From Leucobacter zeae (GTDB lineage: Bacteria; Actinomycetota; Actinomycetes; Actinomycetales; Microbacteriaceae): 64,000 bases of DNA. Location of the stretch: contig NZ_QYAB01000002.1 of the NCBI RefSeq assembly GCF_016758175.1, forward strand, positions 124,001 through 188,000, given 5' to 3'. Shown in pieces: positions 1 through 64,000 of this stretch; positions within the stretch are counted from its first letter, which is position 1; the number at the start of each line of letters is the position of its first letter. Both the position numbers and the translations under genes were made by a program. Below the pieces are notes generated by a model. It made no database searches and was not told where the DNA came from. It saw only the letters and a list, made by a program, of their open reading frames with translations.

Positions 1-22
1 GTTCCGGAGGCGGTTCGCGGAA

Positions 23-874
23 TCAGTCGCCGCGCAGGATCGCGAGGATGCGCAGGATCTCGACGTAGAGCCAGATGAGCGTGACCATCAGTCCGAATGC
101 GGCCGACCAGCCCCACTTCTCGGGCACTCGGTTCTTGACGCCGTTCTGAATGAGCTCGAAGTCCATCACGAGCGAGTACGCGGCGAGCAGCACGGCGAGT
201 CCGCCGATGATGACGCCGAGCGGGATGCCGAAGACCCGGACACCGCGCATGCCCCACGGGTCGTCGATCGCGCCGAACATCATCATGCCGAAGTTGACGA
301 GCGAGAAGACCGCGTAGCCCACGATCGCAATGAGGAAGATCTTGTTCATCTTCGGGCTCGTGCGCACCTTGCCGCTGCGGAAGAGCAGCAGCGTGACGGC
401 GAACACGGACAGCGTGCCGATGATCGCCTGCGAGACGATCCCGGCCCACTGCGCCTCGAAGATGCCCGAGATGCCGCCGAGGAAGACGCCCTCGAATGCG
501 GCGTAGGCGACGATGAGCGGGACGCTCGGCTCCTTCTTGAAGGAGTTCACGAGGCCGAGCACCAGCCCGACGATCGCGGCGCCGATGATGGCGATCATCG
601 AGACCTTCACGAGCCACCAGCCGACGGCGCCGAAGGCCAGGACGATGAGGAACAGCATCACGGTCTTCGAGATGGTGTTCTCGTAGGTCATGGGCCGGTC
701 CGACGGAGCGACCATCGGGGGCTGCTCACCGCCGAATCCGGCCTCTGCGGCGGGCACGTCGATGCCCGGGCGCTGGACTTGCGCGGCGGGCTGATCGTAG
801 ATGCGGCGCAGCTCGTCGGCGGTGAGGGACTTGCCGTTCAGTGCCGGGTTGTTGCTGAGAGCCGGGTTGCTCAT
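23..874 (-). CDS. Bax inhibitor-1/YccA family membrane protein
   Basis: The 283-residue product has a soluble N-terminus of about 65 residues followed by seven hydrophobic segments (roughly residues 70-88, 92-110, 118-138, 145-165, 178-198, 215-237 and 255-278). That topology and the conserved DFELI and YVEILR stretches near the C-terminus match the BI-1/YccA family, integral membrane proteins linked to ion leak and stress. Actinobacterial members typically have this long Pro-rich N-terminal tail. The start is preceded by AGGAAAGG on the minus strand. It is a single gene divergent from the glycerophosphodiesterase. Its physiological role in actinobacteria is not established. Confidence 0.9.
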   Translation of the reverse strand: MSNPALSNNPALNGKSLTADELRRIYDQPAAQVQRPGIDVPAAEAGFGGEQPPMVAPSDRPMTYENTISKTVMLFLIVLAFGAVGWWLVKVSMIAIIGAAIVGLVLGLVNSFKKEPSVPLIVAYAAFEGVFLGGISGIFEAQWAGIVSQAIIGTLSVFAVTLLLFRSGKVRTSPKMNKIFLIAIVGYAVFSLVNFGMMMFGAIDDPWGMRGVRVFGIPLGVIIGGLAVLLAAYSLVMDFELIQNGVKNRVPEKWGWSAAFGLMVTLIWLYVEILRILAILRGD

Positions 875-1227
875 GCGTCGGAATCCTTTCCTGGCGTATG
901 TACTTGATTCACACTATCGGTCGGGGCTTCGGAACGGCTGTGTCCTCGCGATGTCGTCGTGCGCCAGGGGCGAACGGGGCCGCGTGAGGACTCCGTCCCC
1001 AGGTTGCGAAGAGCGCGAAGATCGACGATGTGGAGCGGAAGCTGCGCGCGAAGATCGCCGGCGCGGAGCCCCGATTGCCGCAGCGGATCAGCGACGTGCA
1101 GTCCGATGTGCGCGGGTTGCGGCAGGACGCGAGCGAGCTCAAGGCTGCCGTGGCGGGCTTGGAGGCCCCGGCCGGTCCGCATCTGATCCTCACGAACTGA
1201 CGGCGCTCCTGTCCTAGGCTGGAGTCC
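875..1227. other. Intergenic region with one possible mini-gene
   Basis: About 350 bases between divergent genes. The left part should contain the promoter of the BI-1 gene. The right part holds a short open frame ending at 1200 (listed separately). At 1215-1220 lies TAGGCT, a -10-like hexamer seven bases before the phosphodiesterase start. Nothing else recognisable is seen. Confidence 0.4.
1030..1200 (+). CDS. Possible small coiled-coil protein (56 aa), unknown
   Basis: A GTG at 1030 opens a 56-residue frame ending in TGA at 1200; the frame is open back to 988. The product is charged and helical, with a heptad-like spacing of hydrophobic residues (ISDVQSDVRGLRQDASEL), then a Pro-rich tail ending in LILTN. 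It is not preceded by a clear ribosome binding site. Frames on the same DNA also encode long Arg-rich peptides, so chance is possible. It could be a real small gene or the remnant of a larger coiled-coil protein. No family recognised. Confidence 0.3.
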   Translation: MERKLRAKIAGAEPRLPQRISDVQSDVRGLRQDASELKAAVAGLEAPAGPHLILTN

Positions 1228-2250
1228 ATGAACGGCCCGCACCCCCGCCCCCTCGTCATCGGGCACCGCGGAGCCCCCGGCTACCGCCCCGAGCACAGCG
1301 CGGCGTCCTACCGGCTCGCGTTCGAGCTCGGTGCCGACCTCGTGGAGCCCGACATCGTCGCGACCAGCGACGGCGTGCTCGTCGTGCGCCACGAGAACGA
1401 GATCTCGGGAACCACCGATGTCGCGCGGCACCCCGAGTTCAAGAAGCGCAAGCGCACGAAGGTCGTCGACGGGCAGCGCCTCACCGGCTGGTTCACCGAG
1501 GACTTCACCTGGGCCGAGCTCTCGAAGCTGCGGTGCGTGGAGCGCCTCAAGCGGGTGCGGCCCGACAACCGCGAGCACGACGGGCTGCAGCCGATCCTGC
1601 GTCTGCGCGACGTGCTCGAGATCGTCGATGAGGAGAGCCGACGTCGGGGCCGAGACCTCGGCGTGGTCGTCGAGATCAAGCACGCCCAGTACTTCCTCGG
1701 GATCGGGCACGACCTCGCCGCGATGCTGCTGGAGGAGCTTGCCGCCGCAGGCTGGAGCGATCGTCCCGAACGACTCGTCCTCGAATCGTTCGAGCTCGGG
1801 GTGCTCGACCGGATCCGCGGGGCCGGGCTGCCCGCCTCGTACGTCTTCCTGACGGAGTCGGCAGGCGCCCCGGCCGATGAGCCGCTGAACGGCGCCCCGA
1901 AGCGCGGCTACGGCTGGTACCGCAGCGACGAGGGGCTCGACCTGCTCGCCCAGCGCGTCGACGGGATCAGCGTGGCGAAGGCCGACTTGATCCGCCTCGA
2001 CGCATTCGGGCGCGCGACGGGGCCGACGAGCCTCGTGCAGCGCGCCCACGACCGCGGGCTCAGCGTCTTCACCTGGACCCTGCGACCGGAGAACCGCTAC
2101 CTGAGCTCGCGCTTCCGTACCTCTGCGCACCCGGCCGAGTGGGGGGACTGGCAGAGCGAATTCGCCCTCGTGCTCTCGTCGGCCGTCGACGGCATCTTCG
2201 TGGATCACCCGGATCTCGGGGTCGCGGCTCGCGACGCGCAGGCGACCTGA
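1228..2250 (+). CDS. Glycerophosphodiester phosphodiesterase family protein
   Basis: The 340-residue product carries the GDPD signature at the N-terminus: IGHRGAPGYRPEHS (His and Arg near residue 12), then EPDIVATSDGVLVVRHE with the catalytic Glu, Asp and second His. The TIM barrel continues to an FVDHPDL ending typical of the family. It hydrolyses glycerophosphodiesters to glycerol-3-phosphate plus an alcohol. No signal peptide is visible, so it is probably cytoplasmic, unlike secreted GlpQ forms. It is a single gene whose start follows TAGGCT and GGAG closely, suggesting a very short leader. Confident for the family; the exact substrate is open. Confidence 0.93.
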   Translation: MNGPHPRPLVIGHRGAPGYRPEHSAASYRLAFELGADLVEPDIVATSDGVLVVRHENEISGTTDVARHPEFKKRKRTKVVDGQRLTGWFTEDFTWAELSKLRCVERLKRVRPDNREHDGLQPILRLRDVLEIVDEESRRRGRDLGVVVEIKHAQYFLGIGHDLAAMLLEELAAAGWSDRPERLVLESFELGVLDRIRGAGLPASYVFLTESAGAPADEPLNGAPKRGYGWYRSDEGLDLLAQRVDGISVAKADLIRLDAFGRATGPTSLVQRAHDRGLSVFTWTLRPENRYLSSRFRTSAHPAEWGDWQSEFALVLSSAVDGIFVDHPDLGVAARDAQAT

Positions 2251-2424
2251 CCGGTCGGGTCCGCACCACGGCGCCGGCCGGAAGCGCGCCGACCCCTGAC
2301 CGTCTCCCGGGGGTCGTCGGACGGAACCCGATTCGGCCCTTTTCGCTCGTGCGACGGGGGCCGGATCGAGTTCCCGGTGGCGGTTCGGGAGCTTGCTGGG
2401 GCCTCGAAGCCGGCGGTCCGCCGG

Positions 2425-3429
2425 CTACGCCCCGGCGCACTCCCCGACGAGGTTGCGCTCCATGATCCTCCTGAGCTCGGCCCCGCGGTGGCCGCGGTCG
2501 ATGAGGAATCCGAGCTTCGAAGTCGCGGCCTCCACCGTCAGATCCGAGCCGTCGATCACCCCGGCGGCCGCGAGCTCGCGGCCGACCGCGTAGCGGTCGA
2601 GGTCGACCGTGCCGCTGGTGCACTGGGTGATCGCGACCACCGGGATGCGCGCGCAGACCTCGCGGAGCGCCCCCAGCATTCCGGGGCGCGCGGTGGGTCC
2701 GTTCCCGCTGCCGTAGCACTCGAGCACGAGCGCGTCGGGTCCGCCGCCGACCGCCGCGGTGAGATCCGCCGCCGCGACCCCCGGGGTGAAGCGGAACGTG
2801 ATCGTGCGCGCCGGTGCGGACGGGGGTTCGAGGTCCTCGAGCGCCGCCGGGATCCCCGCTGGTCCGGGGGCGAGCGGGCGCTCAGCGCGGAACGCGCCGA
2901 GCGCGACGCTGTCGTGCTTCGTCGCTCGCACGGCGGGCAGCAGTTCGCCCCCGAACGCGATCGCGACGGGGGAGCCCGGGGCGGCCTTGATGGAGGCGCG
3001 GATCGCGAGCGAGAGATTGTCGACCGCGTCGGTGCCGTCGGCGCCGTGCGGGAGCTGGCTGCCCGTCACGACGACCGGCACGCCGAGGTCGCCGAGCTCG
3101 AAGGCCAGTCGCGCCGCCGTGTAGGCGAGGGTGTCGGTGCCGTGCGTGATGACGACGCCGCGGGGCCGATGCGTGCGCACCCGAGCGCGCACGGCGCGCG
3201 CGATCCGCGGCGCGGTCTCGGCGTCGGCGTTCGCGCTGTCGATCGCGGGCGAGAGGTGATTGACCCGCGTGGCGATGCCGAGCGGGGTGCAGATCTTCGC
3301 CACGAGCATCTCGAGCACTTCGGGGAAATCGGGATCGGGAGCGAGCCCGCCGTCGGTCGTGCGCATGCCGATGGTGCCGCCGGTCGCGAACACGAGGACG
3401 GAGGAACGGGGCGAAACGGATCCAGACAT
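2425..3429 (-). CDS. L-asparaginase (type I/II family)
   Basis: A 334-residue asparaginase/glutaminase-fold enzyme. It shows the first catalytic threonine motif ATGGTIG near the N-terminus and the second motif THGTDT about 85 residues later, the two Thr/Asp-Lys centres used to hydrolyse asparagine to aspartate and ammonia. No signal peptide, so cytoplasmic. I chose ATG at 3429 because GGAGGG lies immediately upstream behind a CAGAAT hexamer, the pattern used by other genes here; an in-frame ATG at 3438 would add three residues. It converges on the upstream phosphodiesterase and diverges from pcrA. Confidence 0.92.
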   Translation of the reverse strand: MSGSVSPRSSVLVFATGGTIGMRTTDGGLAPDPDFPEVLEMLVAKICTPLGIATRVNHLSPAIDSANADAETAPRIARAVRARVRTHRPRGVVITHGTDTLAYTAARLAFELGDLGVPVVVTGSQLPHGADGTDAVDNLSLAIRASIKAAPGSPVAIAFGGELLPAVRATKHDSVALGAFRAERPLAPGPAGIPAALEDLEPPSAPARTITFRFTPGVAAADLTAAVGGGPDALVLECYGSGNGPTARPGMLGALREVCARIPVVAITQCTSGTVDLDRYAVGRELAAAGVIDGSDLTVEAATSKLGFLIDRGHRGAELRRIMERNLVGECAGA

Positions 3430-3538
3430 GCCCTCCATTCTGTCCGAAGTCCCGGGTCGACCCGTGCGCGGCGGTGCTCCGGCGCGCGCCGCGGCCCGCG
3501 TCGAAGGCGGGGCGGGACCGGGTGTCGGTGGTGCGGCC

Positions 3539-3544
3539 TACACT
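3539..3544 (+). promoter_or_regulatory. Candidate -10 element of pcrA
   Basis: TACACT lies eight bases before the pcrA ATG, followed by GGATCC. This spacing matches a pattern repeated before several other genes in the window (1215, 9415, 37386, 45859, 57550) and implies a very short or absent 5' leader. Confidence 0.4.
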
Positions 3545-3552
3545 GGATCCCG

Positions 3553-6150
3553 ATGAGCGACTTCGAACTTCTCGACCCCTCCGGCATTCCGGTCGGCGGC
3601 GCGCAGGGCACCGGCCCCGACGCGCTGCTCGACGGCCTGAATCCGGCGCAGCACCGCGCCGTGGTCACGCGCGGGCCCGCGCTGCTGATCGTCGCGGGAG
3701 CGGGATCGGGCAAGACCCGCGTCCTCACGCATCGCATCGCGCACCTCATCAGGGAACGGGAGGCGTGGCCGAGCCAGATCCTCGCGATCACCTTCACGAA
3801 CAAGGCCGCGGCCGAGATGCGCGAGCGCATCGACGGACTCCTGGGCGAAGCGTCGCAGGGCATGTGGATCTCGACGTTCCACTCGGCGTGCGTGCGCATC
3901 CTGCGCCGCGAGGCCGAGCGCTTCGGCTACGTCTCGGGCTTCACGATCTACGACTCCGCCGATTCGCGCGCGCTGCTCAAGCGCATCATCAAGGAACTCG
4001 ACGCCGACACCTACGGGTTCACCCCGGCGAACGCCGGTGCGAAGATCTCGCGGCTCAAGAACGAGCTCTCCGACGCGGACGCGTATGCGGCGACGATGAA
4101 CGAGAACGATCCGCGCGATCGCCTCTTCGTCGAGATCTTCAAGATGTACGAGCAGGAGCTCCGTCGGGCGAACGCCTTCGACTTCGACGACCTCATCGGG
4201 CAGACCGTGCATCTGTTCCGCGCGCACCCCGATGTCGCCGCCGTCTACCAGCGCCGGTTCCGGCACATCCTCGTCGACGAGTACCAGGATACGAACCACG
4301 CGCAGTACTCGCTCATCCGCGAGCTCACGAAGCCGGTCCCGACCGAGGAGGTGGAGCGCCTCGTGCCGCCCGCCCGTGCTCGCGAGCTCGACGCGGCGGG
4401 CCGCATCCCGGGCGCGAGCCTCACGGTGGTCGGCGATTCCGACCAGTCGATCTACGCGTTCCGCGGCGCCGATATCCGCAACATCGTCGAATTCGAGCGC
4501 GACTTCTCGGACGCCGAGGTGGTGAAGCTCGAGCAGAACTACCGCTCCACGCAGAACATCCTCTCCGCCGCCAACGCGGTGATCGGCAACAACTTCGACC
4601 GCCAGGAGAAGAACCTCTTCACGACCGAGGGCGACGGCGAGAAGATCGTCGGCTTCACCGGGTACTCGCAGCACGACGAGGCCCGCTTCGTCGCCGAGGA
4701 GATCGAGGATCTGCGGGGCGCGGGAATCGCCTACGGCGATATGGCCGTCTTCTACCGCACCAACTCGCAGACGCGCGCGCTCGAGGAGCTGCTGATCCGC
4801 TCGGCCATCCCGTACCGGGTGCTCGGGGGCACGAAGTTCTACGAGCGGGCCGAGATCAAGGACGCGATGGCGTACCTGACGAGCATCGCGAACCCCTACG
4901 ACCCCATCGCGTGGTCCCGGCTGCTCGGAGCGCCCAAGCGGGGCGTCGGACCGATGGCCGAGGCCCACCTCGCGAACTTCCAGGAGCAGCACGGCCTCTC
5001 GTTCCACGAGGCGATGCTGCGCGCCGCCGAGGTGCCCCAGCTCGGGCCGAAGCTGCGCGCGACGGTGCTCGAGCTCGCCGAGCTGCTCACTCGGGCGGCC
5101 CGGATGGCCGTCGGCGGCGGCTCGACCGACGTGGCTTCGGCGACGCCCGGGGAGGGCGACGAGAAGGTGCCGGCCCCCGTGGGCGATCTGCTGAAGCTCA
5201 TCCTCGACGAGACCGGCATGATCGAGAAGCTCCGGGCGAAGCGCGATCCGCAGGACGACGCGCGCGCCGAGAACCTCGAAGAGCTCATCGCCGTCGCGCG
5301 CGAGTTCGACGCCAAGCAGCCCGGAGCCGGGCTCCTGGCGTTCCTCACGGAGGTCAGCCTCGTCGCTGCTGCCGACGACCTCGACGACTCGAGCGGCACC
5401 GTCTCACTGATGACGATGCACACCGCGAAGGGCCTCGAGTATCGCGCCGTCTTCATCACCGGCGTGGAGGAAGGGCTGCTGCCGCATCAGATGTCGGTCG
5501 ACGAGGTCGGCGGCATCAGCGAGGAGCGGCGCCTCATGTACGTGGGGATCACGCGCGCGCGGGAGCGTCTCTATCTGACGCTCGCGTCGACGCGCGCCAC
5601 GTTCGGCGACATCTCGGTCGCCATGCCGTCGCGCTTCCTGCAGGAGATCCCGGAGGGGCTCATCGACTGGCGGCAGTCGCCCGGCGAGGTGACGGGGCGC
5701 GGAGGCACGGCGTCGCGCGCGCTCAATGCGCCGCGCGGATCCGGGCCCGGATCCGGCTACTCGGGGTCGCGCGGCGGGCGCTCCGGCGACTCGTCGGTGT
5801 CCTTCTCGACCGGGCGATCCTCGGGCTCGGCCGCCGTGTCGGAGCCGGCGAGCGGCAACATGCAGTCCGCACTCGACAAGTGGCGCGAACGCAAGCGGCT
5901 CGCCAAGGAGGCGCAGGCGGCGGGAGGCGGGTTCCCGAACCTGATCGGCGGCGGTGCAGGCATCGGCACTCGCGACAACGGCGATCTCGAACTCTCGGCG
6001 GGGGACCGGATCACGCACGACGACTACGGCGAGGGCCGGGTCACCGGCGTCACCGGCGTTGGCACCAAGCGCATCGCGCACGTCGTCTTCGAATCGGTGG
6101 GCGAGCGGAAGCTCGTGGTGAAGCTGGCCCCGATCTCCAAGGTCGAGTGA
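3553..6150 (+). CDS. pcrA: ATP-dependent DNA helicase PcrA/UvrD
   Basis: An 865-residue SF1A helicase. Walker A AGAGSGKT sits at about residues 48-55. The TFTNKAAAEM, DEYQDTN, GDSDQSIYAFRGAD, EQNYRST, MTMHTAKGLEY and YVGITRAR helicase motifs follow in order. After a Gly/Ser-rich linker (about residues 720-780) the C-terminus ends in the Tudor-like PcrA domain that contacts RNA polymerase. It unwinds 3'-5' in nucleotide excision repair and conflict resolution. The open frame extends about 390 codons upstream, but ATG 3553 is the family start and the upstream part lies opposite asparaginase. In M. tuberculosis pcrA also precedes sucCD. Confidence 0.97.
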   Translation: MSDFELLDPSGIPVGGAQGTGPDALLDGLNPAQHRAVVTRGPALLIVAGAGSGKTRVLTHRIAHLIREREAWPSQILAITFTNKAAAEMRERIDGLLGEASQGMWISTFHSACVRILRREAERFGYVSGFTIYDSADSRALLKRIIKELDADTYGFTPANAGAKISRLKNELSDADAYAATMNENDPRDRLFVEIFKMYEQELRRANAFDFDDLIGQTVHLFRAHPDVAAVYQRRFRHILVDEYQDTNHAQYSLIRELTKPVPTEEVERLVPPARARELDAAGRIPGASLTVVGDSDQSIYAFRGADIRNIVEFERDFSDAEVVKLEQNYRSTQNILSAANAVIGNNFDRQEKNLFTTEGDGEKIVGFTGYSQHDEARFVAEEIEDLRGAGIAYGDMAVFYRTNSQTRALEELLIRSAIPYRVLGGTKFYERAEIKDAMAYLTSIANPYDPIAWSRLLGAPKRGVGPMAEAHLANFQEQHGLSFHEAMLRAAEVPQLGPKLRATVLELAELLTRAARMAVGGGSTDVASATPGEGDEKVPAPVGDLLKLILDETGMIEKLRAKRDPQDDARAENLEELIAVAREFDAKQPGAGLLAFLTEVSLVAAADDLDDSSGTVSLMTMHTAKGLEYRAVFITGVEEGLLPHQMSVDEVGGISEERRLMYVGITRARERLYLTLASTRATFGDISVAMPSRFLQEIPEGLIDWRQSPGEVTGRGGTASRALNAPRGSGPGSGYSGSRGGRSGDSSVSFSTGRSSGSAAVSEPASGNMQSALDKWRERKRLAKEAQAAGGGFPNLIGGGAGIGTRDNGDLELSAGDRITHDDYGEGRVTGVTGVGTKRIAHVVFESVGERKLVVKLAPISKVE

Positions 6151-6193
6151 ACGGGAACCGAGCCGGCTGACCGCGGCGAGCGGGGCGGCCCGC

Positions 6194-6838
6194 TCAGCCG
6201 AGCAGCGCCCGATACTGCGCCATGGCCTCGGCGAAGTCCGCCTCATCGGCATCGACGTCGCCCGACCCCATCATCCACTGACTCATGCGCGTCGTGAGCA
6301 CCCCGTTGACGAGCGTCACAGCCAGGCCGGCCTCGATCTCGGGGGAACCGAGACGGGCGCGCTCGGGGTGCAGTGCGAGCCAGGTCGCGGCGGTCGCGGT
6401 CAACTGCATCGAGGATTCGAGCAGGGTGGAGAGCAGGATGCGCGCGGCGAGCGGCTGGCCGCGCACCAGCCTCGCCCGCCTGCGTGCCACGTCGGCGTTC
6501 ACCTTGCTGTGGCCGATCGCCGCGAAGACCAGCCGGAAGATGCCGAGCGGGAGATCGTCGGGGCTCCGATCGAGCACGGCGAACGCCTCGGGACCCTCCG
6601 GGACCACGATCGCCCGGCCCATGATGGCGTGATCGCGCGACGAGAAGTAGTTGAAGAAGGTGCTGCGCGAGATCCCCGCCTGGTCGCAGATCGTCTCGAC
6701 GGTGACGTCCTCGATGCCGAGCTCGAGCGCGAGCGCGGTCCCGGCCATCTCGATGGCGTTCTCCGTGGCACGGCGCTTGCGCGCGCGGAGTCCCTCCGGC
6801 TTTCCGACCTCCGGCGTCTGGCTCTCGGTGCTGCTCAT
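6194..6838 (-). CDS. TetR family transcriptional regulator
   Basis: 214 residues. The N-terminal helix-turn-helix includes VETICDQAGISRSTFFNYF around residues 45-63, a classic TetR recognition region. The ligand domain resembles actinobacterial regulators with an MftR-like C-terminus, but the ligand is unknown. The gene lies alone between pcrA and sucC and reads toward pcrA. Its shared upstream region with sucC contains a perfect inverted repeat, so autoregulation or sucCD control is possible but not shown. Confidence 0.88.
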   Translation of the reverse strand: MSSTESQTPEVGKPEGLRARKRRATENAIEMAGTALALELGIEDVTVETICDQAGISRSTFFNYFSSRDHAIMGRAIVVPEGPEAFAVLDRSPDDLPLGIFRLVFAAIGHSKVNADVARRRARLVRGQPLAARILLSTLLESSMQLTATAATWLALHPERARLGSPEIEAGLAVTLVNGVLTTRMSQWMMGSGDVDADEADFAEAMAQYRALLG

Positions 6839-6994
6839 GGTGCTGTCGTCCCCCGTCGATGCGCTGCTCGACGGCGACTCGCGCTCCGCGAGGCCAGGTG
6901 CGCACCGGCTGGACCGAGTGTAGTGCTCGCGTCGCGCCGCCGCGACCGCCGAGCCCGAGGAGGTTCCGTCAGGGTCGGTCGCGGTTGGCGGTGA

Positions 6995-7032
6995 TAGACT
7001 CTGCCAGTGGTCGAGTTATCTCGACATCGAGA
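6995..7032 (+). promoter_or_regulatory. sucC promoter region with TCTCGACATCGAGA operator
   Basis: TAGACT at 6995-7000 is a plausible -10 box. Just downstream, 7019-7032 is TCTCGACATCGAGA, two 6-base arms separated by CA. Its position immediately behind the expected transcription start suggests a repressor operator on the sucCD leader. The protein that binds is unknown; the TetR gene upstream is one candidate. Confidence 0.5.
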
Positions 7033-7081
7033 CATTTTTCTGCCTCGGACACCGAAACACTCCGATAGTGAAGGACGTTAC

Positions 7082-8248
7082 GTGGATCTGTACGAGTACC
7101 AGGCACGAGATCTCTTCGAGCGATACGGGGTGCCGGTGCTCGCCGGCATCGTCGCCGATACGCCGGAAGAGGTGCGCGCTGCCGCCGAGAAGCTGGGCGG
7201 CGTCGTCGTGGTCAAGGCGCAGGTGAAGACCGGCGGACGCGGCAAGGCCGGCGGCGTGAAGGTCGCGAAGAACCCGGACGAGGCGTTCGAGGCCGCGCAG
7301 GCGATCCTCGGCCTCGACATCAAGGGCCACGTCGTGAAGCGGGTCATGGTCGCTGCCGGGGCCGACATCGCGCAGGAGTTCTACTTCTCGGTCCTGCTCG
7401 ACCGGGCGAACCGCTCGTACCTCTCGCTCTGCAGCGTCGAGGGGGGCATGGAGATCGAGCAGCTCGCGGTCGAGAAGCCCGAGGCGCTCGCGCGCATCGC
7501 CGTCGACCCGATCACGGGCATCGACGCGGCGAAGGCCGAGGAGATCGCTCGTGCCGCGCGCTTCCCCGAGGAGCTCGTGGCGAAGGTCGTCCCCGTCTTC
7601 CAGAAGCTCTATGAGGTCTACACGGGCGAGGACGCGACCCTGGTCGAGGTCAACCCGCTCGTGCTGACGGGCGAGGGCGAGATCATCGCGCTCGACGGCA
7701 AGGTGTCGCTCGACGCGAACGCCGACTTCCGTCAGCCGGACCACGCCGAGCTCGAGGACAAGGCCGCCGAGGATCCGCTGGAGGCCAAGGCCAAGGCGCA
7801 GGATCTCAACTACGTGAAGCTCGACGGCGAGGTCGGCGTGATCGGCAACGGCGCTGGCCTCGTGATGTCGACGCTCGACGTCGTCGCGTACGCGGGCGAG
7901 AACCACGGCGGCGTGAAGCCCGCCAACTTCCTCGACATCGGCGGCGGCGCCTCGGCCGAGGTCATGGCAGCCGGGCTCGACGTGATCCTCGGGGATCCGC
8001 AGGTGAAGGCCGTGTTCGTGAACGTGTTCGGCGGTATCACCGCGTGCGACGCGGTCGCGAACGGCATCGTCGGCGCGCTCGAGAAGCTCGGCGACGCCGC
8101 GAACAAGCCGCTCGTCGTGCGCCTCGACGGCAACAACGTCGAGGAGGGGCGCGCGATCCTCAACGAGGCGAACCACCCGCTCGTCACGCAGGCCGCCACC
8201 ATGGACGAGGGCGCCGACAAGGCCGCCGAGCTGGCGAACGCCCGGTAG
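7082..8248 (+). CDS. sucC: Succinate-CoA ligase [ADP-forming] subunit beta
   Basis: 388 residues beginning [19 protein letters not shown], the typical SucC N-terminus with an ATP-grasp domain, [18 protein letters not shown] nucleotide-binding region, EVNPL, and the C-terminal flavodoxin-like CoA-ligase domain with NIFGGI-like NVFGGIT. With SucD it interconverts succinyl-CoA and succinate with ADP phosphorylation in the TCA cycle. The start is a GTG at 7082 preceded by GAAGGACG; a longer open frame upstream has no family similarity. Thirty-one bases separate it from sucD, so the two form an operon. Confidence 0.97.
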
Positions 8249-8279
8249 TCCCGAGCCGAACGACTGTAGAGAGAGAATC

Positions 8280-9182
8280 ATGTCTATCTTCCTGAACCAG
8301 GATTCGAAGGTCATCGTCCAGGGCATCACCGGCGGCGAGGGCACCAAGCACACCGCGCGCATGCTCGCGGCGGGCACCAACATCGTGGGCGGCGTCAACG
8401 CGCGCAAGGCGGGCACGACCGTGTCGCACACCGATGCGTCGGGCAACGCCGTCGAGCTGCCCGTCTTCGCGTCGGTGGCCGAGGCCATGGAGCAGACCGG
8501 CGCGGACGTCTCGGTCGCGTTCGTGCCGCCGGCCTTCACGAAGGATGCCGCGGTCGAGGCCATCGACGCCGGAATCGGCCTGCTCGTCATCATCACCGAG
8601 GGCGTGCCCGTCAAGGACTCGGCCGAGCTCTGGGCGCACGCCCAGGCGACCGGGAACAAGACCCGCATCATCGGACCCAACTGCCCGGGCATCATCACGC
8701 CGGGCGAGGCGCTCGCGGGCATCACGCCCGCCACGATCACGGGCAAGGGGCCGATCGGCCTCGTCTCGAAGTCGGGCACGCTGACGTACCAGATGATGTA
8801 CGAGCTGCGCGATCTCGGCTTCTCGACCGCGATCGGCATCGGCGGCGACCCCGTCATCGGCACGACCCACATCGACGCCCTCGAGGCGTTCGAGGCCGAC
8901 CCCGAGACGAAGGCGATCGTGATGATCGGCGAGATCGGCGGCGACGCCGAGGAGCGCGCGGCCGAGTACATCAAGGCGAACGTCACCAAGCCCGTCGTGG
9001 GCTACGTCGCGGGCTTCACCGCGCCCGAGGGCAAGACCATGGGTCACGCCGGTGCGATCGTGTCGGGCTCCGCCGGCACCGCTCAGGCGAAGAAGGAGGC
9101 CCTCGAGGCGGCCGGCGTCAAGGTCGGCAAGACGCCGACCGAGGCGGCCCAGCTGCTCCGTGCGGCGTACGAGGCGCTGTAG
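8280..9182 (+). CDS. sucD: Succinate-CoA ligase subunit alpha
   Basis: 300 residues with the Rossmann CoA-binding domain ([15 protein letters not shown]), [13 protein letters not shown], the KSGTLTYQ phosphate loop and the GHAGAIVSG motif that carries the phosphorylated histidine. It is the catalytic partner of SucC. The start has the purine-rich leader GAGAGAATC. A 13/14 paired hairpin follows, ending the sucCD operon. Confidence 0.97.
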
Positions 9183-9200
9183 GCCTCACTCCGCTCGGCG

Positions 9201-9236
9201 CAGGAGCCCTTCCCGAAGTCTCGGGGAGGGCTCCTG
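9201..9236 (+). terminator. sucCD terminator hairpin
   Basis: Arms 9201-9214 (CAGGAGCCCTTCCC) and 9223-9236 pair at 13 of 14 positions around an 8-base loop. There is no T-tract, as for most hairpins in this window. It lies 18 bases behind the sucD stop and marks the boundary where the conserved core block is interrupted. Confidence 0.7.
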
Positions 9237-9426
9237 CCGCTGTACCGGGGCCTCGCGACGGCGACGGTGCCCGTGTTCAGAACCCGCCGTCGCTGACGCG
9301 GCTTCGGTCGGGGATCCGGGCTCGGTGAGACCTTCGAGGCGCCGAGCGTCCGACCGACGCAGGATCTCTGACGGAGCCCGGCACGACCGCGTCGCCGCTG
9401 TCGGAGGTGCCCAGTAGCCTGAACGG

Positions 9427-11271
9427 GTGAGCGAGACCCCGGGACCCGAAGCGCGATGGTGCGTCGTGGGCCGGATCGCACCCGGCCGCGCAGTCGACGT
9501 CGGCGGCCCCGGTGCCGCCGGCGCGGACCCCGGGGCCGCAGGGCCGGCGAGCGCCTCGGGCGATCGCCGATGGCGGATCGGAGCGGTCGACCTGGCGGCG
9601 GACGGCACGCCGATCGCCGAGCAGGTGGTGGAGCCCGCCGGATTCGCGGAGTTCGTCGCCGGGCGCGAGTCGGCAGACCGGCCGCGCTGGGTCTGGAGCG
9701 ATTCGCCGAGCTGGTACCCGGGAGCGCTCGCCGCGGGGGTGCGCGTCGAGCGGGCGCACGACCTGCGGCTCTGCCACGCCATTCTGCGCGGGGCCCGGTC
9801 GGTCAGGGATCGCGACGCGCTCGCGGCCGCGGTCGAGTGGGACGCCGCGTCCGCCGCGAGCGAGCCGGACTCGGGGCCGGAGCCCGTCGCGGCGCTCTTC
9901 GATCTCGACGAGCCGCTTGCGTCTCCTGGCGAAGTGCCGCACGACCTCGACGCGGCGCTCGCGGAGTTCTCGCGTCAGCGCGCCGCCCTCGCGTCGTCCG
10001 AGGACCCCGGGCGCCTCGCCCTGCTGCTCGCGGCGGAGTCCGCCGGCGGACTGATCGCGGTGGAGCTGCGCGCAGCAGGCGTGCCGTGGGACGCCGACGA
10101 GCACGACCGTCTGCTGGAGTCGGAGCTCGGGCCCCGGCCCGCGATCGGCGCCAAACCGGAACGCATGCTGCGCGTCGCCGACGAGGTGCGCACGGCGCTC
10201 GGCGACGCGCGTGCGAGCCTCGACTCGCCGCCCAAGCTGCTGAGCGCGCTGCGCCGCGCCGGCATCGACGTGCGCTCGACATCGCACTGGGAGCTGGAGG
10301 AGCACGAGCACCCCGCGATCGAACCCCTGCTGCGTTACAAGAAGCTCTCCCGGCTGTTGAGCGCGAACGGCTGGGCGTGGATCGACGAGTGGGTGCGTGA
10401 CGGGCGGTACCGGCCCGTGTACGTTCCGGGCGGCGTCGTGACGGGGCGCTGGGCGTCGAGCGGGGGCGGGGCCCTGCAGTTGCCGCGGCAGCTGCGTCCC
10501 GCGCTGCGCGCCGACCCCGGTTGGACGCTCGTATCGGCGGACGTCGCGCAGCTGGAGCCCCGGGTGCTCGCGGCGATGTCGGGCGATCGGGCGATGGCGG
10601 CCGCGGGGTTCGAGAAGGATCTGTACTCGGGCATCGTCGAGAGCGGCATCGTGAGCACGCGGCAGGACGCGAAGATCGCGGTGCTCGGCGCGATGTACGG
10701 CGGCACGAGCGGCGACAGCGGGCGGCTCGTGCCGCGACTGCGCCGCGGGTTCCCCTCGGCGATGCGCCTCGTCGACCGCGCCGCCGAGGTCGGGGAACGC
10801 GGAGGCGTCATGGCGACCTGGCTCGGACGCACCTCGCCGCCCCCGGCACCCGAGTGGGCCGAGCTGCAGGCGGGTGCCAGCCTGCCTGGGGCGACCTCGC
10901 GCGACGAGGAGCGCGCTCGCCGCGCCGCCCGCGAATTCGGCCGGTTCACCCGCAACTTCGTCGTGCAGGGCACCGCTGCCGAGTGGGCGCTCGCGTGGCT
11001 CGCCGACCTCCGTCTCCGGCTCGCGGCCATCGGCACCGTGGAGTCCGGTGCCGCCGAGGCGACGGCCTCCGGTCCGGCATTCGCACGGCGCCCGCATCTC
11101 GTGTTCTTCCTGCACGACGAGGTCATCGTGCACACCCCGGTCGTGCACGCCGAGGCGGTCGCCGCCGCGGTCGAGGCCTCGGCGGTCGCAGCGGGGCGGC
11201 TGCTCTTCGGCGCGGCTCCGGTCGACTTCCCGCTCGACATCCTCATCGCGCAGCGCGCCGTGAAGGAGTGA
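9427..11271 (+). CDS. PolA-type DNA polymerase (bifunctional exonuclease/polymerase family), no 5' nuclease
   Basis: 614 residues from GTG 9427. The C-terminal half is a family A polymerase: motif A VSADVAQLEPR near residue 370, an O-helix version RQDAKIAVLGAMYGG near 410, NFVVQGTAAEWA near 515, and motif C FLHDEV near 562. The 5' nuclease domain of PolI is missing. The N-terminal 300 residues sit where the 3'-5' exonuclease would be, but I see no convincing DEDD motif set. Actinobacteria commonly carry such a second PolA-like protein of unknown role. It follows TAGCCT six bases upstream and stands alone. Confidence 0.85.
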   Translation: MSETPGPEARWCVVGRIAPGRAVDVGGPGAAGADPGAAGPASASGDRRWRIGAVDLAADGTPIAEQVVEPAGFAEFVAGRESADRPRWVWSDSPSWYPGALAAGVRVERAHDLRLCHAILRGARSVRDRDALAAAVEWDAASAASEPDSGPEPVAALFDLDEPLASPGEVPHDLDAALAEFSRQRAALASSEDPGRLALLLAAESAGGLIAVELRAAGVPWDADEHDRLLESELGPRPAIGAKPERMLRVADEVRTALGDARASLDSPPKLLSALRRAGIDVRSTSHWELEEHEHPAIEPLLRYKKLSRLLSANGWAWIDEWVRDGRYRPVYVPGGVVTGRWASSGGGALQLPRQLRPALRADPGWTLVSADVAQLEPRVLAAMSGDRAMAAAGFEKDLYSGIVESGIVSTRQDAKIAVLGAMYGGTSGDSGRLVPRLRRGFPSAMRLVDRAAEVGERGGVMATWLGRTSPPPAPEWAELQAGASLPGATSRDEERARRAAREFGRFTRNFVVQGTAAEWALAWLADLRLRLAAIGTVESGAAEATASGPAFARRPHLVFFLHDEVIVHTPVVHAEAVAAAVEASAVAAGRLLFGAAPVDFPLDILIAQRAVKE

Positions 11272-11365
11272 GGCCGGGGAAGCCCATCCGGGATTCCGCC
11301 CGCGAGGCCCGTCAACGGGCGACACATACGGGGATGCGGCCGCCGCCGCGCGGGATACTGGAGGG

Positions 11366-12433
11366 ATGAGCGCGCACACGACCGAGCCCCGCGGCTGCCA
11401 TCTCGTCGGCAGCATCAACTTCGACGACGCCGAGACCACGATGCGGGTCGCCGCCGAGCACCTGGGCGATCGGCTGCGACGGATCCCCGACGGCGAAGTG
11501 GGGGAGCGCTTCCACTGGATCGCGTTCCAGCCCGACCGCATCGCCCGGACCCCGGGCATCGAGCGCGTCGGAGACACGCCGATCCCGCTCCGCATGCTCG
11601 ACATCAGGCCCGTGCGCCTCGCCGCCGGCGTCGCCGCGTCCGATCTCGAGCTCGTCCCGCTCGGGTACGCCGATGCCGCGCTCGAATCGTGGGACGTCTT
11701 CGCGCGGCTGCAGCACGAGGGTGCGATTCCGGCCGGCACCCGGTTCCAGGTCTCGCTGCCGACGCCGCTCGGCGTGGTCGGCAGCTTCGTGCACGAGACG
11801 GACCGCGCGGCGTTCGAACCCGTCTACGAGGCCGCGCTCGCCGCCGAGCTCGACCGGATCCTCGCGGTCGTTCCGCACGACCGCCTCGCCATCCAGTGGG
11901 ACGCCGCGCTCGAGTTCGCGATGATCGAGGGAGAGGCCTACGCGGAGCGGGGCGGAACGCGCGCGGAATGGTTCGACGACGTCTGGGCGGGCACGAGCGA
12001 GCGGCTCGCCAGGCAGATCGACCGGGTGCCCGAGGACGTGGAGGTCGGCGTTCACCTCTGCTACGGCGACGTCGCTGAGCGGCACTTCGTCGAGCCCGTC
12101 GACGTCGGCAACCTCGTGCGCTTCGCGAACCTCGTGCACGCCGCGGCCGCTCGGCGGCTCACGTGGGTGCACCTCCCCGTGCCGATCGAGCGCGACGACG
12201 ATGCGTACTTCGCCGGTCTGGCGGACCTCGAGCTCGCCGAGGAGACCGAGCTCTATCTCGGCCTCGTGCATCGCGAAGACGGGGTCGAGGGCGCCGCGCG
12301 GCGCATCGCGACGGCCCGCAGGCACACCGCGCGCGCGTTCGGCGTCGCGACCGAGTGCGGCTTCGGGCGGGCGCCCGAGGGGGCCGCCGGGCCGCTCTTC
12401 GCGACGCACCGGGCCGTCTCCGCAGCCTGGTAG
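11366..12433 (+). CDS. MetE-like TIM-barrel protein (cobalamin-independent methionine synthase C-terminal fold)
   Basis: 355 residues, about half the length of MetE. The pattern GVHLCYGD gives His230 and Cys232, and ATECGFGR gives Cys331, matching the spacing logic of the MetE zinc ligands His-x-Cys and distal Cys. AIQWDAALEF near residue 179 matches the MetE aspartate region. I therefore infer a zinc-bound thiol or methyl transfer enzyme with an unknown substrate rather than methionine synthase, since the N-terminal folate domain is missing. The start has GGAGGG directly before ATG and a GATACT hexamer before that. No operon partners. Confidence 0.6.
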   Translation: MSAHTTEPRGCHLVGSINFDDAETTMRVAAEHLGDRLRRIPDGEVGERFHWIAFQPDRIARTPGIERVGDTPIPLRMLDIRPVRLAAGVAASDLELVPLGYADAALESWDVFARLQHEGAIPAGTRFQVSLPTPLGVVGSFVHETDRAAFEPVYEAALAAELDRILAVVPHDRLAIQWDAALEFAMIEGEAYAERGGTRAEWFDDVWAGTSERLARQIDRVPEDVEVGVHLCYGDVAERHFVEPVDVGNLVRFANLVHAAAARRLTWVHLPVPIERDDDAYFAGLADLELAEETELYLGLVHREDGVEGAARRIATARRHTARAFGVATECGFGRAPEGAAGPLFATHRAVSAAW

Positions 12434-12461
12434 CGTCCGGGTGTCCGGCCCGTGCCCGTGA

Positions 12462-13286
12462 TCACCCGCCTCCGATGATCGGCAGGTCGATCCCGAGCTG
12501 CGTCGCGCCGGCGCGCAGCAGCAGGAAGCCGATGATCCCGAGGATCCACGCGGTGTTCTCGGCGCCCGTGCGCTCCAGCCAGTCGGCGAGGCGCTGGAGC
12601 GGGCGTTCGACGAGCCCGGCGGCGGCCACGCGCGCCGCGAGGAGCAGCAGCGCGGGCAGGATCATCACGACGCAGTAGCCCGCGAGCAGTCCGAACCGCG
12701 TCGGCATGCCGATCGGAGCGTCGGCGATCATCGTCATGCCGATCAGATACGGGAGCATGCTCGCGACCTCCACGAGACCGGCTGCGAGGGCGACCCCCAC
12801 GACTGCGGCCGGGGCGGTGCCATCGGCGAGCAGCCGCGCCCGCCAGCGCACGATGCGTCCGCTGGTGTACTCGGGTCCGGCCGGCAGCGATCCTGCGCCC
12901 GCCGGGCCTCCGGCCGCCTGCAGCTCGCGGACCCGCTCGGCGTACACGGCCTCGGCGCGCTTCCGCTTCGCCTTCGGCGTCGGCATGCAGATCGCGGTCA
13001 CCAGCATGGCAGCGCCCACGACGAGCATGGCGACGCGGCCGGCGGTCGAATCGAGGAAGCTCCGGCCGACGTCGACGATGTTCACGAGGCCGAGCGTGAA
13101 GAGCACCCCGACGGCGAGGTAGAACAGCGTGATGGTGCCGAGGTACAGCAGGATGCGGCGGATCCTCGGGCGGCCAGGGGCGATGAGGAAGAACACCGGG
13201 ATGAGCAGCGTCCCCACGCTGAGCCCGTCGACGAGCGCGAGGATCGCGAGTGCCGCGGGGAGCGGCAATGCGTTCAGGAAGTCCAT
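12462..13286 (-). CDS. GAP-family (sulfolipid-addressing-protein-like) membrane protein
   Basis: 274 residues with six hydrophobic segments in two groups of three: about 8-35, 42-68 and 78-100, then a charged cytoplasmic loop (KAKRKRAEAVYAERV to about residue 150), then 158-180, 195-222 and 248-268. This layout, the LxDGLSVGTLLIP start and the length fit the GAP/Sap family, named for a mycobacterial protein needed for sulfolipid export. It is a likely small-molecule or lipid transporter. It converges on the MetE-like gene and diverges from the histidine kinase. Family call moderately firm; substrate unknown. Confidence 0.65.
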   Translation of the reverse strand: MDFLNALPLPAALAILALVDGLSVGTLLIPVFFLIAPGRPRIRRILLYLGTITLFYLAVGVLFTLGLVNIVDVGRSFLDSTAGRVAMLVVGAAMLVTAICMPTPKAKRKRAEAVYAERVRELQAAGGPAGAGSLPAGPEYTSGRIVRWRARLLADGTAPAAVVGVALAAGLVEVASMLPYLIGMTMIADAPIGMPTRFGLLAGYCVVMILPALLLLAARVAAAGLVERPLQRLADWLERTGAENTAWILGIIGFLLLRAGATQLGIDLPIIGGG

Positions 13287-13393
13287 GGGCCCAGTCTCCC
13301 GGGAGCCTGGGCCGCGCGGATCGGCGAGGGGGATGAGCGCGCCTCATCCTTTGGTCTGAGCCGGCCGGCGCGCAGGACTGGTTGGATGGAGTC

Positions 13394-14671
13394 ATGCAGA
13401 CGCGGCGACGAGGGTTCGAGCGCCGACGCACCGTGCTCGGGCTGCCCCAGCCGGTTGCGGAGGCGCTCGGGTACGCCCTGGTCGCGGTGCTCTGCGCCTG
13501 GCTCGGGATCTCGGGGCTCTGGACCGCGTTCCGCCTGGTGCCCGAGTACGGTTCTCCGTGGTGGACGCTCGCGGCGGCGCTGCCCGCCGCGGCGCTCGCG
13601 TGCGCGAAGCGGCGGGCGCCGCTCGCCGGGTGCGTCGCCGCGGCCGCGCTCTTCGCGGTCGATCTCGCGATCACCGGCGGGATCGTGCCGTTCATCGTGC
13701 TGCTCGATCTGCTCTACGCCCTCACGGTGTCCCTCGACGCCGTGCGGCGGAGACGGGTGCTCGTGGTCGTCGGCGCGGCGACGGCGGCCATGACCGTGCT
13801 CTCCTACGCCGCGACGCGCGATCTGCGGGTGACGGCGCTGATCGGCCTGCAGGTGGGGGCGCTGCTCGGCACGACGTACTGGTACGGCACGGCGGTGGCG
13901 CAGTCGCGCGAACTCGTCGAGTTGCATCGGAGGCAGGCGGAGGACGCGACGCGACTCGCGGAGCTCGACCGCATCACCGCGGTGCGCGGCGAGCGGGAGC
14001 GTATGGCTCGCGAGCTGCACGACGTGGTCGCCGGGCATGTGGCGGCCGTCGCGATCCGGAGCGAAGCGGCGCTCGCAGATGCGGATCCCCGACCAGGGGA
14101 CGGGGAGTCCGGGAGGGGTGTCGAGCACGCCGAGCGCGCGGCGCTGCGGGCGGTGCGCGATTCGAGTCTCGACGCGCACGAAGCGCTGCGCGCGATGATC
14201 CGGGTGCTGCGCGACGGGGCGGACGGGTTCGTCGCTCCGCCGGGCACGGACCGCCTGCCGGCGATGATCGAGGAGGCCCGCCGCTCCGGGGTGCGGGTCG
14301 TGCTGTCGGATCGGCTCGACGGCCAACAGCTCGGGGACGTCGTGGACCAGGCGGTCGCGCGCGTCGTCCACGAGGGACTCGCGAACGCCGTCAAGCACGC
14401 GTCGGGATCCGACGTCGACGTCGTGATCGCACCGGACCCCGCCGAAGCGAGCGGGTCTGCATCGAGCGGTCCGCGTGCGCGCGCCGTGCGCGCCGAGGTG
14501 CGGTCCCGGGGCGGGGCGCCCATCGCCCGTCCCGAGCTCCGCGGCAGCGGGCTGGGTCTCGTGATGCTCGAGGAGCGGGTCCGAGCGCTCGGCGGCGACT
14601 TCGCCGCGGGGCCGAGCGACGACGGCTGGGTGGTGCGGGCACGGCTCCCGCTGCAGGAGGAGGCGCGATGA
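13394..14671 (+). CDS. Sensor histidine kinase (HisKA_3 type)
   Basis: 425 residues. Four to six membrane segments fill residues 20-165. A dimerisation helix follows with MARELHDVV, in which His209 is the likely phosphorylated residue, then an ATPase domain ending in RGSGLGLVMLEERVRALGG. This is the NarX/DesK-like class that pairs with NarL regulators. The ATG at 13394 is preferred over an upstream TTG. Its stop overlaps the response regulator start (ATGA), so they form one operon. No periplasmic sensor domain is visible, which suggests sensing within the membrane. Confidence 0.92.
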   Translation: MQTRRRGFERRRTVLGLPQPVAEALGYALVAVLCAWLGISGLWTAFRLVPEYGSPWWTLAAALPAAALACAKRRAPLAGCVAAAALFAVDLAITGGIVPFIVLLDLLYALTVSLDAVRRRRVLVVVGAATAAMTVLSYAATRDLRVTALIGLQVGALLGTTYWYGTAVAQSRELVELHRRQAEDATRLAELDRITAVRGERERMARELHDVVAGHVAAVAIRSEAALADADPRPGDGESGRGVEHAERAALRAVRDSSLDAHEALRAMIRVLRDGADGFVAPPGTDRLPAMIEEARRSGVRVVLSDRLDGQQLGDVVDQAVARVVHEGLANAVKHASGSDVDVVIAPDPAEASGSASSGPRARAVRAEVRSRGGAPIARPELRGSGLGLVMLEERVRALGGDFAAGPSDDGWVVRARLPLQEEAR

Positions 14672-15354
14672 ACGGGATGACGAGCGGGGCCGCGCGGGAG
14701 GCCGGATCGGGGCCGCGCGTGCTGATCGTGGACGATCACGGCATGATCCGGGAGGGCCTGCGGCTGATGCTCGAGCGCCAGGGGATCGCCGTGGTCGGGG
14801 AGGCGGCGGACGGCGACGCCGCGATCCGGAACGCCCGCTCGCTCCGTCCCGACGTCGTGCTCATGGATCTGCGCATGCCCGGCCTCGACGGCGTGGCCGC
14901 GACGCGGGCGATCGTTTCGGATGCCGTCTCCGAGGTGCTCGTGCTCACGAGCTTCGACGAGGACGATCTCGTCTTCGCCGCGATCCGCGCGGGCGCCGCG
15001 GGGTTCCTGCTGAAGACCACGGAGTCCGGCGCGCTCGCGGACGCGGTGCGCCGCGTCGCAGCGGGCGACGGAGTGCTCGACCCGAGGGTGACCCGGCGGG
15101 CGCTCTCCGCGCTCGCCGAGGCGCCGGGCGACCCCGAGCCGCCCAGGGCTCCGCGCGGCCTCGAGCTCCTCACCGTGCGGGAGCGCGAGGTGCTCGACGA
15201 GCTGCGCGAGGGGCGCTCGAACACCGCGATCGCGCTTCGGCTCGGGATCTCGGTGCCGACCGTCAAGACGCATGTGTCGAGCATCCTGGTGAAGCTCGGC
15301 GCCGAGAGCCGCACCCAGGTGGTCGCGATGCTCGGCGCATCGCCCGAGGCGTAG
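14668..15354 (+). CDS. NarL/LuxR-type response regulator
   Basis: 228 residues. The receiver domain starts RVLIVDDHGMIREGL; the phosphoacceptor is Asp67 in VVLMDLRM, with the conserved Thr/Ser (LTSF) and Lys (LLKTTE) further on. The LuxR-type helix-turn-helix occupies about residues 160-222 (LTVREREVLDEL to TVKTHVSSILVKL). It is translationally coupled to the kinase. Targets are unknown; neighbours on either side include a GAP membrane protein, a common kind of target. Confidence 0.94.
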   Translation: MNGMTSGAAREAGSGPRVLIVDDHGMIREGLRLMLERQGIAVVGEAADGDAAIRNARSLRPDVVLMDLRMPGLDGVAATRAIVSDAVSEVLVLTSFDEDDLVFAAIRAGAAGFLLKTTESGALADAVRRVAAGDGVLDPRVTRRALSALAEAPGDPEPPRAPRGLELLTVREREVLDELREGRSNTAIALRLGISVPTVKTHVSSILVKLGAESRTQVVAMLGASPEA

Positions 15355-15357
15355 CCG

Positions 15358-15828
15358 TCAGTCGTCGGGCCAGGACATGAGCTCGATCAGCAGGCCCCAC
15401 GGGGACTCGACGAACGCGTTCGTGAGCCCCGGGGTCGGCCCGTCGGAGAACGTCACGGCCTCGCCCATGGCCCGGACGCCGGGGACCTCCGCGAGCCGCT
15501 GACGTGCCGCCGCAGCGTCGCGGACGGCGAGCGCGAGGTGCGCGCCGCCGCCGCGATGGTGCGCCGCCATCCCGCCGGAGTCCGCGTCCCACCACTGCAG
15601 CAGTTCGACCCGGGCCTCGCCGAGGCGGAGCATCGCGAGGGCGAAGCTCGCCTCGGGCGGAGCTCCCAGACGGGCGGCTGCTGCACCGCTCTCGTCGACG
15701 AATCGGTCGAGGGCGAAGAGGACCTCGGCGTCGAGGTGCGCGGTGAAGAAGTTCACCGCGGATTCCAGGTCCGGGACCGTGATCCCGACGTGGTCGAGGC
15801 GATAGCGTGGGTGAGCGGGGGAGGTCAT
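15358..15828 (-). CDS. VOC family protein (glyoxalase/dioxygenase superfamily)
   Basis: 156 residues with two beta-alpha-beta-beta-beta modules. LDHVGITVPDLESAVNFF at the N-terminus and AHLALAVRDAAAARQRL in the middle are typical, with a closing ESPWGLLIELMSW. Metal ligand candidates are His13, His96 and the Glu in LIELM. The length fits lactoylglutathione-lyase-like or methylmalonyl-CoA-epimerase-like members. It diverges from the SDR that opens the catabolic island, sharing a control region with palindromic sequence, so it may be the first gene of that system. Confidence 0.75.
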   Translation of the reverse strand: MTSPAHPRYRLDHVGITVPDLESAVNFFTAHLDAEVLFALDRFVDESGAAAARLGAPPEASFALAMLRLGEARVELLQWWDADSGGMAAHHRGGGAHLALAVRDAAAARQRLAEVPGVRAMGEAVTFSDGPTPGLTNAFVESPWGLLIELMSWPDD

Positions 15829-15869
15829 GTCGGCTTCCTTCCGTGCGTCCGGGGGTTCCCAATCCTACC

Positions 15870-15898
15870 TGTCACATATATGATGACTATCGTAAGAT
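15870..15898 (+). promoter_or_regulatory. Divergent control region at the left edge of the catabolic island
   Basis: TAAGAT at 15893-15898 is a good -10 candidate for the SDR operon. Just upstream lies TGTCACATATATGATGAC (15870-15887), whose core CATATATG is a perfect palindrome and whose flanks are partly symmetric. It resembles the TCACAT-containing elements found at other operon starts in the island and may be a GntR-type operator. Confidence 0.45.
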
Positions 15899-15918
15899 CT
15901 GGGGCCAAAGGAGGCAAC

Positions 15919-16641
15919 ATGAACGGGCTCGACGGCAAGCGGATCCTCGTGACCGGCGCCACGGGCGGCATCGGCAGAGCGATCGTCGATCGGCTGCTCG
16001 CCGAGGGCTGCCGCGTGCTCGCGGTCGACATGGTGCGGCTGGAGGACGAGCGGGTCTCGTTCTCGGGCGTGTGCGATGTGACCGACGAGGCGAGCGTCGA
16101 CCGGGCGTTCTCCGAGGCCGAGGCCGCCGTGGGCGGGATCGACGGCCTCGTCGCAACCGCCGGCATCCAGGTCTCGAAGCCCACGCACGAGCTCTCGCTC
16201 GAGGAGTTCCGGCGGGTGCTCGAGGTCAGTGCCGTGGGCACCTTCCTCGCGACGCGCCGGGTGCTCCCGGGGATGCTGGAGGCGGGCGCTGGCGGCATCG
16301 TGACCTTCGGGTCGACCGCGGCCGTCGGTGCCGCACCCGAGCTCGCCTCGTACGCCGCGGCCAAGGGCGCGGTGCTGCAGTACACCCGCTCCATCGCGGC
16401 GGAGTACGGCTCGCGGGGGATCCGCGCGAACTGCATGTGCCCGGGCGGGACGATGACCCCGATGATGCGCGAGATCGACGCGCACCGCGTCGGCCGCGAC
16501 CACTTCCTCGAGCGGCACCCCATCGGCAGGTACGCCGAGCCGGCGGAGATCGCGGCGGCGGTCGCCTACCTGCTCTCGGACGACGCCTCGTTCGTGCTCG
16601 GCGCGGCGATGATGGTCGACGGCGGATACTCGATGGCTTGA
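15919..16641 (+). CDS. SDR family NAD(P)-dependent oxidoreductase
   Basis: 240 residues of classical short-chain dehydrogenase: the nucleotide loop TGATGGIG near residue 12, the VATAG region (LVATAGI), catalytic Ser in VTFGSTAAVG and the YAAAK motif (Tyr and Lys), ending in VDGGYSMA. A strong ribosome site, AAAGGAGG, precedes the ATG. It is the first gene of an operon with the E1 alpha/beta and lipoyl genes, suggesting that it makes the keto acid or ketone used by the TPP enzyme. Substrate unknown. Confidence 0.88.
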   Translation: MNGLDGKRILVTGATGGIGRAIVDRLLAEGCRVLAVDMVRLEDERVSFSGVCDVTDEASVDRAFSEAEAAVGGIDGLVATAGIQVSKPTHELSLEEFRRVLEVSAVGTFLATRRVLPGMLEAGAGGIVTFGSTAAVGAAPELASYAAAKGAVLQYTRSIAAEYGSRGIRANCMCPGGTMTPMMREIDAHRVGRDHFLERHPIGRYAEPAEIAAAVAYLLSDDASFVLGAAMMVDGGYSMA

Positions 16642-16673
16642 CGGCTTGATGGAATGCTCACGAAGGAGTGCAG

Positions 16674-17660
16674 ATGACTGAACGAACACCAGACGAGCGG
16701 CTGCGGCTGCTGCGGCGGATGATCCTGATCCGCCGCTTCGAGGAGCGCGCCGCCCGTTTGCGCGCGAAGGGCCTGATCCCGGGCTTCCTCCACCCCTGCA
16801 TCGGGCAGGAGGCGAGCGCCGTCGGCATCTGCGATGCGCTCGGCGACTCCGACGTGCTCACGTCCACGCATCGCGGGCACGGCCACATGCTGGCCCGCGG
16901 CGCCGATCCCGCCCGGATGTACGCGGAGCTGTTCGCGCGCACCACGGGCTACAACCGCGGCAAGGGCGGGTCGCTCCACATGATCGACAGCGAGCTCGGG
17001 TTCCTCGGGGCCAACGGGATCGTCGGCGGCGGGATCCCCCTCGCCACGGGCGCCGCGCTGCAGCTCAAACGGACCGGCAGCGACGGCCTGGCGGTCTCGT
17101 TCTTCGGGGACGGCGCGAGCAACGAGGGGGCGTTCCACGAGAGCCTCAATCTCGCCGCGCTGTGGAAGCTCCCGGTGCTCTTCGTCTGCGAGAACAACCT
17201 CTACGGCGAGTTCACCCGGCAGAGCGATCACCAGCTGGTCGAGCACGTCGCCGACCGGGCCGACGGCTACGGCATGGTCGGCGTCGTGGTCGACGGCAAC
17301 GACGTCGAGGCCGTCGCGGAGGCGGCGCGCGAGGCGGCGGACCGGGCCCGCGCCGGCGAGGGGCCGACGCTCATCGAGACGAAGACCTACCGTCATCGCG
17401 GCCACTTCGAGGGCGACATGGCCAAGTACCGTCCGCAGGAGGAGGTCGAGCACTGGATGGGGCGCGATCCCATCGACCTCTTCGTCGCGGCGCTCGCCGA
17501 CTCGGGGGTCGGGGAGGACCGCGTCGCCGAGGTGCGCGCCTCCGTCGAGGAGGAACTCGACGCCGCGGCCGCGTGGGCCGAGGAGCAGCCGCACCCCGAC
17601 CCGTCCGAATCGACCGAGGACGTCTTTGTCGACGATTGCGAAGGAGCAGCGCTGCGATGA
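16674..17660 (+). CDS. Thiamine-diphosphate-dependent dehydrogenase E1, alpha subunit
   Basis: 328 residues. The TPP-binding motif runs from FFGDGASNEGAFHES to CENNLYG, the GDG-NN signature. The start RRMILIRRFEERAARL and the GFLHPCIGQEA region match acetoin/2-oxo-acid dehydrogenase alpha chains. It decarboxylates a 2-oxo acid or cleaves an acyloin and passes the acyl group to lipoyl. AAGGAG lies seven bases before ATG 16674; a GTG six bases earlier is less likely. It overlaps the beta gene by ATGA. The substrate cannot be fixed from sequence; acetoin-type enzymes are the closest by general look. Confidence 0.88.
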   Translation: MTERTPDERLRLLRRMILIRRFEERAARLRAKGLIPGFLHPCIGQEASAVGICDALGDSDVLTSTHRGHGHMLARGADPARMYAELFARTTGYNRGKGGSLHMIDSELGFLGANGIVGGGIPLATGAALQLKRTGSDGLAVSFFGDGASNEGAFHESLNLAALWKLPVLFVCENNLYGEFTRQSDHQLVEHVADRADGYGMVGVVVDGNDVEAVAEAAREAADRARAGEGPTLIETKTYRHRGHFEGDMAKYRPQEEVEHWMGRDPIDLFVAALADSGVGEDRVAEVRASVEEELDAAAAWAEEQPHPDPSESTEDVFVDDCEGAALR

Positions 17661-18643
17661 GCAAGTTCACCTATGCTGACGCGATCCGCCAGGCCATCTC
17701 CGAGGAGATGGCAGCTGACCCGGACGTGTTCATGATCGGAGAGGACGTCGGCGCCCCGGGGGGCGTGTTCGGCGTGACGAAGGGCCTCTGGGACGCGCAC
17801 GGCGCCCACCAGCTCTGGGACACCCCGATCTCGGAGGAGGCGATCGTCGGAGCGGCCGTCGGCGCCGCGATGCTCGGGGCGAAGCCCATCGCCGAGATCA
17901 TGTTCAGCGACTTCTCGACCCTCGCGATGGACATGATCGTGAACCAGGCGGCCAAGCTCCACTACATGACCGGGGGCAAGCTCTCGGTGCCGATGGTCGT
18001 GCGCATGGTGACCGGCACGGGCGGATCGACCTCGGCGCAGCACTCCCAGAGCCTCGAATCGTGGTTCACGCACGTGCCCGGCCTCAAGGTCGTCGCGCCC
18101 TCGACGCCCGAGGACGCCAAGGGGCTGCTGCGTCAGGCCATCCAGGACCCCGATCCCGTGATCTTCTTCGAGCACAAGCTGCTCTACGGCGGTCGCGGCG
18201 GGCCTGCCGGCGACATCGTGCCGGTGGATCCGATCCCGTTCGGGAAGGGCCGCGTGCGGCGCGAGGGGAACGATGTCACCATCGTCTCGTATCTGCGGAC
18301 GCTCAATCACTCGCTCGAGGCGGCCGAGGCGCTCGCCGCAGAGGGCATCTCGTGCGAGGTCTGGGATCCGCGCACGCTGACGCCCTTCGATCACGAGGGG
18401 CTGCGCGCCTCCGTCGCGAAGACCGGGCGACTGCTGGTGGCGCACGAGGCCCCGCTGCGCGGCGGCTTCGGCGCCGAGATCGCCGCGTGGGCGGCTGAGG
18501 AGTGCTACGACGATCTGCGTGCGCCGGTGTCGCGCGTCGGGGCCCAGAACGCCCCGATCCCGTACGCCCCGGTGCTCGAGGCCGAAGTGCTGCCTGGGCC
18601 GGGCGACATCGCCGACGCCGTCCGGGCGCTGATGCGGCGCTGA
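17657..18643 (+). CDS. Thiamine-diphosphate-dependent dehydrogenase E1, beta subunit
   Basis: 328 residues with the transketolase pyrimidine-binding domain: YADAIRQAISEEMAADPDVFMIGEDVG at the start (with the TPP-activating Glu), then DTPISEEAIVGAAVGAAM, and a C-terminal transketolase domain (EVWDPRTLTPFD). It pairs with the alpha subunit to which it is translationally coupled. Sixty-eight bases separate it from the lipoyl protein gene. No acyltransferase (E2) or dihydrolipoamide dehydrogenase (E3) gene follows, unlike standard acetoin or branched-chain operons. Confidence 0.88.
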   Translation: MSKFTYADAIRQAISEEMAADPDVFMIGEDVGAPGGVFGVTKGLWDAHGAHQLWDTPISEEAIVGAAVGAAMLGAKPIAEIMFSDFSTLAMDMIVNQAAKLHYMTGGKLSVPMVVRMVTGTGGSTSAQHSQSLESWFTHVPGLKVVAPSTPEDAKGLLRQAIQDPDPVIFFEHKLLYGGRGGPAGDIVPVDPIPFGKGRVRREGNDVTIVSYLRTLNHSLEAAEALAAEGISCEVWDPRTLTPFDHEGLRASVAKTGRLLVAHEAPLRGGFGAEIAAWAAEECYDDLRAPVSRVGAQNAPIPYAPVLEAEVLPGPGDIADAVRALMRR

Positions 18644-18711
18644 CCCGGCGCTGGGGAACTCCGCCGTCCGGGCTGCGGAACGGCGACACCGACACGATTG
18701 AGGAGGAAGCA

Positions 18712-18987
18712 ATGGCAACGACGTATCCCATGCCGAAGTGGGGCGTGACGATGGAGGACGGTCAGATCACGGAGTGGCGGGTGAAGCCCGGGGACGCCGT
18801 GAAGGAGGGCGACGTCATCGGGGTCGTCTCGACCGACAAGATCGACATCGACTTCGAGGCGCCGGCCGACGGCATCATCGCGAAGCTGTTCGCCGAGGAG
18901 GGTGACACGGTGGACTGCGGGGCCGACGTGATCGTGCTCGCCGCCGACGAGGCCGACTACGAGAGCTTCCGGCAGAGCGGTTCCTGA
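18712..18987 (+). CDS. Stand-alone lipoyl-domain protein
   Basis: Only 91 residues, a single lipoyl/biotinyl domain. The carrier hairpin is VVSTDKIDIDFEAPADG, in which Lys43 is the expected lipoylation site. PMPKWGVTMEDGQI is the typical E2 N-terminus. There is no peripheral-subunit-binding domain and no catalytic acyltransferase domain. AGGAGG precedes the start. It presumably accepts the acyl group from the E1 pair encoded upstream; how the acyl group leaves, and which E3 reoxidises the lipoyl, is unclear. It ends the operon, followed by a perfect 15-bp hairpin. Confidence 0.88.
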   Translation: MATTYPMPKWGVTMEDGQITEWRVKPGDAVKEGDVIGVVSTDKIDIDFEAPADGIIAKLFAEEGDTVDCGADVIVLAADEADYESFRQSGS

Positions 18988-19001
18988 CCGGACCGCGGCG
19001 G

Positions 19002-19034
19002 AACAGCGGGGCGCCGCTTCGGCGCCCCGCTGTT
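19002..19034 (+). terminator. Terminator hairpin after the lipoyl gene
   Basis: AACAGCGGGGCGCCG (19002-19016) pairs perfectly with 19020-19034 around a 3-base loop, followed by a few T residues. It separates the E1/lipoyl operon from the ABC transporter operon. Confidence 0.75.
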
Positions 19035-19099
19035 GCTGTCCCGCCGGGGAGCGGGGGCCCGGGGATCGGGATGAAATCGCAATTGCCCCTATTGCACCA

Positions 19100-19138
19100 C
19101 CACATCATGTGGCATGATGTCATATAAGTTGAATCAAC
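19100..19138 (+). promoter_or_regulatory. Promoter/operator of the NitT-type transporter operon
   Basis: TATAAG at 19123-19128 is a -10 candidate. CCACATCATGTGG (19100-19112, 6-base arms) covers the expected -35 area, and ATGATGTCAT (19114-19123) touches the -10. GTTGAATCAAC (19128-19138) is a further perfect palindrome just downstream. Three symmetric elements in 39 bases suggest control by one or more dimeric regulators, the GntR protein encoded at 23583-24338 being the nearest candidate. Confidence 0.5.
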
Positions 19139-19166
19139 GAGGATCAGCAGAGGAGTCGTCAGCGGT

Positions 19167-19988
19167 ATGCACAGTACAGAAGAACGTCTCAACGGCACCG
19201 GGGCGACCGGCCCGGATGCGGGGCGCGCTCCCGGCGACCCGGCCTCCGGTGCGGTCGACCGCATCGAGGTGGCGGGAGCGAGCAAGGTCTATCCGAACGG
19301 CACGGTGGCGCTCACACCGGTCGACCTGACGGTGCGCGACGGCGAATTCGTCTCGCTGCTCGGGCCGTCCGGCTGCGGCAAGTCGACGCTCCTGCGCATC
19401 ATCGCGGGGCTGATCGACCCGAGCGAGGGCGGGGTGTCGATCAACGGCGACGCGCAGCGCGCGTTCGTCTTCCAGGATCCGACGCTGCTGCCGTGGCGCA
19501 CCGTCGACTCGAACGCGAGGCTGCTGCTCGAACTCGAGAACATCCCCCGGGCCGAGCGCGACGCCCGCGTCGCCGAGGCGCTCGAGATGGTCGGGCTCGC
19601 CGGCTTCGAGAAGTCCTACCCCCGCGGGCTCTCGGGGGGCATGCGCATGCGGCTCTCCCTGGCCCGCGCCCTCGCGCTGCGTCCCGAGCTGTTCCTGATG
19701 GACGAGCCCTTCTCGGCCCTCGACGAGATCACCCGCGAGGTCATGCAGGCCGAGCTGCTGCGGATCTGGCAGGAGAGCGGATTCACCTCGGTCTTCGTCA
19801 CCCACAATCTCTACGAGGCGGTGTTCCTCTCCCATCGGGTGGTCGTCATGTCGCCCAGGCCGGGGCGGATCGAGCGGATCTTCGAGATCCCGTTCGCCTA
19901 TCCGCGCACCGAGGAGCTGCGATCCGATCCGGAGTTCATGCGCCTGAGCCAGGAGATCTCCGACTGCCTGAGAGAGGTGAGCCAGTAA
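19167..19988 (+). CDS. NitT/TauT-type ABC transporter, ATP-binding protein
   Basis: 273 residues: about 30 variable N-terminal residues, Walker A GPSGCGKST, the Q-loop in FVFQDPTLLPWR, signature LSGGMRMRLSLARAL, and Walker B LFLMDEPFSALDE. The LLPWR Q-loop and overall length are typical of SsuB/TauB/ThiZ-like ATPases that import sulfonates, nitrate or pyrimidine-like molecules. Its stop overlaps the permease start by one base (TAATG). First gene of the transporter operon. Confidence 0.92.
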   Translation: MHSTEERLNGTGATGPDAGRAPGDPASGAVDRIEVAGASKVYPNGTVALTPVDLTVRDGEFVSLLGPSGCGKSTLLRIIAGLIDPSEGGVSINGDAQRAFVFQDPTLLPWRTVDSNARLLLELENIPRAERDARVAEALEMVGLAGFEKSYPRGLSGGMRMRLSLARALALRPELFLMDEPFSALDEITREVMQAELLRIWQESGFTSVFVTHNLYEAVFLSHRVVVMSPRPGRIERIFEIPFAYPRTEELRSDPEFMRLSQEISDCLREVSQ

Positions 19989-20851
19989 TGACCGCGACCA
20001 CGAACATCTCCATCATCAGTCGTCCCGGGCAGCAGAAGCCGCAGGTCGACCGCTCCGTGCGCGTGCGCCGCGCCCTGCTCAACGCCGGCCCGCCCGTCCT
20101 GGTCTTCATCGCGTTCATTGCGGTGTGGTGGATCGTGTCGGCGACCGTCTACGGGGACCGGAACTATCTGCTGCCGCGCCCCAACGCCGTCGTGCGGGCC
20201 ATGGTGGACAACTGGGGCCTGATCGCCGAGGGCACCTGGATCACCTTCACATCCGCGGCGACCGGCTTCCTGCTCGCCATCGTCTTCGGCATGCTCGGGG
20301 CCATCGTGATGTCGCTGAGCAAGCCGCTCGAGCGCAGCTTCTACCCCTACGCCGTGCTGCTGCAGACCGTGCCCATCGTGGCCGTCGCGCCCGTCATCGT
20401 GCTGTGGTTCGGCTACAACCAGACGTCCGTGATCGTCATCGCCTTCATGATCGCGGTGTTCCCGATCCTGAACAACACCCTGCTCGGCCTGGCCAGCGCG
20501 GATCGCAACCAGCTGGACCTGTTCCGCATGCACCACGCGAACAAGGTCGTGGAGTTCGTGAAGCTGCGCTTCCCCGGAGCCCTGCCGAACATCTTCGCCG
20601 GTCTCCGGATCTCCGCGGGGCTCTCCGTGATCGGCGCGATCGTCGGCGAGTTCATCATCGGCTCCGGCGGCGAGAAGGGCGGTCTCGGGGTCAAGGTCAT
20701 CTTCGCCCAGGTCCGTCTGCAGACCGACCTGCTCTTCGCCGAGGTGATCGCTTCGACGCTCCTCGGCTTCCTGTTCTTCATCGTCGTCAGCTGGATCGGG
20801 AGCCTGTCGCTCCGGAAGTGGCACGAATCGGCGCTGAAACCCGATGCCTGA
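19988..20851 (+). CDS. NitT/TauT-type ABC transporter, permease
   Basis: 287 residues, six membrane segments from about residue 36 to 278. The ATPase-contact EAA loop is around residues 180-205, with LRISAGLSVIGAIVGEF as in SsuC/TauC-type permeases. It works as a homodimer with the ATPase encoded just upstream and the lipoprotein encoded downstream. Forty-two bases separate it from the binding-protein gene. Confidence 0.92.
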   Translation: MTATTNISIISRPGQQKPQVDRSVRVRRALLNAGPPVLVFIAFIAVWWIVSATVYGDRNYLLPRPNAVVRAMVDNWGLIAEGTWITFTSAATGFLLAIVFGMLGAIVMSLSKPLERSFYPYAVLLQTVPIVAVAPVIVLWFGYNQTSVIVIAFMIAVFPILNNTLLGLASADRNQLDLFRMHHANKVVEFVKLRFPGALPNIFAGLRISAGLSVIGAIVGEFIIGSGGEKGGLGVKVIFAQVRLQTDLLFAEVIASTLLGFLFFIVVSWIGSLSLRKWHESALKPDA

Positions 20852-20893
20852 GCCCGAGCGAGCTCAAGCATGCTCAATTCGAGAGGAACATCC

Positions 20894-21871
20894 ATGAAAC
20901 GACAGACTCTGATCGGCATCGCAGGTGCCGCGGTGCTGGCGCTCGGCCTTGCGGGGTGCGGAGGCGGAGGCGGCAATGAGGCCGACGGCGCCGACGGGCC
21001 CCAGGAGGCCACGATCCTGACGAACTGGTTCGCCCAGGCCGAGCAGGGGGGATACTGGGCCGCGGAGGCGGAGGGCATCGCCGAGAAGAACGGCGTCGAC
21101 CTCACCGTGAAGCAGGGCGGGCCGGGGATCCAGACCATCCCGCAGGTCGCGGCGGGGGAGGCCGACTTCGGTGTCGGCAACGCCGACGAGGTGCTCGTCG
21201 CCGTCGAGAGCGGCCTGCCGATCGTCGCCGTGGCGGCCGGACCCGCGAAGAACCTGCAGTGCATGGCCTACCACGAGAGCACGGGGATCGCCGGGTTCGA
21301 GGACCTCAACGGGCACACCGTCGCGCGCGTGCCGAGCCCGTACTGGGACTACATCCGCGATTCGTTCGACCTCACCGACGTGAACGAGATCAACATCGGC
21401 GACCTCGCGAGCTTCCAGAACGACACGGATCTCGTGACGCAGTGCTTCATCACCTCGGAGCCCTACACGATCGAGAAGATGGGGATGACGGACGTCGGGT
21501 ACCTCCGGGTCTTCGAGGACGGCGGCTACAACGCCTACCAGAATCTGCTCTTCACCTCGCAGCGCTTCATCGACGAGCACCCCGACGTCGTGCAGGCGGT
21601 CGTCGAGTCCTCCACCGCCGGGTGGCAGGCGCTCGTCGACGACCCCGCCGCCACCAAGGACCTGGTCATGAAGACCAACCCCGACGGCGATCCGGGAGTG
21701 TTCGACTACACGGTCGGGCTGTTCTCGGACGATCCCTCCTACCTGGGCGAGCACATCGGCGAGATGACGGACGACCGCTGGAAGGAGCTGGGCGAGCAGC
21801 TGGCGCAGGTGGACCTGCTTCCGAAGGACTTCGACGTCTCGAAGGCCTACACCACCGAGTTCCTGAAGTAG
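20894..21871 (+). CDS. ABC transporter substrate-binding lipoprotein (NMT1/THI5-like), first copy
   Basis: 325 residues with a lipoprotein signal: a basic start, a hydrophobic core and the lipobox LAGC, then a Gly-rich linker. The mature part begins TILTNWFAQAEQGGYW, the NMT1/THI5-like fold used for pyrimidine precursors, sulfonates and related ligands. ATG 20894 is chosen because GAGAGGA lies eight bases upstream; an upstream ATG at 20870 would spoil the signal peptide. A second binding protein at 25690-26688 shares the FAQAEQGGYW and QGGPGI motifs and is clearly a paralog. Confidence 0.9.
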   Translation: MKRQTLIGIAGAAVLALGLAGCGGGGGNEADGADGPQEATILTNWFAQAEQGGYWAAEAEGIAEKNGVDLTVKQGGPGIQTIPQVAAGEADFGVGNADEVLVAVESGLPIVAVAAGPAKNLQCMAYHESTGIAGFEDLNGHTVARVPSPYWDYIRDSFDLTDVNEINIGDLASFQNDTDLVTQCFITSEPYTIEKMGMTDVGYLRVFEDGGYNAYQNLLFTSQRFIDEHPDVVQAVVESSTAGWQALVDDPAATKDLVMKTNPDGDPGVFDYTVGLFSDDPSYLGEHIGEMTDDRWKELGEQLAQVDLLPKDFDVSKAYTTEFLK

Positions 21872-21878
21872 AAGGCGC

Positions 21879-21907
21879 GATGCGCCCCGGCACCGCCGGG
21901 GCGCATC
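21879..21907 (+). terminator. Hairpin behind the binding-protein gene
   Basis: GATGCGCCCCGGC (21879-21891) pairs perfectly with 21895-21907 around ACC. It lies seven bases past the stop and before the next gene of the same operon, so it may stabilise the upstream message or partly terminate, raising binding protein over downstream enzymes. Confidence 0.6.
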
Positions 21908-21930
21908 CGTGCGGGTGAAAGGGGGCCACG

Positions 21931-22773
21931 ATGCAGTGGTCGGTATCGATCCAGCTCATGTGGGACGGCCTGCCGTTCCCGGATCGGGTGCGGGCCGCCG
22001 CCGCGGCCGGGTTCGACCTGGTGGATCTGTGGGACCAGCGGCAGAGCGACATCGACGGGGTGGCAGCGGCCTGCCGCGAGACCGGGATCGGGATCAACGG
22101 GTTCTTCGGCACGCGGGACACGCAGCTGTGCGATCCCGCTGCGAAGGGCGACGTGCTCGACGAGATCTCGCGCAACCTCGACGTCGCGGTGCGCGTCGGT
22201 GCGCGTCAGCTCCACGTCTTCTCGAACGCGATCCGGCCAGGGGGGCTCGTGGTCCCCGCCCCGGATCTGCCGGTCGAACGGCTCCTCGACGCGTGCGCCG
22301 AGACGCTCGAGGCCGCGGCGGATCGCGTCGCGGGCAGCGGCGTGCAGCTCGTGCTCGAGCACCTCAACACGGTCTTCCTCCCCGGATACCTCTGGGACGA
22401 TGCGGCGACTTCGGTCGAGCTCGCGCAGCGCATCGGCCGATTCGATCAGGTCGCGGCCGTGTTCGACAGCTTCCACCAGCAGCTCACCCACGGCAGGCTC
22501 GCCGAGACCCTCGATGCCGGTCTGCCCTGGTTCGGCCGCGTCGACCTGGCGCAGGTACCCGGCCGGTTCGAGCCGGGCGAGGGCGAGATCGACCTCGGCT
22601 ACCTGCTCCGCCTGCTCGGCGAGCGCGGGTGGGATCGAACGGTCACGTTCGAGACGACGCCGAAGGCGGGTGATCCGGAACGCGCGGTCCGTGCGATCCA
22701 GAACCTCATCGCAGAGCATGCACGCACGACGGCGCGCGCCGATGCGCGGGCCGCACAACCGGAAGGACGGTAG
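21931..22773 (+). CDS. Sugar-phosphate isomerase/epimerase-like TIM barrel (Hyi/IolE family)
   Basis: 280 residues. The AP-endonuclease-2-type barrel is indicated by FDLVDLWD near residue 29, LEHLNT (metal Glu) near residue 147, VFDSFHQQLTHG near residue 182, and GEIDLGYLLRLLGERGW with a closing VTFETTPK. The GEIDL feature and HLNT Glu fit the hydroxypyruvate-isomerase group. Reaction unknown here; it likely isomerises or epimerises a hydroxy-keto intermediate. It sits between the transporter and an SDR and ends where the SDR begins. Confidence 0.75.
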   Translation: MQWSVSIQLMWDGLPFPDRVRAAAAAGFDLVDLWDQRQSDIDGVAAACRETGIGINGFFGTRDTQLCDPAAKGDVLDEISRNLDVAVRVGARQLHVFSNAIRPGGLVVPAPDLPVERLLDACAETLEAAADRVAGSGVQLVLEHLNTVFLPGYLWDDAATSVELAQRIGRFDQVAAVFDSFHQQLTHGRLAETLDAGLPWFGRVDLAQVPGRFEPGEGEIDLGYLLRLLGERGWDRTVTFETTPKAGDPERAVRAIQNLIAEHARTTARADARAAQPEGR

Positions 22774-22775
22774 TG

Positions 22776-23516
22776 ATGGACGGGAATCTCGAGGGGCGCG
22801 TGGTGATCATCACCGGCGCGGGATCGCGCGGCGGGCAGGGCGAGGCGGAGGCCCGGCTGTTCGCGGAGCGGGGGGCCCGGGTGGCGATCGCCGACCTGGG
22901 CGGATCCGACGGCGCCGCGATCGCCGCGGAGCTCGGCGAGCGCGGGATGTTCGTCGAGATCGACGTGACCGACGAGGCGAGCTGGGATGCGTGCGTCCGG
23001 ACCGTCGCCGACCGCTGGGGGCACCCCGATGTGCTCGTGAACAATGCCGGGGTCTGGCTGATGAAGCCGCTCGAGGAGACCTCGCTCGCGGAGTACCGGC
23101 ACGTCGTCGAAGTCAACCAGGTGGGCACCTTCCTCGGGATGGCCGCGGTCGTTCCCGGGATGCGGGAACGGGGGTCGGGGGCCATCGTGAACATCTGCTC
23201 CGTCGCGGGGATGAAGGGCGGCGGGCAGCCGTTCGCCTACGCGGCGAGCAAGTGGGCGGTGCGCGGCATGACCCGCGTCGCCGCGCACGACCTCGCCCCG
23301 TACGGCATCCGGGTCAACTCGGTTTCGCCCGGGGTCGTCGACACGCCCATGATCGAGGGCGGGCCCGAGGTGCTCGATGCGCTCGCGCGGTCGATCCCGT
23401 CCGGTCGGGTCGCTGCCCCGGGCGAGATCGCAGAGATCGTCGTGTTCCTCGCGAGCGACGCCAGCAGCTACGTCTCAGGGATCGAGGTCACGGCGGACGC
23501 GGCGCTCACGGCGTAG
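22776..23516 (+). CDS. SDR family NAD(P)-dependent oxidoreductase, second copy
   Basis: 246 residues: TGAGSRGGQG nucleotide loop, NNAGVW, catalytic Ser in NICSVAG, and YAASK for Tyr/Lys, ending SGIEVTADAALTA. The loop has an unusual SRGGQG in place of the common SGIG, seen in some actinobacterial SDRs. ATG 22776 follows GGAAGGA; a GTG three bases upstream is possible. Likely the last gene of the transporter operon, ended by a 24-bp hairpin. Confidence 0.88.
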   Translation: MDGNLEGRVVIITGAGSRGGQGEAEARLFAERGARVAIADLGGSDGAAIAAELGERGMFVEIDVTDEASWDACVRTVADRWGHPDVLVNNAGVWLMKPLEETSLAEYRHVVEVNQVGTFLGMAAVVPGMRERGSGAIVNICSVAGMKGGGQPFAYAASKWAVRGMTRVAAHDLAPYGIRVNSVSPGVVDTPMIEGGPEVLDALARSIPSGRVAAPGEIAEIVVFLASDASSYVSGIEVTADAALTA

Positions 23517-23518
23517 CG

Positions 23519-23571
23519 GCAACGCGATGCGGGCCCGAGGACGGGAAGTCCTCGGGCCCGCATCGCGTTGC
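23519..23571. terminator. Bidirectional terminator, perfect 24-bp stem
   Basis: Arms 23519-23542 and 23548-23571 are exact reverse complements of 24 bases with a 5-base loop GGGAA. It lies between the convergent SDR and GntR genes, two bases behind the SDR stop. Confidence 0.85.
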
Positions 23572-23582
23572 GGCCCTGCCGG

Positions 23583-24338
23583 TCAGTTCGAGTCGCCGGC
23601 GATCGCGAACTGCTCGACCCAGTCCTGCATCTTGCTGGCGTGCTCGCGCGAACGCCGCTCGGCGGACTCCAGGTCGCCGTCGAGGATGGCCTGGAGGATC
23701 TCCGTGTGGTCGGCGAACGAACGCTGCGGCTGGCCCTCGCGCGCGAAGAGGATGTGGCGGGACTCGACGAGGAGCGAGTTGAGCTCGCCGAGCAGCTTGT
23801 GCAGCAGGGTGCCCCGCGCCGCCGCGGCGATCTGCTGGTGGAACGCGACGTCGAGCTCCGAGAGCTCGACGGGCGACGCCCCCGTCGCCACGGCGTGTCC
23901 GAAGGCGTCGTGTGCCCGCTGCATGGCCTCCCGGGTCTCCGGGGTAAGCTGGCCGGCGGCGCTCGACGCGGCGACGCCGTCGAGTGCGCCGCGCACGAAG
24001 AGCAGCTCCGCGAGCTCGTGGCGGTGCGTGGCGATGTACTTGCCGAAGGGTCCGACGTAGCCGTCGACCACGCGCGGGCGGACGAAGGCGCCTTTGCCCT
24101 GCCGCACCTCGATGAGTCCCGTCGCCGCGAGTCCCGCGAGCGCCTCGCGGACGCTGACGCGGCTGACGCCGAACGTGTCGCAGAGCACGCGCTCGGAGGG
24201 GAGCTTGCCGCCCGGCTCGTACTCGCCGCTCTCGATCGCGGCGAAGAGCTGGTTCTGCACCTGCTGCGTCGGGCTCACCCGCGAGACGGTGGAGAAGGCC
24301 GAGCCGCGTTCGGCGGGGATCGTGTCCGGTGGGTTCAT
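23583..24338 (-). CDS. GntR/FadR-family transcriptional regulator
   Basis: 251 residues. A winged helix at about residues 22-88 contains LPSERVLCDTFGVSRVSVREAL, and an FCD ligand domain follows with helical metal-site positions (Asp in ELDVAFHQQI, His in SFADHTEIL, His in SREHASKM). FCD regulators bind metal and small carboxylates. It stands between two catabolic operons and diverges from the amidohydrolase, so it is the likely pathway regulator. Candidate operators are at 24396-24440 and 35494-35503. Confidence 0.93.
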   Translation of the reverse strand: MNPPDTIPAERGSAFSTVSRVSPTQQVQNQLFAAIESGEYEPGGKLPSERVLCDTFGVSRVSVREALAGLAATGLIEVRQGKGAFVRPRVVDGYVGPFGKYIATHRHELAELLFVRGALDGVAASSAAGQLTPETREAMQRAHDAFGHAVATGASPVELSELDVAFHQQIAAAARGTLLHKLLGELNSLLVESRHILFAREGQPQRSFADHTEILQAILDGDLESAERRSREHASKMQDWVEQFAIAGDSN

Positions 24339-24380
24339 GATGATCTCCTGAACGGTAGTGAATCCCGGATGGAAAACTTG

Positions 24381-24440
24381 TTAGTCTTACTAGTATGACA
24401 TGTGACCATGCAAACGGCCTGATTTTGACTAACGTTAGTC
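24381..24440 (+). promoter_or_regulatory. Control region and start of the amidohydrolase: motif TGACATGTGA and palindrome GACTAACGTTAGTC
   Basis: TGACATGTGA (24396-24405) overlaps the start codon at 24395. Its exact reverse complement occurs at 35494-35503 upstream of the aldehyde dehydrogenase. GACTAACGTTAGTC (24427-24440) is a perfect 14-bp palindrome lying in the first codons; TTAGTC also occurs at 24381-24386. No ribosome site is visible before ATG 24395, so the message may be leaderless, with the operator at or inside the coding start. Confidence 0.5.
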
Positions 24441-25672
24441 GCGATGACGGCACGAGCGTGGATATCGCGCTCGAACACGGCAGAATCGGCCGGATCTCGG
24501 CGTCCGGCTCCGCTGAAGCCACCAGGGGTGCCGCCCCGGGCGCCTCCGCGTGCCGGTGCGAGCGGCTCGACCTGAGCGGATACGTGCTGCTGCCCGCGCC
24601 TGCGGAGCCGCACGCGCACCTCGACAAGGCGCTGCTCGGCGCTCGAGCGGTGAACCGCACCGAGGACCTCGACGGCGCGATCGAGGCCATCATCGCAGCG
24701 TACGCCTCCATGGACGAGGCCGATACGCTCGCGCGCGCCTCCGAGGCCGTGCGCCAGGCGGTCGCCCACGGTACCACGGCGATCCGCACCCACGTCGACT
24801 GCCGCGCCGGGATCGGCAGTCGGAGCGTCCGCGTGCTCGCCGGGCTGCGGGAGCGGCTCGCGGGTCTCGTCGACCTGCAGATCGTCGCGCTCGCCGGCCC
24901 GGTCGCCGGGGCGGAAGGGCGCGAGCACCGTGCGCTGCTCGCCGAGAGCCTGGAGGCGGGGGCCGACGCGGTCGGCGGGATCCCGACGCTCGAGGAGGAC
25001 AGCGCGGCATCGGTGGCGGAGCTGATCGCGGTGGCGTCGGAGTACGGCGTCGGCATGGATCTCCACGTCGACGAGACGCTCGACGCGGATGCGCAGGTGC
25101 TCCGGCTGCTCGCGGATCGGATCATCGGCACCGGCTTCGCGCACCCGGTCGCGGCCTCCCACTGCGTCAGCCTCTCCGTGCAGCCGGTCGAACGGATCCG
25201 CGAGACCGCGGCGCGGGTGGCGGAGGCCGGGATCGGTATCGTCGCCCTGCCGCAGACGAACCTCTATCTGCAGGGCCGTGAGGCGGGGCACGCCGCGCCG
25301 CGCGGGATCACCGCGGTACGGCTGCTGCGCGAGGCGGGAGTGACCGTCGCCGGCGGAGGCGACAACTGGCGCGATCCGTTCAATCCGATGGGCAGGATCG
25401 ATGCGTTCGAGACGGCGTCGCTGCTCGTCGCGGCGGGGCATCAGCGGGTGGCCGAGGCCTACCGCAGCGTCTCGGTCGATGCGCGCACGGTGATGGGCCT
25501 CGAGCCGGTCGCCGTCGAGACCGGCGCCCGGGCCGAGCTGGTGGCGATCCGCGGCGCATCGCTCTCCGATGCGATCGGTCGCGGATCCGAGGAGCGCATC
25601 GTCATCTCCCGCGGCCGGGTCATCGCCCGGACCGAGGTGCGTACGGAGCTCGGGCGGGACTGGCCCCGCTGA
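24395..25672 (+). CDS. Amidohydrolase family protein, cytosine-deaminase-like
   Basis: 425 residues. The ligand set reads His73 and His75 (EPHAHLDK), His224 and Glu227 (MDLHVDETLDAD), His256 (AASHCVSL) and Asp323 (GGGDNWRDPF). This is the pattern of the CodA/isoguanine/creatinine deaminase subgroup, which uses one metal and the Glu as proton shuttle. It probably removes ammonia from a cyclic amidine or imine. Start at 24395 although no Shine-Dalgarno is seen. It converges with the second binding-protein gene. The exact ring substrate is unknown. Confidence 0.85.
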   Translation: MTCDHANGLILTNVSRDDGTSVDIALEHGRIGRISASGSAEATRGAAPGASACRCERLDLSGYVLLPAPAEPHAHLDKALLGARAVNRTEDLDGAIEAIIAAYASMDEADTLARASEAVRQAVAHGTTAIRTHVDCRAGIGSRSVRVLAGLRERLAGLVDLQIVALAGPVAGAEGREHRALLAESLEAGADAVGGIPTLEEDSAASVAELIAVASEYGVGMDLHVDETLDADAQVLRLLADRIIGTGFAHPVAASHCVSLSVQPVERIRETAARVAEAGIGIVALPQTNLYLQGREAGHAAPRGITAVRLLREAGVTVAGGGDNWRDPFNPMGRIDAFETASLLVAAGHQRVAEAYRSVSVDARTVMGLEPVAVETGARAELVAIRGASLSDAIGRGSEERIVISRGRVIARTEVRTELGRDWPR

Positions 25673-25681
25673 GGCGGGGCC
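25662..25681. terminator. Short bidirectional hairpin at the amidohydrolase stop
   Basis: GGCCCCGC (25662-25669) pairs perfectly with 25674-25681 with a TGAG loop that contains the stop codon. It lies between convergent genes. Confidence 0.5.
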
Positions 25682-25689
25682 GGCGCCGA

Positions 25690-26688
25690 TCACTCCCGCG
25701 CGAGGAACTCGTCGGTCCAGACCGCGCTCGCGTCGAAGTCCTTCGGGACCGAGCCGATGCCGACGAGCTGCGCTCCGAGCTCCTCCCAGCGCGCCTGCGT
25801 CATGGCGCCGACCGGGGACGTGTACCAGCCGCCGGACCCCAGGGCCTTCGCCGAGGCGTCGAAGACCTCCGGGTCGGTGTCCTCGTTCGTCGAGAGCACC
25901 GACTTCCTCGCGTCGGCGGGATCGTCGATGAAGCTCTCCCATCCGGCGATGCTCGCGTCGACGACGGCCTGCACGAGCTCCGGGTCCTGCTCGATCATGG
26001 CCTCGCTCGTGAAGAGCACCTGGCTGTAGGGATTGTATCCGGCGTCGTCGGCGACGCTGAGCACGTTGATGTCGATGCCGTTCTCCCCGGCGAGGAACAC
26101 GTCCGAGGTCGCATACCCCTGCTGCACGAGGTCGGGCTTCGCCTTGAACTCGGCCATCGAGCCGTGGAAAGTGATGGGGGTGACGTCGTCGAGCGCGAAC
26201 TCGGAGGTCACGTAGTCCCAGTAGGGGGCACCCTGGCGGACGGCGACCTCGTGCCCGTCGATCTGGTCGAACGAGGTGATTCCCGTCGACTTCTGCGCCA
26301 TGAGCACGAAGAGGGTCTTGTCGATGGGGGCCATGAGGCCCACGACGGGAAGTCCGCCGGCGCGCGCGATCATGATGTCGTCGGCCTGGGCGACGCCGAA
26401 GTCGTAGCTTCCCGAAGCGACCTGCGGCACCGTGTTGATGCCGGGCCCGCCCTGCTGCACGTCGATGTCCAGGCCCTGCTCCTCGCCGTAGTCGTTGAGC
26501 GCCATGTCCCAGTAGCCGCCCTGCTCCGCCTGGGCGAAGTAGTTCGTGAGCAGCGTCGTCGAGCGGCCGTCGAGCGATGAGCCTGCGGATGCCCCGGATC
26601 CCTCCGGAGCGCTCGACGAGGAGCAGGCCGCGAGCCCGAGCGTGCAGACGGCCAGTGCCGCGAGGGTGCAGGTGAGTCGAGACTTCAT
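25690..26688 (-). CDS. ABC transporter substrate-binding lipoprotein (NMT1/THI5-like), second copy
   Basis: 332 residues with a lipobox LAAC at about residues 19-22 and a Ser-rich linker. Mature sequence TLLTNYFAQAEQGGYWDMAL and QGGPGINTVPQVASG parallel the first copy closely, but the C-terminal half differs. No ATPase or permease gene accompanies it, so it probably feeds the transporter encoded at 19167-20851, with a different ligand preference. It has its own promoter region, with an inverted repeat at 26723-26747. Confidence 0.88.
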   Translation of the reverse strand: MKSRLTCTLAALAVCTLGLAACSSSSAPEGSGASAGSSLDGRSTTLLTNYFAQAEQGGYWDMALNDYGEEQGLDIDVQQGGPGINTVPQVASGSYDFGVAQADDIMIARAGGLPVVGLMAPIDKTLFVLMAQKSTGITSFDQIDGHEVAVRQGAPYWDYVTSEFALDDVTPITFHGSMAEFKAKPDLVQQGYATSDVFLAGENGIDINVLSVADDAGYNPYSQVLFTSEAMIEQDPELVQAVVDASIAGWESFIDDPADARKSVLSTNEDTDPEVFDASAKALGSGGWYTSPVGAMTQARWEELGAQLVGIGSVPKDFDASAVWTDEFLARE

Positions 26689-26722
26689 CGTCTTCTCCTA
26701 ATGCCGTGGATCGATTTCATAG

Positions 26723-26747
26723 ATACATATCAGACCAGAACATGTAT
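26723..26747 (-). promoter_or_regulatory. Inverted repeat upstream of the second binding-protein gene
   Basis: ATACAT (26723-26728) and ATGTAT (26742-26747) flank a 13-base spacer holding ATCAGACCAGAAC. It is 35 bases before the start on the minus strand, in an AT-rich patch, and is probably an operator. Confidence 0.4.
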
Positions 26748-26789
26748 GGCCATGGTAGGCGGAGTCGCGCGATCCGACAAGGGGGGGGC

Positions 26790-26840
26790 GGACGACGACG
26801 GCCGCCCTTCCCGGGATGGGGAGGGCGGCCGTCGTCGTCC
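26790..26840 (-). terminator. Terminator of the TRZ/ATZ amidohydrolase gene
   Basis: Arms 26790-26812 and 26818-26840 pair at 22 of 23 positions around GGGAT. The stem lies 12 bases behind the minus-strand stop at 26853. Confidence 0.8.
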
Positions 26841-26852
26841 GGCAGCGGGGGA

Positions 26853-28280
26853 TCAGTCGTAGAGGGTGGTGGTGGTCGGGACGGACCCGTCGAGGCCCGC
26901 GCGCTTCGTGATCGCCGCGGCGCGCTCGCGCGCCTCCTCGCGGAGAGCCGGCTCGTCGATGGTCGTGATCCCTCCCTGCGCGAAGACCGCTCGCCCGGCC
27001 ACCCAGGTCTCCGCGATGCTCGCCGGGCTCGCCGACCAGACGAGCGCCTGCTCCGGGTCGCCGTAGGGGGTCCACTCGTGGTGATTCAGGTCGAAGAGTA
27101 CGAAGTCGGCCTGCTTGCCGACCTCGAGAGAGCCGATCTCGTCGTCCCATCCCAGCGCGGTGGCGCCGTCAATCGTGGCCATGCGGATCGCCTTCCTGGC
27201 TCCGACCAGGGTCGGGTCCCGCCTCGAGTCCTTGAAGAGGCCGGCCACGAGGTGGATCTGGCGGTGCAGGTTGAGATTGCCCGATGCCGACACCCCGTCG
27301 GTCCCGACGCCGACGATGACGCCGCGCTCGATCATCTCGGGGTACTTGCCGATATCGGTCGCGCCTTTGGCGAGCTTGAGCGAGGTCGACGGGCAGAACG
27401 CCACGGAGGTGCGGTGATCGGCGAGCAGGTCGACCTCCTCGTCGGTCAGCGCGACCGCGTGCGCGAGCACGAGGTTGGAGCCGAGCCCGCCGTGCTGCGC
27501 GATCCGCTGCACGGGGGTGAGCCCGTGCTTCTGCTCGCTGACGCGCGACTCCTCCGCGCTCGATGCGATGTGGTAGGTCGTGCCGACGCCGAGGTCGGCC
27601 GCGAGGGCCTGCGCGCCGACGTGGAGCTCGAGGCTGCAGGGCTCCTTGCCCTCGATGTTCACCCAGCAGCGCACGCGGCCGTCGGCGTATCCGTTCCACT
27701 CGCGCACGCTCGCCTCGAGGGTCTCGAGGGCGACCCGGTGGTCGGGGAAGAAGTGGTGGTCCATCATCTCGTCTGACCAGCCCGGCGGGGCCTGCGCCGG
27801 GCGCACGTCCGCGGCGTGTCTGGCCACGACCCCCCGGATGCCGATCTGCTCGACCGCCCGCGCGGTCAGGCCGGCGTCGTTCTGGGCGCCCATGTCGAGG
27901 AAGCAGGTGGTGCCGCTGCGCAGCATCTCGGCGGTTCCGGTGAGCACGCTGATGCCCTCATCGGCCTCGCTCACGTGGGCGTAGAAGGGCTTCGCCCAGT
28001 GGAAGACCCACGCCCGCGTCGCCAGCACATCGGGGAAGACCGCGCGGCTGAGCGACTCGGAGAGGTGGACGTGGGTGTCGACGAATCCGGGGGTGACGCC
28101 CGTGCGGCGCCCGTCGATCACCGTGCCGGGGGAGCGGCTCCCGAGTCCGGCCCGCACCTCCTCAGTCGTTCCGATCGCGGCGATCCTGGTGCCCTCGATG
28201 AGGATCGCCGCGTCGCGGATGATCCGATCGTTCGCGTCGGCGGTGATGACGAATTCCAGATGCTCGATGAGTGTCGACAC
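26853..28280 (-). CDS. Amidohydrolase family protein, TRZ/ATZ (SsnA/MtaD-like)
   Basis: 475 residues. Metal and catalytic positions: His70 and His72 (FVDTHVHLSE), His237 with Glu243/Glu244 (YHIASSAEESR), His274 (LAHAVAL) and Asp328 (VGTDGVSASG). These define the aminohydrolase branch that includes chlorohydrolases, guanine deaminase and methylthioadenosine deaminase. It likely deaminates a heterocycle. It differs from the cytosine-deaminase-like and hydantoinase-like proteins in the same island. Single gene with its own terminator; substrate unknown. Confidence 0.88.
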   Translation of the reverse strand: MSTLIEHLEFVITADANDRIIRDAAILIEGTRIAAIGTTEEVRAGLGSRSPGTVIDGRRTGVTPGFVDTHVHLSESLSRAVFPDVLATRAWVFHWAKPFYAHVSEADEGISVLTGTAEMLRSGTTCFLDMGAQNDAGLTARAVEQIGIRGVVARHAADVRPAQAPPGWSDEMMDHHFFPDHRVALETLEASVREWNGYADGRVRCWVNIEGKEPCSLELHVGAQALAADLGVGTTYHIASSAEESRVSEQKHGLTPVQRIAQHGGLGSNLVLAHAVALTDEEVDLLADHRTSVAFCPSTSLKLAKGATDIGKYPEMIERGVIVGVGTDGVSASGNLNLHRQIHLVAGLFKDSRRDPTLVGARKAIRMATIDGATALGWDDEIGSLEVGKQADFVLFDLNHHEWTPYGDPEQALVWSASPASIAETWVAGRAVFAQGGITTIDEPALREEARERAAAITKRAGLDGSVPTTTTLYD

Positions 28281-28350
28281 TGCGGGGACCTACCTTGCTC
28301 TCGGGTGCGGATGCTTGACGATGCGTCTTGATGAAGATACTAATAGGATG

Positions 28351-28367
28351 TCTGTTGTAATACCAGA
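28351..28367 (+). promoter_or_regulatory. FadR-like operator before the pita-bread hydrolase
   Basis: TCTGTTGTAATACCAGA has symmetric TCTG and CAGA ends and resembles the 17-bp layout known for E. coli FadR-type operators. It lies 22 bases before ATG 28389 in the divergent region with the TRZ/ATZ amidohydrolase, so it could control both. The match is to a general family pattern only. Confidence 0.45.
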
Positions 28368-28388
28368 TCCAATGAGGGAAGGTGCTCC

Positions 28389-29507
28389 ATGCGCGACACA
28401 GTGGTCGAACGCTTGAGAACGGGACTCGAGGAGCATCGCCTCGATGCGATCATCGCGGTCTCCCCCGAGAACGTGGCCTACACGGCGGGGTGCGTGATCC
28501 CGTCCCAACCGCTCATGCGGTGGCGCCACGCGATGACGCTCGTCGTGCGCGACGGCGCCCCGGCAGTGGTCTGCATCGACATGGAGGAGACGACGGTGCG
28601 GACGGCGATGCCGGACGTGGAGGTGCACGTCTGGAAGGAGTTCGTCGAGCGCCCGATGGCGGCCCTCGCCGGGCTCCTGAGTTCGCGGGGGCTCGACCGG
28701 GCGCGCATCGGGATCGAGATGCACTACCTCCCGGCCGCGGATCTGGCCGAGCTCCGGGAGCTCGTGCCCGGCGCCGAGTTCGTGGCGGACGACGAGATCC
28801 TGACCCGTGCCAGGCAGGTGAAGACGCCCGATGAGATCGAGCTGCTCGAACGTCTCGCCCGCATCTCGGACACGGCGATCCTGGAGTCGTTCCGAGCCGT
28901 GCGCGCGGGCGACACCGAGATGGACATCGCCGCGGTGCTCACCCGGAGCGTCTACGAACAGGGCGCTCAGCAGTTCAAGCTGATGATCGTCGCGACGGGG
29001 GAGCGGAGCCAGCTGCCGAATGTCGGGCCGACGACGCGCGCGCTCGTCCCGGGCGACATCTGCCGCGTCGAGATATTCTCGGTCGTCGACGGCTACCATG
29101 CGGGCGTGTGCCGCACCGCCGTGGTCGGCGAGGCTCCGCCGATCGCCGACCGCATCTACCGCAACCTCGTCGAGTGCAAGCACGCGGTCTTCGATGCGAT
29201 CCGGCCAGGCGCGAGCACGCGGGCGGTCTACGAGACCTACCGCGAGACCTTCAATGCCCTCAGAATGCCTGCGATCTCGTTCGTCGCGCACTCCATCGGG
29301 GTGAACCTGCACGAGGCGCCCTACTTCGGCCCGTACTCCGACCATACGGTCGAGGAGGGGATGGTGCTCGGCATGGAGCCGCTCGTCTATCGCAGCGGCC
29401 ACGGCTTCGGCATGCAGATCAAGGACATGATCGCGGTCGAGGCCGGCGGCGCGAGACTGCTGTCGGACGTCATCGACACCGACGAGATCTTCCGCATCGA
29501 GGCCTGA
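28389..29507 (+). CDS. M24-family (pita-bread) hydrolase, creatinase-like, metal ligands lost
   Basis: 372 residues: a creatinase/prolidase N-terminal domain (1-135) and an M24 pita-bread domain. Alignment by eye with proline dipeptidases places Glu228 (VEIF) where the first metal Asp stands, Gly239 (YHAGVCRT) for the second Asp and Lys345 (QIKDM) for the last Glu; His301 (AHSIG) and Glu330 (MEP) remain. Such loss is a hallmark of creatinase, which is metal-free and hydrolyses creatine to sarcosine and urea. So this is probably not a peptidase but a C-N hydrolase acting on a small amidino, ureido or amide compound. Single gene. Confidence 0.75.
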   Translation: MRDTVVERLRTGLEEHRLDAIIAVSPENVAYTAGCVIPSQPLMRWRHAMTLVVRDGAPAVVCIDMEETTVRTAMPDVEVHVWKEFVERPMAALAGLLSSRGLDRARIGIEMHYLPAADLAELRELVPGAEFVADDEILTRARQVKTPDEIELLERLARISDTAILESFRAVRAGDTEMDIAAVLTRSVYEQGAQQFKLMIVATGERSQLPNVGPTTRALVPGDICRVEIFSVVDGYHAGVCRTAVVGEAPPIADRIYRNLVECKHAVFDAIRPGASTRAVYETYRETFNALRMPAISFVAHSIGVNLHEAPYFGPYSDHTVEEGMVLGMEPLVYRSGHGFGMQIKDMIAVEAGGARLLSDVIDTDEIFRIEA

Positions 29508-29512
29508 GCGCG

Positions 29513-29550
29513 ACGGGGGCGGGGCCGGACGAACCCGGCCCCGCCCCCGT
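29513..29550. terminator. Bidirectional terminator, perfect 16-bp stem
   Basis: ACGGGGGCGGGGCCGG (29513-29528) pairs with 29535-29550, followed by TTTCC. It lies between the convergent pita-bread hydrolase and hydantoinase genes. Confidence 0.8.
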
Positions 29551-29564
29551 TTCCGCGCGCGGCG

Positions 29565-30941
29565 TCAGACGGTCGCGCGCTCGGCGCGCTCCGCGTCAGG
29601 GATGGTCACGCAGCGGCCGCGGCCGTACTCCGGCTCCGCGTCCGGTCGCTCGGCGTCGAAGACCACCTCGCCCCGGGACAGGGTGAGCACGGGCCAGCCG
29701 CGCAGCTTCCATCCCTCGTAGAGGCAGGTGCCCTTGCCGCTCGGGTGCTCGACGGCCTGCTCCCGGTCGAGGTCGACGACGACGAGGTCGGCGTCCGACC
29801 CCACCGAGAGCGAGCCCTTCTGCGGGAACAGGCCGAAGCGCTTCGCCGGGTTCGCGGAGTTGAGCGCGGAGAGGCGGGAGAGCGGCATGCCGCGCTCGTG
29901 CACCGCGAAGTGGAGCATGAGCGGCAGCTCCCAGGCGAACGAGACGACGCCCGGCTTCTCGGTCCAGACCGGTCCGCCGTTCTTCCGGAAGGGGACGTGG
30001 TCGGTGCCGAGCGTGCCGACCTGGCCGTTCAGCATGCCCTCCCAGAGCCCCTCGAGCTGCTCCTGATCGCGCAGCGGAGGAGAGATCCTGGCGGTCGGTC
30101 CGAGGTCGTCGTCGTATGCGGTTCGGGTGAGGTAGTGCGGGCAGGTCTCGATCGTGACGTCGACACCGCGCATCCGGGCCTCCGCCGCCATCCGCGGTCC
30201 GTTCGCGGCCGTGGTATGGACGACGTAGAGCGGGCAGCCGGTGGCGTCGGAGAACCGGATCATGCGCGCGATCGCCTCCTCCTCGACGTAGACCGGGCGG
30301 GATTCGGTGTAGGCCGCGAGATCCTCCCGACCCGTCGCCATCATCTGCTTCTTGAGCAGCCCGACCAGGTCGGTGTTCTCGCAGTGCACGGAGACCACGC
30401 CCCTGGGCAGCTTCGCGGCCTTCTGCATGGCGGCGAACACCCAGCTGTCGGGCGACGAGTTGATCCCGATCGAGTTGCCCGGCTCGTACCCCATGTGGCA
30501 CTTGAACGACTGCACGCCCGTGTGCTCCACGATGTCGTCGATCTCGTCGAGGTGCTCCTCGCGCTGGATCCCGAAGTGGAAACCGAAGTCGATGACCGAT
30601 GCCGCCTCGCCGCGCGCCCGCCGCTCGCGATAGAACGGGACGTACGGCCCGTTCATGCTGCGCGCGAAGAGCAGGATCGTGGTGACGCCGCCGCGCGCCG
30701 CGGCGGCGGTCTCGGTGCGCATGTCCTCGTCGTAGTCGTAGTCGACACCGAGATGGCAGTGCGGGTCGAGCACCCCGGGCATCACGACCTTTCCGCCCGC
30801 GTCGATCGTGCGGTCGGACGGCGGCATGGCCTCGGGATCGCCGATCGCGAGGATCCTCCCGTCCGCGACGGCGATCGCACCGAACTGCTCGCCCGAATGG
30901 TCGACCAGCCGCGCGTTGGTGATCACCAGGTCCGCGTTCAT
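29565..30941 (-). CDS. Dihydropyrimidinase/hydantoinase/allantoinase-family amidohydrolase
   Basis: 458 residues. Binuclear-metal set: His61 and His63 (DPHCHLG), Lys147 (SFKCHMG, the carbamylated bridge), His186 (SVHCEN), His242 (VVHTTAANG) and Asp314 (GTDHVPF). It would open a cyclic ureide such as a hydantoin or dihydropyrimidine. Start ATG 30941 has GGAGGGGGC upstream and overlaps the stop of the DpaA-like gene (ATGA). It is the last gene of the six-gene minus-strand operon that begins with the tautomerase. Which cyclic amide is used is unknown. Confidence 0.9.
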   Translation of the reverse strand: MNADLVITNARLVDHSGEQFGAIAVADGRILAIGDPEAMPPSDRTIDAGGKVVMPGVLDPHCHLGVDYDYDEDMRTETAAAARGGVTTILLFARSMNGPYVPFYRERRARGEAASVIDFGFHFGIQREEHLDEIDDIVEHTGVQSFKCHMGYEPGNSIGINSSPDSWVFAAMQKAAKLPRGVVSVHCENTDLVGLLKKQMMATGREDLAAYTESRPVYVEEEAIARMIRFSDATGCPLYVVHTTAANGPRMAAEARMRGVDVTIETCPHYLTRTAYDDDLGPTARISPPLRDQEQLEGLWEGMLNGQVGTLGTDHVPFRKNGGPVWTEKPGVVSFAWELPLMLHFAVHERGMPLSRLSALNSANPAKRFGLFPQKGSLSVGSDADLVVVDLDREQAVEHPSGKGTCLYEGWKLRGWPVLTLSRGEVVFDAERPDAEPEYGRGRCVTIPDAERAERATV

Positions 30942-31825
30942 CGTGCCCCCTCCAGCTCCTGGATCCGACGGGAGATGCCGCTCCACTGGCTCGCCCCCAC
31001 CGTGATCGGGGCGCGCCTGCCGAGCCCCCTCGCCCACACAGCAGTATGGCCGAGCGCGCGCGCCGCGTCGAGGTCGATGCCTCCGGGCGGCGCCGACAGG
31101 TCCATGACGAGCGACTTCGGGGGCAGGAGCGCCAGGGTCTCGGCGTCGACGACCGCGGCGGGGACGGTCGAGAAGAGCATCGACACCCGCGGGACGACGT
31201 CGCGGATGGACTCGAGCGGGACGGGGATGCAGCCCGCCGCGAGCGCGTCGGCGCGCTGCACCGGGTTGCGCGCAGCGAGGTGCACCCGGGCTCCGAGGAG
31301 CACGAGCGTCCGCGCGAAGATGCGGCCGATGTTGCCGTGGCCCACGACGAGCACGTCGGAGTTGTGGAGCGTCACCCGCGTGTGGGCGATGGCGGCCTGC
31401 AGGGCGCCCTCGACGATGGCCGGGGCGCGCAGCAGCATGAGCTCGACGTCCCACTCGTACTCGCTGATCGCGAGTCCGAGCTCGGCGGCGACCTCCTGCA
31501 GCGCCGGGTTGGCCCAGCCGAGCACGATCGCTCCGCCCCGCCGCATGCCCGAGAGCGTGTCGAGATCCGGCGTGATCGGGGCGGGCGATTCAGGGGCGAA
31601 GAGCGTCCCGTCCTCGGCCTGACCCGGGATCGGGAAGAGCGCGTAGTCGGCGCCGTCGAGCGCTTCCCTGGGCGAGTTCGCGCGGGTCACCCCGGGGATC
31701 CCGTCCTCGGGCCAGGGGAAGCCGTACGCGGTGACGCGAGCGCCGGTCGCGGCGGCGAGGCGCGCGATCTCCTGTTCGCGTTCATCGCCGCCGACGACGG
31801 CGATGGTGAGATGGGAGAGGTCCAT
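30938..31825 (-). CDS. Dipicolinate-synthase-subunit-A (DpaA)-like NAD(P)-binding protein
   Basis: 295 residues. An N-terminal domain (LTIAVVGGDEREQEIARLAA) is followed by a Rossmann fold with VLVVGHGNIGRIFARTL, then VVPRVSMLFSTVP, DLSAPPGGIDLDAARALG and GLGRRAPITVGAS. The order and wording match DpaA, the dehydrogenase-like subunit that oxidises dihydrodipicolinate in spore formers. No DpaB flavoprotein is nearby and this actinobacterium would not sporulate, so it most likely oxidises or reduces a cyclic imino acid intermediate in the degradation pathway. It is coupled to the hydantoinase gene. Confidence 0.7.
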   Translation of the reverse strand: MDLSHLTIAVVGGDEREQEIARLAAATGARVTAYGFPWPEDGIPGVTRANSPREALDGADYALFPIPGQAEDGTLFAPESPAPITPDLDTLSGMRRGGAIVLGWANPALQEVAAELGLAISEYEWDVELMLLRAPAIVEGALQAAIAHTRVTLHNSDVLVVGHGNIGRIFARTLVLLGARVHLAARNPVQRADALAAGCIPVPLESIRDVVPRVSMLFSTVPAAVVDAETLALLPPKSLVMDLSAPPGGIDLDAARALGHTAVWARGLGRRAPITVGASQWSGISRRIQELEGAR

Positions 31826-31857
31826 GATCTGCCTTCCTGAGGTCTGAGCGGTCGTGG

Positions 31858-32940
31858 TCACGAGGCGCGGACGCTCGCGAGGAGTGCGTCGCGGCTCGAA
31901 CCGGCGATCCCGAGCCGAGCGGCGTCGAGCCCGCCGGAGCGCAGGTCGTTCGGCACGAGCGCGTTCGCGATCTCGAAGAGCGATGCCGCGGTGGGCGTCG
32001 CGACTCCTGCGGCGTCCGCCAGTGCGAGGAAGGGGAGTACGCCGAATGCGAAGTCCTCCTGGTAGTAGCGGTGCTCGAGCGAGTCGGGGGCAGGGATGGT
32101 GCGATTCGCCTCGCCGCCGCGCACGGCGGAGAGGATGTCGCCCCGCGCCACCGCGTCGGCGTCGTCGACCGTGCCGATCCCGGCCATCTCCTCGATGAGG
32201 CTCGGCAGCTCGTGGCCGAAGGCGCGCGCGACCGCGCGGCGCTCGTCGTCGAAGCGCTGCACGACCCTGGCGACGCCGGGGGTCATCCCCTCGACGTAGA
32301 AGGTGAAGTCCCCGCCGGTCGCCTCGACCCACGCCGCGCCGAGGATCGCCCCGGGCGGGTGCAGCACGAGGTTGACGTTCGAGAGGCTCGACGCGAGCAC
32401 GTCGTCGACGGCGGAGGCGCCCGGGAAGAGCTCCGTGGCCCGGGCGAGCGCCTCGGAGCCGCCCGGGAGCGCTCCGGCGCGCACGCGCCCGGCGCGTCCG
32501 GTGATGGCGGCGACGCCGTCGTAGACCCGACCGACGTACGTGAGCGTCGAGAACTCGGCGACGGGCGGCAGTGCGGCGCCCTGCTCCGCGAAGACGCGGC
32601 GCAGGTGCAGCGCGCCGCCCGTGTGCCCGGGGTTGAGCACGATCGGCACCGAGCACCTGGCGGCTGCGAGATCTCGGAAGAGCGCCGGATGCACGGCCGA
32701 GGGGAGGCAGACGACGACGGCCTCCGCCCCGTCGAGGGCCTCGGAGAGGTCGCTCGTGAACCCGGCTGCTGGCATCGTCGTTCCCTCGCCGAGCACGCCC
32801 CGGGTGCGGATCCCGCCGTCGCGGTGCGGATCCAGGCGCCGGGGGTTCCGGTTCCAGACCCGCACCCGGTGCCCGGCATGCGTCAGCTCGACGGCTGCGG
32901 CGAGACCGCCGGCGCCGCCGCCGAGGATCGCGATCGTCAT
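31858..32940 (-). CDS. NAD/NADP octopine/nopaline dehydrogenase-family protein
   Basis: 360 residues. Glycine-rich N-terminus TIAILGGGAGGLAAAVEL, then the family C-terminal domain with SNVNLVLHPPGAIL, where the His is the conserved catalytic-region residue. Family members oxidise or form opines, that is N-(carboxyalkyl) amino acids, or related secondary amines and 2-hydroxy acids. In this cluster it could cleave a secondary-amine intermediate oxidatively. ATGA overlap with the upstream enolase-superfamily gene; 32 bases separate it from the DpaA-like gene. Substrate unknown. Confidence 0.8.
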   Translation of the reverse strand: MTIAILGGGAGGLAAAVELTHAGHRVRVWNRNPRRLDPHRDGGIRTRGVLGEGTTMPAAGFTSDLSEALDGAEAVVVCLPSAVHPALFRDLAAARCSVPIVLNPGHTGGALHLRRVFAEQGAALPPVAEFSTLTYVGRVYDGVAAITGRAGRVRAGALPGGSEALARATELFPGASAVDDVLASSLSNVNLVLHPPGAILGAAWVEATGGDFTFYVEGMTPGVARVVQRFDDERRAVARAFGHELPSLIEEMAGIGTVDDADAVARGDILSAVRGGEANRTIPAPDSLEHRYYQEDFAFGVLPFLALADAAGVATPTAASLFEIANALVPNDLRSGGLDAARLGIAGSSRDALLASVRAS

Positions 32941-34091
32941 ACCGAGTACCGTTCGATCTTCGCGCGGTCCACCTCGATGCCGAGTCCGGGGCCCGTCGGC
33001 GTGAAGACGCGGCCCTCCTCGAACCGGAACGGCTCGGAGACGAGGTCGTCGAGGTAGTAGACCCCGGCGACCTTCGGGCCGCCAGAACCCTCGGGCTGCG
33101 AGACCGGGCAGACGCTCGGCAGCGTGGCGCTGCGCACCGCCGCGCCGAGGTGCAGGTTCGCCGCGTTGCCGATGCCGGTCTCGATCGATCCGCCGATGTC
33201 GTTGTACATGTCGAGCTGCTCGACGAGGTAGCCGACCTGGCGCGCGTGGTAGAGGCCGCCCGGCTTCGTGACGTACAGGGAGATGCACGCCGCGGCGTTC
33301 AGGCGCGCCAGCTCCATGACGTCGTAGACGTTCCATGCCGACTCGTCGGCCATCACGGGGGCATCGATGCGCTCGGTGACGCGGGCGAGGCCGGCCGCTC
33401 CGACCACGGGCTCCTCGCAGAGCAGGATGTCGTGCTCCTCCTGCAAGCGGGTCACCCGCACGGCCTCGGCGACGCTCGAGTACCCCTCGTTGCCGTCGAC
33501 GCGGATCTTGACGTCGGGGCCGAGGCGCTTGCGGAGCTCGCGGACGAGCGTCACGTCGCGCTCGGCATCGAGCCCGGTCTTGCACTTGATCGTCCTGGCG
33601 CCCTCGGCGACCGCCTGCTCGGCCTCCTCGTAGCAGCGGTCGAGCTCCATGATGCCGAGCGAGTGGGCGACCTCGATCGAATCGCGGTGCGCGCCGCCGA
33701 GCAGCGTGCTCACGGGCACGCCGAGCGCCTTCCCCGCGATGTCGTAGCACGCGATGTCGATCGAGGCCTTCGCGTAGGGGTGGCCCTTGATCTGTCGGTC
33801 CATGACGGCGTGGATCGCCGAGATCTGGCTCGGATCCTCGCCGATGAGCGCGGGACGCAGGAGCGTCTCGATGACGACCTTGACCGTTTCGGGCGACTCG
33901 CCGAAGTACTTGCCGTGCGAGCCGCCCCAGGTGGCTCCGGCCGGCGCCTCGCCCCAGCCCACGATGCCCTCGTCGGTGAGGATCTCGATGATCGCGTGGT
34001 GGCCGATGGGGGTGGCCATCTTCGAGGCCCAGTTGTGGTCGCGCCTGGCCGGCAGGGCCACGAGGTGGACGATGATGTCGGAAATGCGCAT
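32937..34091 (-). CDS. Mandelate racemase/muconate lactonizing enzyme family protein
   Basis: 384 residues of enolase-superfamily type. Catalytic set: Lys169 and Lys171 (TIKCKTG), metal ligands Asp199 (RVDGNEGY), Glu226 (CEEPVVG) and Asp249 (MADES), and Lys276 (YVTKPGG). The KxK plus second Lys pattern is the muconate-lactonizing subgroup, which also contains N-acylamino acid racemases and dipeptide epimerases. ATG 34091 is chosen over a GTG nine bases upstream because AAAGG is well placed only for the ATG. Third gene of the minus-strand operon. The substrate is unknown; racemisation of an N-acyl or N-carbamoyl amino acid would fit the context. Confidence 0.87.
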   Translation of the reverse strand: MRISDIIVHLVALPARRDHNWASKMATPIGHHAIIEILTDEGIVGWGEAPAGATWGGSHGKYFGESPETVKVVIETLLRPALIGEDPSQISAIHAVMDRQIKGHPYAKASIDIACYDIAGKALGVPVSTLLGGAHRDSIEVAHSLGIMELDRCYEEAEQAVAEGARTIKCKTGLDAERDVTLVRELRKRLGPDVKIRVDGNEGYSSVAEAVRVTRLQEEHDILLCEEPVVGAAGLARVTERIDAPVMADESAWNVYDVMELARLNAAACISLYVTKPGGLYHARQVGYLVEQLDMYNDIGGSIETGIGNAANLHLGAAVRSATLPSVCPVSQPEGSGGPKVAGVYYLDDLVSEPFRFEEGRVFTPTGPGLGIEVDRAKIERYSV

Positions 34092-34146
34092 GTGTGACAC
34101 CTTTCGAGGTGGTGAGGTGGGTGTTCGGTGCGGGACGGCGGGGCGG

Positions 34147-35142
34147 CTATTCGGCGTCGAACAGCTCGATCTCGTTGCCGTCGGGGTCCGCGATGTAGAC
34201 GGTGTGGCCGTACGGGCCAGGCCCCGGTCCGCGGACGATCCGGTAGCCGGCTGATTCGGCGCGCTCCGCGATCGCGTCGATCCCGGTCGACGCGAAGCAG
34301 ACGTGCTCGATCGACTGGCCCTCGGTCGCGCGCGGCGAGGCCGCCTGCACGAGGGCGATGCCCTGGTGCGTCGCGACGAACGGCCTGCCGTCGCGGAAGT
34401 CCTCGCGCTTGCGCTCGGTGAACCCGAGCGTGTCGAAGTAGAACCGCTCGGAAGCGGCGAGGTCGGAGCACTCGATGAGGAGGTGGTGGAGCGCGCGAGG
34501 GCCCGGCGCCGACTGGGTGTCGAGCCAGTCGAGCACGTCCGCCTCGGAGGCGATGACGCCGAGGTAGTGGGACCACACCTCCTGCGCCGTGGCCGTCCAC
34601 TCCGGTCGCACCGCCGCGATGCCGTCGGTGACCGCGACGACGTCGTAGTCGCGCAGATAGGCCTCCCGGATCGTGGTCTCCACGCACGCGTTCGCCGTGA
34701 CGCCCGTGATGAAGAGCGTCTGCACGCCGAGCATGCGCAGCAGCTCGTCCATCCGCGTCTCGTAGAAGCCGCCGAACCGGTGCTTCACGACGACGTACGT
34801 CGGGTCGTCGACGAGATCGGCCACCTCGTCGACGAACTCAGCGTCCCAGGAGCCCGAGAGGGCCGAGACCTGCTTGCGCTTGGAGGTGTGGGAGGCGAGC
34901 ACCTTGCGGGCGCGGGAGGCGTCCTGCTCGAGATGCACCTGCTGCGTCCAGACGACGGGCAGTCCTGCGGCCTTGAAGCGCTCGACGAGTCGCCGGATGG
35001 AGTGCATCGCCTCCTGCGCCGGGGCCACGTCGATGCCCGAGATCCCGAGCGTGCCCTCGGGGTGCACGAAGGCGTTCTGCGGGTCGATCACGACGAGCGC
35101 GGCCGATCCCGCCGAGATGGGGTCGAGGAGCTCGTTCGCCAT
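34147..35142 (-). CDS. Fusion of isochorismatase-family hydrolase with a VOC domain
   Basis: 331 residues. Residues 1-205 are an isochorismatase-like cysteine hydrolase with triad Asp20 (VVIDPQNAF), Lys120 (VVVKHRFGGF) and Cys153 (TANACVETT). Residues 216-331 form a VOC domain (HHLLIECSDLAASERFYFDTLGF and ADPDGNEIELFD) with ligand candidates His220, His280 and Glu326. Isochorismatase relatives include N-carbamoylsarcosine amidase, ureidoacrylate hydrolase, biuret hydrolase and maleamate amidase, all acting on small amides. The fusion suggests consecutive reactions. The join is continuous in frame. Its start overlaps the tautomerase stop by one base. Confidence 0.88.
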   Translation of the reverse strand: MANELLDPISAGSAALVVIDPQNAFVHPEGTLGISGIDVAPAQEAMHSIRRLVERFKAAGLPVVWTQQVHLEQDASRARKVLASHTSKRKQVSALSGSWDAEFVDEVADLVDDPTYVVVKHRFGGFYETRMDELLRMLGVQTLFITGVTANACVETTIREAYLRDYDVVAVTDGIAAVRPEWTATAQEVWSHYLGVIASEADVLDWLDTQSAPGPRALHHLLIECSDLAASERFYFDTLGFTERKREDFRDGRPFVATHQGIALVQAASPRATEGQSIEHVCFASTGIDAIAERAESAGYRIVRGPGPGPYGHTVYIADPDGNEIELFDAE

Positions 35143-35336
35143 CAGACGTCCTTCCGGTCGATCCCCAGCACCCCGGCGCGGCTCCAGTTCTCGCGCGGGT
35201 ACTCCGCGATGGCGACGTGGAGGCCGCTCGGGTCGGCGTCGACGTGCTCGACCATCGCGTCGGTGACGGCCTTCGTCAGGGCGCGCTTCTGCTCGACCGA
35301 CCGGCCCTCCCAGATGTGGATCTGAACGAATGGCAT
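35142..35336 (-). CDS. 4-oxalocrotonate tautomerase family protein
   Basis: 64 residues starting MPFVQIHIWEGRS. Pro after the initiator Met would be the catalytic N-terminal proline; the size is exactly that of 4-OT monomers. AGGAGGAAGC precedes the ATG. Such enzymes interconvert enol and keto forms of ring-cleavage products. First gene of the minus-strand operon (tautomerase, isochorismatase-VOC, enolase-superfamily enzyme, octopine-type dehydrogenase, DpaA-like, hydantoinase). An upstream extension in the same frame is Arg-rich and not supported. Confidence 0.88.
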   Translation of the reverse strand: MPFVQIHIWEGRSVEQKRALTKAVTDAMVEHVDADPSGLHVAIAEYPRENWSRAGVLGIDRKDV

Positions 35337-35445
35337 GCTTCCTCCTCCATTGGCGGTGTTCGTGCGATTCCTGGTGCTCGTCGAACCCGGTGCGCTACGT
35401 TCAGGTACGGGTGTTCCCGTCGTGCGAGACGAGCGGCGCTGCTGC

Positions 35446-35503
35446 TTGACATGGCGACCGGTTCGGTGGACGATTGCAGGTGAATTCAACATATCACATG
35501 TCA
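35446..35503 (+). promoter_or_regulatory. Promoter and operator between tautomerase and aldehyde dehydrogenase operons
   Basis: TTGACA at 35446-35451 is a consensus -35 box; GACGAT, 17 bases on, is a weak -10 for the aldehyde dehydrogenase. TCACATGTCA (35494-35503) is the exact reverse complement of the motif at 24396-24405 and falls just past the expected start site. It is flanked by ACAT-ATCAC-ATGT symmetry (35490-35502 area). The divergent location suggests joint control of both operons. Confidence 0.5.
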
Positions 35504-35575
35504 GTCCAGTTGGAACAGGGTCGTTCGCCGTCGAACGGCTCCGTCCCCGGACCGATACAGACGGGAGATACCACC

Positions 35576-37051
35576 ATGGTCGATTCGGGGAGGGCGTCCT
35601 GGGACGTCGCGGCCTTCAGCGCTCGGTCGCACTCGCTGCTGCTCGCAGCAGAGGGGGGTCTGGAGTCCCGCGACCCCGCTACCGGGGAACTCGTCGCAAC
35701 GGTCGGCGTGTCGAGCATCGCGGAGGTCGACGACGGCATCGCGCGGGCCGGCTCGGCGGTCCGCCGCTCGGCCTGGCGCAACGACGGGGCGCTGCGCGCC
35801 CGCGTCCTCTTCCGCTGGGCGGCGCGGATGCGCGAGCAGAGCGAGCGCCTGGCCGAGCTGCTGACGCGCGAGCAGGGCAAGACCATCGGTCAGGCGCGGG
35901 GCGAGCTCGCGAGCAGCATCAGCATGATCGAGTACAACGCGGGCCTCGCGCGGGCGATCTACGGACGATCGCTCGCCCTGAAGGAGGGCGTGCACGGCGT
36001 GATGCTGCGCGAGCCCGTGGGCGTCGTCGCCGCGATCACGCCGTGGAACTACCCCCTCAACCTGACGATCCGCGCCGTCGCCCCCGCGCTCGCCGCGGGC
36101 AACGCGGTGCTCGTGAAGCCGGCGAGCCTCACTCCGGCGATCGTGGTCGCGGCGATGCAGCTCCTGGCCGACGACGAGCTCCCCGCGGACATCGCGGCGG
36201 TCGTCGTCGGGCCAGGGGGAACGGTCGGCGACCGCATGGTGACGCATCCGGAGATCGACATGATCGCGTTCACCGGCGACTCGACGACGGGGATCAACGT
36301 CATGAAGAGCGCCGCGGACGGCCTGAAGCGCGTCTCGCTCGAGCTCGGTGGCAAGTCGCCCAACATCGTGTTCGCCGACGCCGATATGGAGAAGGCGCTC
36401 GCGGGGGCCGAGAACGCGATCTTCTCCGCGGCCGGGCAGATCTGCACGGCCGGCAGCCGACTGCTGCTCGAGCGCTCGATCCGCGACGAATTCCTCGAGC
36501 GGCTCGTCGCGCGCGCCGATGCGATGCGCGTGGGCGACGGACTCGATCCCGCGACCGAGATGGGTCCGCTCGTCTCGCGGGAGCAGAAGCGGACGGTGCT
36601 CGACTACATCGGCATCGGGCGCAGCGAGGGCACCGTGCTCGCGGGCGGGACCGCGGTCGAGGACGGCGGGCTCGAGCACGGCAACTTCGTCCGCCCGACG
36701 ATCGTCGCCGATCTGCCGTCGGACTCCCGCCTGGTCGCGGAGGAGGTGTTCGGGCCGGTGCTCGCGGTGCAGACCTTCGAGACCGAGGAGGAGGCGGTCG
36801 AGATCGCCAACGCGAGCGAGTTCGGGCTGGCCTGCGGGCTGTGGACGAACGACCTCAACCGCACCTGGCGGCTCGGCCGCGCGATCGAATCCGGCACGAT
36901 CTGGATCAACACCTACCACCACTTCTACGGCGAGATGGAGGTCGGCGGGTTCAAGCGCTCGGGGATCGGCAGGCAGCAGGGGGTCGAGGGGCTGCTCGAG
37001 TTCACCGAGACGAAGCATCTCAACTTCGACTCCAATCCGACGCTCTGGTAG
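35576..37051 (+). CDS. NAD(P)-dependent aldehyde dehydrogenase
   Basis: 491 residues of the betaine/succinate-semialdehyde type. Cofactor region ITPWNYPLNL, FTGDSTTG, general-base Glu in LELGGKSPN and nucleophile Cys in SAAGQICTAGSRL. It turns an aldehyde product of the island into a carboxylate. ATG 35576 is selected since homologues begin near here; 34 more codons are open upstream through the operator region and are unlikely coding. The preceding GGGAGATACC gives a weak ribosome site. A YciI gene follows three bases after its stop. Confidence 0.93.
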   Translation: MVDSGRASWDVAAFSARSHSLLLAAEGGLESRDPATGELVATVGVSSIAEVDDGIARAGSAVRRSAWRNDGALRARVLFRWAARMREQSERLAELLTREQGKTIGQARGELASSISMIEYNAGLARAIYGRSLALKEGVHGVMLREPVGVVAAITPWNYPLNLTIRAVAPALAAGNAVLVKPASLTPAIVVAAMQLLADDELPADIAAVVVGPGGTVGDRMVTHPEIDMIAFTGDSTTGINVMKSAADGLKRVSLELGGKSPNIVFADADMEKALAGAENAIFSAAGQICTAGSRLLLERSIRDEFLERLVARADAMRVGDGLDPATEMGPLVSREQKRTVLDYIGIGRSEGTVLAGGTAVEDGGLEHGNFVRPTIVADLPSDSRLVAEEVFGPVLAVQTFETEEEAVEIANASEFGLACGLWTNDLNRTWRLGRAIESGTIWINTYHHFYGEMEVGGFKRSGIGRQQGVEGLLEFTETKHLNFDSNPTLW

Positions 37052-37053
37052 CC

Positions 37054-37362
37054 GTGGCCTACCTCGTCCATTGCCGCGACGTGGCCGGCTCGGCGGCGCT
37101 GCGCGCCGCGGCGCTGCCCGAGCATCGGACGTACGTCGACGCGCACGCGGAGCGGATCCTCATGTCGGGCCCGCTGATCGACGAACCCTCGGGGGAGCGC
37201 CGCGGCCAGCTGTTCGTGCTCGATGTTCCCGACCGAGCCGCGGCCGAGCGCTTCATCGCAGCGGACCCGTTCGCGCGGAGCGGCGTGTTCGCCGAGATTG
37301 CCATCGAGCGGCTCGAAGTGAGGTTCTCGGCGGGGGCCAGGATCCAGCGCACCGGAGGGTGA
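37054..37362 (+). CDS. YciI family protein
   Basis: 102 residues from GTG 37054. The YciI fold is indicated by AYLVHCRDVAGSAALRAAALPEHRTYVDAH, a middle GPLIDEPSGERRGQLFVLDV and closing ADPFARSGVFAEIAIERLE. His6 and the Asp in the GPLIDEP region match the proposed active site of this ferredoxin-like family, related to muconolactone isomerase. It may act on a lactone or dehalogenate a small acid. It starts two bases after the aldehyde dehydrogenase stop, so the two are co-expressed. It is the last gene before the core block resumes. Confidence 0.82.
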   Translation: MAYLVHCRDVAGSAALRAAALPEHRTYVDAHAERILMSGPLIDEPSGERRGQLFVLDVPDRAAAERFIAADPFARSGVFAEIAIERLEVRFSAGARIQRTGG

Positions 37363-37399
37363 CGGGTCTTCACGGTGCCGCCCGCTAGACTGCTGGGCG

Positions 37400-39313
37400 A
37401 TGAGATCCATAGTGACGGCGGTGATCGCGGCCATCGAGGCCGTCGCCGTGGCGCTCGCCGGGCTGCTCCTCATAGCGGTGCCCGTCCTGCTGCTCTGGAT
37501 CCTCGCCTTCGGCCTGTCGGCCGAGCCTGCCGCGGTGTTCGGAACGATCACCGGCGTCTGGCTGCTCGGGCACCTCGTCCCCCTGGAGCTCTCTCTGGAC
37601 GCGGAGGCCGCGCTCGGATTCGGCCTGCCGCCCGAGGCGCTCGCGTTCACGGTGTCGCTCGCGCCGCTCGGCCTCACCGTGCTCACCGTGGTGCTCGCCG
37701 CACGGGCGGGTTCCCGGTTCGGCGCCAGGGGCGGCACCGGAGCCGCTGGCGTGCTCGGAGGCGCTCTCGGGTTCGGAGTCGTGGCGTTCGCCGCGGCGAC
37801 CATCGCCGGCGCGATCGTCGCCCGACCGCTGGCGGTCGCCGCGATCGTTCCCGCGGCGGTCTACGCCGGGGCATCCGGAACGGCCTTCCTCGCCCGGGCG
37901 GTGCGCGACGGACACCCCTGGTGGCGTGCGACCGTGCGCGCGGCGCTCCGCGGCCTGGAGTACCTCGGTCTGCGGACCGGGACGCTGCCCGCTCGGACCG
38001 CCGAGGCGTTCCGCCTCGCAGGCGCCGCGCTGCTCGGGTTCGGCTGCGTCGCGGCGCTCGGCCTCGCGGTCGCGCTGCTCCTCGGCTACGCCGACGTGAT
38101 CGGGCTCTCGCAACGGCTGCAGCTCGATCCGCTCGGGTCCGTCGCGGTGTTCCTCGCGCAGCTCGCGCTCCTGCCGGTCGCGCTGGTCTGGAGCGGGTCC
38201 TGGCTCACCGGAGCGGGATTCTCGATCGGCGCGGGCAGTTCGGTCACGCCGTTCGAATCGCTGCTCGGCCCGTTGCCCGCGCTGCCGCTCTTCGGGGCGA
38301 TCCCGTCGGGATGGGGCGGATTCGGGGCGCTCGCCCCGACGATCCTCGTGGTGTGCGGGGTGCTGATCGGTGCGCTCTTCGCGCGGCGCGAGGTGCTTCG
38401 GCGCGCACCGTGGGCGGTCGCGCTCGGGGTTCCGGTCGTCGCGGCTGCGCTCGCCGGGGCGGTGATCGCAGGGGCCGCCGCGCTCGCGAGCGGAGCGATC
38501 GGACCCGACCGGATGCAGACCGTCGGCGCCGACCCCTGGGCGGTCGGCGGGCTCGCCGCCCTCGAACTCGGAGGGGGTCTGCTGATCGGCGCGGCCGTCG
38601 GACGCGTCGACTACGCGAGGCTGCGGGATCGGCTCCCCGAAGCGGTGCCAGCCGCGGCGGCGCTGCTGGGCGCGGCCCGAGTGCGAGCGGATCCCGGGCA
38701 CCGCGCGCCCGAGGACGGATCGGACGACGGCGCTTCCGGAGCCCGCTGGTCCGCTGCAGGGGTCTCGGAGCGCGACGGCGGAGCCGATCCCGCGGAGCTC
38801 CCGACCGAGGACCTGGACGCGGTGCGGCGCTCACGGAGGTGGGGGGTGCGCGCCTCCCGTGCGGACGACCGCCCCGCGGGCGACGGGCGCGCCGACTCGG
38901 ACGGCGCCGACTCCGGCTGGGGGGATATCGTGCTGGACGAGATCGGGCCGGACGACACCGAATCGGACGCCGCCCAGGCGCTCGATCCCGATCCGGAGGC
39001 TGCCGGGTCCGAGGATGAGCCGTTCGACGACGATCGCTCGGACGACGACCACGGGTGGGAATCGCGGACCGAACCCCTCGACGACGTGCTCTTCGACCAG
39101 GAAGACGAGTCCCGCGGCGGGGCGGGCGATGCGGGGGACGGCACCGGTGCGCCAGGCACCGAGGGATCCGACCCCGAAGCCGCCGCTCGTGCGGCTGAGG
39201 AGGCCGAAGCCGAGGCGCTGCTGCGGGCCTACTCGTGGGACCGGCGGAGCGACGAGCCACAGGACGATGCGGCAGGCGGAAGCGGTTGGCGGTTCCCGCG
39301 CAGGAAGCGGTAG
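37400..39313 (+). CDS. DUF6350 / PerM-like integral membrane protein
   Basis: 637 residues. About ten hydrophobic segments span residues 8-420, and the C-terminal 200 residues are acidic and low in complexity (many Asp, Glu, Gly, Ser) apart from a basic end FPRRKR. In M. tuberculosis the homologous position between sucD and purN is filled by PerM (Rv0955), a protein for persistence and cell division. The location of this gene on a line with sucCD and purNH supports the call. TAGACT lies eight bases before ATG 37400. Function in this organism is not known. Confidence 0.75.
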   Translation: MRSIVTAVIAAIEAVAVALAGLLLIAVPVLLLWILAFGLSAEPAAVFGTITGVWLLGHLVPLELSLDAEAALGFGLPPEALAFTVSLAPLGLTVLTVVLAARAGSRFGARGGTGAAGVLGGALGFGVVAFAAATIAGAIVARPLAVAAIVPAAVYAGASGTAFLARAVRDGHPWWRATVRAALRGLEYLGLRTGTLPARTAEAFRLAGAALLGFGCVAALGLAVALLLGYADVIGLSQRLQLDPLGSVAVFLAQLALLPVALVWSGSWLTGAGFSIGAGSSVTPFESLLGPLPALPLFGAIPSGWGGFGALAPTILVVCGVLIGALFARREVLRRAPWAVALGVPVVAAALAGAVIAGAAALASGAIGPDRMQTVGADPWAVGGLAALELGGGLLIGAAVGRVDYARLRDRLPEAVPAAAALLGAARVRADPGHRAPEDGSDDGASGARWSAAGVSERDGGADPAELPTEDLDAVRRSRRWGVRASRADDRPAGDGRADSDGADSGWGDIVLDEIGPDDTESDAAQALDPDPEAAGSEDEPFDDDRSDDDHGWESRTEPLDDVLFDQEDESRGGAGDAGDGTGAPGTEGSDPEAAARAAEEAEAEALLRAYSWDRRSDEPQDDAAGGSGWRFPRRKR

Positions 39314-39325
39314 GGTAGGGGCGAT

Positions 39326-39413
39326 CCACGGGAGTCCCGGCGCGCGGGGCTGAGAGGGAGCACGCGAGCTCCGACCGTTCAACCTGATCTGGTTCATACC
39401 AGCGGAGGAAGGG
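39326..39413 (+). ncRNA. TPP riboswitch (THI element)
   Basis: The conserved core is readable: GGGGCTGAGAGGGAGC at 39346-39361, then ACCTGATCTGGTTCATACC at 39382-39400 and AGCGGAGGAAGGGA to the end. These match the CTGAGA, CCTGATCTGG and CCAGCG-AGGGA elements of thi boxes. It sits directly before the thiamine-binding-protein gene, whose ribosome site AGGAAGGGA is part of the last helix. This suggests that thiamine pyrophosphate blocks translation of the transporter. Confidence 0.95.
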
Positions 39414-39421
39414 AACCCTCG

Positions 39422-40540
39422 ATGACGTCCGTATTCGCATCCCCTCGCACGAGCCGCCGTGCGGCGGCGGCTGTCGCCGCGACCGCAGCGCTCGGCCTCG
39501 TGCTCACCGCCTGCGCGCCCTCGGACGGCGGAGACGCCGTCGCATCGAAGGAGGTCACGCTCGTCGTGCACGACTCGTTCCCGAACGACGAGTTCGCAGC
39601 CGCGGCGAGCAGCGCCACGGGCTACGAAGTGCGGGTCGTCTCGGCAGGCGACGGCGGAGAGCTCACCAACAAGCTCGTGCTGACGCAGGGCGCTCCGATC
39701 GCCGACGCCTTCTTCGGGGTCGACACGATCTTCGCGTCGCGACTGGTCGAGAACGGGGTCGTCGAGCCCTACGCGCCGTCGCACCTGCCCGAGGGCGCCG
39801 CGGACCACGCGCTGCTCGACGCATCCGACTCGGGCGACGGGGAGCAGCGGATCGCGTCGACGGGCATGATCCCGGTGGATTTCGGGGCGACCTGCATCAA
39901 CATCGATACGGCCTGGTTCGCGGAGCACGGCGTCGACGAACCCCGGACCTACGAGGATCTCGTGAAGCCCGAGTACCGCGATCTCACGGTGCTGCTCGAC
40001 CCCACGGCGTCCTCCACCGGAGCCTCGTTCCTCGTGGGCACGGTCTCGGCGTTCGGCGAGGACGGCTTCGCCGACTACTGGAAGCGGCTGACCGACAACG
40101 GCGCCCGCATCGAGCAGGGATGGAGCGACGCCTACTACGGTCAGTTCACGCAGGGCGGCGAGGAGGGTACGAAGCCCATCGTGCTCTCGTACGCGTCGTC
40201 GCCGGCGTTCACCGTCGACGAGGCGGGGACCTCGAGCAGCACGAAGGCGCTGCTCGACACCTGCACGCGCCAGGTGGAGTACGGCGGCGTGCTCGCGGGC
40301 TCCGAGAACCCCGAGGGGGCGCGGGCGGTCGTCGATTACCTCGTCTCAGGAGAGTTCCAGAAGACCATCCCCGAGGCGATGTACATGCATCCCGTCGACG
40401 CCTCCGTCGAGATGCCCGAGGCGTGGGCGGCGTTCGCCCCCGAGCCCGCGGCGGATCAGACCCACGATCTCCCGGCGCAGGAGATCGAGGCCGGCCGCGA
40501 GGGGTGGCTGCAGACCCTGGGCGACGAGATCGGCCTGTGA
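39422..40540 (+). CDS. thiB: Thiamine ABC transporter substrate-binding lipoprotein
   Basis: 372 residues with a lipobox LTAC around residues 28-31. The mature fold shows TLVVHDSFPNDEFAAA, LTQGAPIADAFFGVD, IPVDFGATCINID and WSDAYYGQFTQGGE, all typical of ThiB/TbpA proteins that bind thiamine and its phosphates outside the cell. The riboswitch in front confirms the substrate class. Four bases separate its stop from the permease gene. Confidence 0.94.
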   Translation: MTSVFASPRTSRRAAAAVAATAALGLVLTACAPSDGGDAVASKEVTLVVHDSFPNDEFAAAASSATGYEVRVVSAGDGGELTNKLVLTQGAPIADAFFGVDTIFASRLVENGVVEPYAPSHLPEGAADHALLDASDSGDGEQRIASTGMIPVDFGATCINIDTAWFAEHGVDEPRTYEDLVKPEYRDLTVLLDPTASSTGASFLVGTVSAFGEDGFADYWKRLTDNGARIEQGWSDAYYGQFTQGGEEGTKPIVLSYASSPAFTVDEAGTSSSTKALLDTCTRQVEYGGVLAGSENPEGARAVVDYLVSGEFQKTIPEAMYMHPVDASVEMPEAWAAFAPEPAADQTHDLPAQEIEAGREGWLQTLGDEIGL

Positions 40541-40544
40541 CGCG

Positions 40545-42263
40545 GTGAGCGGGCGGCGGCGCACGCGGCGCCCGTCCGCCGCCCCGTGGACGGTGGCGGG
40601 CTGGACGCTGGCCGTGCTCCTGCCGCTCGGGTTCCTCGCGGTCTTCTTCGTCTGGCCGGTGGTCGCGCTCGTCGCGACCGGGTTCGTCTCCGATGGCGCC
40701 GGGTCGCGCGGCGGCGCGCTCGGCCTCGATCTGAGCGGCATCCCGGAGGTCTTCGGAGCAGCCCGCACGTGGGAGGTGATCGGGCGGACGCTCGCCCAGG
40801 CGGCGCTCGCGACGGTGCTCTCCACCGTCCTCGGCGTCCCGGCGGCCTACGTGCTCTACCGCCTCGATTTCCGCGGCAGGTCGCTGCTGCGCGGGCTCAT
40901 GACGGTGCCGTTCGTGCTCCCCACGGTCGTGGTCGGAGTCGCGTTCTCCGCGCTGTTCGGACCCGGGGGCCCGCTCGCATGGACGGGGATCGACCGGACG
41001 CTCGCGATCGTCGTCCTCGCGCTCGCCTTCCCGAACGTCGCCGTCGTCGCGCGCGTCGTCGGCGGCTTCTGGGCCAGGCTCGATCCGAGTTCGGCGCTCG
41101 CGGCCCGGGTGCTCGGGGCGGGCCGAGTGCGCGCGTGGTGCACCGTGACGCTTCCCGCGCTCGGGCCGGCGCTCGCCTCCGCGGCGGCGCTGGTGTTCCT
41201 CTTCTGCTCGACGGCGTTCGGCATCGTGCTGATCCTCGGAGGACGGGCGCAGGGCAACGTCGAGACCGAGATCTACCGGCTGACCGTCCAGTTCCTCGAC
41301 CTCCGGAGCGCCGCCGTGCTCTCGCTCGCCCAGTTCGCGCTCGTGGGCGCAGTGCTCTTCGTCTCCGGGCGGCTGCGTCTCGCCGGAGAGCGTGCGGTCG
41401 AACTGCGGGAGGAGGCGCGTCACGAGGCTCGGCCCGGTCGCGCGGACGCCGGCGTGATCGTCGTGTTCGCGGCGACCCTGGTGCTGCTCCACGCGCTCCC
41501 GATCCTCGTCCTGCTCGCCAGGTCGCTCCGGTCGGCATCCGGTTCCTGGACGCTCGAGCACTACGCCGCTCTCGTCGCCCCGCCGGAGGACCTCCCGCTC
41601 GACGCGCCGGTGCTCGGGGCGATCTGGCTCTCGCTGCGGCTCGCGTGCGCCGCAGCGCTCATCGCGATGACGCTCGGCACCCTTCTGGCTCTCGTGCTGT
41701 CGCGGCGCCCGGCCTCGCGCGGGCTGCGACGCGCAATGGGGGCCTTCGACGCGCTCGTGATGCTGCCGCTCGGGGTCTCCGCGGTGACGCTCGGGTTCGG
41801 GCTGCTGATCACGATGCATCGCCCGTTCGGGATCGGATTCGACCTCCGCACCTCGATCGTGCTGATCCCCATCGCCCAGGCGCTCGTCGCCCTGCCGCTC
41901 GTGGTGCGGGTGCTGCTGCCAGTGCTGCGCGGGATCGATCAGCGACTCCGGTTCGCCGCCGCGTCGCTCGGGGCCGACCCGTTCGCGGTGCTGCGCACGA
42001 TCGACCTCCCGATGCTCGGCAGGTCTGCAGGTCTCGCGCTCGGTTTCGCCTTCGCGACGTCGCTCGGGGAGTTCGGCGCGACCTCGTTCCTCGTGCGACC
42101 GGGCGAGCAGACGCTCCCGGTCGCGGTCGCCGAACTCATCGGCCATCAGGCACCAGGCGCGTACGGCGCAGGACTCGCCGGAGCGGTCGTGCTCGGCGTG
42201 CTCACCGCCGGTATCATGCTCCTATCGGAGCGATTCAGGACCGATCACCGGGGGGATTTCTAA
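40545..42263 (+). CDS. thiP: Thiamine ABC transporter permease (two-domain, ThiP-like)
   Basis: 572 residues from GTG 40545. It is a fused pair of six-helix permease modules, each with an EAA loop (AARVLGAGRVRAWCTVTLPALGP around residue 190, AAASLGADPFAVLRTIDLPMLG around residue 475). This is the architecture of ThiP and FbpB. No ATP-binding partner (ThiQ) is encoded behind it; instead a P-loop kinase-like gene begins one base after its stop. Confidence 0.92.
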   Translation: MSGRRRTRRPSAAPWTVAGWTLAVLLPLGFLAVFFVWPVVALVATGFVSDGAGSRGGALGLDLSGIPEVFGAARTWEVIGRTLAQAALATVLSTVLGVPAAYVLYRLDFRGRSLLRGLMTVPFVLPTVVVGVAFSALFGPGGPLAWTGIDRTLAIVVLALAFPNVAVVARVVGGFWARLDPSSALAARVLGAGRVRAWCTVTLPALGPALASAAALVFLFCSTAFGIVLILGGRAQGNVETEIYRLTVQFLDLRSAAVLSLAQFALVGAVLFVSGRLRLAGERAVELREEARHEARPGRADAGVIVVFAATLVLLHALPILVLLARSLRSASGSWTLEHYAALVAPPEDLPLDAPVLGAIWLSLRLACAAALIAMTLGTLLALVLSRRPASRGLRRAMGAFDALVMLPLGVSAVTLGFGLLITMHRPFGIGFDLRTSIVLIPIAQALVALPLVVRVLLPVLRGIDQRLRFAAASLGADPFAVLRTIDLPMLGRSAGLALGFAFATSLGEFGATSFLVRPGEQTLPVAVAELIGHQAPGAYGAGLAGAVVLGVLTAGIMLLSERFRTDHRGDF

Positions 42264-42264
42264 G

Positions 42265-42915
42265 ATGGGGGCACCCAGCTGGAGCAGCTGCGACGTCGTC
42301 GTGATCGACGGACGCTCCGGGTCGGGAAAGACCACGCTGACCGATCGCCTGCTCATGCGCATGCGCCTGGAGGCGAGGTCTCCGCAGGTGCTGCACGTCG
42401 AGGACCTGTACCCGGGGTGGGAGGGCCTCGTCGAGGGATCCCGCGCCGTGGTGCGGGCGCTCGCCCAGGGCGGGTATCACCGCTACGACTGGATCTCGGG
42501 GGGATTCGCGGAGTGGGTCGAGATCACGCTGGACCGACCGCTTGTGATCGAGGGCTGCGGGGCGCTCACCGCGGACAACCTGGCGGCAGCGCACGCGTGG
42601 GCCGATCGCGTGCGCGTCGCGGCGGAGGAGGCTCGGGAGTGCGGCTCGGGCGCGGGCAGCGCCTGCGGGGTCGGCAACTCGCTCCCCGCGTCGGTCGAGG
42701 AGACGGCGAATCCGTTCGTCCCCGCGCCGAGGCAACCCGCCCGCGTGCACGCGGTGTGGCTCGAGTGCGCGGACGCGGTGCGCAAGGAGCGCGCGCTCTC
42801 GCGGGACGGCGGCAGCTACCGGCCCTACTGGGAGCTCTGGGCCGAGCAGGAGGATCGGCACTACGCCGCCCACCTGCCGCGCGATCTGGCGGACGAGATC
42901 CTCACCACAGACTGA
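42265..42915 (+). CDS. Small P-loop NTPase, nucleoside-kinase-like
   Basis: 216 residues. DVVVIDGRSGSGKTTLTDRLL is a Walker A in a uridine/pantothenate-kinase-like setting, followed by HVEDLYPGWEGL (the HxDxxY-like switch of such kinases) and PLVIEGCGALTA. It lacks the ABC signature, so it cannot be the missing thiamine ATPase. It may phosphorylate the imported vitamin or a precursor, or be a passenger. It is coupled to thiP by one-base spacing. Confidence 0.75.
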   Translation: MGAPSWSSCDVVVIDGRSGSGKTTLTDRLLMRMRLEARSPQVLHVEDLYPGWEGLVEGSRAVVRALAQGGYHRYDWISGGFAEWVEITLDRPLVIEGCGALTADNLAAAHAWADRVRVAAEEARECGSGAGSACGVGNSLPASVEETANPFVPAPRQPARVHAVWLECADAVRKERALSRDGGSYRPYWELWAEQEDRHYAAHLPRDLADEILTTD

Positions 42916-42916
42916 T

Positions 42917-42955
42917 CCGCGGGCCGTTCGGCCCGAGAGCCGGAACGACCCGCGG
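42917..42955. terminator. Bidirectional terminator between thi and met operons
   Basis: CCGCGGGCCGTTC (42917-42929) pairs with 42943-42955 at 12 of 13 positions (the odd pair is G-U on the minus strand). It lies one base behind the kinase-like gene and 17 bases from the metQ stop. Confidence 0.7.
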
Positions 42956-42971
42956 GTCGGAGGGGGCGGGA

Positions 42972-43790
42972 TCAGAACGCCGCGGGCACCTCGAACTCCT
43001 CGAGCACGGCGCGCACCTCGTCGCTGTGGAAGGCCTTCGCGAGGGCCTTCGCCTCGGGCGAATCGGAGTTGTCGTCCCGCATCACGAGCGACACCGCGAA
43101 CTGCGGGTCCTGCTCGACGGCGATGGCGTCCTCGCCCGGAACGAGGCCGAGTTGGCGCGCGAAGGTGCCGTGCAGGAACACGGCGTCGGCCTCGGCGTAT
43201 GCGGCGTTGAGCTGCATGATGTCGACCTCGGTGAACTCGAGATGCTTCGGGTTCTTCGTGATGTCCTTGACCGAGACCCGCCACTTGTCGGCCTTCGGGT
43301 CGAGGTCGATGAGGCCGGCCTCCGCGTACATCTGCAGGGCGCGCGACTGGTTGGAGACGTCCTGGGGAACGACGATGTGGCCGCCATCGGGGATGTCCTC
43401 CATGCTGTCGTGCGTCTTCGAGTACGTGCCGACGACGGTGAGGTACACGGGCTCGATCGCCACGAGCGACGCGTCGTTGGCCGCGTTGAACTCCTCCATG
43501 AACGGCGGGTGCTGCACGAAGTTCGCGTCGAGCTCGCCCGCCGCGAGCATCGTGTTGGGCTGCACGTAGTCGGCGACCTCCACGAGCTCGATCTCGTAGG
43601 GTCCCTCGATGGCCTCGCCTGCCGCGCGCACGACCTCGGGCATGGGGGTCGTCGTCGCGGCGACCTTGAGCACCTGCTTCTCGCCGTCCGCGGATCCGGA
43701 ATCGGCGGCCCCCGACCCGGACGAGCAGCCGGTGAGGAGGAGCAGTGCGGCTGCGGATGCGGCGACTGCGGAGGCGAGGGATCGTTTCAT
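42972..43790 (-). CDS. metQ: MetQ/NlpA-family substrate-binding lipoprotein
   Basis: 272 residues with a clear lipobox LLTGC near residue 22. The mature part LKVAATTTPMPEVVRAAGEAI, LDANFVQHPPFMEEFNAAN and AIEPVYLTVVGTYSKTH is the methionine-binding protein family. It ends the metNIQ operon, 32 bases behind metI. Ligand likely L- or D-methionine. The signal peptide and Ser-rich linker look complete. Confidence 0.93.
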   Translation of the reverse strand: MKRSLASAVAASAAALLLLTGCSSGSGAADSGSADGEKQVLKVAATTTPMPEVVRAAGEAIEGPYEIELVEVADYVQPNTMLAAGELDANFVQHPPFMEEFNAANDASLVAIEPVYLTVVGTYSKTHDSMEDIPDGGHIVVPQDVSNQSRALQMYAEAGLIDLDPKADKWRVSVKDITKNPKHLEFTEVDIMQLNAAYAEADAVFLHGTFARQLGLVPGEDAIAVEQDPQFAVSLVMRDDNSDSPEAKALAKAFHSDEVRAVLEEFEVPAAF

Positions 43791-43822
43791 GGGTTCCGTG
43801 CTTTCTCGAGCGGGGACGTGGA

Positions 43823-44506
43823 TCAGCGCCGATCGAGCGCACGCGAGACGCGGTTGCCGATGGCCTGGAGCAGGACGACGCAGACGATGATGAGGAGGAT
43901 CGCCGCGTACATGAGCGGGAAGTCGTAGCGCTGGTAGCCGTAGCGCATCGCGAAATCGCCGATGCCGCCGCCGCCGACGACGCCGAGGACCGTGGAGTAG
44001 GAGACGAAGCTGATCGTCGCCGAGGTGAGGGCGTAGACGAGCCCGGAGCGGCCGTCGACCAGCAGGAACCGGAGTACCGTCTGCGGCACCGTCGCCCCCA
44101 TCGAGGCGGCGGCCTGGAGCAGTCCGCTCGGCAGCTCGAGCATGATCTGCTCGGTGAGCCTGGCGTAGATCGCGACGGCGACGAACCCGAGCGGGAAGGT
44201 CGCGGCGAAGGTCCCGAAACTCGTGCCGAAGACGAGCCGAGTGAGCGGGATCATGAACACGACGAACAAGAGGAAGGGGAAGGACCGCACGACGGTCACG
44301 TAGAGGTCCGCCGCGCGCCAGAGCCCGCGGTGCTCCATCATCCCGCCGGCGCGGGTGAGGAAGATGAGCATGCCGAGCGGCAGGCCGAGCAGGACGGCGA
44401 AGAGGATCGACGCGCCGACCATGTACCCGGTCTCGGCCATGGCCGTGCCGATCTCGGCGCCGTGCTCGCCGAAGATCCGCTGCAGTTCGGTGAGGATCGC
44501 GTTCAT
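43823..44506 (-). CDS. metI: Methionine ABC transporter permease
   Basis: 227 residues with five or six membrane segments and the typical MetI patterns VVRSFPFLLFVVFMIPLTR, ARLTEQIMLELPSGLLQAAASMGAT (EAA loop) and VLGVVGGGGIGDFAMRYGYQRYD. ATG 44506 overlaps the metN stop (ATGA). Works as a dimer with MetN. Confidence 0.94.
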   Translation of the reverse strand: MNAILTELQRIFGEHGAEIGTAMAETGYMVGASILFAVLLGLPLGMLIFLTRAGGMMEHRGLWRAADLYVTVVRSFPFLLFVVFMIPLTRLVFGTSFGTFAATFPLGFVAVAIYARLTEQIMLELPSGLLQAAASMGATVPQTVLRFLLVDGRSGLVYALTSATISFVSYSTVLGVVGGGGIGDFAMRYGYQRYDFPLMYAAILLIIVCVVLLQAIGNRVSRALDRR

Positions 44507-45255
44507 GCGCCCAGCACCGCGCGCACGTGGTCGACGTAGTTCCTGCCGGTCGTCGCGGAGGTCGCGCGGACCTCGACGACATCGCGCAGCCGGCCGGATT
44601 CGAACACCGCGGCCGTATCGCAGACCGCCTTGACCGCGTCGAGCTCGTGGGTGACGAGCACGACGGAGGTTCCGAACTCCCGGCGCGTGCGCCCGAGCAG
44701 CGCGAGGATCTCGGCGGTGGTGTGGGTGTCGAGGGCCGACGTCGGCTCGTCGCACAGGATGAGCGAGGGATCGATGACGAGCGCGCGGGCGATCGCGACG
44801 CGCTGCTTCTCCCCGCCCGAGAGCTGGGCCGGGTGGTGATCGATGCGGTGGCCGAGACCGACGAAGTCGATGAGCTCGGCCACCTTCTCGGGCTGCTTGC
44901 GGCGCTGCAGCGCGAGCGGCAGCGCGACGTTCTGGCGGACCGTGAGATTGCCGACGAGGTTGAACGACTGGAAGATCACGCCGATCCGGTGCCGGATCCC
45001 GTTCATCTCCCGTTTCGAGAGGGTCGCGAGATCGATGCCCTCGACCAGTACGCTCCCGGAGGTCGGATGGTCGAGGCCGTTCATGAGGCGCAGCAGCGTG
45101 GACTTGCCCGCCCCGCTCTCCCCGAGCACGCCGAAGACCCCGCCGGCCGGCACGCGGAACGAGACGTCGTCGAGCGCGGTGACGGCGAGCGCACCCTCGC
45201 CGAACACGCGGGAGACGCGACGGAACTCGATCGCGCTGGTCGTGGGCGTCATCAT
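44503..45255 (-). CDS. metN: Methionine ABC transporter ATP-binding protein, without regulatory NIL domain
   Basis: 250 residues: Walker A GESGAGKST, FQSFNLVGNLT, signature LSGGEKQRVAIARAL, Walker B ILCDEPTSALD. Standard MetN proteins are about 340 residues with a C-terminal NIL (ACT-like) domain that binds methionine and inhibits transport. This one ends right after the ATPase core and a short tail, so trans-inhibition would be absent. ATG at 45255 or 45252. First gene of metNIQ; the divergent gene is osmC-like. Confidence 0.92.
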   Translation of the reverse strand: MMTPTTSAIEFRRVSRVFGEGALAVTALDDVSFRVPAGGVFGVLGESGAGKSTLLRLMNGLDHPTSGSVLVEGIDLATLSKREMNGIRHRIGVIFQSFNLVGNLTVRQNVALPLALQRRKQPEKVAELIDFVGLGHRIDHHPAQLSGGEKQRVAIARALVIDPSLILCDEPTSALDTHTTAEILALLGRTRREFGTSVVLVTHELDAVKAVCDTAAVFESGRLRDVVEVRATSATTGRNYVDHVRAVLGA

Positions 45256-45313
45256 GCGTTCGGGTCGCGGCTCTCGTTGATCTCGGTGACTGCGGGCGCA
45301 CTCGGGCCCGGGT

Positions 45314-45349
45314 TTATTAGACTCGGTATAACTTATGCCCTGGCGGGTG
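45314..45349. promoter_or_regulatory. Divergent metN / OsmC promoter region with inverted repeat
   Basis: An AT-rich island contains GGTATAACTTATGCC (45335-45349), an inverted repeat of 7-base arms with one mismatch. TTATTA (45314-45319), read on the minus strand as TAATAA, is a possible -10 for metN. No SAM riboswitch or T-box features are present. A repressor of methionine transport could bind here. Confidence 0.4.
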
Positions 45350-45374
45350 GAAAATCAAGCGGACGGAGCATCGA

Positions 45375-45827
45375 ATGGCGGAGCACGGCGAGCAGGCATC
45401 CGGGGGGATCTCCGAAGGGGCGCTCGAGCCCGCGCTCTTCACGGGGATCGCGCGGAACACCACGGGCATCACGGGGGAGAGCTGGATCGAGGGCGGACTG
45501 CGGGTGACGGTCGCCTCCCCGACAGCGGAGGACCGCGGCGGCGCGACGAATCCCGAGGAGCTGCTCGCCCTCTCGTGGGCGACCTGTCTGAATGCGGCGG
45601 CGAGGGTCGTCGCGGGACCGGGCATCGAGGTCGAGGCGGAGGCCGAGATCTCCCTGCATCGGCGGCGCACGGGGGAGGGGTACGAGTTCTCGGGACGCGC
45701 GCGGCTGCGGTTCCCCGGCGTCGCGGCCGATGAGGCCGAGGCGCTCGCAGCCGCGGCGCACGCGCGGTGCCCCGTGTCGCGCATGCTCAGCGGCGAGTCC
45801 CGCGTCGAGGTGGTGGCGGTCGTCTGA
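45375..45827 (+). CDS. OsmC/Ohr family protein
   Basis: 150 residues of OsmC fold: FTGIARNTTG, then the peroxidatic cysteine region NPEELLALSWATCLNAA (Cys near residue 74) and the second cysteine in AHARCPVSRML (near residue 136). Such proteins reduce organic hydroperoxides using thiols. It stands between metNIQ and purN, divergent from metN. It lacks the more N-terminal Ohr signatures, so OsmC-like is safer than Ohr. Confidence 0.88.
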   Translation: MAEHGEQASGGISEGALEPALFTGIARNTTGITGESWIEGGLRVTVASPTAEDRGGATNPEELLALSWATCLNAAARVVAGPGIEVEAEAEISLHRRRTGEGYEFSGRARLRFPGVAADEAEALAAAAHARCPVSRMLSGESRVEVVAVV

Positions 45828-45858
45828 GCGCGGTGCCGCGGGCCGCGTGGGCGGCCGG

Positions 45859-45864
45859 TAGACT
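45859..45864 (+). promoter_or_regulatory. Candidate -10 element of purN
   Basis: TAGACT followed at once by GGAGGG and the GTG start at 45871. The same compact arrangement occurs before the PerM-like gene (37386) and others. Confidence 0.4.
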
Positions 45865-45870
45865 GGAGGG

Positions 45871-46479
45871 GTGCTGAAACTCGCGGTTCTCATCTCCGGT
45901 GGCGGAAGCAATCTCCAAGCGCTGCTGCGCGCGGCCGAGGATCCCGACTACCCCGCGCGGATCGCGTGCGTCGGATCCGACACCGACGCCCCCGGGCTGG
46001 CCCATGCCGAGGCCGCGGGGATCCCGACATTCATCGTCCGGCCGCGCGACTCCGACTCCCGCGAGGAATGGGGTCAGGTGCTCGCGGCGGCGATTCAGGA
46101 GCACGGCGTGGGGTCCGGACCCGACCCGGGACTCGTCGTCAGCGCGGGCCTCATGCGCATCCTCCCGGCGGGGTTCGTCCGGGAGTTCTCGCCGAACCTC
46201 ATCAACACCCATCCGGCTCTGCTCCCCGACTTCCCCGGCGCGCACGCGGTGCGCGACGCGCTCGCCGCGGGTGCGACCGAGACCGGCGTGACCGTGCACG
46301 TGATCGACGAAGGGGTCGACACCGGTCCGGTGCTCCGCCAGGCCTCGGTGACCGTGCGTCACGGCGAGTCCGAATCCGAGCTGCACGAGCGCATCAAAGA
46401 GCTCGAGCGGCCTCTCCTCGTGCAGACCGTGCGCGAGATCGCCGAGGGAGGCCTCGTCCTCCCGCCGAACGGCGGCTGA
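45871..46479 (+). CDS. purN: Phosphoribosylglycinamide formyltransferase
   Basis: 202 residues. [17 protein letters not shown] is the PurN start; the active site includes Asn in [11 protein letters not shown] and [18 protein letters not shown], and Asp in [17 protein letters not shown]. It transfers formyl from 10-formyl-THF to GAR in purine synthesis. GGAGGG directly precedes the GTG. Followed by purH after 100 bases, as in mycobacteria. Confidence 0.97.
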
Positions 46480-46579
46480 CCGACCACCCACTCCGACCCG
46501 GGCGGAGCGGGTCAGCCCCGCCTCGCCCGCCCATCCAGCGGAACACGTACGCGCACGTCGCGCAGAAGGAGTCCACCAC

Positions 46580-48286
46580 ATGGCAGTCCAGAGCCACGAC
46601 CCCAGCCTCTACGAGCACCGCGACGTCGTGCCGGTGCGCCGCGCGCTCATCTCGGTGAGCGACAAGACCCGCCTGCTCGACCTCGCCGCGGCGCTGTCGG
46701 GTGCGGGGGTCGAGATCGTCTCGACCGGTTCCACCGCGGCCGCCATCCGCGACGCCGGTCACGCCGTGACCGACGTCTCCGAGGTGACCGGATTCCAGGA
46801 GGCGCTCGACGGCCGCGTGAAGACGCTGCACCCGGCCGTGCACTCCGGATTGCTCGCCGACCTGCGCCTCGCCGATCACCGCGAGCAGCTCGAGCGCCTC
46901 GGCTTCGCCGCGTTCGAGCTCGTGGTGGTGAACCTCTACCCCTTCGACGAGACCGTCGCCTCGGGCAAGCCGGCCGCCGACGTGATCGAGAACATCGACA
47001 TCGGCGGTCCCGCGATGGTGCGCGCCACCGCCAAGAACCACGCGAACGCCGCCATCGTCGTGTCGCCCGCCCGATACGACGAGATCATCGCGGCGGTGGA
47101 GGCCGGGGGCACGACGCTGGCCCAGCGCCGCTCGCTCGCGACGGAGGCCTTCATCCACACCGCGAACTACGACGGCGCCGTCGCGAACTGGTTCCTCGAC
47201 CAGGAGGACGCCGTGTGGGGCGATGCGGCCGCGGCGGCCGCTGCCGAGGAGGACGCCCCGCTCGACGAGGCGTTCGCGGACGAGAACGACTTCGACCTGA
47301 TCTTCGAGCAGCCCGAGGAGGGCGCTTCTGCGGAGCACACGCTCGGCTTCGAGATCTTCGGGCTGCGCGAGCGCGTGCTGCGCTACGGCGAGAACAGCCA
47401 CCAGCGCGCTGCGCTCTTCACCGAGCAGGACGGGGCCGGGATCGCCCAGGCCGCCCAGCTGCACGGCAAGGAGATGTCGTACAACAACTACGTCGACGCG
47501 GACGCCGCGCTGCGCGCCGCATTCGATCACGAGCGCCCCGCGGTCGCGATCATCAAGCACGCCAACCCGTGCGGGGTCGCCGTCGCGCCGGAGGGGGCGG
47601 CCGATCCGATCGCGGCAGCGCACGAGCTCGCGCACGCCTGCGATCCGGTGTCGGCGTTCGGCGGCGTGATCGCCGCGAACCGCACGGTCACCGCGCAGAT
47701 GGCGGAGACCGTCTCGGCCATCTTCACCGAGGTGATCGTCGCACCAGGGTTCGAGCCGGAGGCCCTTGCGATCCTCACGCAGAAGAAGAACGTGCGTCTG
47801 CTCGTGCTGCCCGAGGACTTCGCACCGAACCCGATCGAGCTGCGCCAGGTCTCCGGCGGCTTCCTGCTGCAGGACGCGGATCGCTCGTTCGCCCCGGCCT
47901 CCGAGTGGGAGCTCGCGACCGGTGAGCCCGCCGACGCCGAGACCCTCGCCGAGCTCGAGTTTGCGTGGCGGGCCTGCCGGGCCGTGAAGTCGAACGCGAT
48001 CCTGCTCGCGTCAGACGGGGCTTCCGTTGGGGTCGGCATGGGCCAGGTCAACCGGGTCGATTCCTGCCGACTCGCCGTCGAGCGGGCCGGGGACCGCGCG
48101 AGGGGATCGGTCGCAGCTTCGGACGCCTTCTTCCCGTTCGCCGACGGCCTCCAGGTGCTGCTCGACGCCGGCGTGCGCGCGGTCGTGCAGCCAGGCGGAT
48201 CGGTCCGCGACCCCGAGGTGATCGAGGCCGCGCGGGCAGCCGGCGTCACCATGTACTTCACGGGAGAGCGGCACTTCTTCCACTGA
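46580..48286 (+). CDS. purH: Bifunctional AICAR formyltransferase / IMP cyclohydrolase
   Basis: 568 residues. The N-terminal MGS-like IMP cyclohydrolase domain reads [48 protein letters not shown]; the AICAR transformylase has [28 protein letters not shown] and a [11 protein letters not shown] end. A short acidic insert near residues 212-250 is unusual but in frame. It completes the last two steps to IMP. AGAAGGAG lies about 10 bases before the ATG. Confidence 0.97.
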
Positions 48287-48318
48287 GTGGGGGCCGCCGA
48301 GAGGAGAGAACGGAAGCA

Positions 48319-48687
48319 ATGGAAGCACTGGATATCGTCAGGGGCGTGCTCGTCGTCCTGCACATCGTCGGCTTCGGCCTGGTCTTCGGCGGCGCCGTCG
48401 GTCAGCTGTCCGCGGTCAAGCGCGGCGCGGCGCGGATCCTGCCCGCGATGATCTGGGGGGCGCTGCTGCTGCTCGTCACCGGACTCGCGCTCGTCGGGAT
48501 GGCCTACGCCATGGGCAACGGCGAGTTCGTCAACAACGCGAAGATCGGCGTGAAGCTCGTCGTGCTGCTCGCGCTCATCGGCCACGTCTTCGGCGTGCGC
48601 AAGAAGGAGAGCCTCTCGGCCGGGGGGCTGTACGCCCTCGCCGGAATGGCGCTGCTCAACGCGGGGATCGCGGTGCTCTGGCACTGA
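48319..48687 (+). CDS. Small four-helix membrane protein, unknown
   Basis: 122 residues with four hydrophobic helices (about 8-28, 42-62, 74-92, 101-120). A His sits in each of helix 1 (VVLHIVGFG) and helix 3 (IGHVFG), a layout seen in small heme- or CopD-like membrane proteins, but that is only suggestive. GGAGAGAACGGAAG precedes the ATG. It begins 33 bases after purH and may be in the same transcript. Ended by a strong hairpin. No function assigned. Confidence 0.75.
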   Translation: MEALDIVRGVLVVLHIVGFGLVFGGAVGQLSAVKRGAARILPAMIWGALLLLVTGLALVGMAYAMGNGEFVNNAKIGVKLVVLLALIGHVFGVRKKESLSAGGLYALAGMALLNAGIAVLWH

Positions 48688-48695
48688 TCCCGCAC

Positions 48696-48755
48696 GGAAC
48701 GGAAGCAGCCCTCCGCCCCCTGACCGTTTCAGGGGGCGGAGGGCTGCTCCGTTCC
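48696..48755. terminator. Bidirectional terminator, 27-bp stem
   Basis: Arms 48696-48723 and 48729-48755 pair fully except one bulged A, with a CCGTT loop. It lies between the convergent small membrane protein and aldehyde dehydrogenase genes. Confidence 0.85.
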
Positions 48756-48772
48756 GGGCCGACCGGCGCCGG

Positions 48773-50290
48773 TCACCGCCAGCGGCTGCCCCACTCCCGG
48801 GACTCTCCAGCGGCTGCGATGCTCTGGGGCACGCCGAGCGGGTTCGTGTCCTGGAGCGCCTCGGGGAGCAGCGCGGCCGGTGCATTCTGATAGGCGACGG
48901 GTCGCAGGAAGCGCGTGATGGCGGCGGTGCCGACCGAGGTGCTCGAGTCGTTCGTGGTCGCCGGCCAGGGGCCGCCGTGCTGCTGCGCGGGCGTCACGGC
49001 GACGCCGGTCGACCAGCCGTTGAAGAGCACGCGACCGACCTGGTTCGCGAGGGCGGCCACGAGGGCGCGCAGCTCCGCTGCGTTCGCGGTGGTACCGGTC
49101 GCCTCGGCCGCGCTCAGGTGCAGCGTGCCCGTCAGGTTGCCCTCGTAGAACTCGGGCATCAGTGCGGCGAGATCGGTTCCCTCGGGGGTCTCGACGAGGA
49201 TCGAGAGCGGACCGAACGACTCCTCGACGAGCGCCTCCTTGCCCGCGCGGAAATCGTCGAGCGAGACCGCGACGATCGTCGGCGTGGCCCAGCCGTGACC
49301 GTGCTCGTCGAAGCGGATGCCGCCCTCGATGACGGCGCGGACGCCGGGCGAACCGAGCACTGCGCTGCGGCGCTCGTCGTAGCTCTTCGCGATGCGCGGG
49401 TCGAGCAGGCGGTGCTCCGGGAACTCGCTCGCCGCCTCGAGGATCGCCTCGGGCAGCGCACCGCCTTCGGGGATGAACGCGAAGCCGGGCTTCGTGCAGA
49501 GCTGGCCGGCGGAGCCCGAGACGCTCGTGAGGTAGCCCGAGGCGATCTCGGCGGCGCGCTCCGCGATCGCGTCGGCCGTGATGAACACCGGGTTGACGCT
49601 GCCGAGCTCGCCGAAGAACGGGATGGGAGCGGGTCGGCTCGCCGCGATATCGGCGAGGAGACGGCCGACGCCGATGGAGCCGGTGAATGCGCCGGCCTGC
49701 ACGCGGGGATCCTTGAGCACGGCCACGCCGGCCTCGCGTCCGTGGATGAGGTGGAACACGCCCTCGGGCATGCCCGAGGCGGCGAGCGCCTCGGCGGCGA
49801 CGCGCGCTGTCGCGTCGGAGAGCTCGGGGTGGCCCGAGTGCGCCTTGACGATGAGCGGGCACCCCGCGGCGAGGATCGACGCGGAGTCGCCGCCCATCAC
49901 CGAGAACGCGAACGGGAAGTTCGATGCCGAGAAGTTGATGACCGGGCCGAGCGGCAGGAGCACGCGGCGGATGTCGGGGCGCACGCCGAGCGCGAAGTCG
50001 TCGTCGGCGTAGTCGATGCGGGCGTCGAGGTAGCCGCCGTCGACGAGGGTGTCGGCGAACAGGCGCAGCTGCACCGCCGTGCGGGTGACCTCGCCCGAAA
50101 GGCGCGCCTCGGTGAGGCCGGTCTCGCGCATCGCGATCTCGACGAGCTCGGGCTTCGCGGCCTCGAGCGCGTCGGCAACTGCGACGATCGCGCGGGCGCG
50201 GTGCTCGGGAGCCGTGGCGGCGAACGCGGGCGCTGCGGCGGCAGCGGCCGAGACGATCGCCTCGAGCTCGGGGGTCAGGGACTCGGTCAT
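48773..50290 (-). CDS. Aldehyde dehydrogenase (NADP+), 2-ketoglutarate-semialdehyde dehydrogenase type
   Basis: 505 residues. The cofactor region INFSASNFPFAFSVMGGDSAS, FFGELGSVNPVF (Glu) and SGSAGQLCTKPGF (Cys) belong to the group of alpha-ketoglutaric semialdehyde dehydrogenases and NADP-dependent aldehyde dehydrogenases, which act in sugar acid and hydroxyproline degradation. No such pathway genes lie beside it. Start ATG 50290 with GGAGGAGC upstream. Single gene. Confidence 0.9.
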   Translation of the reverse strand: MTESLTPELEAIVSAAAAAAPAFAATAPEHRARAIVAVADALEAAKPELVEIAMRETGLTEARLSGEVTRTAVQLRLFADTLVDGGYLDARIDYADDDFALGVRPDIRRVLLPLGPVINFSASNFPFAFSVMGGDSASILAAGCPLIVKAHSGHPELSDATARVAAEALAASGMPEGVFHLIHGREAGVAVLKDPRVQAGAFTGSIGVGRLLADIAASRPAPIPFFGELGSVNPVFITADAIAERAAEIASGYLTSVSGSAGQLCTKPGFAFIPEGGALPEAILEAASEFPEHRLLDPRIAKSYDERRSAVLGSPGVRAVIEGGIRFDEHGHGWATPTIVAVSLDDFRAGKEALVEESFGPLSILVETPEGTDLAALMPEFYEGNLTGTLHLSAAEATGTTANAAELRALVAALANQVGRVLFNGWSTGVAVTPAQQHGGPWPATTNDSSTSVGTAAITRFLRPVAYQNAPAALLPEALQDTNPLGVPQSIAAAGESREWGSRWR

Positions 50291-50594
50291 TGCTGGGCTC
50301 CTCCACGGATCGGGTTCGGCGGCTGCGCTCGGGCGCGGCCAGGGGCTTCTCTGCCATGTGCCATTGTACAGGCGAAATCCGTCGGGATCCGCTGCGCGGC
50401 ACCACGGCCAGTCTTCCAGGTCGCGCGGGCGCCGGAGCCGCCTCTCTGAACAGTGTCATCGTCGTCGACTGTGCGCATCGGTGATCCTCGGGGAGGCGAC
50501 GGTGCCCTCGGGTCATTGATCAGATGAAAGTAAGGGTGGGCTTAGTCGTTGGCCGCAGGCGTTGCGCGCCGACCCCGTCGCCGAGAGGACCCCC
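50291..50594. other. Intergenic region, divergent promoters presumed
   Basis: About 300 bases between the divergent aldehyde dehydrogenase and FG-GAP genes. ATTGTA at 50363-50368 reads TACAAT on the minus strand and may be a -10 box for the dehydrogenase. No repeat or RNA gene is seen. Confidence 0.3.
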
Positions 50595-52532
50595 GTGACC
50601 CCCGCCCTCCCATCCCGCGCGCCCGCAGCCGTCGGCGTCGCGCTCGTCGCATCCTTGCTCCTGATCCCCGCGGTGCTCGCCTCGGCCGGTCCCGCCGCGG
50701 CTGCGCCGCCCGCGTCGCGCATCGCGTCCGACGCGTCGATCGTCGGCCCGGTCGGCACCGCGTTCGGGTCCACCGCCTCGCAGGTGCGGTGCGATGTGAA
50801 CGGGGACGGCCTGCCCGATCTCGCGGTGGGCACCTACGCGACCTTCGATGCGACCCCCGGCGCGACCGCCGCGTACGTGCTCCTCGGCGCCGGTGCCGAT
50901 GCCGGTGGTGGTGCGGGTGCCGGCGACGCTGGTGGCGAAGTCGACGACCGTGGACCGGTGCGCATCATCGATGCGTCCGACAACATGATGGGCGGTGTCG
51001 ACGTGCGGTGCGCGGGAGACGTGAACGGCGACGGGTTCGACGACCTCGTCGTGGTCGCACAGGCCTCTGCCGCCTACATCGTCATGGGGTCGGCCGACTT
51101 CGCCGAGGTGCGCCTCGACGATCTCGGCGACCGCGGCTCCGCCGTGCGCGGATCCATCACGCGGGGCAACGGGATCGGCGACGTGGACGGCGACGGGCTC
51201 GACGAGGTCGCGGTGACCGACACCGCCGGCGTCGTCACGATCCTGCACGCCGAGGCGCTGCCCGCCGACGGCGCACTCGGCGACGTCGGGGGTCAGCGCA
51301 TCTCGGGCGAGGGCATCGATCTGGTCTCGGTGAGCCGCGCCGGCGACATGAACGGGGACGGTCGCGACGACCTCGCGGTGGGCGCCGCCTCCTGGCGCGC
51401 GCCCGGCTCGGATCGATTCGCGACCGGTGCGGTCTGGGTGCTCACCGACGTGCGGCGGGGCGTGACGGTGGGGTCGGGTCCGGTGCCCGGATTCCGCATC
51501 GACGGCCCGCCGCGCGGCTACGATCTGCTCGGCACGTCGACCGTCGGCGTCGGCGACATCGACGCCGACGGGTACGACGATCTGCTCATCGGCGGCGAGT
51601 CGGACGACCCGCGCTCCGGCAGCGCAGTGGTCGTGACGGGCGGACCCGATGGCGCCGATGTCCGCACCGATCCCGATGTCGCGGACGGCCCGGCAGTGCG
51701 CGATGCCGTCTCCCAGCGCAGCCGCGGGTGGTGGATCAACGGCATCGCGTCCGGGGACCACTTCGGCCACGCCGTCGGGGCCGTTCCGATGCGCGGGTGG
51801 TCGCTGCTGCTGATCGGCGGCATGGACGGATCGCCGGACGGGGCCCGCGCAGGCGCGGGGTACGCGCTCGCGCTGGACTCGCGAGCGCTGGTCGCCGGGC
51901 GGGCGGGGGCGTCCGCGAGCGGGGTGATCGAGACGGGCGGGCTCGTGGACGACGGGCTCGTGGAGGGCGGAGCCGACGGGCTCGTGCTGATACCGGGGGA
52001 GCGTGCCGGACAGCGGCTCGGCCGGGCGTTCGCGGACCTGACGCGGGATCCGTCGGGTGCTCGGGCGTCGTTCGCGGTCGGGGCGCCTGCGCTCTTCAGC
52101 GGCGACGTGCTGCCGTCGGTGCGTCTGCTCGAGCTCGAGATGCCCGACGTCGTCGATCCCGAGCCCGGCGTCGATGCCGATGCGGACGCGGATGCCGCCT
52201 CGGGGGCTGAAGCGCAGGCGGATGCCGCCTCCGGCGCAGACGCGGCGGCGGGGACGGGCGCCGGAGCCGAGGCGGACGCCGGAGCCGGCACGGGGGGCGA
52301 CGCACGGGCGGGTGCCGCGCGGGCGGACGGCGGGGCCGGAGCGCGTGCCGGCGGGGCCGAAGCGCATCCGGACCGGTCATCGGGCGCGGCGCTCTCGGAG
52401 GCCGGCGGGCCGGCGCAAGCCGGAATGATCCTGCTGGCCGCGGCGCTCCTGGCCGTGGGATCCGCTGGGCTGCTCGTGTCGCGCAGGCGGGCGCTCCGCT
52501 CCGGTGCTCGGGGCGGGACCGCGGTCGATTGA
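50595..52532 (+). CDS. Secreted FG-GAP (integrin-alpha-like) repeat protein with C-terminal membrane anchor
   Basis: 645 residues from GTG 50595, chosen because GAGAGGA lies upstream and the signal peptide then begins properly; a TTG at 50562 adds 11 residues. After the signal sequence (to about residue 40, ending PAAAAPP) there are five Ca-binding loops of type DVNGDGLPDLAV, DVNGDGFDDLVV, DVDGDGLDEVAV, DMNGDGRDDLAV and DIDADGYDDLLI. A stretch of about 90 residues of Ala, Gly, Asp follows, then a hydrophobic helix and SRRRALRSG. ALSEAGG before the helix loosely resembles a sortase site. Probably a surface adhesin-like protein. Confidence 0.82.
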   Translation: MTPALPSRAPAAVGVALVASLLLIPAVLASAGPAAAAPPASRIASDASIVGPVGTAFGSTASQVRCDVNGDGLPDLAVGTYATFDATPGATAAYVLLGAGADAGGGAGAGDAGGEVDDRGPVRIIDASDNMMGGVDVRCAGDVNGDGFDDLVVVAQASAAYIVMGSADFAEVRLDDLGDRGSAVRGSITRGNGIGDVDGDGLDEVAVTDTAGVVTILHAEALPADGALGDVGGQRISGEGIDLVSVSRAGDMNGDGRDDLAVGAASWRAPGSDRFATGAVWVLTDVRRGVTVGSGPVPGFRIDGPPRGYDLLGTSTVGVGDIDADGYDDLLIGGESDDPRSGSAVVVTGGPDGADVRTDPDVADGPAVRDAVSQRSRGWWINGIASGDHFGHAVGAVPMRGWSLLLIGGMDGSPDGARAGAGYALALDSRALVAGRAGASASGVIETGGLVDDGLVEGGADGLVLIPGERAGQRLGRAFADLTRDPSGARASFAVGAPALFSGDVLPSVRLLELEMPDVVDPEPGVDADADADAASGAEAQADAASGADAAAGTGAGAEADAGAGTGGDARAGAARADGGAGARAGGAEAHPDRSSGAALSEAGGPAQAGMILLAAALLAVGSAGLLVSRRRALRSGARGGTAVD

Positions 52533-52600
52533 GGCTGCGGTCGATCGAGGCTGCGGTCGATCGAGGCTGCGGTCGATCGGCGCTGCGGTCGATCGCAGCT
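52521..52600. repeat. Five tandem 16-bp repeats
   Basis: Units start at 52521, 52537, 52553, 52569 and 52585. The unit is GCGGTCGATCGAGGCT; copies 2 and 3 are identical, copy 1 differs at one base, copies 4 and 5 in the last five bases. Copy 1 contains the stop codon of the FG-GAP gene. Each copy holds CGATCG or its variant. Confidence 0.9.
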
Positions 52601-52640
52601 GCCGGTCGTCCCCGACGGGCCAGAGGGTGTGCGCATCGCG

Positions 52641-52725
52641 CACTAGTAGATATAACTCGACTGAAGCAAGGGCTGAATTGCGATGTTCTGGGGTCGATGT
52701 TGAGATTTTCTCGAAAGTTATATTT
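52641..52725 (+). promoter_or_regulatory. AT-rich leader of the Fbp-type ABC operon with distant inverted repeat
   Basis: This is one of the most AT-rich stretches of the window. AGATATAACT (52648-52657) recurs in inverted form as AGTTATATTT (52716-52725), nine of ten bases alike. The element pair frames the likely promoter of the ABC operon and may be bound by a regulator such as the UTRA GntR protein encoded downstream. Confidence 0.4.
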
Positions 52726-52794
52726 ACAACATTCGCGGTTCTTGATAGCTTGATGCCCTGAGTCGTTCAGCGATGGAGCTGCGAAAGGTGCATG

Positions 52795-53877
52795 ATGACT
52801 GCTATTCACGTCGATCGATTGACGATCACGTACGGCGACAACACGGTGATCTCCGACATGGATCTCACGATCCGCGATGGTGAGTTCTTCACGCTCCTCG
52901 GGCCGTCGGGGTGCGGGAAGACGACGCTGCTGCGCACGATCGCGGGATTCATCGCACCGGCCTCCGGTCGCATCGCCTTCGGCGACCGGGACGTGACCGA
53001 CGTGCCGACGCACAAGCGCAACATCGGCATGATGTTCCAGGACTACGCCCTGTTCCCCGATCGCACCGTGGCCGCGAACGTGGCCTACGGGCTCAAAGCC
53101 AGGAAGACCCCGCGCTCCGAGATCGCCCCCCGCGTCGCCGAGGCGCTCGAGCGGGTCGGCATGGAGTCGTTCGCCGCTCGGCACATCGGCGCGCTGTCCG
53201 GCGGCCAGCGCCAGCGCGTCGCCCTCGCCCGGGCCCTGGTCATCCGGCCCAGCGTCCTGCTGATGGACGAGCCGCTCTCCGCGCTCGACACGAAGCTGCG
53301 CCTGCAGATCCGGGAATCCATCATGGATCTGCAGCGCGAGCTCGGGATCACCACGGTGTTCGTGACCCACGACCAGGAGGAAGCGCTCGCGATGAGCGAC
53401 CGGATCGCGCTCTTCAGGACCGGCAGGATCGAGCAGCTCGGCACGCCGTCGGAGATCTACCGGGATCCGGTCTCCAGCTATGCGGCGGACTTCATCGGCG
53501 CAGCGAACGTGCTCCCGGTGACGATCGCGCCTGAGGCGGCCGGCGACGGCGGCGCTGGGATCACGGTGTCGCTCGGAGGCGCTCCGCTGCGCGGGGTCCG
53601 CCGTACCGAGCTCGGGGCGGGCGATGCGTTCGCGATCGCACGCCCCGAGCACCTGCGACTCGTCGCAGCGGATCGCGGGGCCGAGGAGGGCGTGAGCGCG
53701 GTCGCAGGAGAGGTCGTGCGGCAGCAGTACCTGGGCCACCGCCAGCAGCACCGGGTGCGGCTCGCGTCCGGGGCCGAGATCGAGACGTCGGAGCCGGCTT
53801 CGGCGCGCGGTTTCGGCCCGGGGGAGCGCGTGCAGGTGCTGTTCCCGGAGGCCGAGACGCTGGTGATGGCGTCATGA
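52795..53877 (+). CDS. ABC transporter ATP-binding protein (FbpC/PotA/PhnT type)
   Basis: 360 residues. Walker A GPSGCGKTT, Q-loop MFQDYALFP, signature LSGGQRQRVALARAL, Walker B LLMDEPLSALD, then a TOBE domain from about residue 235. AAAGG suits ATG 52795; ATG 52792 is three bases earlier. It belongs with the following permease and binding protein. The class includes ferric-iron, spermidine, thiamine and 2-aminoethylphosphonate importers, so family membership does not give the ligand. ATGA overlap with the permease. Confidence 0.9.
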   Translation: MTAIHVDRLTITYGDNTVISDMDLTIRDGEFFTLLGPSGCGKTTLLRTIAGFIAPASGRIAFGDRDVTDVPTHKRNIGMMFQDYALFPDRTVAANVAYGLKARKTPRSEIAPRVAEALERVGMESFAARHIGALSGGQRQRVALARALVIRPSVLLMDEPLSALDTKLRLQIRESIMDLQRELGITTVFVTHDQEEALAMSDRIALFRTGRIEQLGTPSEIYRDPVSSYAADFIGAANVLPVTIAPEAAGDGGAGITVSLGGAPLRGVRRTELGAGDAFAIARPEHLRLVAADRGAEEGVSAVAGEVVRQQYLGHRQQHRVRLASGAEIETSEPASARGFGPGERVQVLFPEAETLVMAS

Positions 53878-55571
53878 GCACGCGCTCAGAGACCGCCACG
53901 CAGGCCTACCGGATCACGCAGGAGCGCCGTCGCCGGCAGTTCTCACCGTGGCTCGCCCTCACGATCGCGGCGCTCGCGCTCGCGCTGTGCTGCATCGGCT
54001 GGCCGATCCTCAACGTCCTGCTGCACTCGTTCTCGAGCGCCGGAGGCGGCCCGTTCGACGGGTGGGTGCGATTCCTCGGCGACGCGCAGTACCTCACCGC
54101 GGTCGGCAACACGCTGCTCCTCGCGAGCGTCGTCACGGTGATCGCGACCGCGATCGGCGTCTTCCTCGCGTACTTCACGTCGAGGTTCCGCTTCTGGGCG
54201 AAGGCCGTCGTCGCGGTCCTGCCGATCACCGCGATCCTCGTGCCCGAGGTCATCGTGACCCAGGCGTGGCTCATGTTCCTCGGAAACAACGGGTTCCTGA
54301 CCCGGTTCATGCGCGATTCGTTCGGGGTCGAGCTCCCCACGCTCTACGGGTGGCGCGGCCTGATCCTGATCCTGCCGCTGCTCTACTACACCTACGTCTA
54401 CCTGGGAACGCTCGCCGCGCTCAAGAGCTTCGACTCCCAGCTCGAGGAGGCCGCGATGAGTCTCGGGTCGTCGCCGTTCCGGGCGCGCATGCAGGTGATG
54501 ATCCCCGCGATCTTCCCGGCCGTCGCGTCGAGCTCGATCGTCGTGTTCACCCTCACGATCGGCAACTTCGCAACCTCGACGATCATCGGCGGCAAGGTGG
54601 AACTGCTCGCGCCGCTCACCTACCAGGCGTTCCTCGCCGAGACCGGCGGCGACCCGGTGATGCAATCGACCCTCGCCACGGTGTCGATCGCGATCGTCGC
54701 ACTCGTGCTCTTCTTCCAACGCCTCACCGTCGGGAGGAAGAAGTACGAGATGGTCCAGGGCCGCTCCTGGGTGCCGATCAGGCTCCGCGGGCTCGGAGGC
54801 TTCGTGAACGCGCTGATCGCCGCCGTGCTGCTGATCGCCTCGACGCTGCCGCTCGTCATGGTCGCGGTCATGGCGTTCACCTCCAGCACGGGGCCCGTGC
54901 TGCGCTGGGGCGAGTTCTCCCTCGACAGCATCGAGAAGGTGCTCACCCGCGAACCGCAGCCGATTCTGAACACCATCGGATTCGGAGCGCTCGCCTGCCT
55001 GATCGGCGTGATCGTCTCGATCGTCGTGTCGATCGTCATCGTGAAGAAGAAGAACTTCCTCACGCCTGCGCTCGACTACGTCGTGATGCTGCCCATGGCG
55101 CTGTCGGGCACCGTGCTCGGCATCGGCATGATGACGACGTTCGGGTCGGGCAGCGTGCTGCCGCTGTCGGGCACCACCGCCATCATCGTGCTCGTGTTCG
55201 TCGTCAGGCGTCTCGTCCACGGGGTCCGCAACTCGTCCGCGACGCTGCACGCGATCCCGGATTCGCTGGAGGACGCGTCCGTGAGCCTCGGGGTGCCGCC
55301 GTTCCGGTCGTTCCTGAATGTCGTGCTCCCGCTCATGGTGCCCGGTATCGCCGCGGCCACCGTGCTGACCTGGGTCACGATCATCGGCGAGCTCTCGGCG
55401 TCGCTCGTCGTCTATTCGGCGGGCAAGGAGACCATCACGATCAAGGTCTTCCAGCTCATGAACACCGGCCTGAACGGACAGGCGGCGGCGTACGGCCTGA
55501 TCCTCATCCTCCTCGCGATCGTGCCGATCGTCGTCGCGTCGAGGGTCTTCAAGATCCGGCTCTTCACCTGA
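53874..55571 (+). CDS. ABC transporter permease, two-domain (FbpB/PhnV-like)
   Basis: 565 residues, two fused six-helix modules with EAA loops at about residues 190-212 (EAAMSLGSSPFRARMQVMIPAIFP) and 465-490 (DASVSLGVPPFRSFLNVVLPLMVPG). It starts inside the stop of the ATPase gene. Sixty-five bases of leader separate it from the binding-protein gene. Confidence 0.92.
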   Translation: MSTRSETATQAYRITQERRRRQFSPWLALTIAALALALCCIGWPILNVLLHSFSSAGGGPFDGWVRFLGDAQYLTAVGNTLLLASVVTVIATAIGVFLAYFTSRFRFWAKAVVAVLPITAILVPEVIVTQAWLMFLGNNGFLTRFMRDSFGVELPTLYGWRGLILILPLLYYTYVYLGTLAALKSFDSQLEEAAMSLGSSPFRARMQVMIPAIFPAVASSSIVVFTLTIGNFATSTIIGGKVELLAPLTYQAFLAETGGDPVMQSTLATVSIAIVALVLFFQRLTVGRKKYEMVQGRSWVPIRLRGLGGFVNALIAAVLLIASTLPLVMVAVMAFTSSTGPVLRWGEFSLDSIEKVLTREPQPILNTIGFGALACLIGVIVSIVVSIVIVKKKNFLTPALDYVVMLPMALSGTVLGIGMMTTFGSGSVLPLSGTTAIIVLVFVVRRLVHGVRNSSATLHAIPDSLEDASVSLGVPPFRSFLNVVLPLMVPGIAAATVLTWVTIIGELSASLVVYSAGKETITIKVFQLMNTGLNGQAAAYGLILILLAIVPIVVASRVFKIRLFT

Positions 55572-55636
55572 GTCGCCCCGACCTCACCGTCCACATCCGC
55601 AATCCTCACCATTCCGCATCGAGCATAGGAGCCATC

Positions 55637-56632
55637 TTGCGCGCATCACACCTCATCCGCGTCGGGGCCGTCACGGTCGCCGCCGCCTTTCTGCTCACGG
55701 GCTGCTCGGGCGGCGGCGGGGGCGGCGACGCCCAGACCGCCGTCATGTACAGCTCGAACAACGAGACCGCCGTCGGAGTCGTGGTCGACGCTGCGGCCGC
55801 GCTCGACCCCGCGCTGAAGGTCGACGTCGTCACCGGCAGCTCCGGCCCGCTGCTGCAGCGGATCGAGTCCGAGGCGTCGAAGCCCGCTGCGGACGTCTTC
55901 TACAGCGCGCCGGCCGCGACGCTCCAGGAGTACGCGGACGCGGTCGAGCCGTATCGCTCGCCCGAGGCCGACGCGATCCCCGAGGAGATGCGCGACGGCG
56001 AGGACCGCTGGGTCCCGAGCAACGTCCACGTCGTGGCGTTCATGGTGAACACCGACCAGGCCGACGACGGCACCGCGCCGACGAGCTGGGAGGACCTGAC
56101 CGATCCGTCGTGGAAGGGCAAGATCATTGTCGCCGACCCCTCGCAGTCGACGACCGCGCTGACCGCGCTCTACGGCGCGTCGAAGGTGCTCGGCGAGGAC
56201 GGCTTCGCCGACCTCGCCGCGAATCTCGAGGTGACGGAGAACTCGAGCAACGTCTACCCCGCGGTCGCGCAGGGCGAGTACGCCGTGTCCATCGGCTACG
56301 AGTCGAACATCTACCCCTACATCGCGGGCGAGCAGGCCGGCATCGAGATGGTCTACCCCGAGGACGGCACCTTCGTCGAGCAGGACGCGGTCATGATCGT
56401 CAAGGACGGCCCGAACCCGGAGGCCGCGAAGCGCCTCATCGACACCATCCTGTCGAAGGAGGCGCAGGAGGAGAACCTGGCGCAGTCCTTCCGGCGTCCG
56501 AGCCGGGACGACATCGACATCACCGAGTTCGTCGATTTCGCGCCGCTGGACGAGCTCACGATCGTCGACATCCACGGCGACGCGGACGACCGGGGTCGCG
56601 AGGACTTCCTCGCCGCCTGGGCCGCCCGCTAG
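55637..56632 (+). CDS. ABC transporter substrate-binding lipoprotein (Fbp/FutA/PhnS fold), TTG start
   Basis: 331 residues. TTG 55637 is the start: AGGAG lies five bases before it, and no ATG or GTG fits the signal peptide LIRVGAVTVAAAFLLTGC, which has a lipobox LTGC. The mature protein has YSSNNETAV, DVVTGSSGPLLQRIESEASKPAADVFYSA and VKDGPNPEAAKRLIDTIL, type 2 binding-protein features. Tyr pairs of classical iron binding are not obvious; the phosphatase gene downstream instead suggests a phosphorylated organic ligand. Confidence 0.88.
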   Translation: MRASHLIRVGAVTVAAAFLLTGCSGGGGGGDAQTAVMYSSNNETAVGVVVDAAAALDPALKVDVVTGSSGPLLQRIESEASKPAADVFYSAPAATLQEYADAVEPYRSPEADAIPEEMRDGEDRWVPSNVHVVAFMVNTDQADDGTAPTSWEDLTDPSWKGKIIVADPSQSTTALTALYGASKVLGEDGFADLAANLEVTENSSNVYPAVAQGEYAVSIGYESNIYPYIAGEQAGIEMVYPEDGTFVEQDAVMIVKDGPNPEAAKRLIDTILSKEAQEENLAQSFRRPSRDDIDITEFVDFAPLDELTIVDIHGDADDRGREDFLAAWAAR

Positions 56633-56712
56633 CGCAGCCCGATCGCGCCCCGGACCCTCGCCGCGCACGCGGCGGGGGCCGGAGCCCACCGCGACCCACC
56701 GAAAGGCCGAAC

Positions 56713-57501
56713 ATGACATTCTCCGACCACCCGAGCGCCGACGACTTCATCGCGTTCATCGACGAGCTCGCCGATGCCGCCCGCGCCCTGCTCTCGGAAC
56801 GCCACGAGGGCGGTCGCTTCGAGACCAAATCGGATCGCAGCCCGGTGACCGAGTTCGACCGGGGGATCGAACGCGCGCTGCGCGAGCGGATCGCGGAGCG
56901 CTTCCCGGAGCACGGGATCATCGGCGAGGAGTTCCCTCCGGAGCGGGCCGACGCCGAGTACGTGTGGATCATGGATCCGATCGACGGCACCAAGTCGTTC
57001 GTGGCGGGGGTCCCCGTGTTCACGACGCTCATCGCGCTGTGCCGCGACGGCGTCCCGGTGATCGGCGTGGTCGATGCGTCGGTCTCCCGGGATCGGTGGC
57101 TCGGCGTCGAGGGGCGGCCGACCACCCTGAACGGGGTCCGGGTGCGGACGAGCGGGCGCACCGAGCTCGACGGCGCGACGCTCGCCTGGAGCCAGCCCGA
57201 CCACGTGCTCGACGAGCACCGTGCGGGCTACGGCTCCCTCGTGGAGCGCGTGGCATGGAGCGTCTTCGGCTCGGCCTCGTACGGTTTCGGGCGCCTGGCA
57301 TCGGGCGCAGTCGACGTGGCCGCGTACAGCGGGGGCATCGGGGCATACGACGTCTGCGCGCTCGTGCCGATCATCGAGGGCGCCGGGGGAGCGATCAGCG
57401 ACGGCGACGGCTCGCCGATCACGATCCGGCAGCCGCGCGCGTGCGTCGCCGCCGCGACGCCGGAGCTGCACGCGCGAGTGCTCTCCGAACTGAGCGCATG
57501 A
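56713..57501 (+). CDS. Inositol-monophosphatase-family phosphatase
   Basis: 262 residues. Metal-binding signatures: GEEFPPE (Glu), WIMDPIDGTKSFVAG (DPxDGT) and GAYDVCALVPIIEGAGG (the late Asp). The family includes inositol monophosphatase, histidinol phosphatase and 3'-phosphoadenosine phosphatase. Placed between an importer and its presumed regulator, it probably dephosphorylates the imported compound inside the cell. The upstream GAAAGG gives a good ribosome site. Confidence 0.88.
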   Translation: MTFSDHPSADDFIAFIDELADAARALLSERHEGGRFETKSDRSPVTEFDRGIERALRERIAERFPEHGIIGEEFPPERADAEYVWIMDPIDGTKSFVAGVPVFTTLIALCRDGVPVIGVVDASVSRDRWLGVEGRPTTLNGVRVRTSGRTELDGATLAWSQPDHVLDEHRAGYGSLVERVAWSVFGSASYGFGRLASGAVDVAAYSGGIGAYDVCALVPIIEGAGGAISDGDGSPITIRQPRACVAAATPELHARVLSELSA

Positions 57502-57561
57502 GACGCGAGGGCGCCGTGCACGAGCCCGTCGGCCGGCGCGTGCAGAGGGTAGGCTGACGGC

Positions 57562-58317
57562 ATGTCCTCGCAGCACCCCCTGTACGTGGGGATCTACACG
57601 GAAATGGCCGAGCGGATCCGTTCGGGGGCGTGGGCCGAGGGCATGCGCCTCCCCAGCGAGGAGAAGCTGCGCGAGGAGTTCGAGACCTCGCGGGGTCCGG
57701 TGCGCCAGGCGCTCGCGCTGCTGCGCTCGGAGGGCCTCGTCACCGGCGGTCGGGGAGCGCCGCCGCGCGTGCGGAAGGCGGTCCCGTCGCAGCCGTTCGA
57801 CACCTACATCTCATTCACCGACTGGGCGGCGACGCTCGGTCGCGCACCGACCAGCCGGCTGATCGAGCTCACCCGGAAGCTCGCCGACGCGGAACTCGCC
57901 CGGGAGCTCGACCTGCCGGAGGACGGCCCCGTCGTCGCGGTCTCGCGCATGCGCGGCTTCGACGGGATCCCCGTCATGCTGGAACGGAGCGTGTACACGA
58001 TGGCGGTGGGGCGGTGGCTGCTCGACGCGGACCTCGAGACGCGCAGCATCTACCAGACCTTCCGCGAGCACGGCGTCTTCCCCACTCGCTCCCGCAACGT
58101 CATCGACGCCGTCGCGGCCGACCCGCTCGACGCGCGCTGGCTGGCGGTGCCCCAGGGCAGCCCGCTGCTGCGGGTGCGCCGCACGGCGTTCGACCAGGAC
58201 GGCGCGATCATCGACATCACGGACAACCGGTATCTGCCGGAGCGGGCGACCTTCATCGTCGAGAACACGGCCGCCTCGGGCGGACTGATCCGGGAGGCCT
58301 TCGAGAGCGACGACTAG
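57562..58317 (+). CDS. GntR-family regulator with UTRA domain (HutC/PhnF type)
   Basis: 251 residues. The winged helix spans about 8-75 (LPSEEKLREEFETSRGPVRQAL), and the UTRA ligand domain covers 90-245 (SRMRGFDGIPVMLERSVYT, IDITDNRYLPERATFIVEN). The last gene of the Fbp-type cluster, preceded by its own TAGGCT six bases before ATG. UTRA proteins sense small metabolites such as phosphonates or sugar phosphates, consistent with the transporter/phosphatase context. Confidence 0.92.
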   Translation: MSSQHPLYVGIYTEMAERIRSGAWAEGMRLPSEEKLREEFETSRGPVRQALALLRSEGLVTGGRGAPPRVRKAVPSQPFDTYISFTDWAATLGRAPTSRLIELTRKLADAELARELDLPEDGPVVAVSRMRGFDGIPVMLERSVYTMAVGRWLLDADLETRSIYQTFREHGVFPTRSRNVIDAVAADPLDARWLAVPQGSPLLRVRRTAFDQDGAIIDITDNRYLPERATFIVENTAASGGLIREAFESDD

Positions 58318-58323
58318 CGATGC

Positions 58324-58381
58324 CCCTGCACCGGCGGCGGCCCCGGATCCGATCGGACCCGGGGCCGCCGCCGGTGCAGGG
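58324..58381. terminator. Bidirectional terminator, perfect 23-bp stem
   Basis: Arms 58324-58346 and 58359-58381 are exact complements with a 12-base loop that itself contains CGATCG. It lies between the convergent GntR and agmatine-deiminase-like genes. Confidence 0.85.
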
Positions 58382-58387
58382 CGCGGG

Positions 58388-59416
58388 CTACGCGACCTTC
58401 GGCTGCTGCTGCGTGATGCAGTGGATCCCGCCGCCGCGCTCGAAGAGCGGCCGGGCGTCGATCCCGATCACGGTGCGCCCGGGGTAGACCTCGCGCAGCG
58501 TCGCCAGAGCGCGGTCGTCGGCCGCCTGGTCGCCGAAGGAGCAGGCGAGCACCGCGCCGTTGATGACGACGTGGTTGATGTAGCTGAAGTCGACGAAGCC
58601 GCCGGCGTCGCGCAGGGTCCCCGGGGCGGAGAGGTCGATGATCTCGAAGCTCGCGCCCGTCTCAGCGCGGTAGCGCTCCGCGATCTCCCGGTTGGTCCTC
58701 GCGATCTCGTGATCGGGATGGGTCTCGGCGTCCTGACGGTGCATGAGCAGCACGTCGGGGGTCGCGAACGCCGCGAGGATGTCGGAGTGCCCGCGCGTAC
58801 CGAACGTGTCGTGATCGCGGGTGAGACCGCGGGGCAGCCACAGCGCGCTGGTCGTGCCGATCGTGCGGGCGAGCTCGGCCTCGACCTGCTCCTTGGTCCA
58901 GCCGGGGTTGCGACCCGGGTCGAGCTGCACGGTCTCGGTGAGGACGACACGACCGGTGCCGTCGACCTGGATCCCGCCGCCCTCGTTGGTCATCTCCGAG
59001 TTCACGAGTTCCGCGCCTGCGGCCTCGGCCACGATGCGGCCGATGTGCTGGTCGTGCTCCCAGCTGGCCCAGTCCTGGCCGCCCCAGCCGTTGAAGACGA
59101 AGTTGACGGCGCCGAGCCGTCCGTCGTCGCCGATCACGAAGCTCGGGCCGATGTCGCGCATCCAGGCGTCGTCGAGCGGTGCGCTGATGCGGTCGATCTG
59201 CCCCGCGAGGTACTTCGCCGCGATCTCCTCGTCGCCGGGGTTCACGACCACGGTCACCGGCTGGTACTCGCTCGCCGCGTTGGCGACGGCGGACCAGGTG
59301 GTGCGGGCCTCCTCGACCTCGGCCTCGGTGTCGCCGAGCGTGTATCCGCTCGTCGGCCAGGCCAGCCAGAGTCGATCCTGCTCGTGTCCCTCGATGGGCA
59401 TGCGCCACGTCGTCAT
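58388..59416 (-). CDS. Agmatine deiminase family protein
   Basis: 342 residues of the guanidino-group-modifying superfamily. DDAWMRDIGPSFVIGDDG, NEGGGIQVDG, TRGHSDILAAF and the catalytic cysteine in GGGIHCITQQ match agmatine deiminase, which yields N-carbamoylputrescine and ammonia. No carbamoylputrescine amidase is adjacent. ATG 59416 has AAGGAGC upstream; 14 upstream codons in frame lack support. The divergent neighbour is the LIV-type transporter, which could import the substrate. Confidence 0.9.
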   Translation of the reverse strand: MTTWRMPIEGHEQDRLWLAWPTSGYTLGDTEAEVEEARTTWSAVANAASEYQPVTVVVNPGDEEIAAKYLAGQIDRISAPLDDAWMRDIGPSFVIGDDGRLGAVNFVFNGWGGQDWASWEHDQHIGRIVAEAAGAELVNSEMTNEGGGIQVDGTGRVVLTETVQLDPGRNPGWTKEQVEAELARTIGTTSALWLPRGLTRDHDTFGTRGHSDILAAFATPDVLLMHRQDAETHPDHEIARTNREIAERYRAETGASFEIIDLSAPGTLRDAGGFVDFSYINHVVINGAVLACSFGDQAADDRALATLREVYPGRTVIGIDARPLFERGGGIHCITQQQPKVA

Positions 59417-59684
59417 ACGGTTGCTCCTTGTGCTCTCGCCGTGGATCGGCTTCCGCACAGTCTAACGGGAAGGTTGACCGACAGGGAACGGGAGTTGCAG
59501 GCCGGCGCCGCGGGCCGGGTCGATCGGCGGGTCCGGGGCGGGCCGCGCCGCATCCGTGTCCGAAATGTGATGCGGGGGTCGCGCGGATCGCGGCAGAATC
59601 TGTACTATTGCACATGGCGCAGGGATCGCACGTCGATCCCGACCCTTCCAGTGATTCGAAGATGCATCGCGAAAGGAACTCTTG

Positions 59685-60863
59685 ATGTTCACACGGCACA
59701 CCCCCCGAGCCCGGCGCCTCGCGGCGACCGGCGCCCTGGTATTCACGGCGGCCCTCGCCCTCAGCGGTTGCTCGGGCGGCCTCGCGAGCGGCGGCGGCGG
59801 AGACGAGCAGTCGAGCGACGGCCCGATCAAGCTCGGCATGCTCGCCCCGTTCTCGGGGTCCGAGGCGGCCTTCGGCGACTACATGAAGTTCGGGGCCGAG
59901 CTCGCGATCGAGGAGGTCAACGCCGACGGCGGCGTCGACGGCCGCGACCTCGAGCTCGTCACCGAGGACGACGCGTGCGACGCGACCGCTGCGGTCGCCG
60001 CGGCCCAGAAGCTCGTCACCGCGGAGGTCTCCGGATCCGTCGGCGGCTACTGCTCGGGCGCGACGCTCCCGACCCTCCCGATCTTCGCCGATGCGGGCAT
60101 CCCCATGGTGATCCCCGCCGCGAACTCGAACGAGCTCGTCGGCCAGGGCGCGTTCATGATCAACGGCACCGGCACGCAGCAGGCGGAAGCCGCCGTCGCG
60201 TGGCTGAACCAGGAGGGCGCGAAGACCGTCGTCATCGTCGACGACAACCAGGCGTACCCGAAGGACCTCGCGGACTCCATCGAGGAGCAGGCCGAGGGCA
60301 TCACCGTCAAGCGCGAGCACGTGAACCCCAAGGAGAAGGACTTCTCGGCGAACGTCAACAGCATCCTCGGCTCAGATCCCGACTTCGTGGTCTGGACCGG
60401 CTACTACCAGGCCGGCGGACTGCTGATCAACCAGCTGCGCGGCGCGGGCTACGACGGGCCCGTGCTCGTCGGCGACGGCTCGGTCGACGCCCAGCTCGCC
60501 GCGATCGCGGGCGATTCGGCGATCACGAACGTGGTGGGCACGTTCACCCGTACGCCGGACATGCTCGAGAACGGCGAGCAGTGGACGGAGGACTACAAGA
60601 AGGTTTCGGGCGGCAAGGATCCCGGTCCGTACTCCATCCAGACCTACGAAGCGGTGAAGACCATGGCGCAGGCGATGACCGACGCCGGCGGCACCGACAC
60701 CGACGCGGTCACGCAGGCGCTCAAGGATCTCAAGGACTTCCCGCTGCTCACGGGAGACCTCACCTTCGCGGACGACGGCTCGCGACTCGGCGGCGGCTTC
60801 GTCATCGTCGAGCCGACCGGCGACGGCGGCGCGTTCGTGCTGAAGGACGACCTCCAGGGCTGA
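59685..60863 (+). CDS. Branched-chain amino-acid-type ABC transporter, substrate-binding lipoprotein
   Basis: 392 residues with lipobox LSGC at about residue 27 and a Gly/Ser linker. IKLGMLAPFSGSEAAFGDYMKFGAELAIEEVNADGG is the LivJ/AmiC type I fold, continuing to VIVDDNQAYPKDLADS. AAAGGA precedes ATG 59685; a TTG three bases earlier would be alternative. First gene of the operon livJ-H-M-G-F-like. Ligand can be an amino acid, amide or urea; not readable. Confidence 0.92.
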   Translation: MFTRHTPRARRLAATGALVFTAALALSGCSGGLASGGGGDEQSSDGPIKLGMLAPFSGSEAAFGDYMKFGAELAIEEVNADGGVDGRDLELVTEDDACDATAAVAAAQKLVTAEVSGSVGGYCSGATLPTLPIFADAGIPMVIPAANSNELVGQGAFMINGTGTQQAEAAVAWLNQEGAKTVVIVDDNQAYPKDLADSIEEQAEGITVKREHVNPKEKDFSANVNSILGSDPDFVVWTGYYQAGGLLINQLRGAGYDGPVLVGDGSVDAQLAAIAGDSAITNVVGTFTRTPDMLENGEQWTEDYKKVSGGKDPGPYSIQTYEAVKTMAQAMTDAGGTDTDAVTQALKDLKDFPLLTGDLTFADDGSRLGGGFVIVEPTGDGGAFVLKDDLQG

Positions 60864-60871
60864 GCGGACGC

Positions 60872-60913
60872 GGCGGGGATCGTTCCCGGCCTCGGCCGGG
60901 AACGATCCCCGCC
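60872..60913 (+). terminator. Intra-operon hairpin behind the binding-protein gene
   Basis: Arms 60872-60891 and 60894-60913 are perfect 20-base complements with only two bases between. Its place between the binding protein and permease genes suggests partial termination or message protection that raises binding-protein yield. Confidence 0.75.
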
Positions 60914-60936
60914 ACCGCTCACGAGAGAGGCACGCT

Positions 60937-61830
60937 ATGTTCCAACTCATCTGGAACGGGCTCTTCGTCGGCGCGTTCTACGCGCTCGTCGCGCTCGGCT
61001 ACAGCATGGTCTACGGCATCATCAAGCTGCTGAACTTCGCGCACGGCGACCTGTACATGCTCGGGTCGTTCCTCGCGTTCGTGATCCTCGGCGGCTTCAC
61101 CGGGTTGTTCGGCCTGGGGTCGATCCCCGTGCTCCTGCTGGTCCTGCTCATCACGATGCTGCTCACCGGCGGCATCGGAGTGATCATCGAGCGCGTCGCC
61201 TATCGACCGCTGCGATCGAGCCCGCGGCTCGCGGCGCTCATCACCGCGGTGGGCGTCTCCTTCACGCTCGAGTACGCGGTCAGGCAGATATTCGGGCCGA
61301 ACACCCGGGTCTTCCCGATCCGGCTCGAGGGGTCTCCGATCGAGGTCCTCGGGGCGCGGATCACGATGCCGCAGGTCGTGCTCATGCTGGTCGCCGCGAT
61401 CCTCATGTTCCTGCTGCAGCGCTACGTCATGCACTCCCGGGAGGGGCGCGCGATGCGCGCGATCGCGCTCGACCAGAAGGCGTCGCTGCTCATGGGAGTG
61501 AACGTCAACCGCGTCATCTCGCGCACGTTCTTCATCGGGTCGGCGCTCGCGGGCGCGGCCGGGGTGATGGCCGCGGCCTACTACGGCACGATCGACTTCC
61601 TGATGGGCTTCGTGATCGGCCTCAAGGCGTTCACGGCTGCGGTCATCGGAGGCATCGGCAATCTGTACGGCGCGATGATCGGCGGGCTGGTGCTCGGCCT
61701 GCTCGAGTCGTTCGGCACGTACTGGTTCGGCGGCGAGTGGCGCGACGTGTTCGCGTTCGGCTTCCTGATCCTCTTCCTGGTATTCAAGCCGACGGGCATC
61801 CTCGGCGAGCGCGTGGTGGAAAGGGTCTGA
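60937..61830 (+). CDS. livH: Branched-chain amino-acid-type ABC transporter permease LivH-like
   Basis: 297 residues with about eight hydrophobic segments. LIWNGLFVGAFYALVALGYSMVYGIIKLLNFAHGD, the RSREGRAMRAIALDQKAS-like loop (HSREGRAMRAIALDQ) and GLKAFTAAVIGGIGNLYGAMIGG are LivH signatures. GAGAGAGG lies before ATG. Followed two bases later by livM. Confidence 0.94.
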   Translation: MFQLIWNGLFVGAFYALVALGYSMVYGIIKLLNFAHGDLYMLGSFLAFVILGGFTGLFGLGSIPVLLLVLLITMLLTGGIGVIIERVAYRPLRSSPRLAALITAVGVSFTLEYAVRQIFGPNTRVFPIRLEGSPIEVLGARITMPQVVLMLVAAILMFLLQRYVMHSREGRAMRAIALDQKASLLMGVNVNRVISRTFFIGSALAGAAGVMAAAYYGTIDFLMGFVIGLKAFTAAVIGGIGNLYGAMIGGLVLGLLESFGTYWFGGEWRDVFAFGFLILFLVFKPTGILGERVVERV

Positions 61831-61832
61831 TC

Positions 61833-62993
61833 ATGGCGAGCACCAATCCGCACCGCCTCGAGGTGCCGAAGCCGTTCATCGAACGGCCCCCGGCCGTGAC
61901 CGGTCCGCTCGCACCCGAGCGCTTCATGAGGATCGTCGCCCTCGTGCTGTTCGTCGGCGCGGCGGTCCTCCCGTTCATCACCGCGACGCCGTACATCATC
62001 TCGATCCTGACGTCGGCCATGATCTACGTGATCCTCGCGATGGGGCTCAACGTGGTCGTCGGCTACGCCGGTCTGCTCGACCTCGGGTTCATCGCATTCA
62101 TGGCGGTGGGCGCGTACACGAGCGGAATCCTCACGACGCAGTTCGGCATGTCGATGTTCGAGACGATCCCCGTGGTGATCGTCGCGTGCATCGCGGCCGG
62201 CCTCATCATCGGCGGACCGACGCTGCGTCTGCGCAGCGACTACCTGGCCATCGTCACGCTCGGCTTCGGCGAGATCATCCGCATCACGGCGAACAACCTG
62301 CAGGTCACGGGCGGTCCGAGCGGCATCCACGGCATCCCGACCTGGTCGTTCTTCGGCTGGTCCTTCGCGGACGGGCTCGACATCGGGGGCATCCACTTCA
62401 ACGCCAAGATCCTGTTCTACTACTTCGTGCTGTTCATCGGCATCGGCCTCGCCGTGGTCGCGGTCTCGAGACTCGGCAAGGGCAAGCTCGGCCGCGCCTG
62501 GAAGTCCGTGCGCGACGACGAGGACGTGAGCGAGGCGATGGGCATCAACGGCTACAAGACCAAGCTGATGGCCTACATCATCGGCGCCGTCTGGGGCGGC
62601 TTCGCCGGCACGCTCATGGCGGGGCATCTCAGCGCGATCTCTCCGAACAGCTTCGAGTTCCTCTACTCGGCGCTCGTGCTCATGGCCGTCGTGCTCGGCG
62701 GCATGGGTTCGACGCCAGGCGTCATCCTCGGCGCGCTCTTCGTCTCGCTCGCACCCGAGGCGCTGCGCGACTTCTCGGAGTGGCGGTACCTGATCTTCGG
62801 CGTACTGCTGGTCGTCGCGATGATCTTCCGCCCGAAGGGGATCTGGCCGGCCACCGCGGTGCTGCCGTTCCTCAAGAAGCGGGAGATCCCGCAGGTGCCG
62901 CCGACGGCGGCCGTCGGCGTGGTCGGCGAACTGGACGACGACGCGCCCGATGACGCAGACGCCCCGGACGGGCGGAAGGGGGACCGACGATGA
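61833..62993 (+). CDS. livM: Branched-chain amino-acid-type ABC transporter permease LivM-like
   Basis: 386 residues. A basic N-terminus leads into about ten segments; MGLNVVVGYAGLLDLGFIAF, TLGFGEIIRI and AGHLSAISPNSFEF are LivM features. The C-terminus is extended by an acidic tail (ELDDDAPDDADAPD). ATG 61833 follows AAAGGG. It overlaps livG by ATGA. Confidence 0.94.
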   Translation: MASTNPHRLEVPKPFIERPPAVTGPLAPERFMRIVALVLFVGAAVLPFITATPYIISILTSAMIYVILAMGLNVVVGYAGLLDLGFIAFMAVGAYTSGILTTQFGMSMFETIPVVIVACIAAGLIIGGPTLRLRSDYLAIVTLGFGEIIRITANNLQVTGGPSGIHGIPTWSFFGWSFADGLDIGGIHFNAKILFYYFVLFIGIGLAVVAVSRLGKGKLGRAWKSVRDDEDVSEAMGINGYKTKLMAYIIGAVWGGFAGTLMAGHLSAISPNSFEFLYSALVLMAVVLGGMGSTPGVILGALFVSLAPEALRDFSEWRYLIFGVLLVVAMIFRPKGIWPATAVLPFLKKREIPQVPPTAAVGVVGELDDDAPDDADAPDGRKGDRR

Positions 62994-63832
62994 GCGGAAC
63001 CGAGCAGAACGCGAGCGGCATCGACCGGAGCGCGGCGGTCGCCGATGCGCCCCCGGCGCGCAGCGGCAGGGTCGTGCTCGAGGTGGAGGGCCTGGCCGTC
63101 GCGTTCGGCGGCATCAAGGCCGTGGACGGGCTCACCTTCCAGGTGCACGAGGGCGAGATCGTCTCGGTGATCGGGCCGAACGGCGCGGGCAAGACGAGCG
63201 CGTTCAACTGCATCTCCGGGTTCTACCGGCCGAACTCCGGCACGGTCGTGTTCGACGGCGAGGAGATCACGCGCAGGAAGCCGTCGCACATCACCGCGAG
63301 GGGGATGGCGCGCACTTTCCAGAACGTGCGGCTGTTCTCGGAGATGACCGTGCTCGAGAACGTGAAGACGGGGATGCACTCGCACCTCGGCCAGAACGTC
63401 TTCGACGCGATGCTGCACACGCCGCGATACCGTCGCAGCGAGGCCCAGTGCGCCGAGGACGCGCGGGGGTGGCTCGACTTCGTGGGGTTCCGCGCCGACG
63501 ACGAGCTGCTCGTGACGCAGCTGCCGTACGGCGAGCAGCGCCGCGTCGAGATCGCCCGAGCGCTCGCGACGCAGCCGAAGCTCATCCTGCTCGACGAGCC
63601 GGGGGCCGGGCTGAACCACAGCGAGAAGAACGAGCTCATGGGCCTCATCCGCAGGATCCGGGACCTCGGGGTCAGCATCGTGCTCATCGAGCACGACATG
63701 GGCCTCGTGATGGAGGTCTCGGAGCGGATCGTCGTGCTGAACTACGGCAAGGAGATCGCGGACGGAACGCCGGCCGAGATCAAGCAGAACCCGGTCGTCA
63801 TCGCGGCCTACCTCGGCGAGGAGGAAGAATGA
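62990..63832 (+). CDS. livG: Branched-chain amino-acid-type ABC transporter ATP-binding protein LivG-like
   Basis: 280 residues. Twenty-eight variable N-terminal residues, then Walker A GPNGAGKTS, FQNVRLFSEMTVLENV, the LPYGEQRRVEIARAL signature (LivG type, with YGEQ in place of SGGQ), Walker B LILLDEPGAGL, and the typical C-terminal NYGKEIADGTPAEI. Overlaps livF by ATGA. Confidence 0.95.
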   Translation: MSGTEQNASGIDRSAAVADAPPARSGRVVLEVEGLAVAFGGIKAVDGLTFQVHEGEIVSVIGPNGAGKTSAFNCISGFYRPNSGTVVFDGEEITRRKPSHITARGMARTFQNVRLFSEMTVLENVKTGMHSHLGQNVFDAMLHTPRYRRSEAQCAEDARGWLDFVGFRADDELLVTQLPYGEQRRVEIARALATQPKLILLDEPGAGLNHSEKNELMGLIRRIRDLGVSIVLIEHDMGLVMEVSERIVVLNYGKEIADGTPAEIKQNPVVIAAYLGEEEE

Positions 63833-64000
63833 CCACACTGACGCTCGAGCACGTCGAGCTCTACTACAACCGGGTGCACGCGCTGCGCGACCTCAGCCTC
63901 GAGGTGCGCGAGGGCGAGATCGTGTCGCTGCTCGGCAACAACGGCGCAGGGAAGACCTCGACCCTGTCGATGATCTCGGGCCTCGTCCGGGCGAAGAGCG
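63829..64000 (+). CDS. livF: Branched-chain amino-acid-type ABC transporter ATP-binding protein LivF-like (cut by window edge)
   Basis: The first 57 codons are visible: LEHVELYYNRVHALRDLSL and Walker A LLGNNGAGKTST, then ISGLVRAKS. The NNGAGKTST version is typical of LivF. The rest lies beyond 64000. Translationally coupled to livG. Confidence 0.93.
   Translation, partial: MTTLTLEHVELYYNRVHALRDLSLEVREGEIVSLLGNNGAGKTSTLSMISGLVRAKS

Follow-up and report, generated by a model that had tools for sequence, protein, structure and literature searches.

A Candidate Island for Uptake and Ring Opening of a Nitrogen-Rich Cyclic Compound in Leucobacter zeae

Gene Content of the Island

We analyzed a window of 64,000 nucleotides from Leucobacter zeae. 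Our own gene calls and HMM scans gave 23 genes at 15358-37362, an island of about 22 kb with the following features:

15358..15828, minus strand, VOC-family protein, left island edge (relatives in 6/33 related loci)
15919..16641, plus strand, SDR dehydrogenase 1, putative side-chain module (8/33 related loci)
16719..17660, plus strand, TPP-dependent E1 alpha (TIGR03182, 343 bits, below the cut-off of 394)
17657..18643, plus strand, TPP-dependent E1 beta (NF006667, 354 bits, above the cut-off of 321)
18712..18987, plus strand, stand-alone lipoyl-domain protein, 91 aa (HMM scan)
19167..19988, plus strand, NitT-type ABC transporter ATPase (HMM scan)
19988..20851, plus strand, ABC transporter permease (HMM scan)
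20894..21871, plus strand, ABC binding protein 1, Thi5/ThiY-like fold (HMM scan and structure model)
21931..22773, plus strand, hydroxypyruvate-isomerase-type TIM barrel, Hyi (14/33 related loci)
22776..23516, plus strand, SDR dehydrogenase 2 (17/33 related loci)
23509..23581, terminator-like inverted repeat between the plus-strand block and the following genes
23583..24338, minus strand, FadR-type (GntR) regulator (13/33 related loci)
24395..25672, plus strand, cytosine-deaminase-like amidohydrolase, AHcyt (start may be 24584)
24427..24440, perfect palindrome GACTAACGTTAGTC next to the divergent start of FadR and the deaminase, a candidate operator
25690..26688, minus strand, ABC binding protein 2 (4/33 related loci)
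26853..28280, minus strand, TRZ/ATZ-type amidohydrolase, AHtrz (Ser replacing the catalytic Glu)
28389..29507, plus strand, creatinase-like M24 (pita-bread) protein (PF00557/PF01321)
29565..30941, minus strand, hydantoinase/dihydropyrimidinase-type amidohydrolase (best PDB match 1gkr, L-hydantoinase)
30938..31825, minus strand, DpaA-like dehydrogenase (PF16924; best PDB match 2rir)
31858..32940, minus strand, opine dehydrogenase, ODH (PF02317; best PDB match 1bg6, CENDH, 208 bits)
32937..34091, minus strand, enolase-superfamily enzyme, KxK/K type (HMM scan)
34147..35142, minus strand, isochorismatase-VOC fusion (best PDB match RutB, 8bkd)
35142..35336, minus strand, 4-oxalocrotonate-tautomerase-family protein, 4OT (HMM scan)
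35576..37051, plus strand, aldehyde dehydrogenase, ALDH (PF00171)
37054..37362, plus strand, YciI-like protein, right island edge (relatives in 5/33 related loci)

These calls and scans independently recovered every family listed in an earlier, sequence-only reading of this DNA. That reading had set the island at 15829..37362. Its right edge stands, and its left edge does not: the VOC gene at 15358-15828, which has relatives in the related loci, also belongs, so the island starts 471 bases before 15829. We found no description of the gene set in the open-access PubMed Central literature, and the island is real, coherent and, as had been suggested, apparently undescribed. Among the best 25 NCBIfam families per protein, a cut-off was passed solely by E1 beta (ALDH, for example, reached none), and the reactions are therefore deduced from family membership.

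Occurrence and Co-Location in Other Genomes

The core comprises 4OT, the isochorismatase-VOC fusion, the enolase-superfamily enzyme, ODH, the DpaA-like enzyme, the hydantoinase, AHtrz and the creatinase-like protein. We found it together in L. ruminantium, other Actinomycetota, Bauldia, and plasmids of Aminobacter, Shinella and Phyllobacterium, and partially in the haloarchaeon Natrarchaeobius. In the 33 related loci (matches at E 1e-10 and identity of at least 30%), the enolase-superfamily gene was present in 32, ODH in 30, the hydantoinase in 26, DpaA in 25 and the TRZ amidohydrolase in 22; many loci are truncated, and the enolase, ODH and TRZ amidohydrolase counts are biased upward because these genes served as bait. 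As a control, we used the 35 other window genes, of which one occurred in 5/33 related loci and the rest in at most one. Co-location of the core is thus far beyond chance. Since the core genes are co-located and the other window genes rarely are, the gene set is presumably one selected unit. The search for the same gene set elsewhere, which the sequence-only reading had recommended, was therefore positive in Actinomycetota and rhizobial plasmids, and the homologues were not scattered among unrelated neighbours.

The island is an accessory element: of 36 relatives in the genus, one carries it, at a different place, and the relatives examined at the corresponding site are without island enzymes there. 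The sequences show it as an insertion in one lineage of Leucobacter and at a separate position in a second. The distribution is drawn from a named-genome scan and plasmids; strict-cut-off surveys of phylum and class gave few copies (4/396 genomes including the window's own, and 1/394, the window's own only).

The side-chain and core genes form one co-directional run (ALDH-SDR-Hyi-SDR-E1a-E1b-lipoyl-4OT-IsoVOC-creatinase-Enol-ODH-DpaA-hydantoinase) in MAG loci such as those of Gaiella and Thermoleophilaceae. The creatinase-like protein and deaminase of Gaiella-type loci are only 34-40% identical to the island copies and may be non-orthologous. A lower module without ring-opening enzymes also occurs, only in draft MAGs.

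The rhizobial copies have neighbours of their own. RidA is present in 8/8 annotated records, and transhydrogenase genes lie 3' of the transporter in five of the eight and also near the Natrarchaeobius cluster. D-amino-acid dehydrogenase (DadA) and malate synthase G adjoin the core in four Aminobacter records. A fifth, partial Aminobacter stretch has malate synthase G, and broken pieces of both genes occur in Phyllobacterium; neither gene was found in the two Shinella records or any genome-scan locus. A 227-aa rhizobial protein labelled resolvase had no Pfam match, and of its 249 relatives the best 120 carried no informative names.

Transport and Regulation

The model of binding protein 1 (mean pLDDT 78.5) had 4nmy, 3ix1 and Thi5 as its best PDB folds, so this predicted structure is nearest to thiamin and aminopyrimidine binders. 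An NCS1 permease (PF02133) was found in three Actinomadura loci; NCS1 permeases include hydantoin carriers. RidA, this nucleobase-type permease and the Thi5/ThiY-like fold would together suit an aminopyrimidine-like substrate.

The case for an operator shared by six island promoters was weak: of 60 shuffles, 15, 11 and 9 did as well as or better than the real promoters at k = 10, 12 and 14, respectively, and none did at k = 16.

Hydrolytic Enzymes

The sequence-only reading had noted three amidohydrolases with intact metal ligands, and all three are indeed intact; however, AHtrz has Ser for the catalytic Glu. In AHcyt, H73, H75, H224, D226, E227, H256 and D323 are conserved in 20/20 rows; these residues include the CodA-type deaminase site H/H/H/E/H/D. 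Among the island proteins, the ergothioneine utilisation model NF058538, used to check for ErtD, gave 209 bits against a cut-off of 600. The metal ligands of the hydantoinase are conserved in the alignment.

The Glu after the third His (HxxE) of standard TRZ/ATZ deaminases is absent from AHtrz. Its H+3 position is Ser or Thr in 25/25 motif-bearing rows (22 without three duplicates), a count that leaves out two pieces of a broken Neorhizobium copy in which the motif is not reached, and the aligned PDB relatives 4v1x, 3hpa and 4f0r carry the Glu. Judged by its active site, AHtrz is thus no standard deaminase. It matched 2paj, which we take to be isoxanthopterin deaminase, weakly (80 bits), and among the island proteins the SsnA model gave 111 bits against a cut-off of 444. 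The AHtrz structure model, with a mean pLDDT of 72.3 and values that drop under 50 in places near the metal site, was of insufficient quality for interpreting the active site and was set aside.

In the creatinase-like protein, R206, R226, H301 and E330 are conserved in 29/29 rows. At five positions that are presumably metal ligands in the solved prolidases 1pv9 and 5cdl, it has Glu, Gly, His, Glu and Lys. The Asp/Asp/His/Glu/Glu site of metal-dependent M24 peptidases is therefore absent, with one His and one Glu kept.

The isochorismatase domain scored 99 bits with RutB (8bkd) and 58 bits with N-carbamoylsarcosine amidase (1nba). Its RutB-like carbamoyl-amidase triad D20, K120 and C153 is invariant in 5/5, and the RutB equivalog model gave 101 bits, below its cut-off of 378. 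The VOC domain stands alone in locus L033, and locus L047 has a 4OT-VOC fusion. Pro-1 of 4OT is conserved in 38/38 rows, and K169, K171, D199, E226, D249 and K276 of the enolase-superfamily enzyme in 33/33.

Dehydrogenases and Side-Chain Genes

ODH belongs to the opine dehydrogenase family, with a Rossmann domain and the PF02317 helical domain (122 bits, cut-off 30). Of the 33 rows, 32 have a residue at its position 30, which is always N, A or H, and R186 of the DpaA-like enzyme is conserved in 28/28 rows; we take these to be NADP-type Rossmann residues. ODH shares a full-length profile match with CENDH but lacks an acidic residue at position 30 and sits in a ring-degrading cluster. The DpaA-like enzyme shares the DpaA_N domain and a full-length match to 2rir with dipicolinate synthase subunit A. 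In contrast to that system, none of the 23 island genes is a dpaB partner, the neighbours are catabolic, and both NCBIfam DpaA/DpsA cut-offs are missed (202 vs. 261 and 180 vs. 320 bits).

E1 alpha occurs in 8 of the 33 related loci, a set in which many are truncated, and is 66-73% identical in those 8. K43 of the lipoyl protein is conserved in 14/14 aligned rows. No E2 acyltransferase was found inside the window, and four PF00198 genes lie elsewhere in the same genome; a stand-alone E2 core occurs in six related loci (one by domain scan, six by similarity). E1, lipoyl and Hyi genes were absent from the seven rhizobial stretches counted. On plasmids, E1 relatives adjoin polyol-type PTS genes (4 of 29 records read). 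We considered these as a clue to the side chain, and they gave polyol contexts and no identification.

Proposed Pathway and Alternative Explanations

The sequence-only reading took the island to import a nitrogen-rich cyclic compound and open its ring, a view that the recurring gene set and conserved active sites support. On balance, we lean towards the explanation that the island is horizontally spread and encodes one pathway for an imported, amino-substituted N-heterocycle of the cyclic-ureide type. The Thi5/ThiY-like ABC importer would take up the compound. A polyol or ketol side chain, where present, would be shortened to a carboxylate by the SDRs, the Hyi-type isomerase, TPP-E1/lipoyl and ALDH. 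The cytosine-deaminase-like enzyme would strip the exocyclic amine, and the DpaA-like enzyme would oxidise or reduce the ring beside the carboxylate. The hydantoinase would then open the ureide, after which the RutB-like domain would take off the carbamoyl group. The resulting cyclic amidine or imine would be processed by the VOC domain, 4OT, the creatinase-like hydrolase, the TRZ-type hydrolase and the enolase-superfamily enzyme. Finally, ODH would split a secondary amine, releasing an amino acid, probably of the D form, together with a 2-oxo acid, probably glyoxylate. DadA and malate synthase G beside the Aminobacter copies also suggest these two products. For the dehydrogenase steps, both direction and order are guesswork.

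The conserved active sites fit hydrolytic ring opening followed by opine-type cleavage. The substrate suggested by the two dehydrogenases and by E1, lipoyl, Hyi, the SDRs, ALDH and the E2 core present in certain relatives is a heterocycle, fused or substituted, that is larger than the small cyclic ureide or amidine put forward in that reading. Weighing against the one-pathway explanation are the missing Glu of AHtrz, the lack of an E2 in the window, the absence of E1, lipoyl and Hyi from rhizobial copies, the presence of E1 alpha in only 8/33 loci, the low identity of the creatinase-like protein and deaminase in Gaiella-type loci, and the failure to find DadA and malate synthase G in Shinella or the genome-scan loci.

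Creatinine is degraded by creatinine deaminase to N-methylhydantoin and further by N-carbamoylsarcosine amidase. The island shares deamination, cyclic-ureide opening and decarbamoylation by an isochorismatase-fold enzyme with this route, and the deaminase, hydantoinase and carbamoyl-amidase logic borrowed from it in the sequence-only reading holds at the active-site level. The substrate might thus be a small ring resembling creatinine or a hydantoin (N-carboxyalkyl iminohydantoins and glycation hydroimidazolones included) that is deaminated and opened and then loses its carbamoyl group, leaving an opine or amino acid for ODH to split. The creatinase-like fold, the NCS1 permease in relatives and the fact that glycation products such as carboxymethyl-lysine would also yield glyoxylate accord with such a substrate. 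However, the island differs from the creatinine route in opening the ring by a dihydropyrimidinase-type amidohydrolase and in its additional ODH, enolase-superfamily, DpaA, 4OT, VOC, TRZ-type and side-chain enzymes. A small ring leaves DpaA, 4OT, VOC, the Glu-less TRZ-type enzyme and the E1/Hyi/SDR module unexplained, and a search of the open-access PubMed Central literature for a glycation-product gene cluster brought up one unrelated paper. We consider this explanation rather unlikely.

An alternative route of purine or plain pyrimidine catabolism seems very unlikely. In its favour, such routes typically employ enzymes of the hydantoinase, RutB-like, RidA and deaminase families. As in the Rut pathway, the isochorismatase domain is closest to RutB among solved structures and RidA (RutC) occurs in rhizobial copies; in contrast to that pathway, the isochorismatase is fused to VOC, a hydantoinase and opine module are present, and no monooxygenase family match (RutA-type) was found among the 23 island genes. 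We know of no place for opine dehydrogenase, DpaA or enolase-superfamily genes in established purine or pyrimidine routes. XDH-type genes occur in loci L033 and L049, but no XDH-, uricase- or YgfK-type match exists among the 23 island genes, and in the XDH-bearing L033 genome (a draft MAG) neither AHtrz nor the hydantoinase had a match at the cut-offs applied. A reductive uric acid pathway with XdhD, YgfK, SsnA, HyuA and YgeW/Y/X exists in anaerobes (PMC12507026). As described there, it resembles the island in having a TRZ-type amidohydrolase and a hydantoinase, redox before hydrolysis and an amino-acid product, but ends by diaminopropionate lyase and not opine-type (PMC12507026). None of its other enzymes, XdhD, YgfK/UacX and YgeX among them, had a match among the 23 island genes.

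It is also highly doubtful that two unrelated neighbours, a plus-strand acyloin or sugar operon (15919-23516) and a mostly minus-strand N-heterocycle operon, merely adjoin. The opposite strands, the inverted repeat between them, the rhizobial copies without E1, lipoyl and Hyi, and the plasmid E1 relatives beside PTS genes speak for such a division, but both sets form a single run in the MAG loci.

Pterins and Significance of the Island

Most cells produce pterins, folate fragments and fused N-heterocycles related to them. Within the one-pathway explanation, a pterin is the leading substrate candidate, and a complete oxygenase-free pterin pathway is a tentative, fairly improbable proposal. SDR, the Hyi-type isomerase, TPP-E1/lipoyl/E2 and ALDH would trim biopterin- or neopterin-type compounds to 6-carboxypterin, which the cytosine-deaminase-like enzyme would convert to lumazine-6-carboxylate. 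The DpaA-like NADPH enzyme would reductively dearomatise the pyrazine next to the carboxylate, and the hydantoinase and RutB-like domain would remove the pyrimidine half. The leftover pyrazine-derived ring would be opened as an amidine to an N-carboxymethyl amino acid, which ODH would split into glyoxylate and a D-amino acid, e.g., 2,3-diaminopropionate. If so, the lower-only clusters (L033, L047) would serve to degrade simpler rings of the pyrazine type.

Several substrate clues were discarded. FolE is a weak pterin marker, seen only beside the Aminobacter sp. MSH1 copy and as a 36% match in the Neorhizobium stretch; so is the RibD_C/DHFR-like gene, found in one collected locus only (the Gaiella copy). 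Metformin was considered because one host carries the cluster on a plasmid called pMET1; since many other hosts have this cluster too, the idea was abandoned.

Variovorax sp. F1 breaks down folate by carboxypeptidase G and a pterin deaminase (PMC9513972), and shares deamination of a 2-amino-4-oxo ring with the proposed pathway. In the available part of that source, genes are assigned to deamination and glutamate removal only, with no ring-opening genes (PMC9513972). Within the accessible parts of the printed sources, the bacterial genes found for pterin- or folate-type ring breakdown cover the first deamination only.

The pathway is directly testable in cultured strains, e.g., Aminobacter aminovorans KCTC 2477 and Arthrobacter sp. 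35W. If true, some 20 genes would make up a portable module that has its own importer and regulator, a block for ring opening and an opine-type exit. Such a module would represent a new catabolic route, and would give functions to enzyme families known so far by general names only: the Glu-less TRZ hydrolase, DpaA outside spore-formers, the isochorismatase-VOC fusion and the stand-alone lipoyl domain with E1.

Gene content of the island

Gene calling on the window placed 23 genes at 15358-37362, and NCBIfam and Pfam scans put them in the families named in the sequence-only reading. Among the best 25 families per protein, an NCBIfam cut-off was passed by E1 beta only; the other island enzymes belong only distantly to the families whose names they bear. 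Strong, terminator-like, G+C-rich inverted repeats lie in the intergenic gaps at 23509-23581 and 26789-26841 (both computed) and at 29508-29564 (read by eye). The island promoters loosely share CTGGTNTGACATGT-like sequences (24389-24404, 26724-26739, 35495-35510 and 19114-19129), which may be regulator sites; of the versions compared with 60 shuffles, the 16-base one alone outdid every shuffle.

Distribution of the gene set

We scanned species genomes with two peptide patterns taken from the enolase alignment and obtained 25 loci. The named hosts were L. ruminantium, Arthrobacter sp. 35W, four Actinomadura, Amycolatopsis jejuensis, Cellulomonas citrea and Natrarchaeobius, and the MAG hosts included Microbacteriaceae, Nocardioides, Nakamurella, Gaiella, Thermoleophilia, Acidimicrobiaceae, Bauldia and another alphaproteobacterium. 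Plasmid searches matched 15 records (Aminobacter, Shinella, Phyllobacterium, Neorhizobium), of which nine were examined and seven counted, leaving out the transposon-cut pAA03 and A. niigataensis MD1, which is cut by the record end.

The gene set that had been read as a degradation island was found in other genomes (33 locus groups); it forms a single unit that is spread widely but sparsely. The per-gene counts favour the bait genes and are lower bounds, because contig or stretch ends truncate many of the loci: enolase-superfamily enzyme 32, opine dehydrogenase (ODH) 30, isochorismatase-VOC fusion 29 (including two loci, L033 and L047, with the VOC part only), 4-oxalocrotonate-tautomerase-family protein (4OT) 29, hydantoinase 26, DpaA-like dehydrogenase (DpaA) 25, creatinase-like protein 23, TRZ/ATZ-type amidohydrolase (AHtrz) 22, ABC permease 17, cytosine-deaminase-like amidohydrolase (AHcyt) 16, hydroxypyruvate-isomerase-type protein (Hyi) 14, E1 beta and lipoyl protein 9 each, E1 alpha and binding protein 1 8 each, VOC 6, YciI 5 and binding protein 2 4. 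The counts of ABC ATPase (25), ALDH (20), SDR2 (17), FadR (13) and SDR1 (8) take in weak matches (30-50%) that are not necessarily orthologues. For comparison, one of the 35 non-island window genes occurred in 5 loci and the others in at most 1.

The exact run 4OT, isochorismatase-VOC, enolase, ODH, DpaA, hydantoinase was present in 13 of the 25 scan loci, and four more (L038, L042, L046, L050) have the creatinase-like gene inserted in it; in the others the run is cut or different. Gaiella-type loci carry co-directional ALDH, SDR, Hyi, E1 and lipoyl genes ahead of the core run.

The rhizobial plasmid copies have a different gene order. Between hydantoinase and 4OT, the eight annotated rhizobial records encode a protein of 227 aa that is annotated as resolvase or hypothetical (L051:23543-24226 and equivalent sites), with 249 relatives at 1e-10 and no Pfam domain found; in Bauldia (L041:15621-17288) a 28% match to it shares a 555-aa reading frame with a CobW-type GTPase. 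Plasmid pAA03 of A. aminovorans (L061) holds a second cluster copy with a shortened amidohydrolase gene and with TniQ/TniB/Mu-type transposase genes on either side; glyoxylate (bhc) genes are found in the same stretch.

Accessory insertion in Leucobacter

The genome was placed in Leucobacter, where the island is accessory. An isochorismatase-VOC orthologue was found in 1 of 36 same-genus genomes (G031, 78% identity); the next-best match was 37% over the first 212 residues. The G031 island, with ABC ATPase and permease 80% and 85% identical to the window's, is on a different contig from the site corresponding to the window's island. Of 41 genomes of the genus, counting this one, 38 have DUF6350, the right-hand neighbour of the island.

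No island enzymes were found in the flanks of seven Leucobacter relatives (L090-L096) at this site. The distance from response regulator to DUF6350 is 1.8-3.0 kb in five of them (L090, L091, L092, L095, L096) and about 0.1 kb in L094 (position from the genus-wide DUF6350 search); in L093 DUF6350 directly follows g06, and the response regulator was not seen. These sites are not wholly empty: in L090-L092 and L095 a non-island ABC ATPase, 45-50% identical to the island's, sits between the two genes, and one of these also has a 24% permease match. The G+C of the island showed no departure from its surroundings. Just beyond it lies a thiamin/iron-type ABC importer (39422-42263; binding protein and double permease), which belongs to the backbone because its binding protein is near this site in all seven relatives.

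Active sites

Five-row alignments showed invariant isochorismatase D20/K120/C153, hydantoinase H61/H63/K147/H186/H242/D314 and AHtrz H70/H72/H237/H274/D328. Seven AHcyt site positions, including the catalytic Glu, were kept in 20/20 collected rows, enolase KxK/D/E/D/K in 33/33, 4OT Pro-1 in 38/38, the lipoyl Lys in 14/14, and creatinase-like H301 and E330 in 29/29. Aligned solved relatives of AHtrz have Glu three positions after the third His; each of the 25 AHtrz rows that cover the motif has Ser or Thr there instead.

Creatinase itself is not metal-dependent. The creatinase-like protein is probably not either, because it has Glu, Gly, His, Glu and Lys at the metal-site positions of solved prolidases in the alignment. 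DpaA has R186 in 28/28 rows; at position 30, ODH carries N, A or H in 32 of 33 rows, the remaining row having a gap. Such Rossmann residues usually go with NADP(H) use, which suggests this cofactor for both.

Proposed pathway and candidate substrates

The most economical account of the island would be import of the substrate, optional side-chain trimming, deamination followed by a ring redox change, ureide opening and then decarbamoylation, and finally amidine hydrolysis and opine-type cleavage. Literature searches of open-access papers found no published description of the gene set; the nearest systems are the breakdown of folate by Variovorax sp. F1 (PMC9513972) and the pathway of reductive uric acid degradation (PMC12507026).

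The closest solved relatives are RutB for the isochorismatase domain, L-hydantoinase 1gkr for the hydantoinase and CENDH 1bg6 for ODH. A creatinine- or hydantoin-type ring is a serious rival substrate. A pterin fits most parts, by chemical inference rather than evidence, since its 2-amino-4-oxo ring would suit the deaminase and hydantoinase, its carboxylate-adjacent C-N bonds DpaA and ODH, and its dihydroxypropyl side chain SDR/Hyi/E1/ALDH, and its C4a/C8a carbons could give glyoxylate. Binding protein 1 was modelled with eight sequences (mean pLDDT 78.5); the model most resembles folds of the thiamin, formylaminopyrimidine and Thi5 types (best E 4e-19), with taurine, sulfonate and PQQ binders behind (from 1e-12), at 16-21% identity. 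Three Actinomadura loci carry an NCS1 nucleobase-type permease. The MSH1 copy has a GTP cyclohydrolase I gene (L052:11097-11759) some 2 kb upstream, which was not found beside the copies in KCTC 2477 pAA01 or NyZ550.

Four Aminobacter records have, between AHtrz and ODH, genes of intact length for D-amino-acid dehydrogenase and malate synthase G; malate synthase G is also present in the truncated MD1 stretch. The products may therefore be a D-amino acid and glyoxylate, in the Aminobacter lineage at least. Neither gene was found in the two Shinella records, Neorhizobium or any genome-scan locus. Phyllobacterium has both only in broken form, with the pieces spread over more than one frame, where no genes are listed (L053:18235-21311). 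RidA and a CobW-type GTPase are present in all eight annotated rhizobial records; in five of these the transporter is followed by transhydrogenase genes, and such genes also lie near the haloarchaeal cluster.

Possible modules

L033 and L047 retain the creatinase-like protein, enolase, ODH, 4OT and VOC domain, without the isochorismatase half; the L047 cluster contains a natural 4OT-VOC fusion (L047:8089-8652). AHtrz had no match at 1e-100 in the genomes of L033, L047 and L044 (present in 7 of 10 tested), nor was a close hydantoinase found there (G802 gave a single match, at 5.9e-73); these absences are suggestive only, because the three loci come from MAGs of unstated completeness. The gene content of L033 and L047 therefore makes a division possible, in which a lower module may consist of VOC, 4OT, enolase, ODH and the creatinase-like protein, and an upper module of AHtrz, hydantoinase, isochorismatase, DpaA and AHcyt. 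E1, lipoyl protein and Hyi are an optional third module seen in actinobacterial loci only, and six loci (L028, L030-L032, L036, L048) have a stand-alone E2 catalytic domain. In the Nocardioides MAG, a three-subunit xanthine-dehydrogenase-type enzyme (L033:4812-8389) adjoins the lower-module-only cluster, and its genes are a lead to the route that feeds the lower module.
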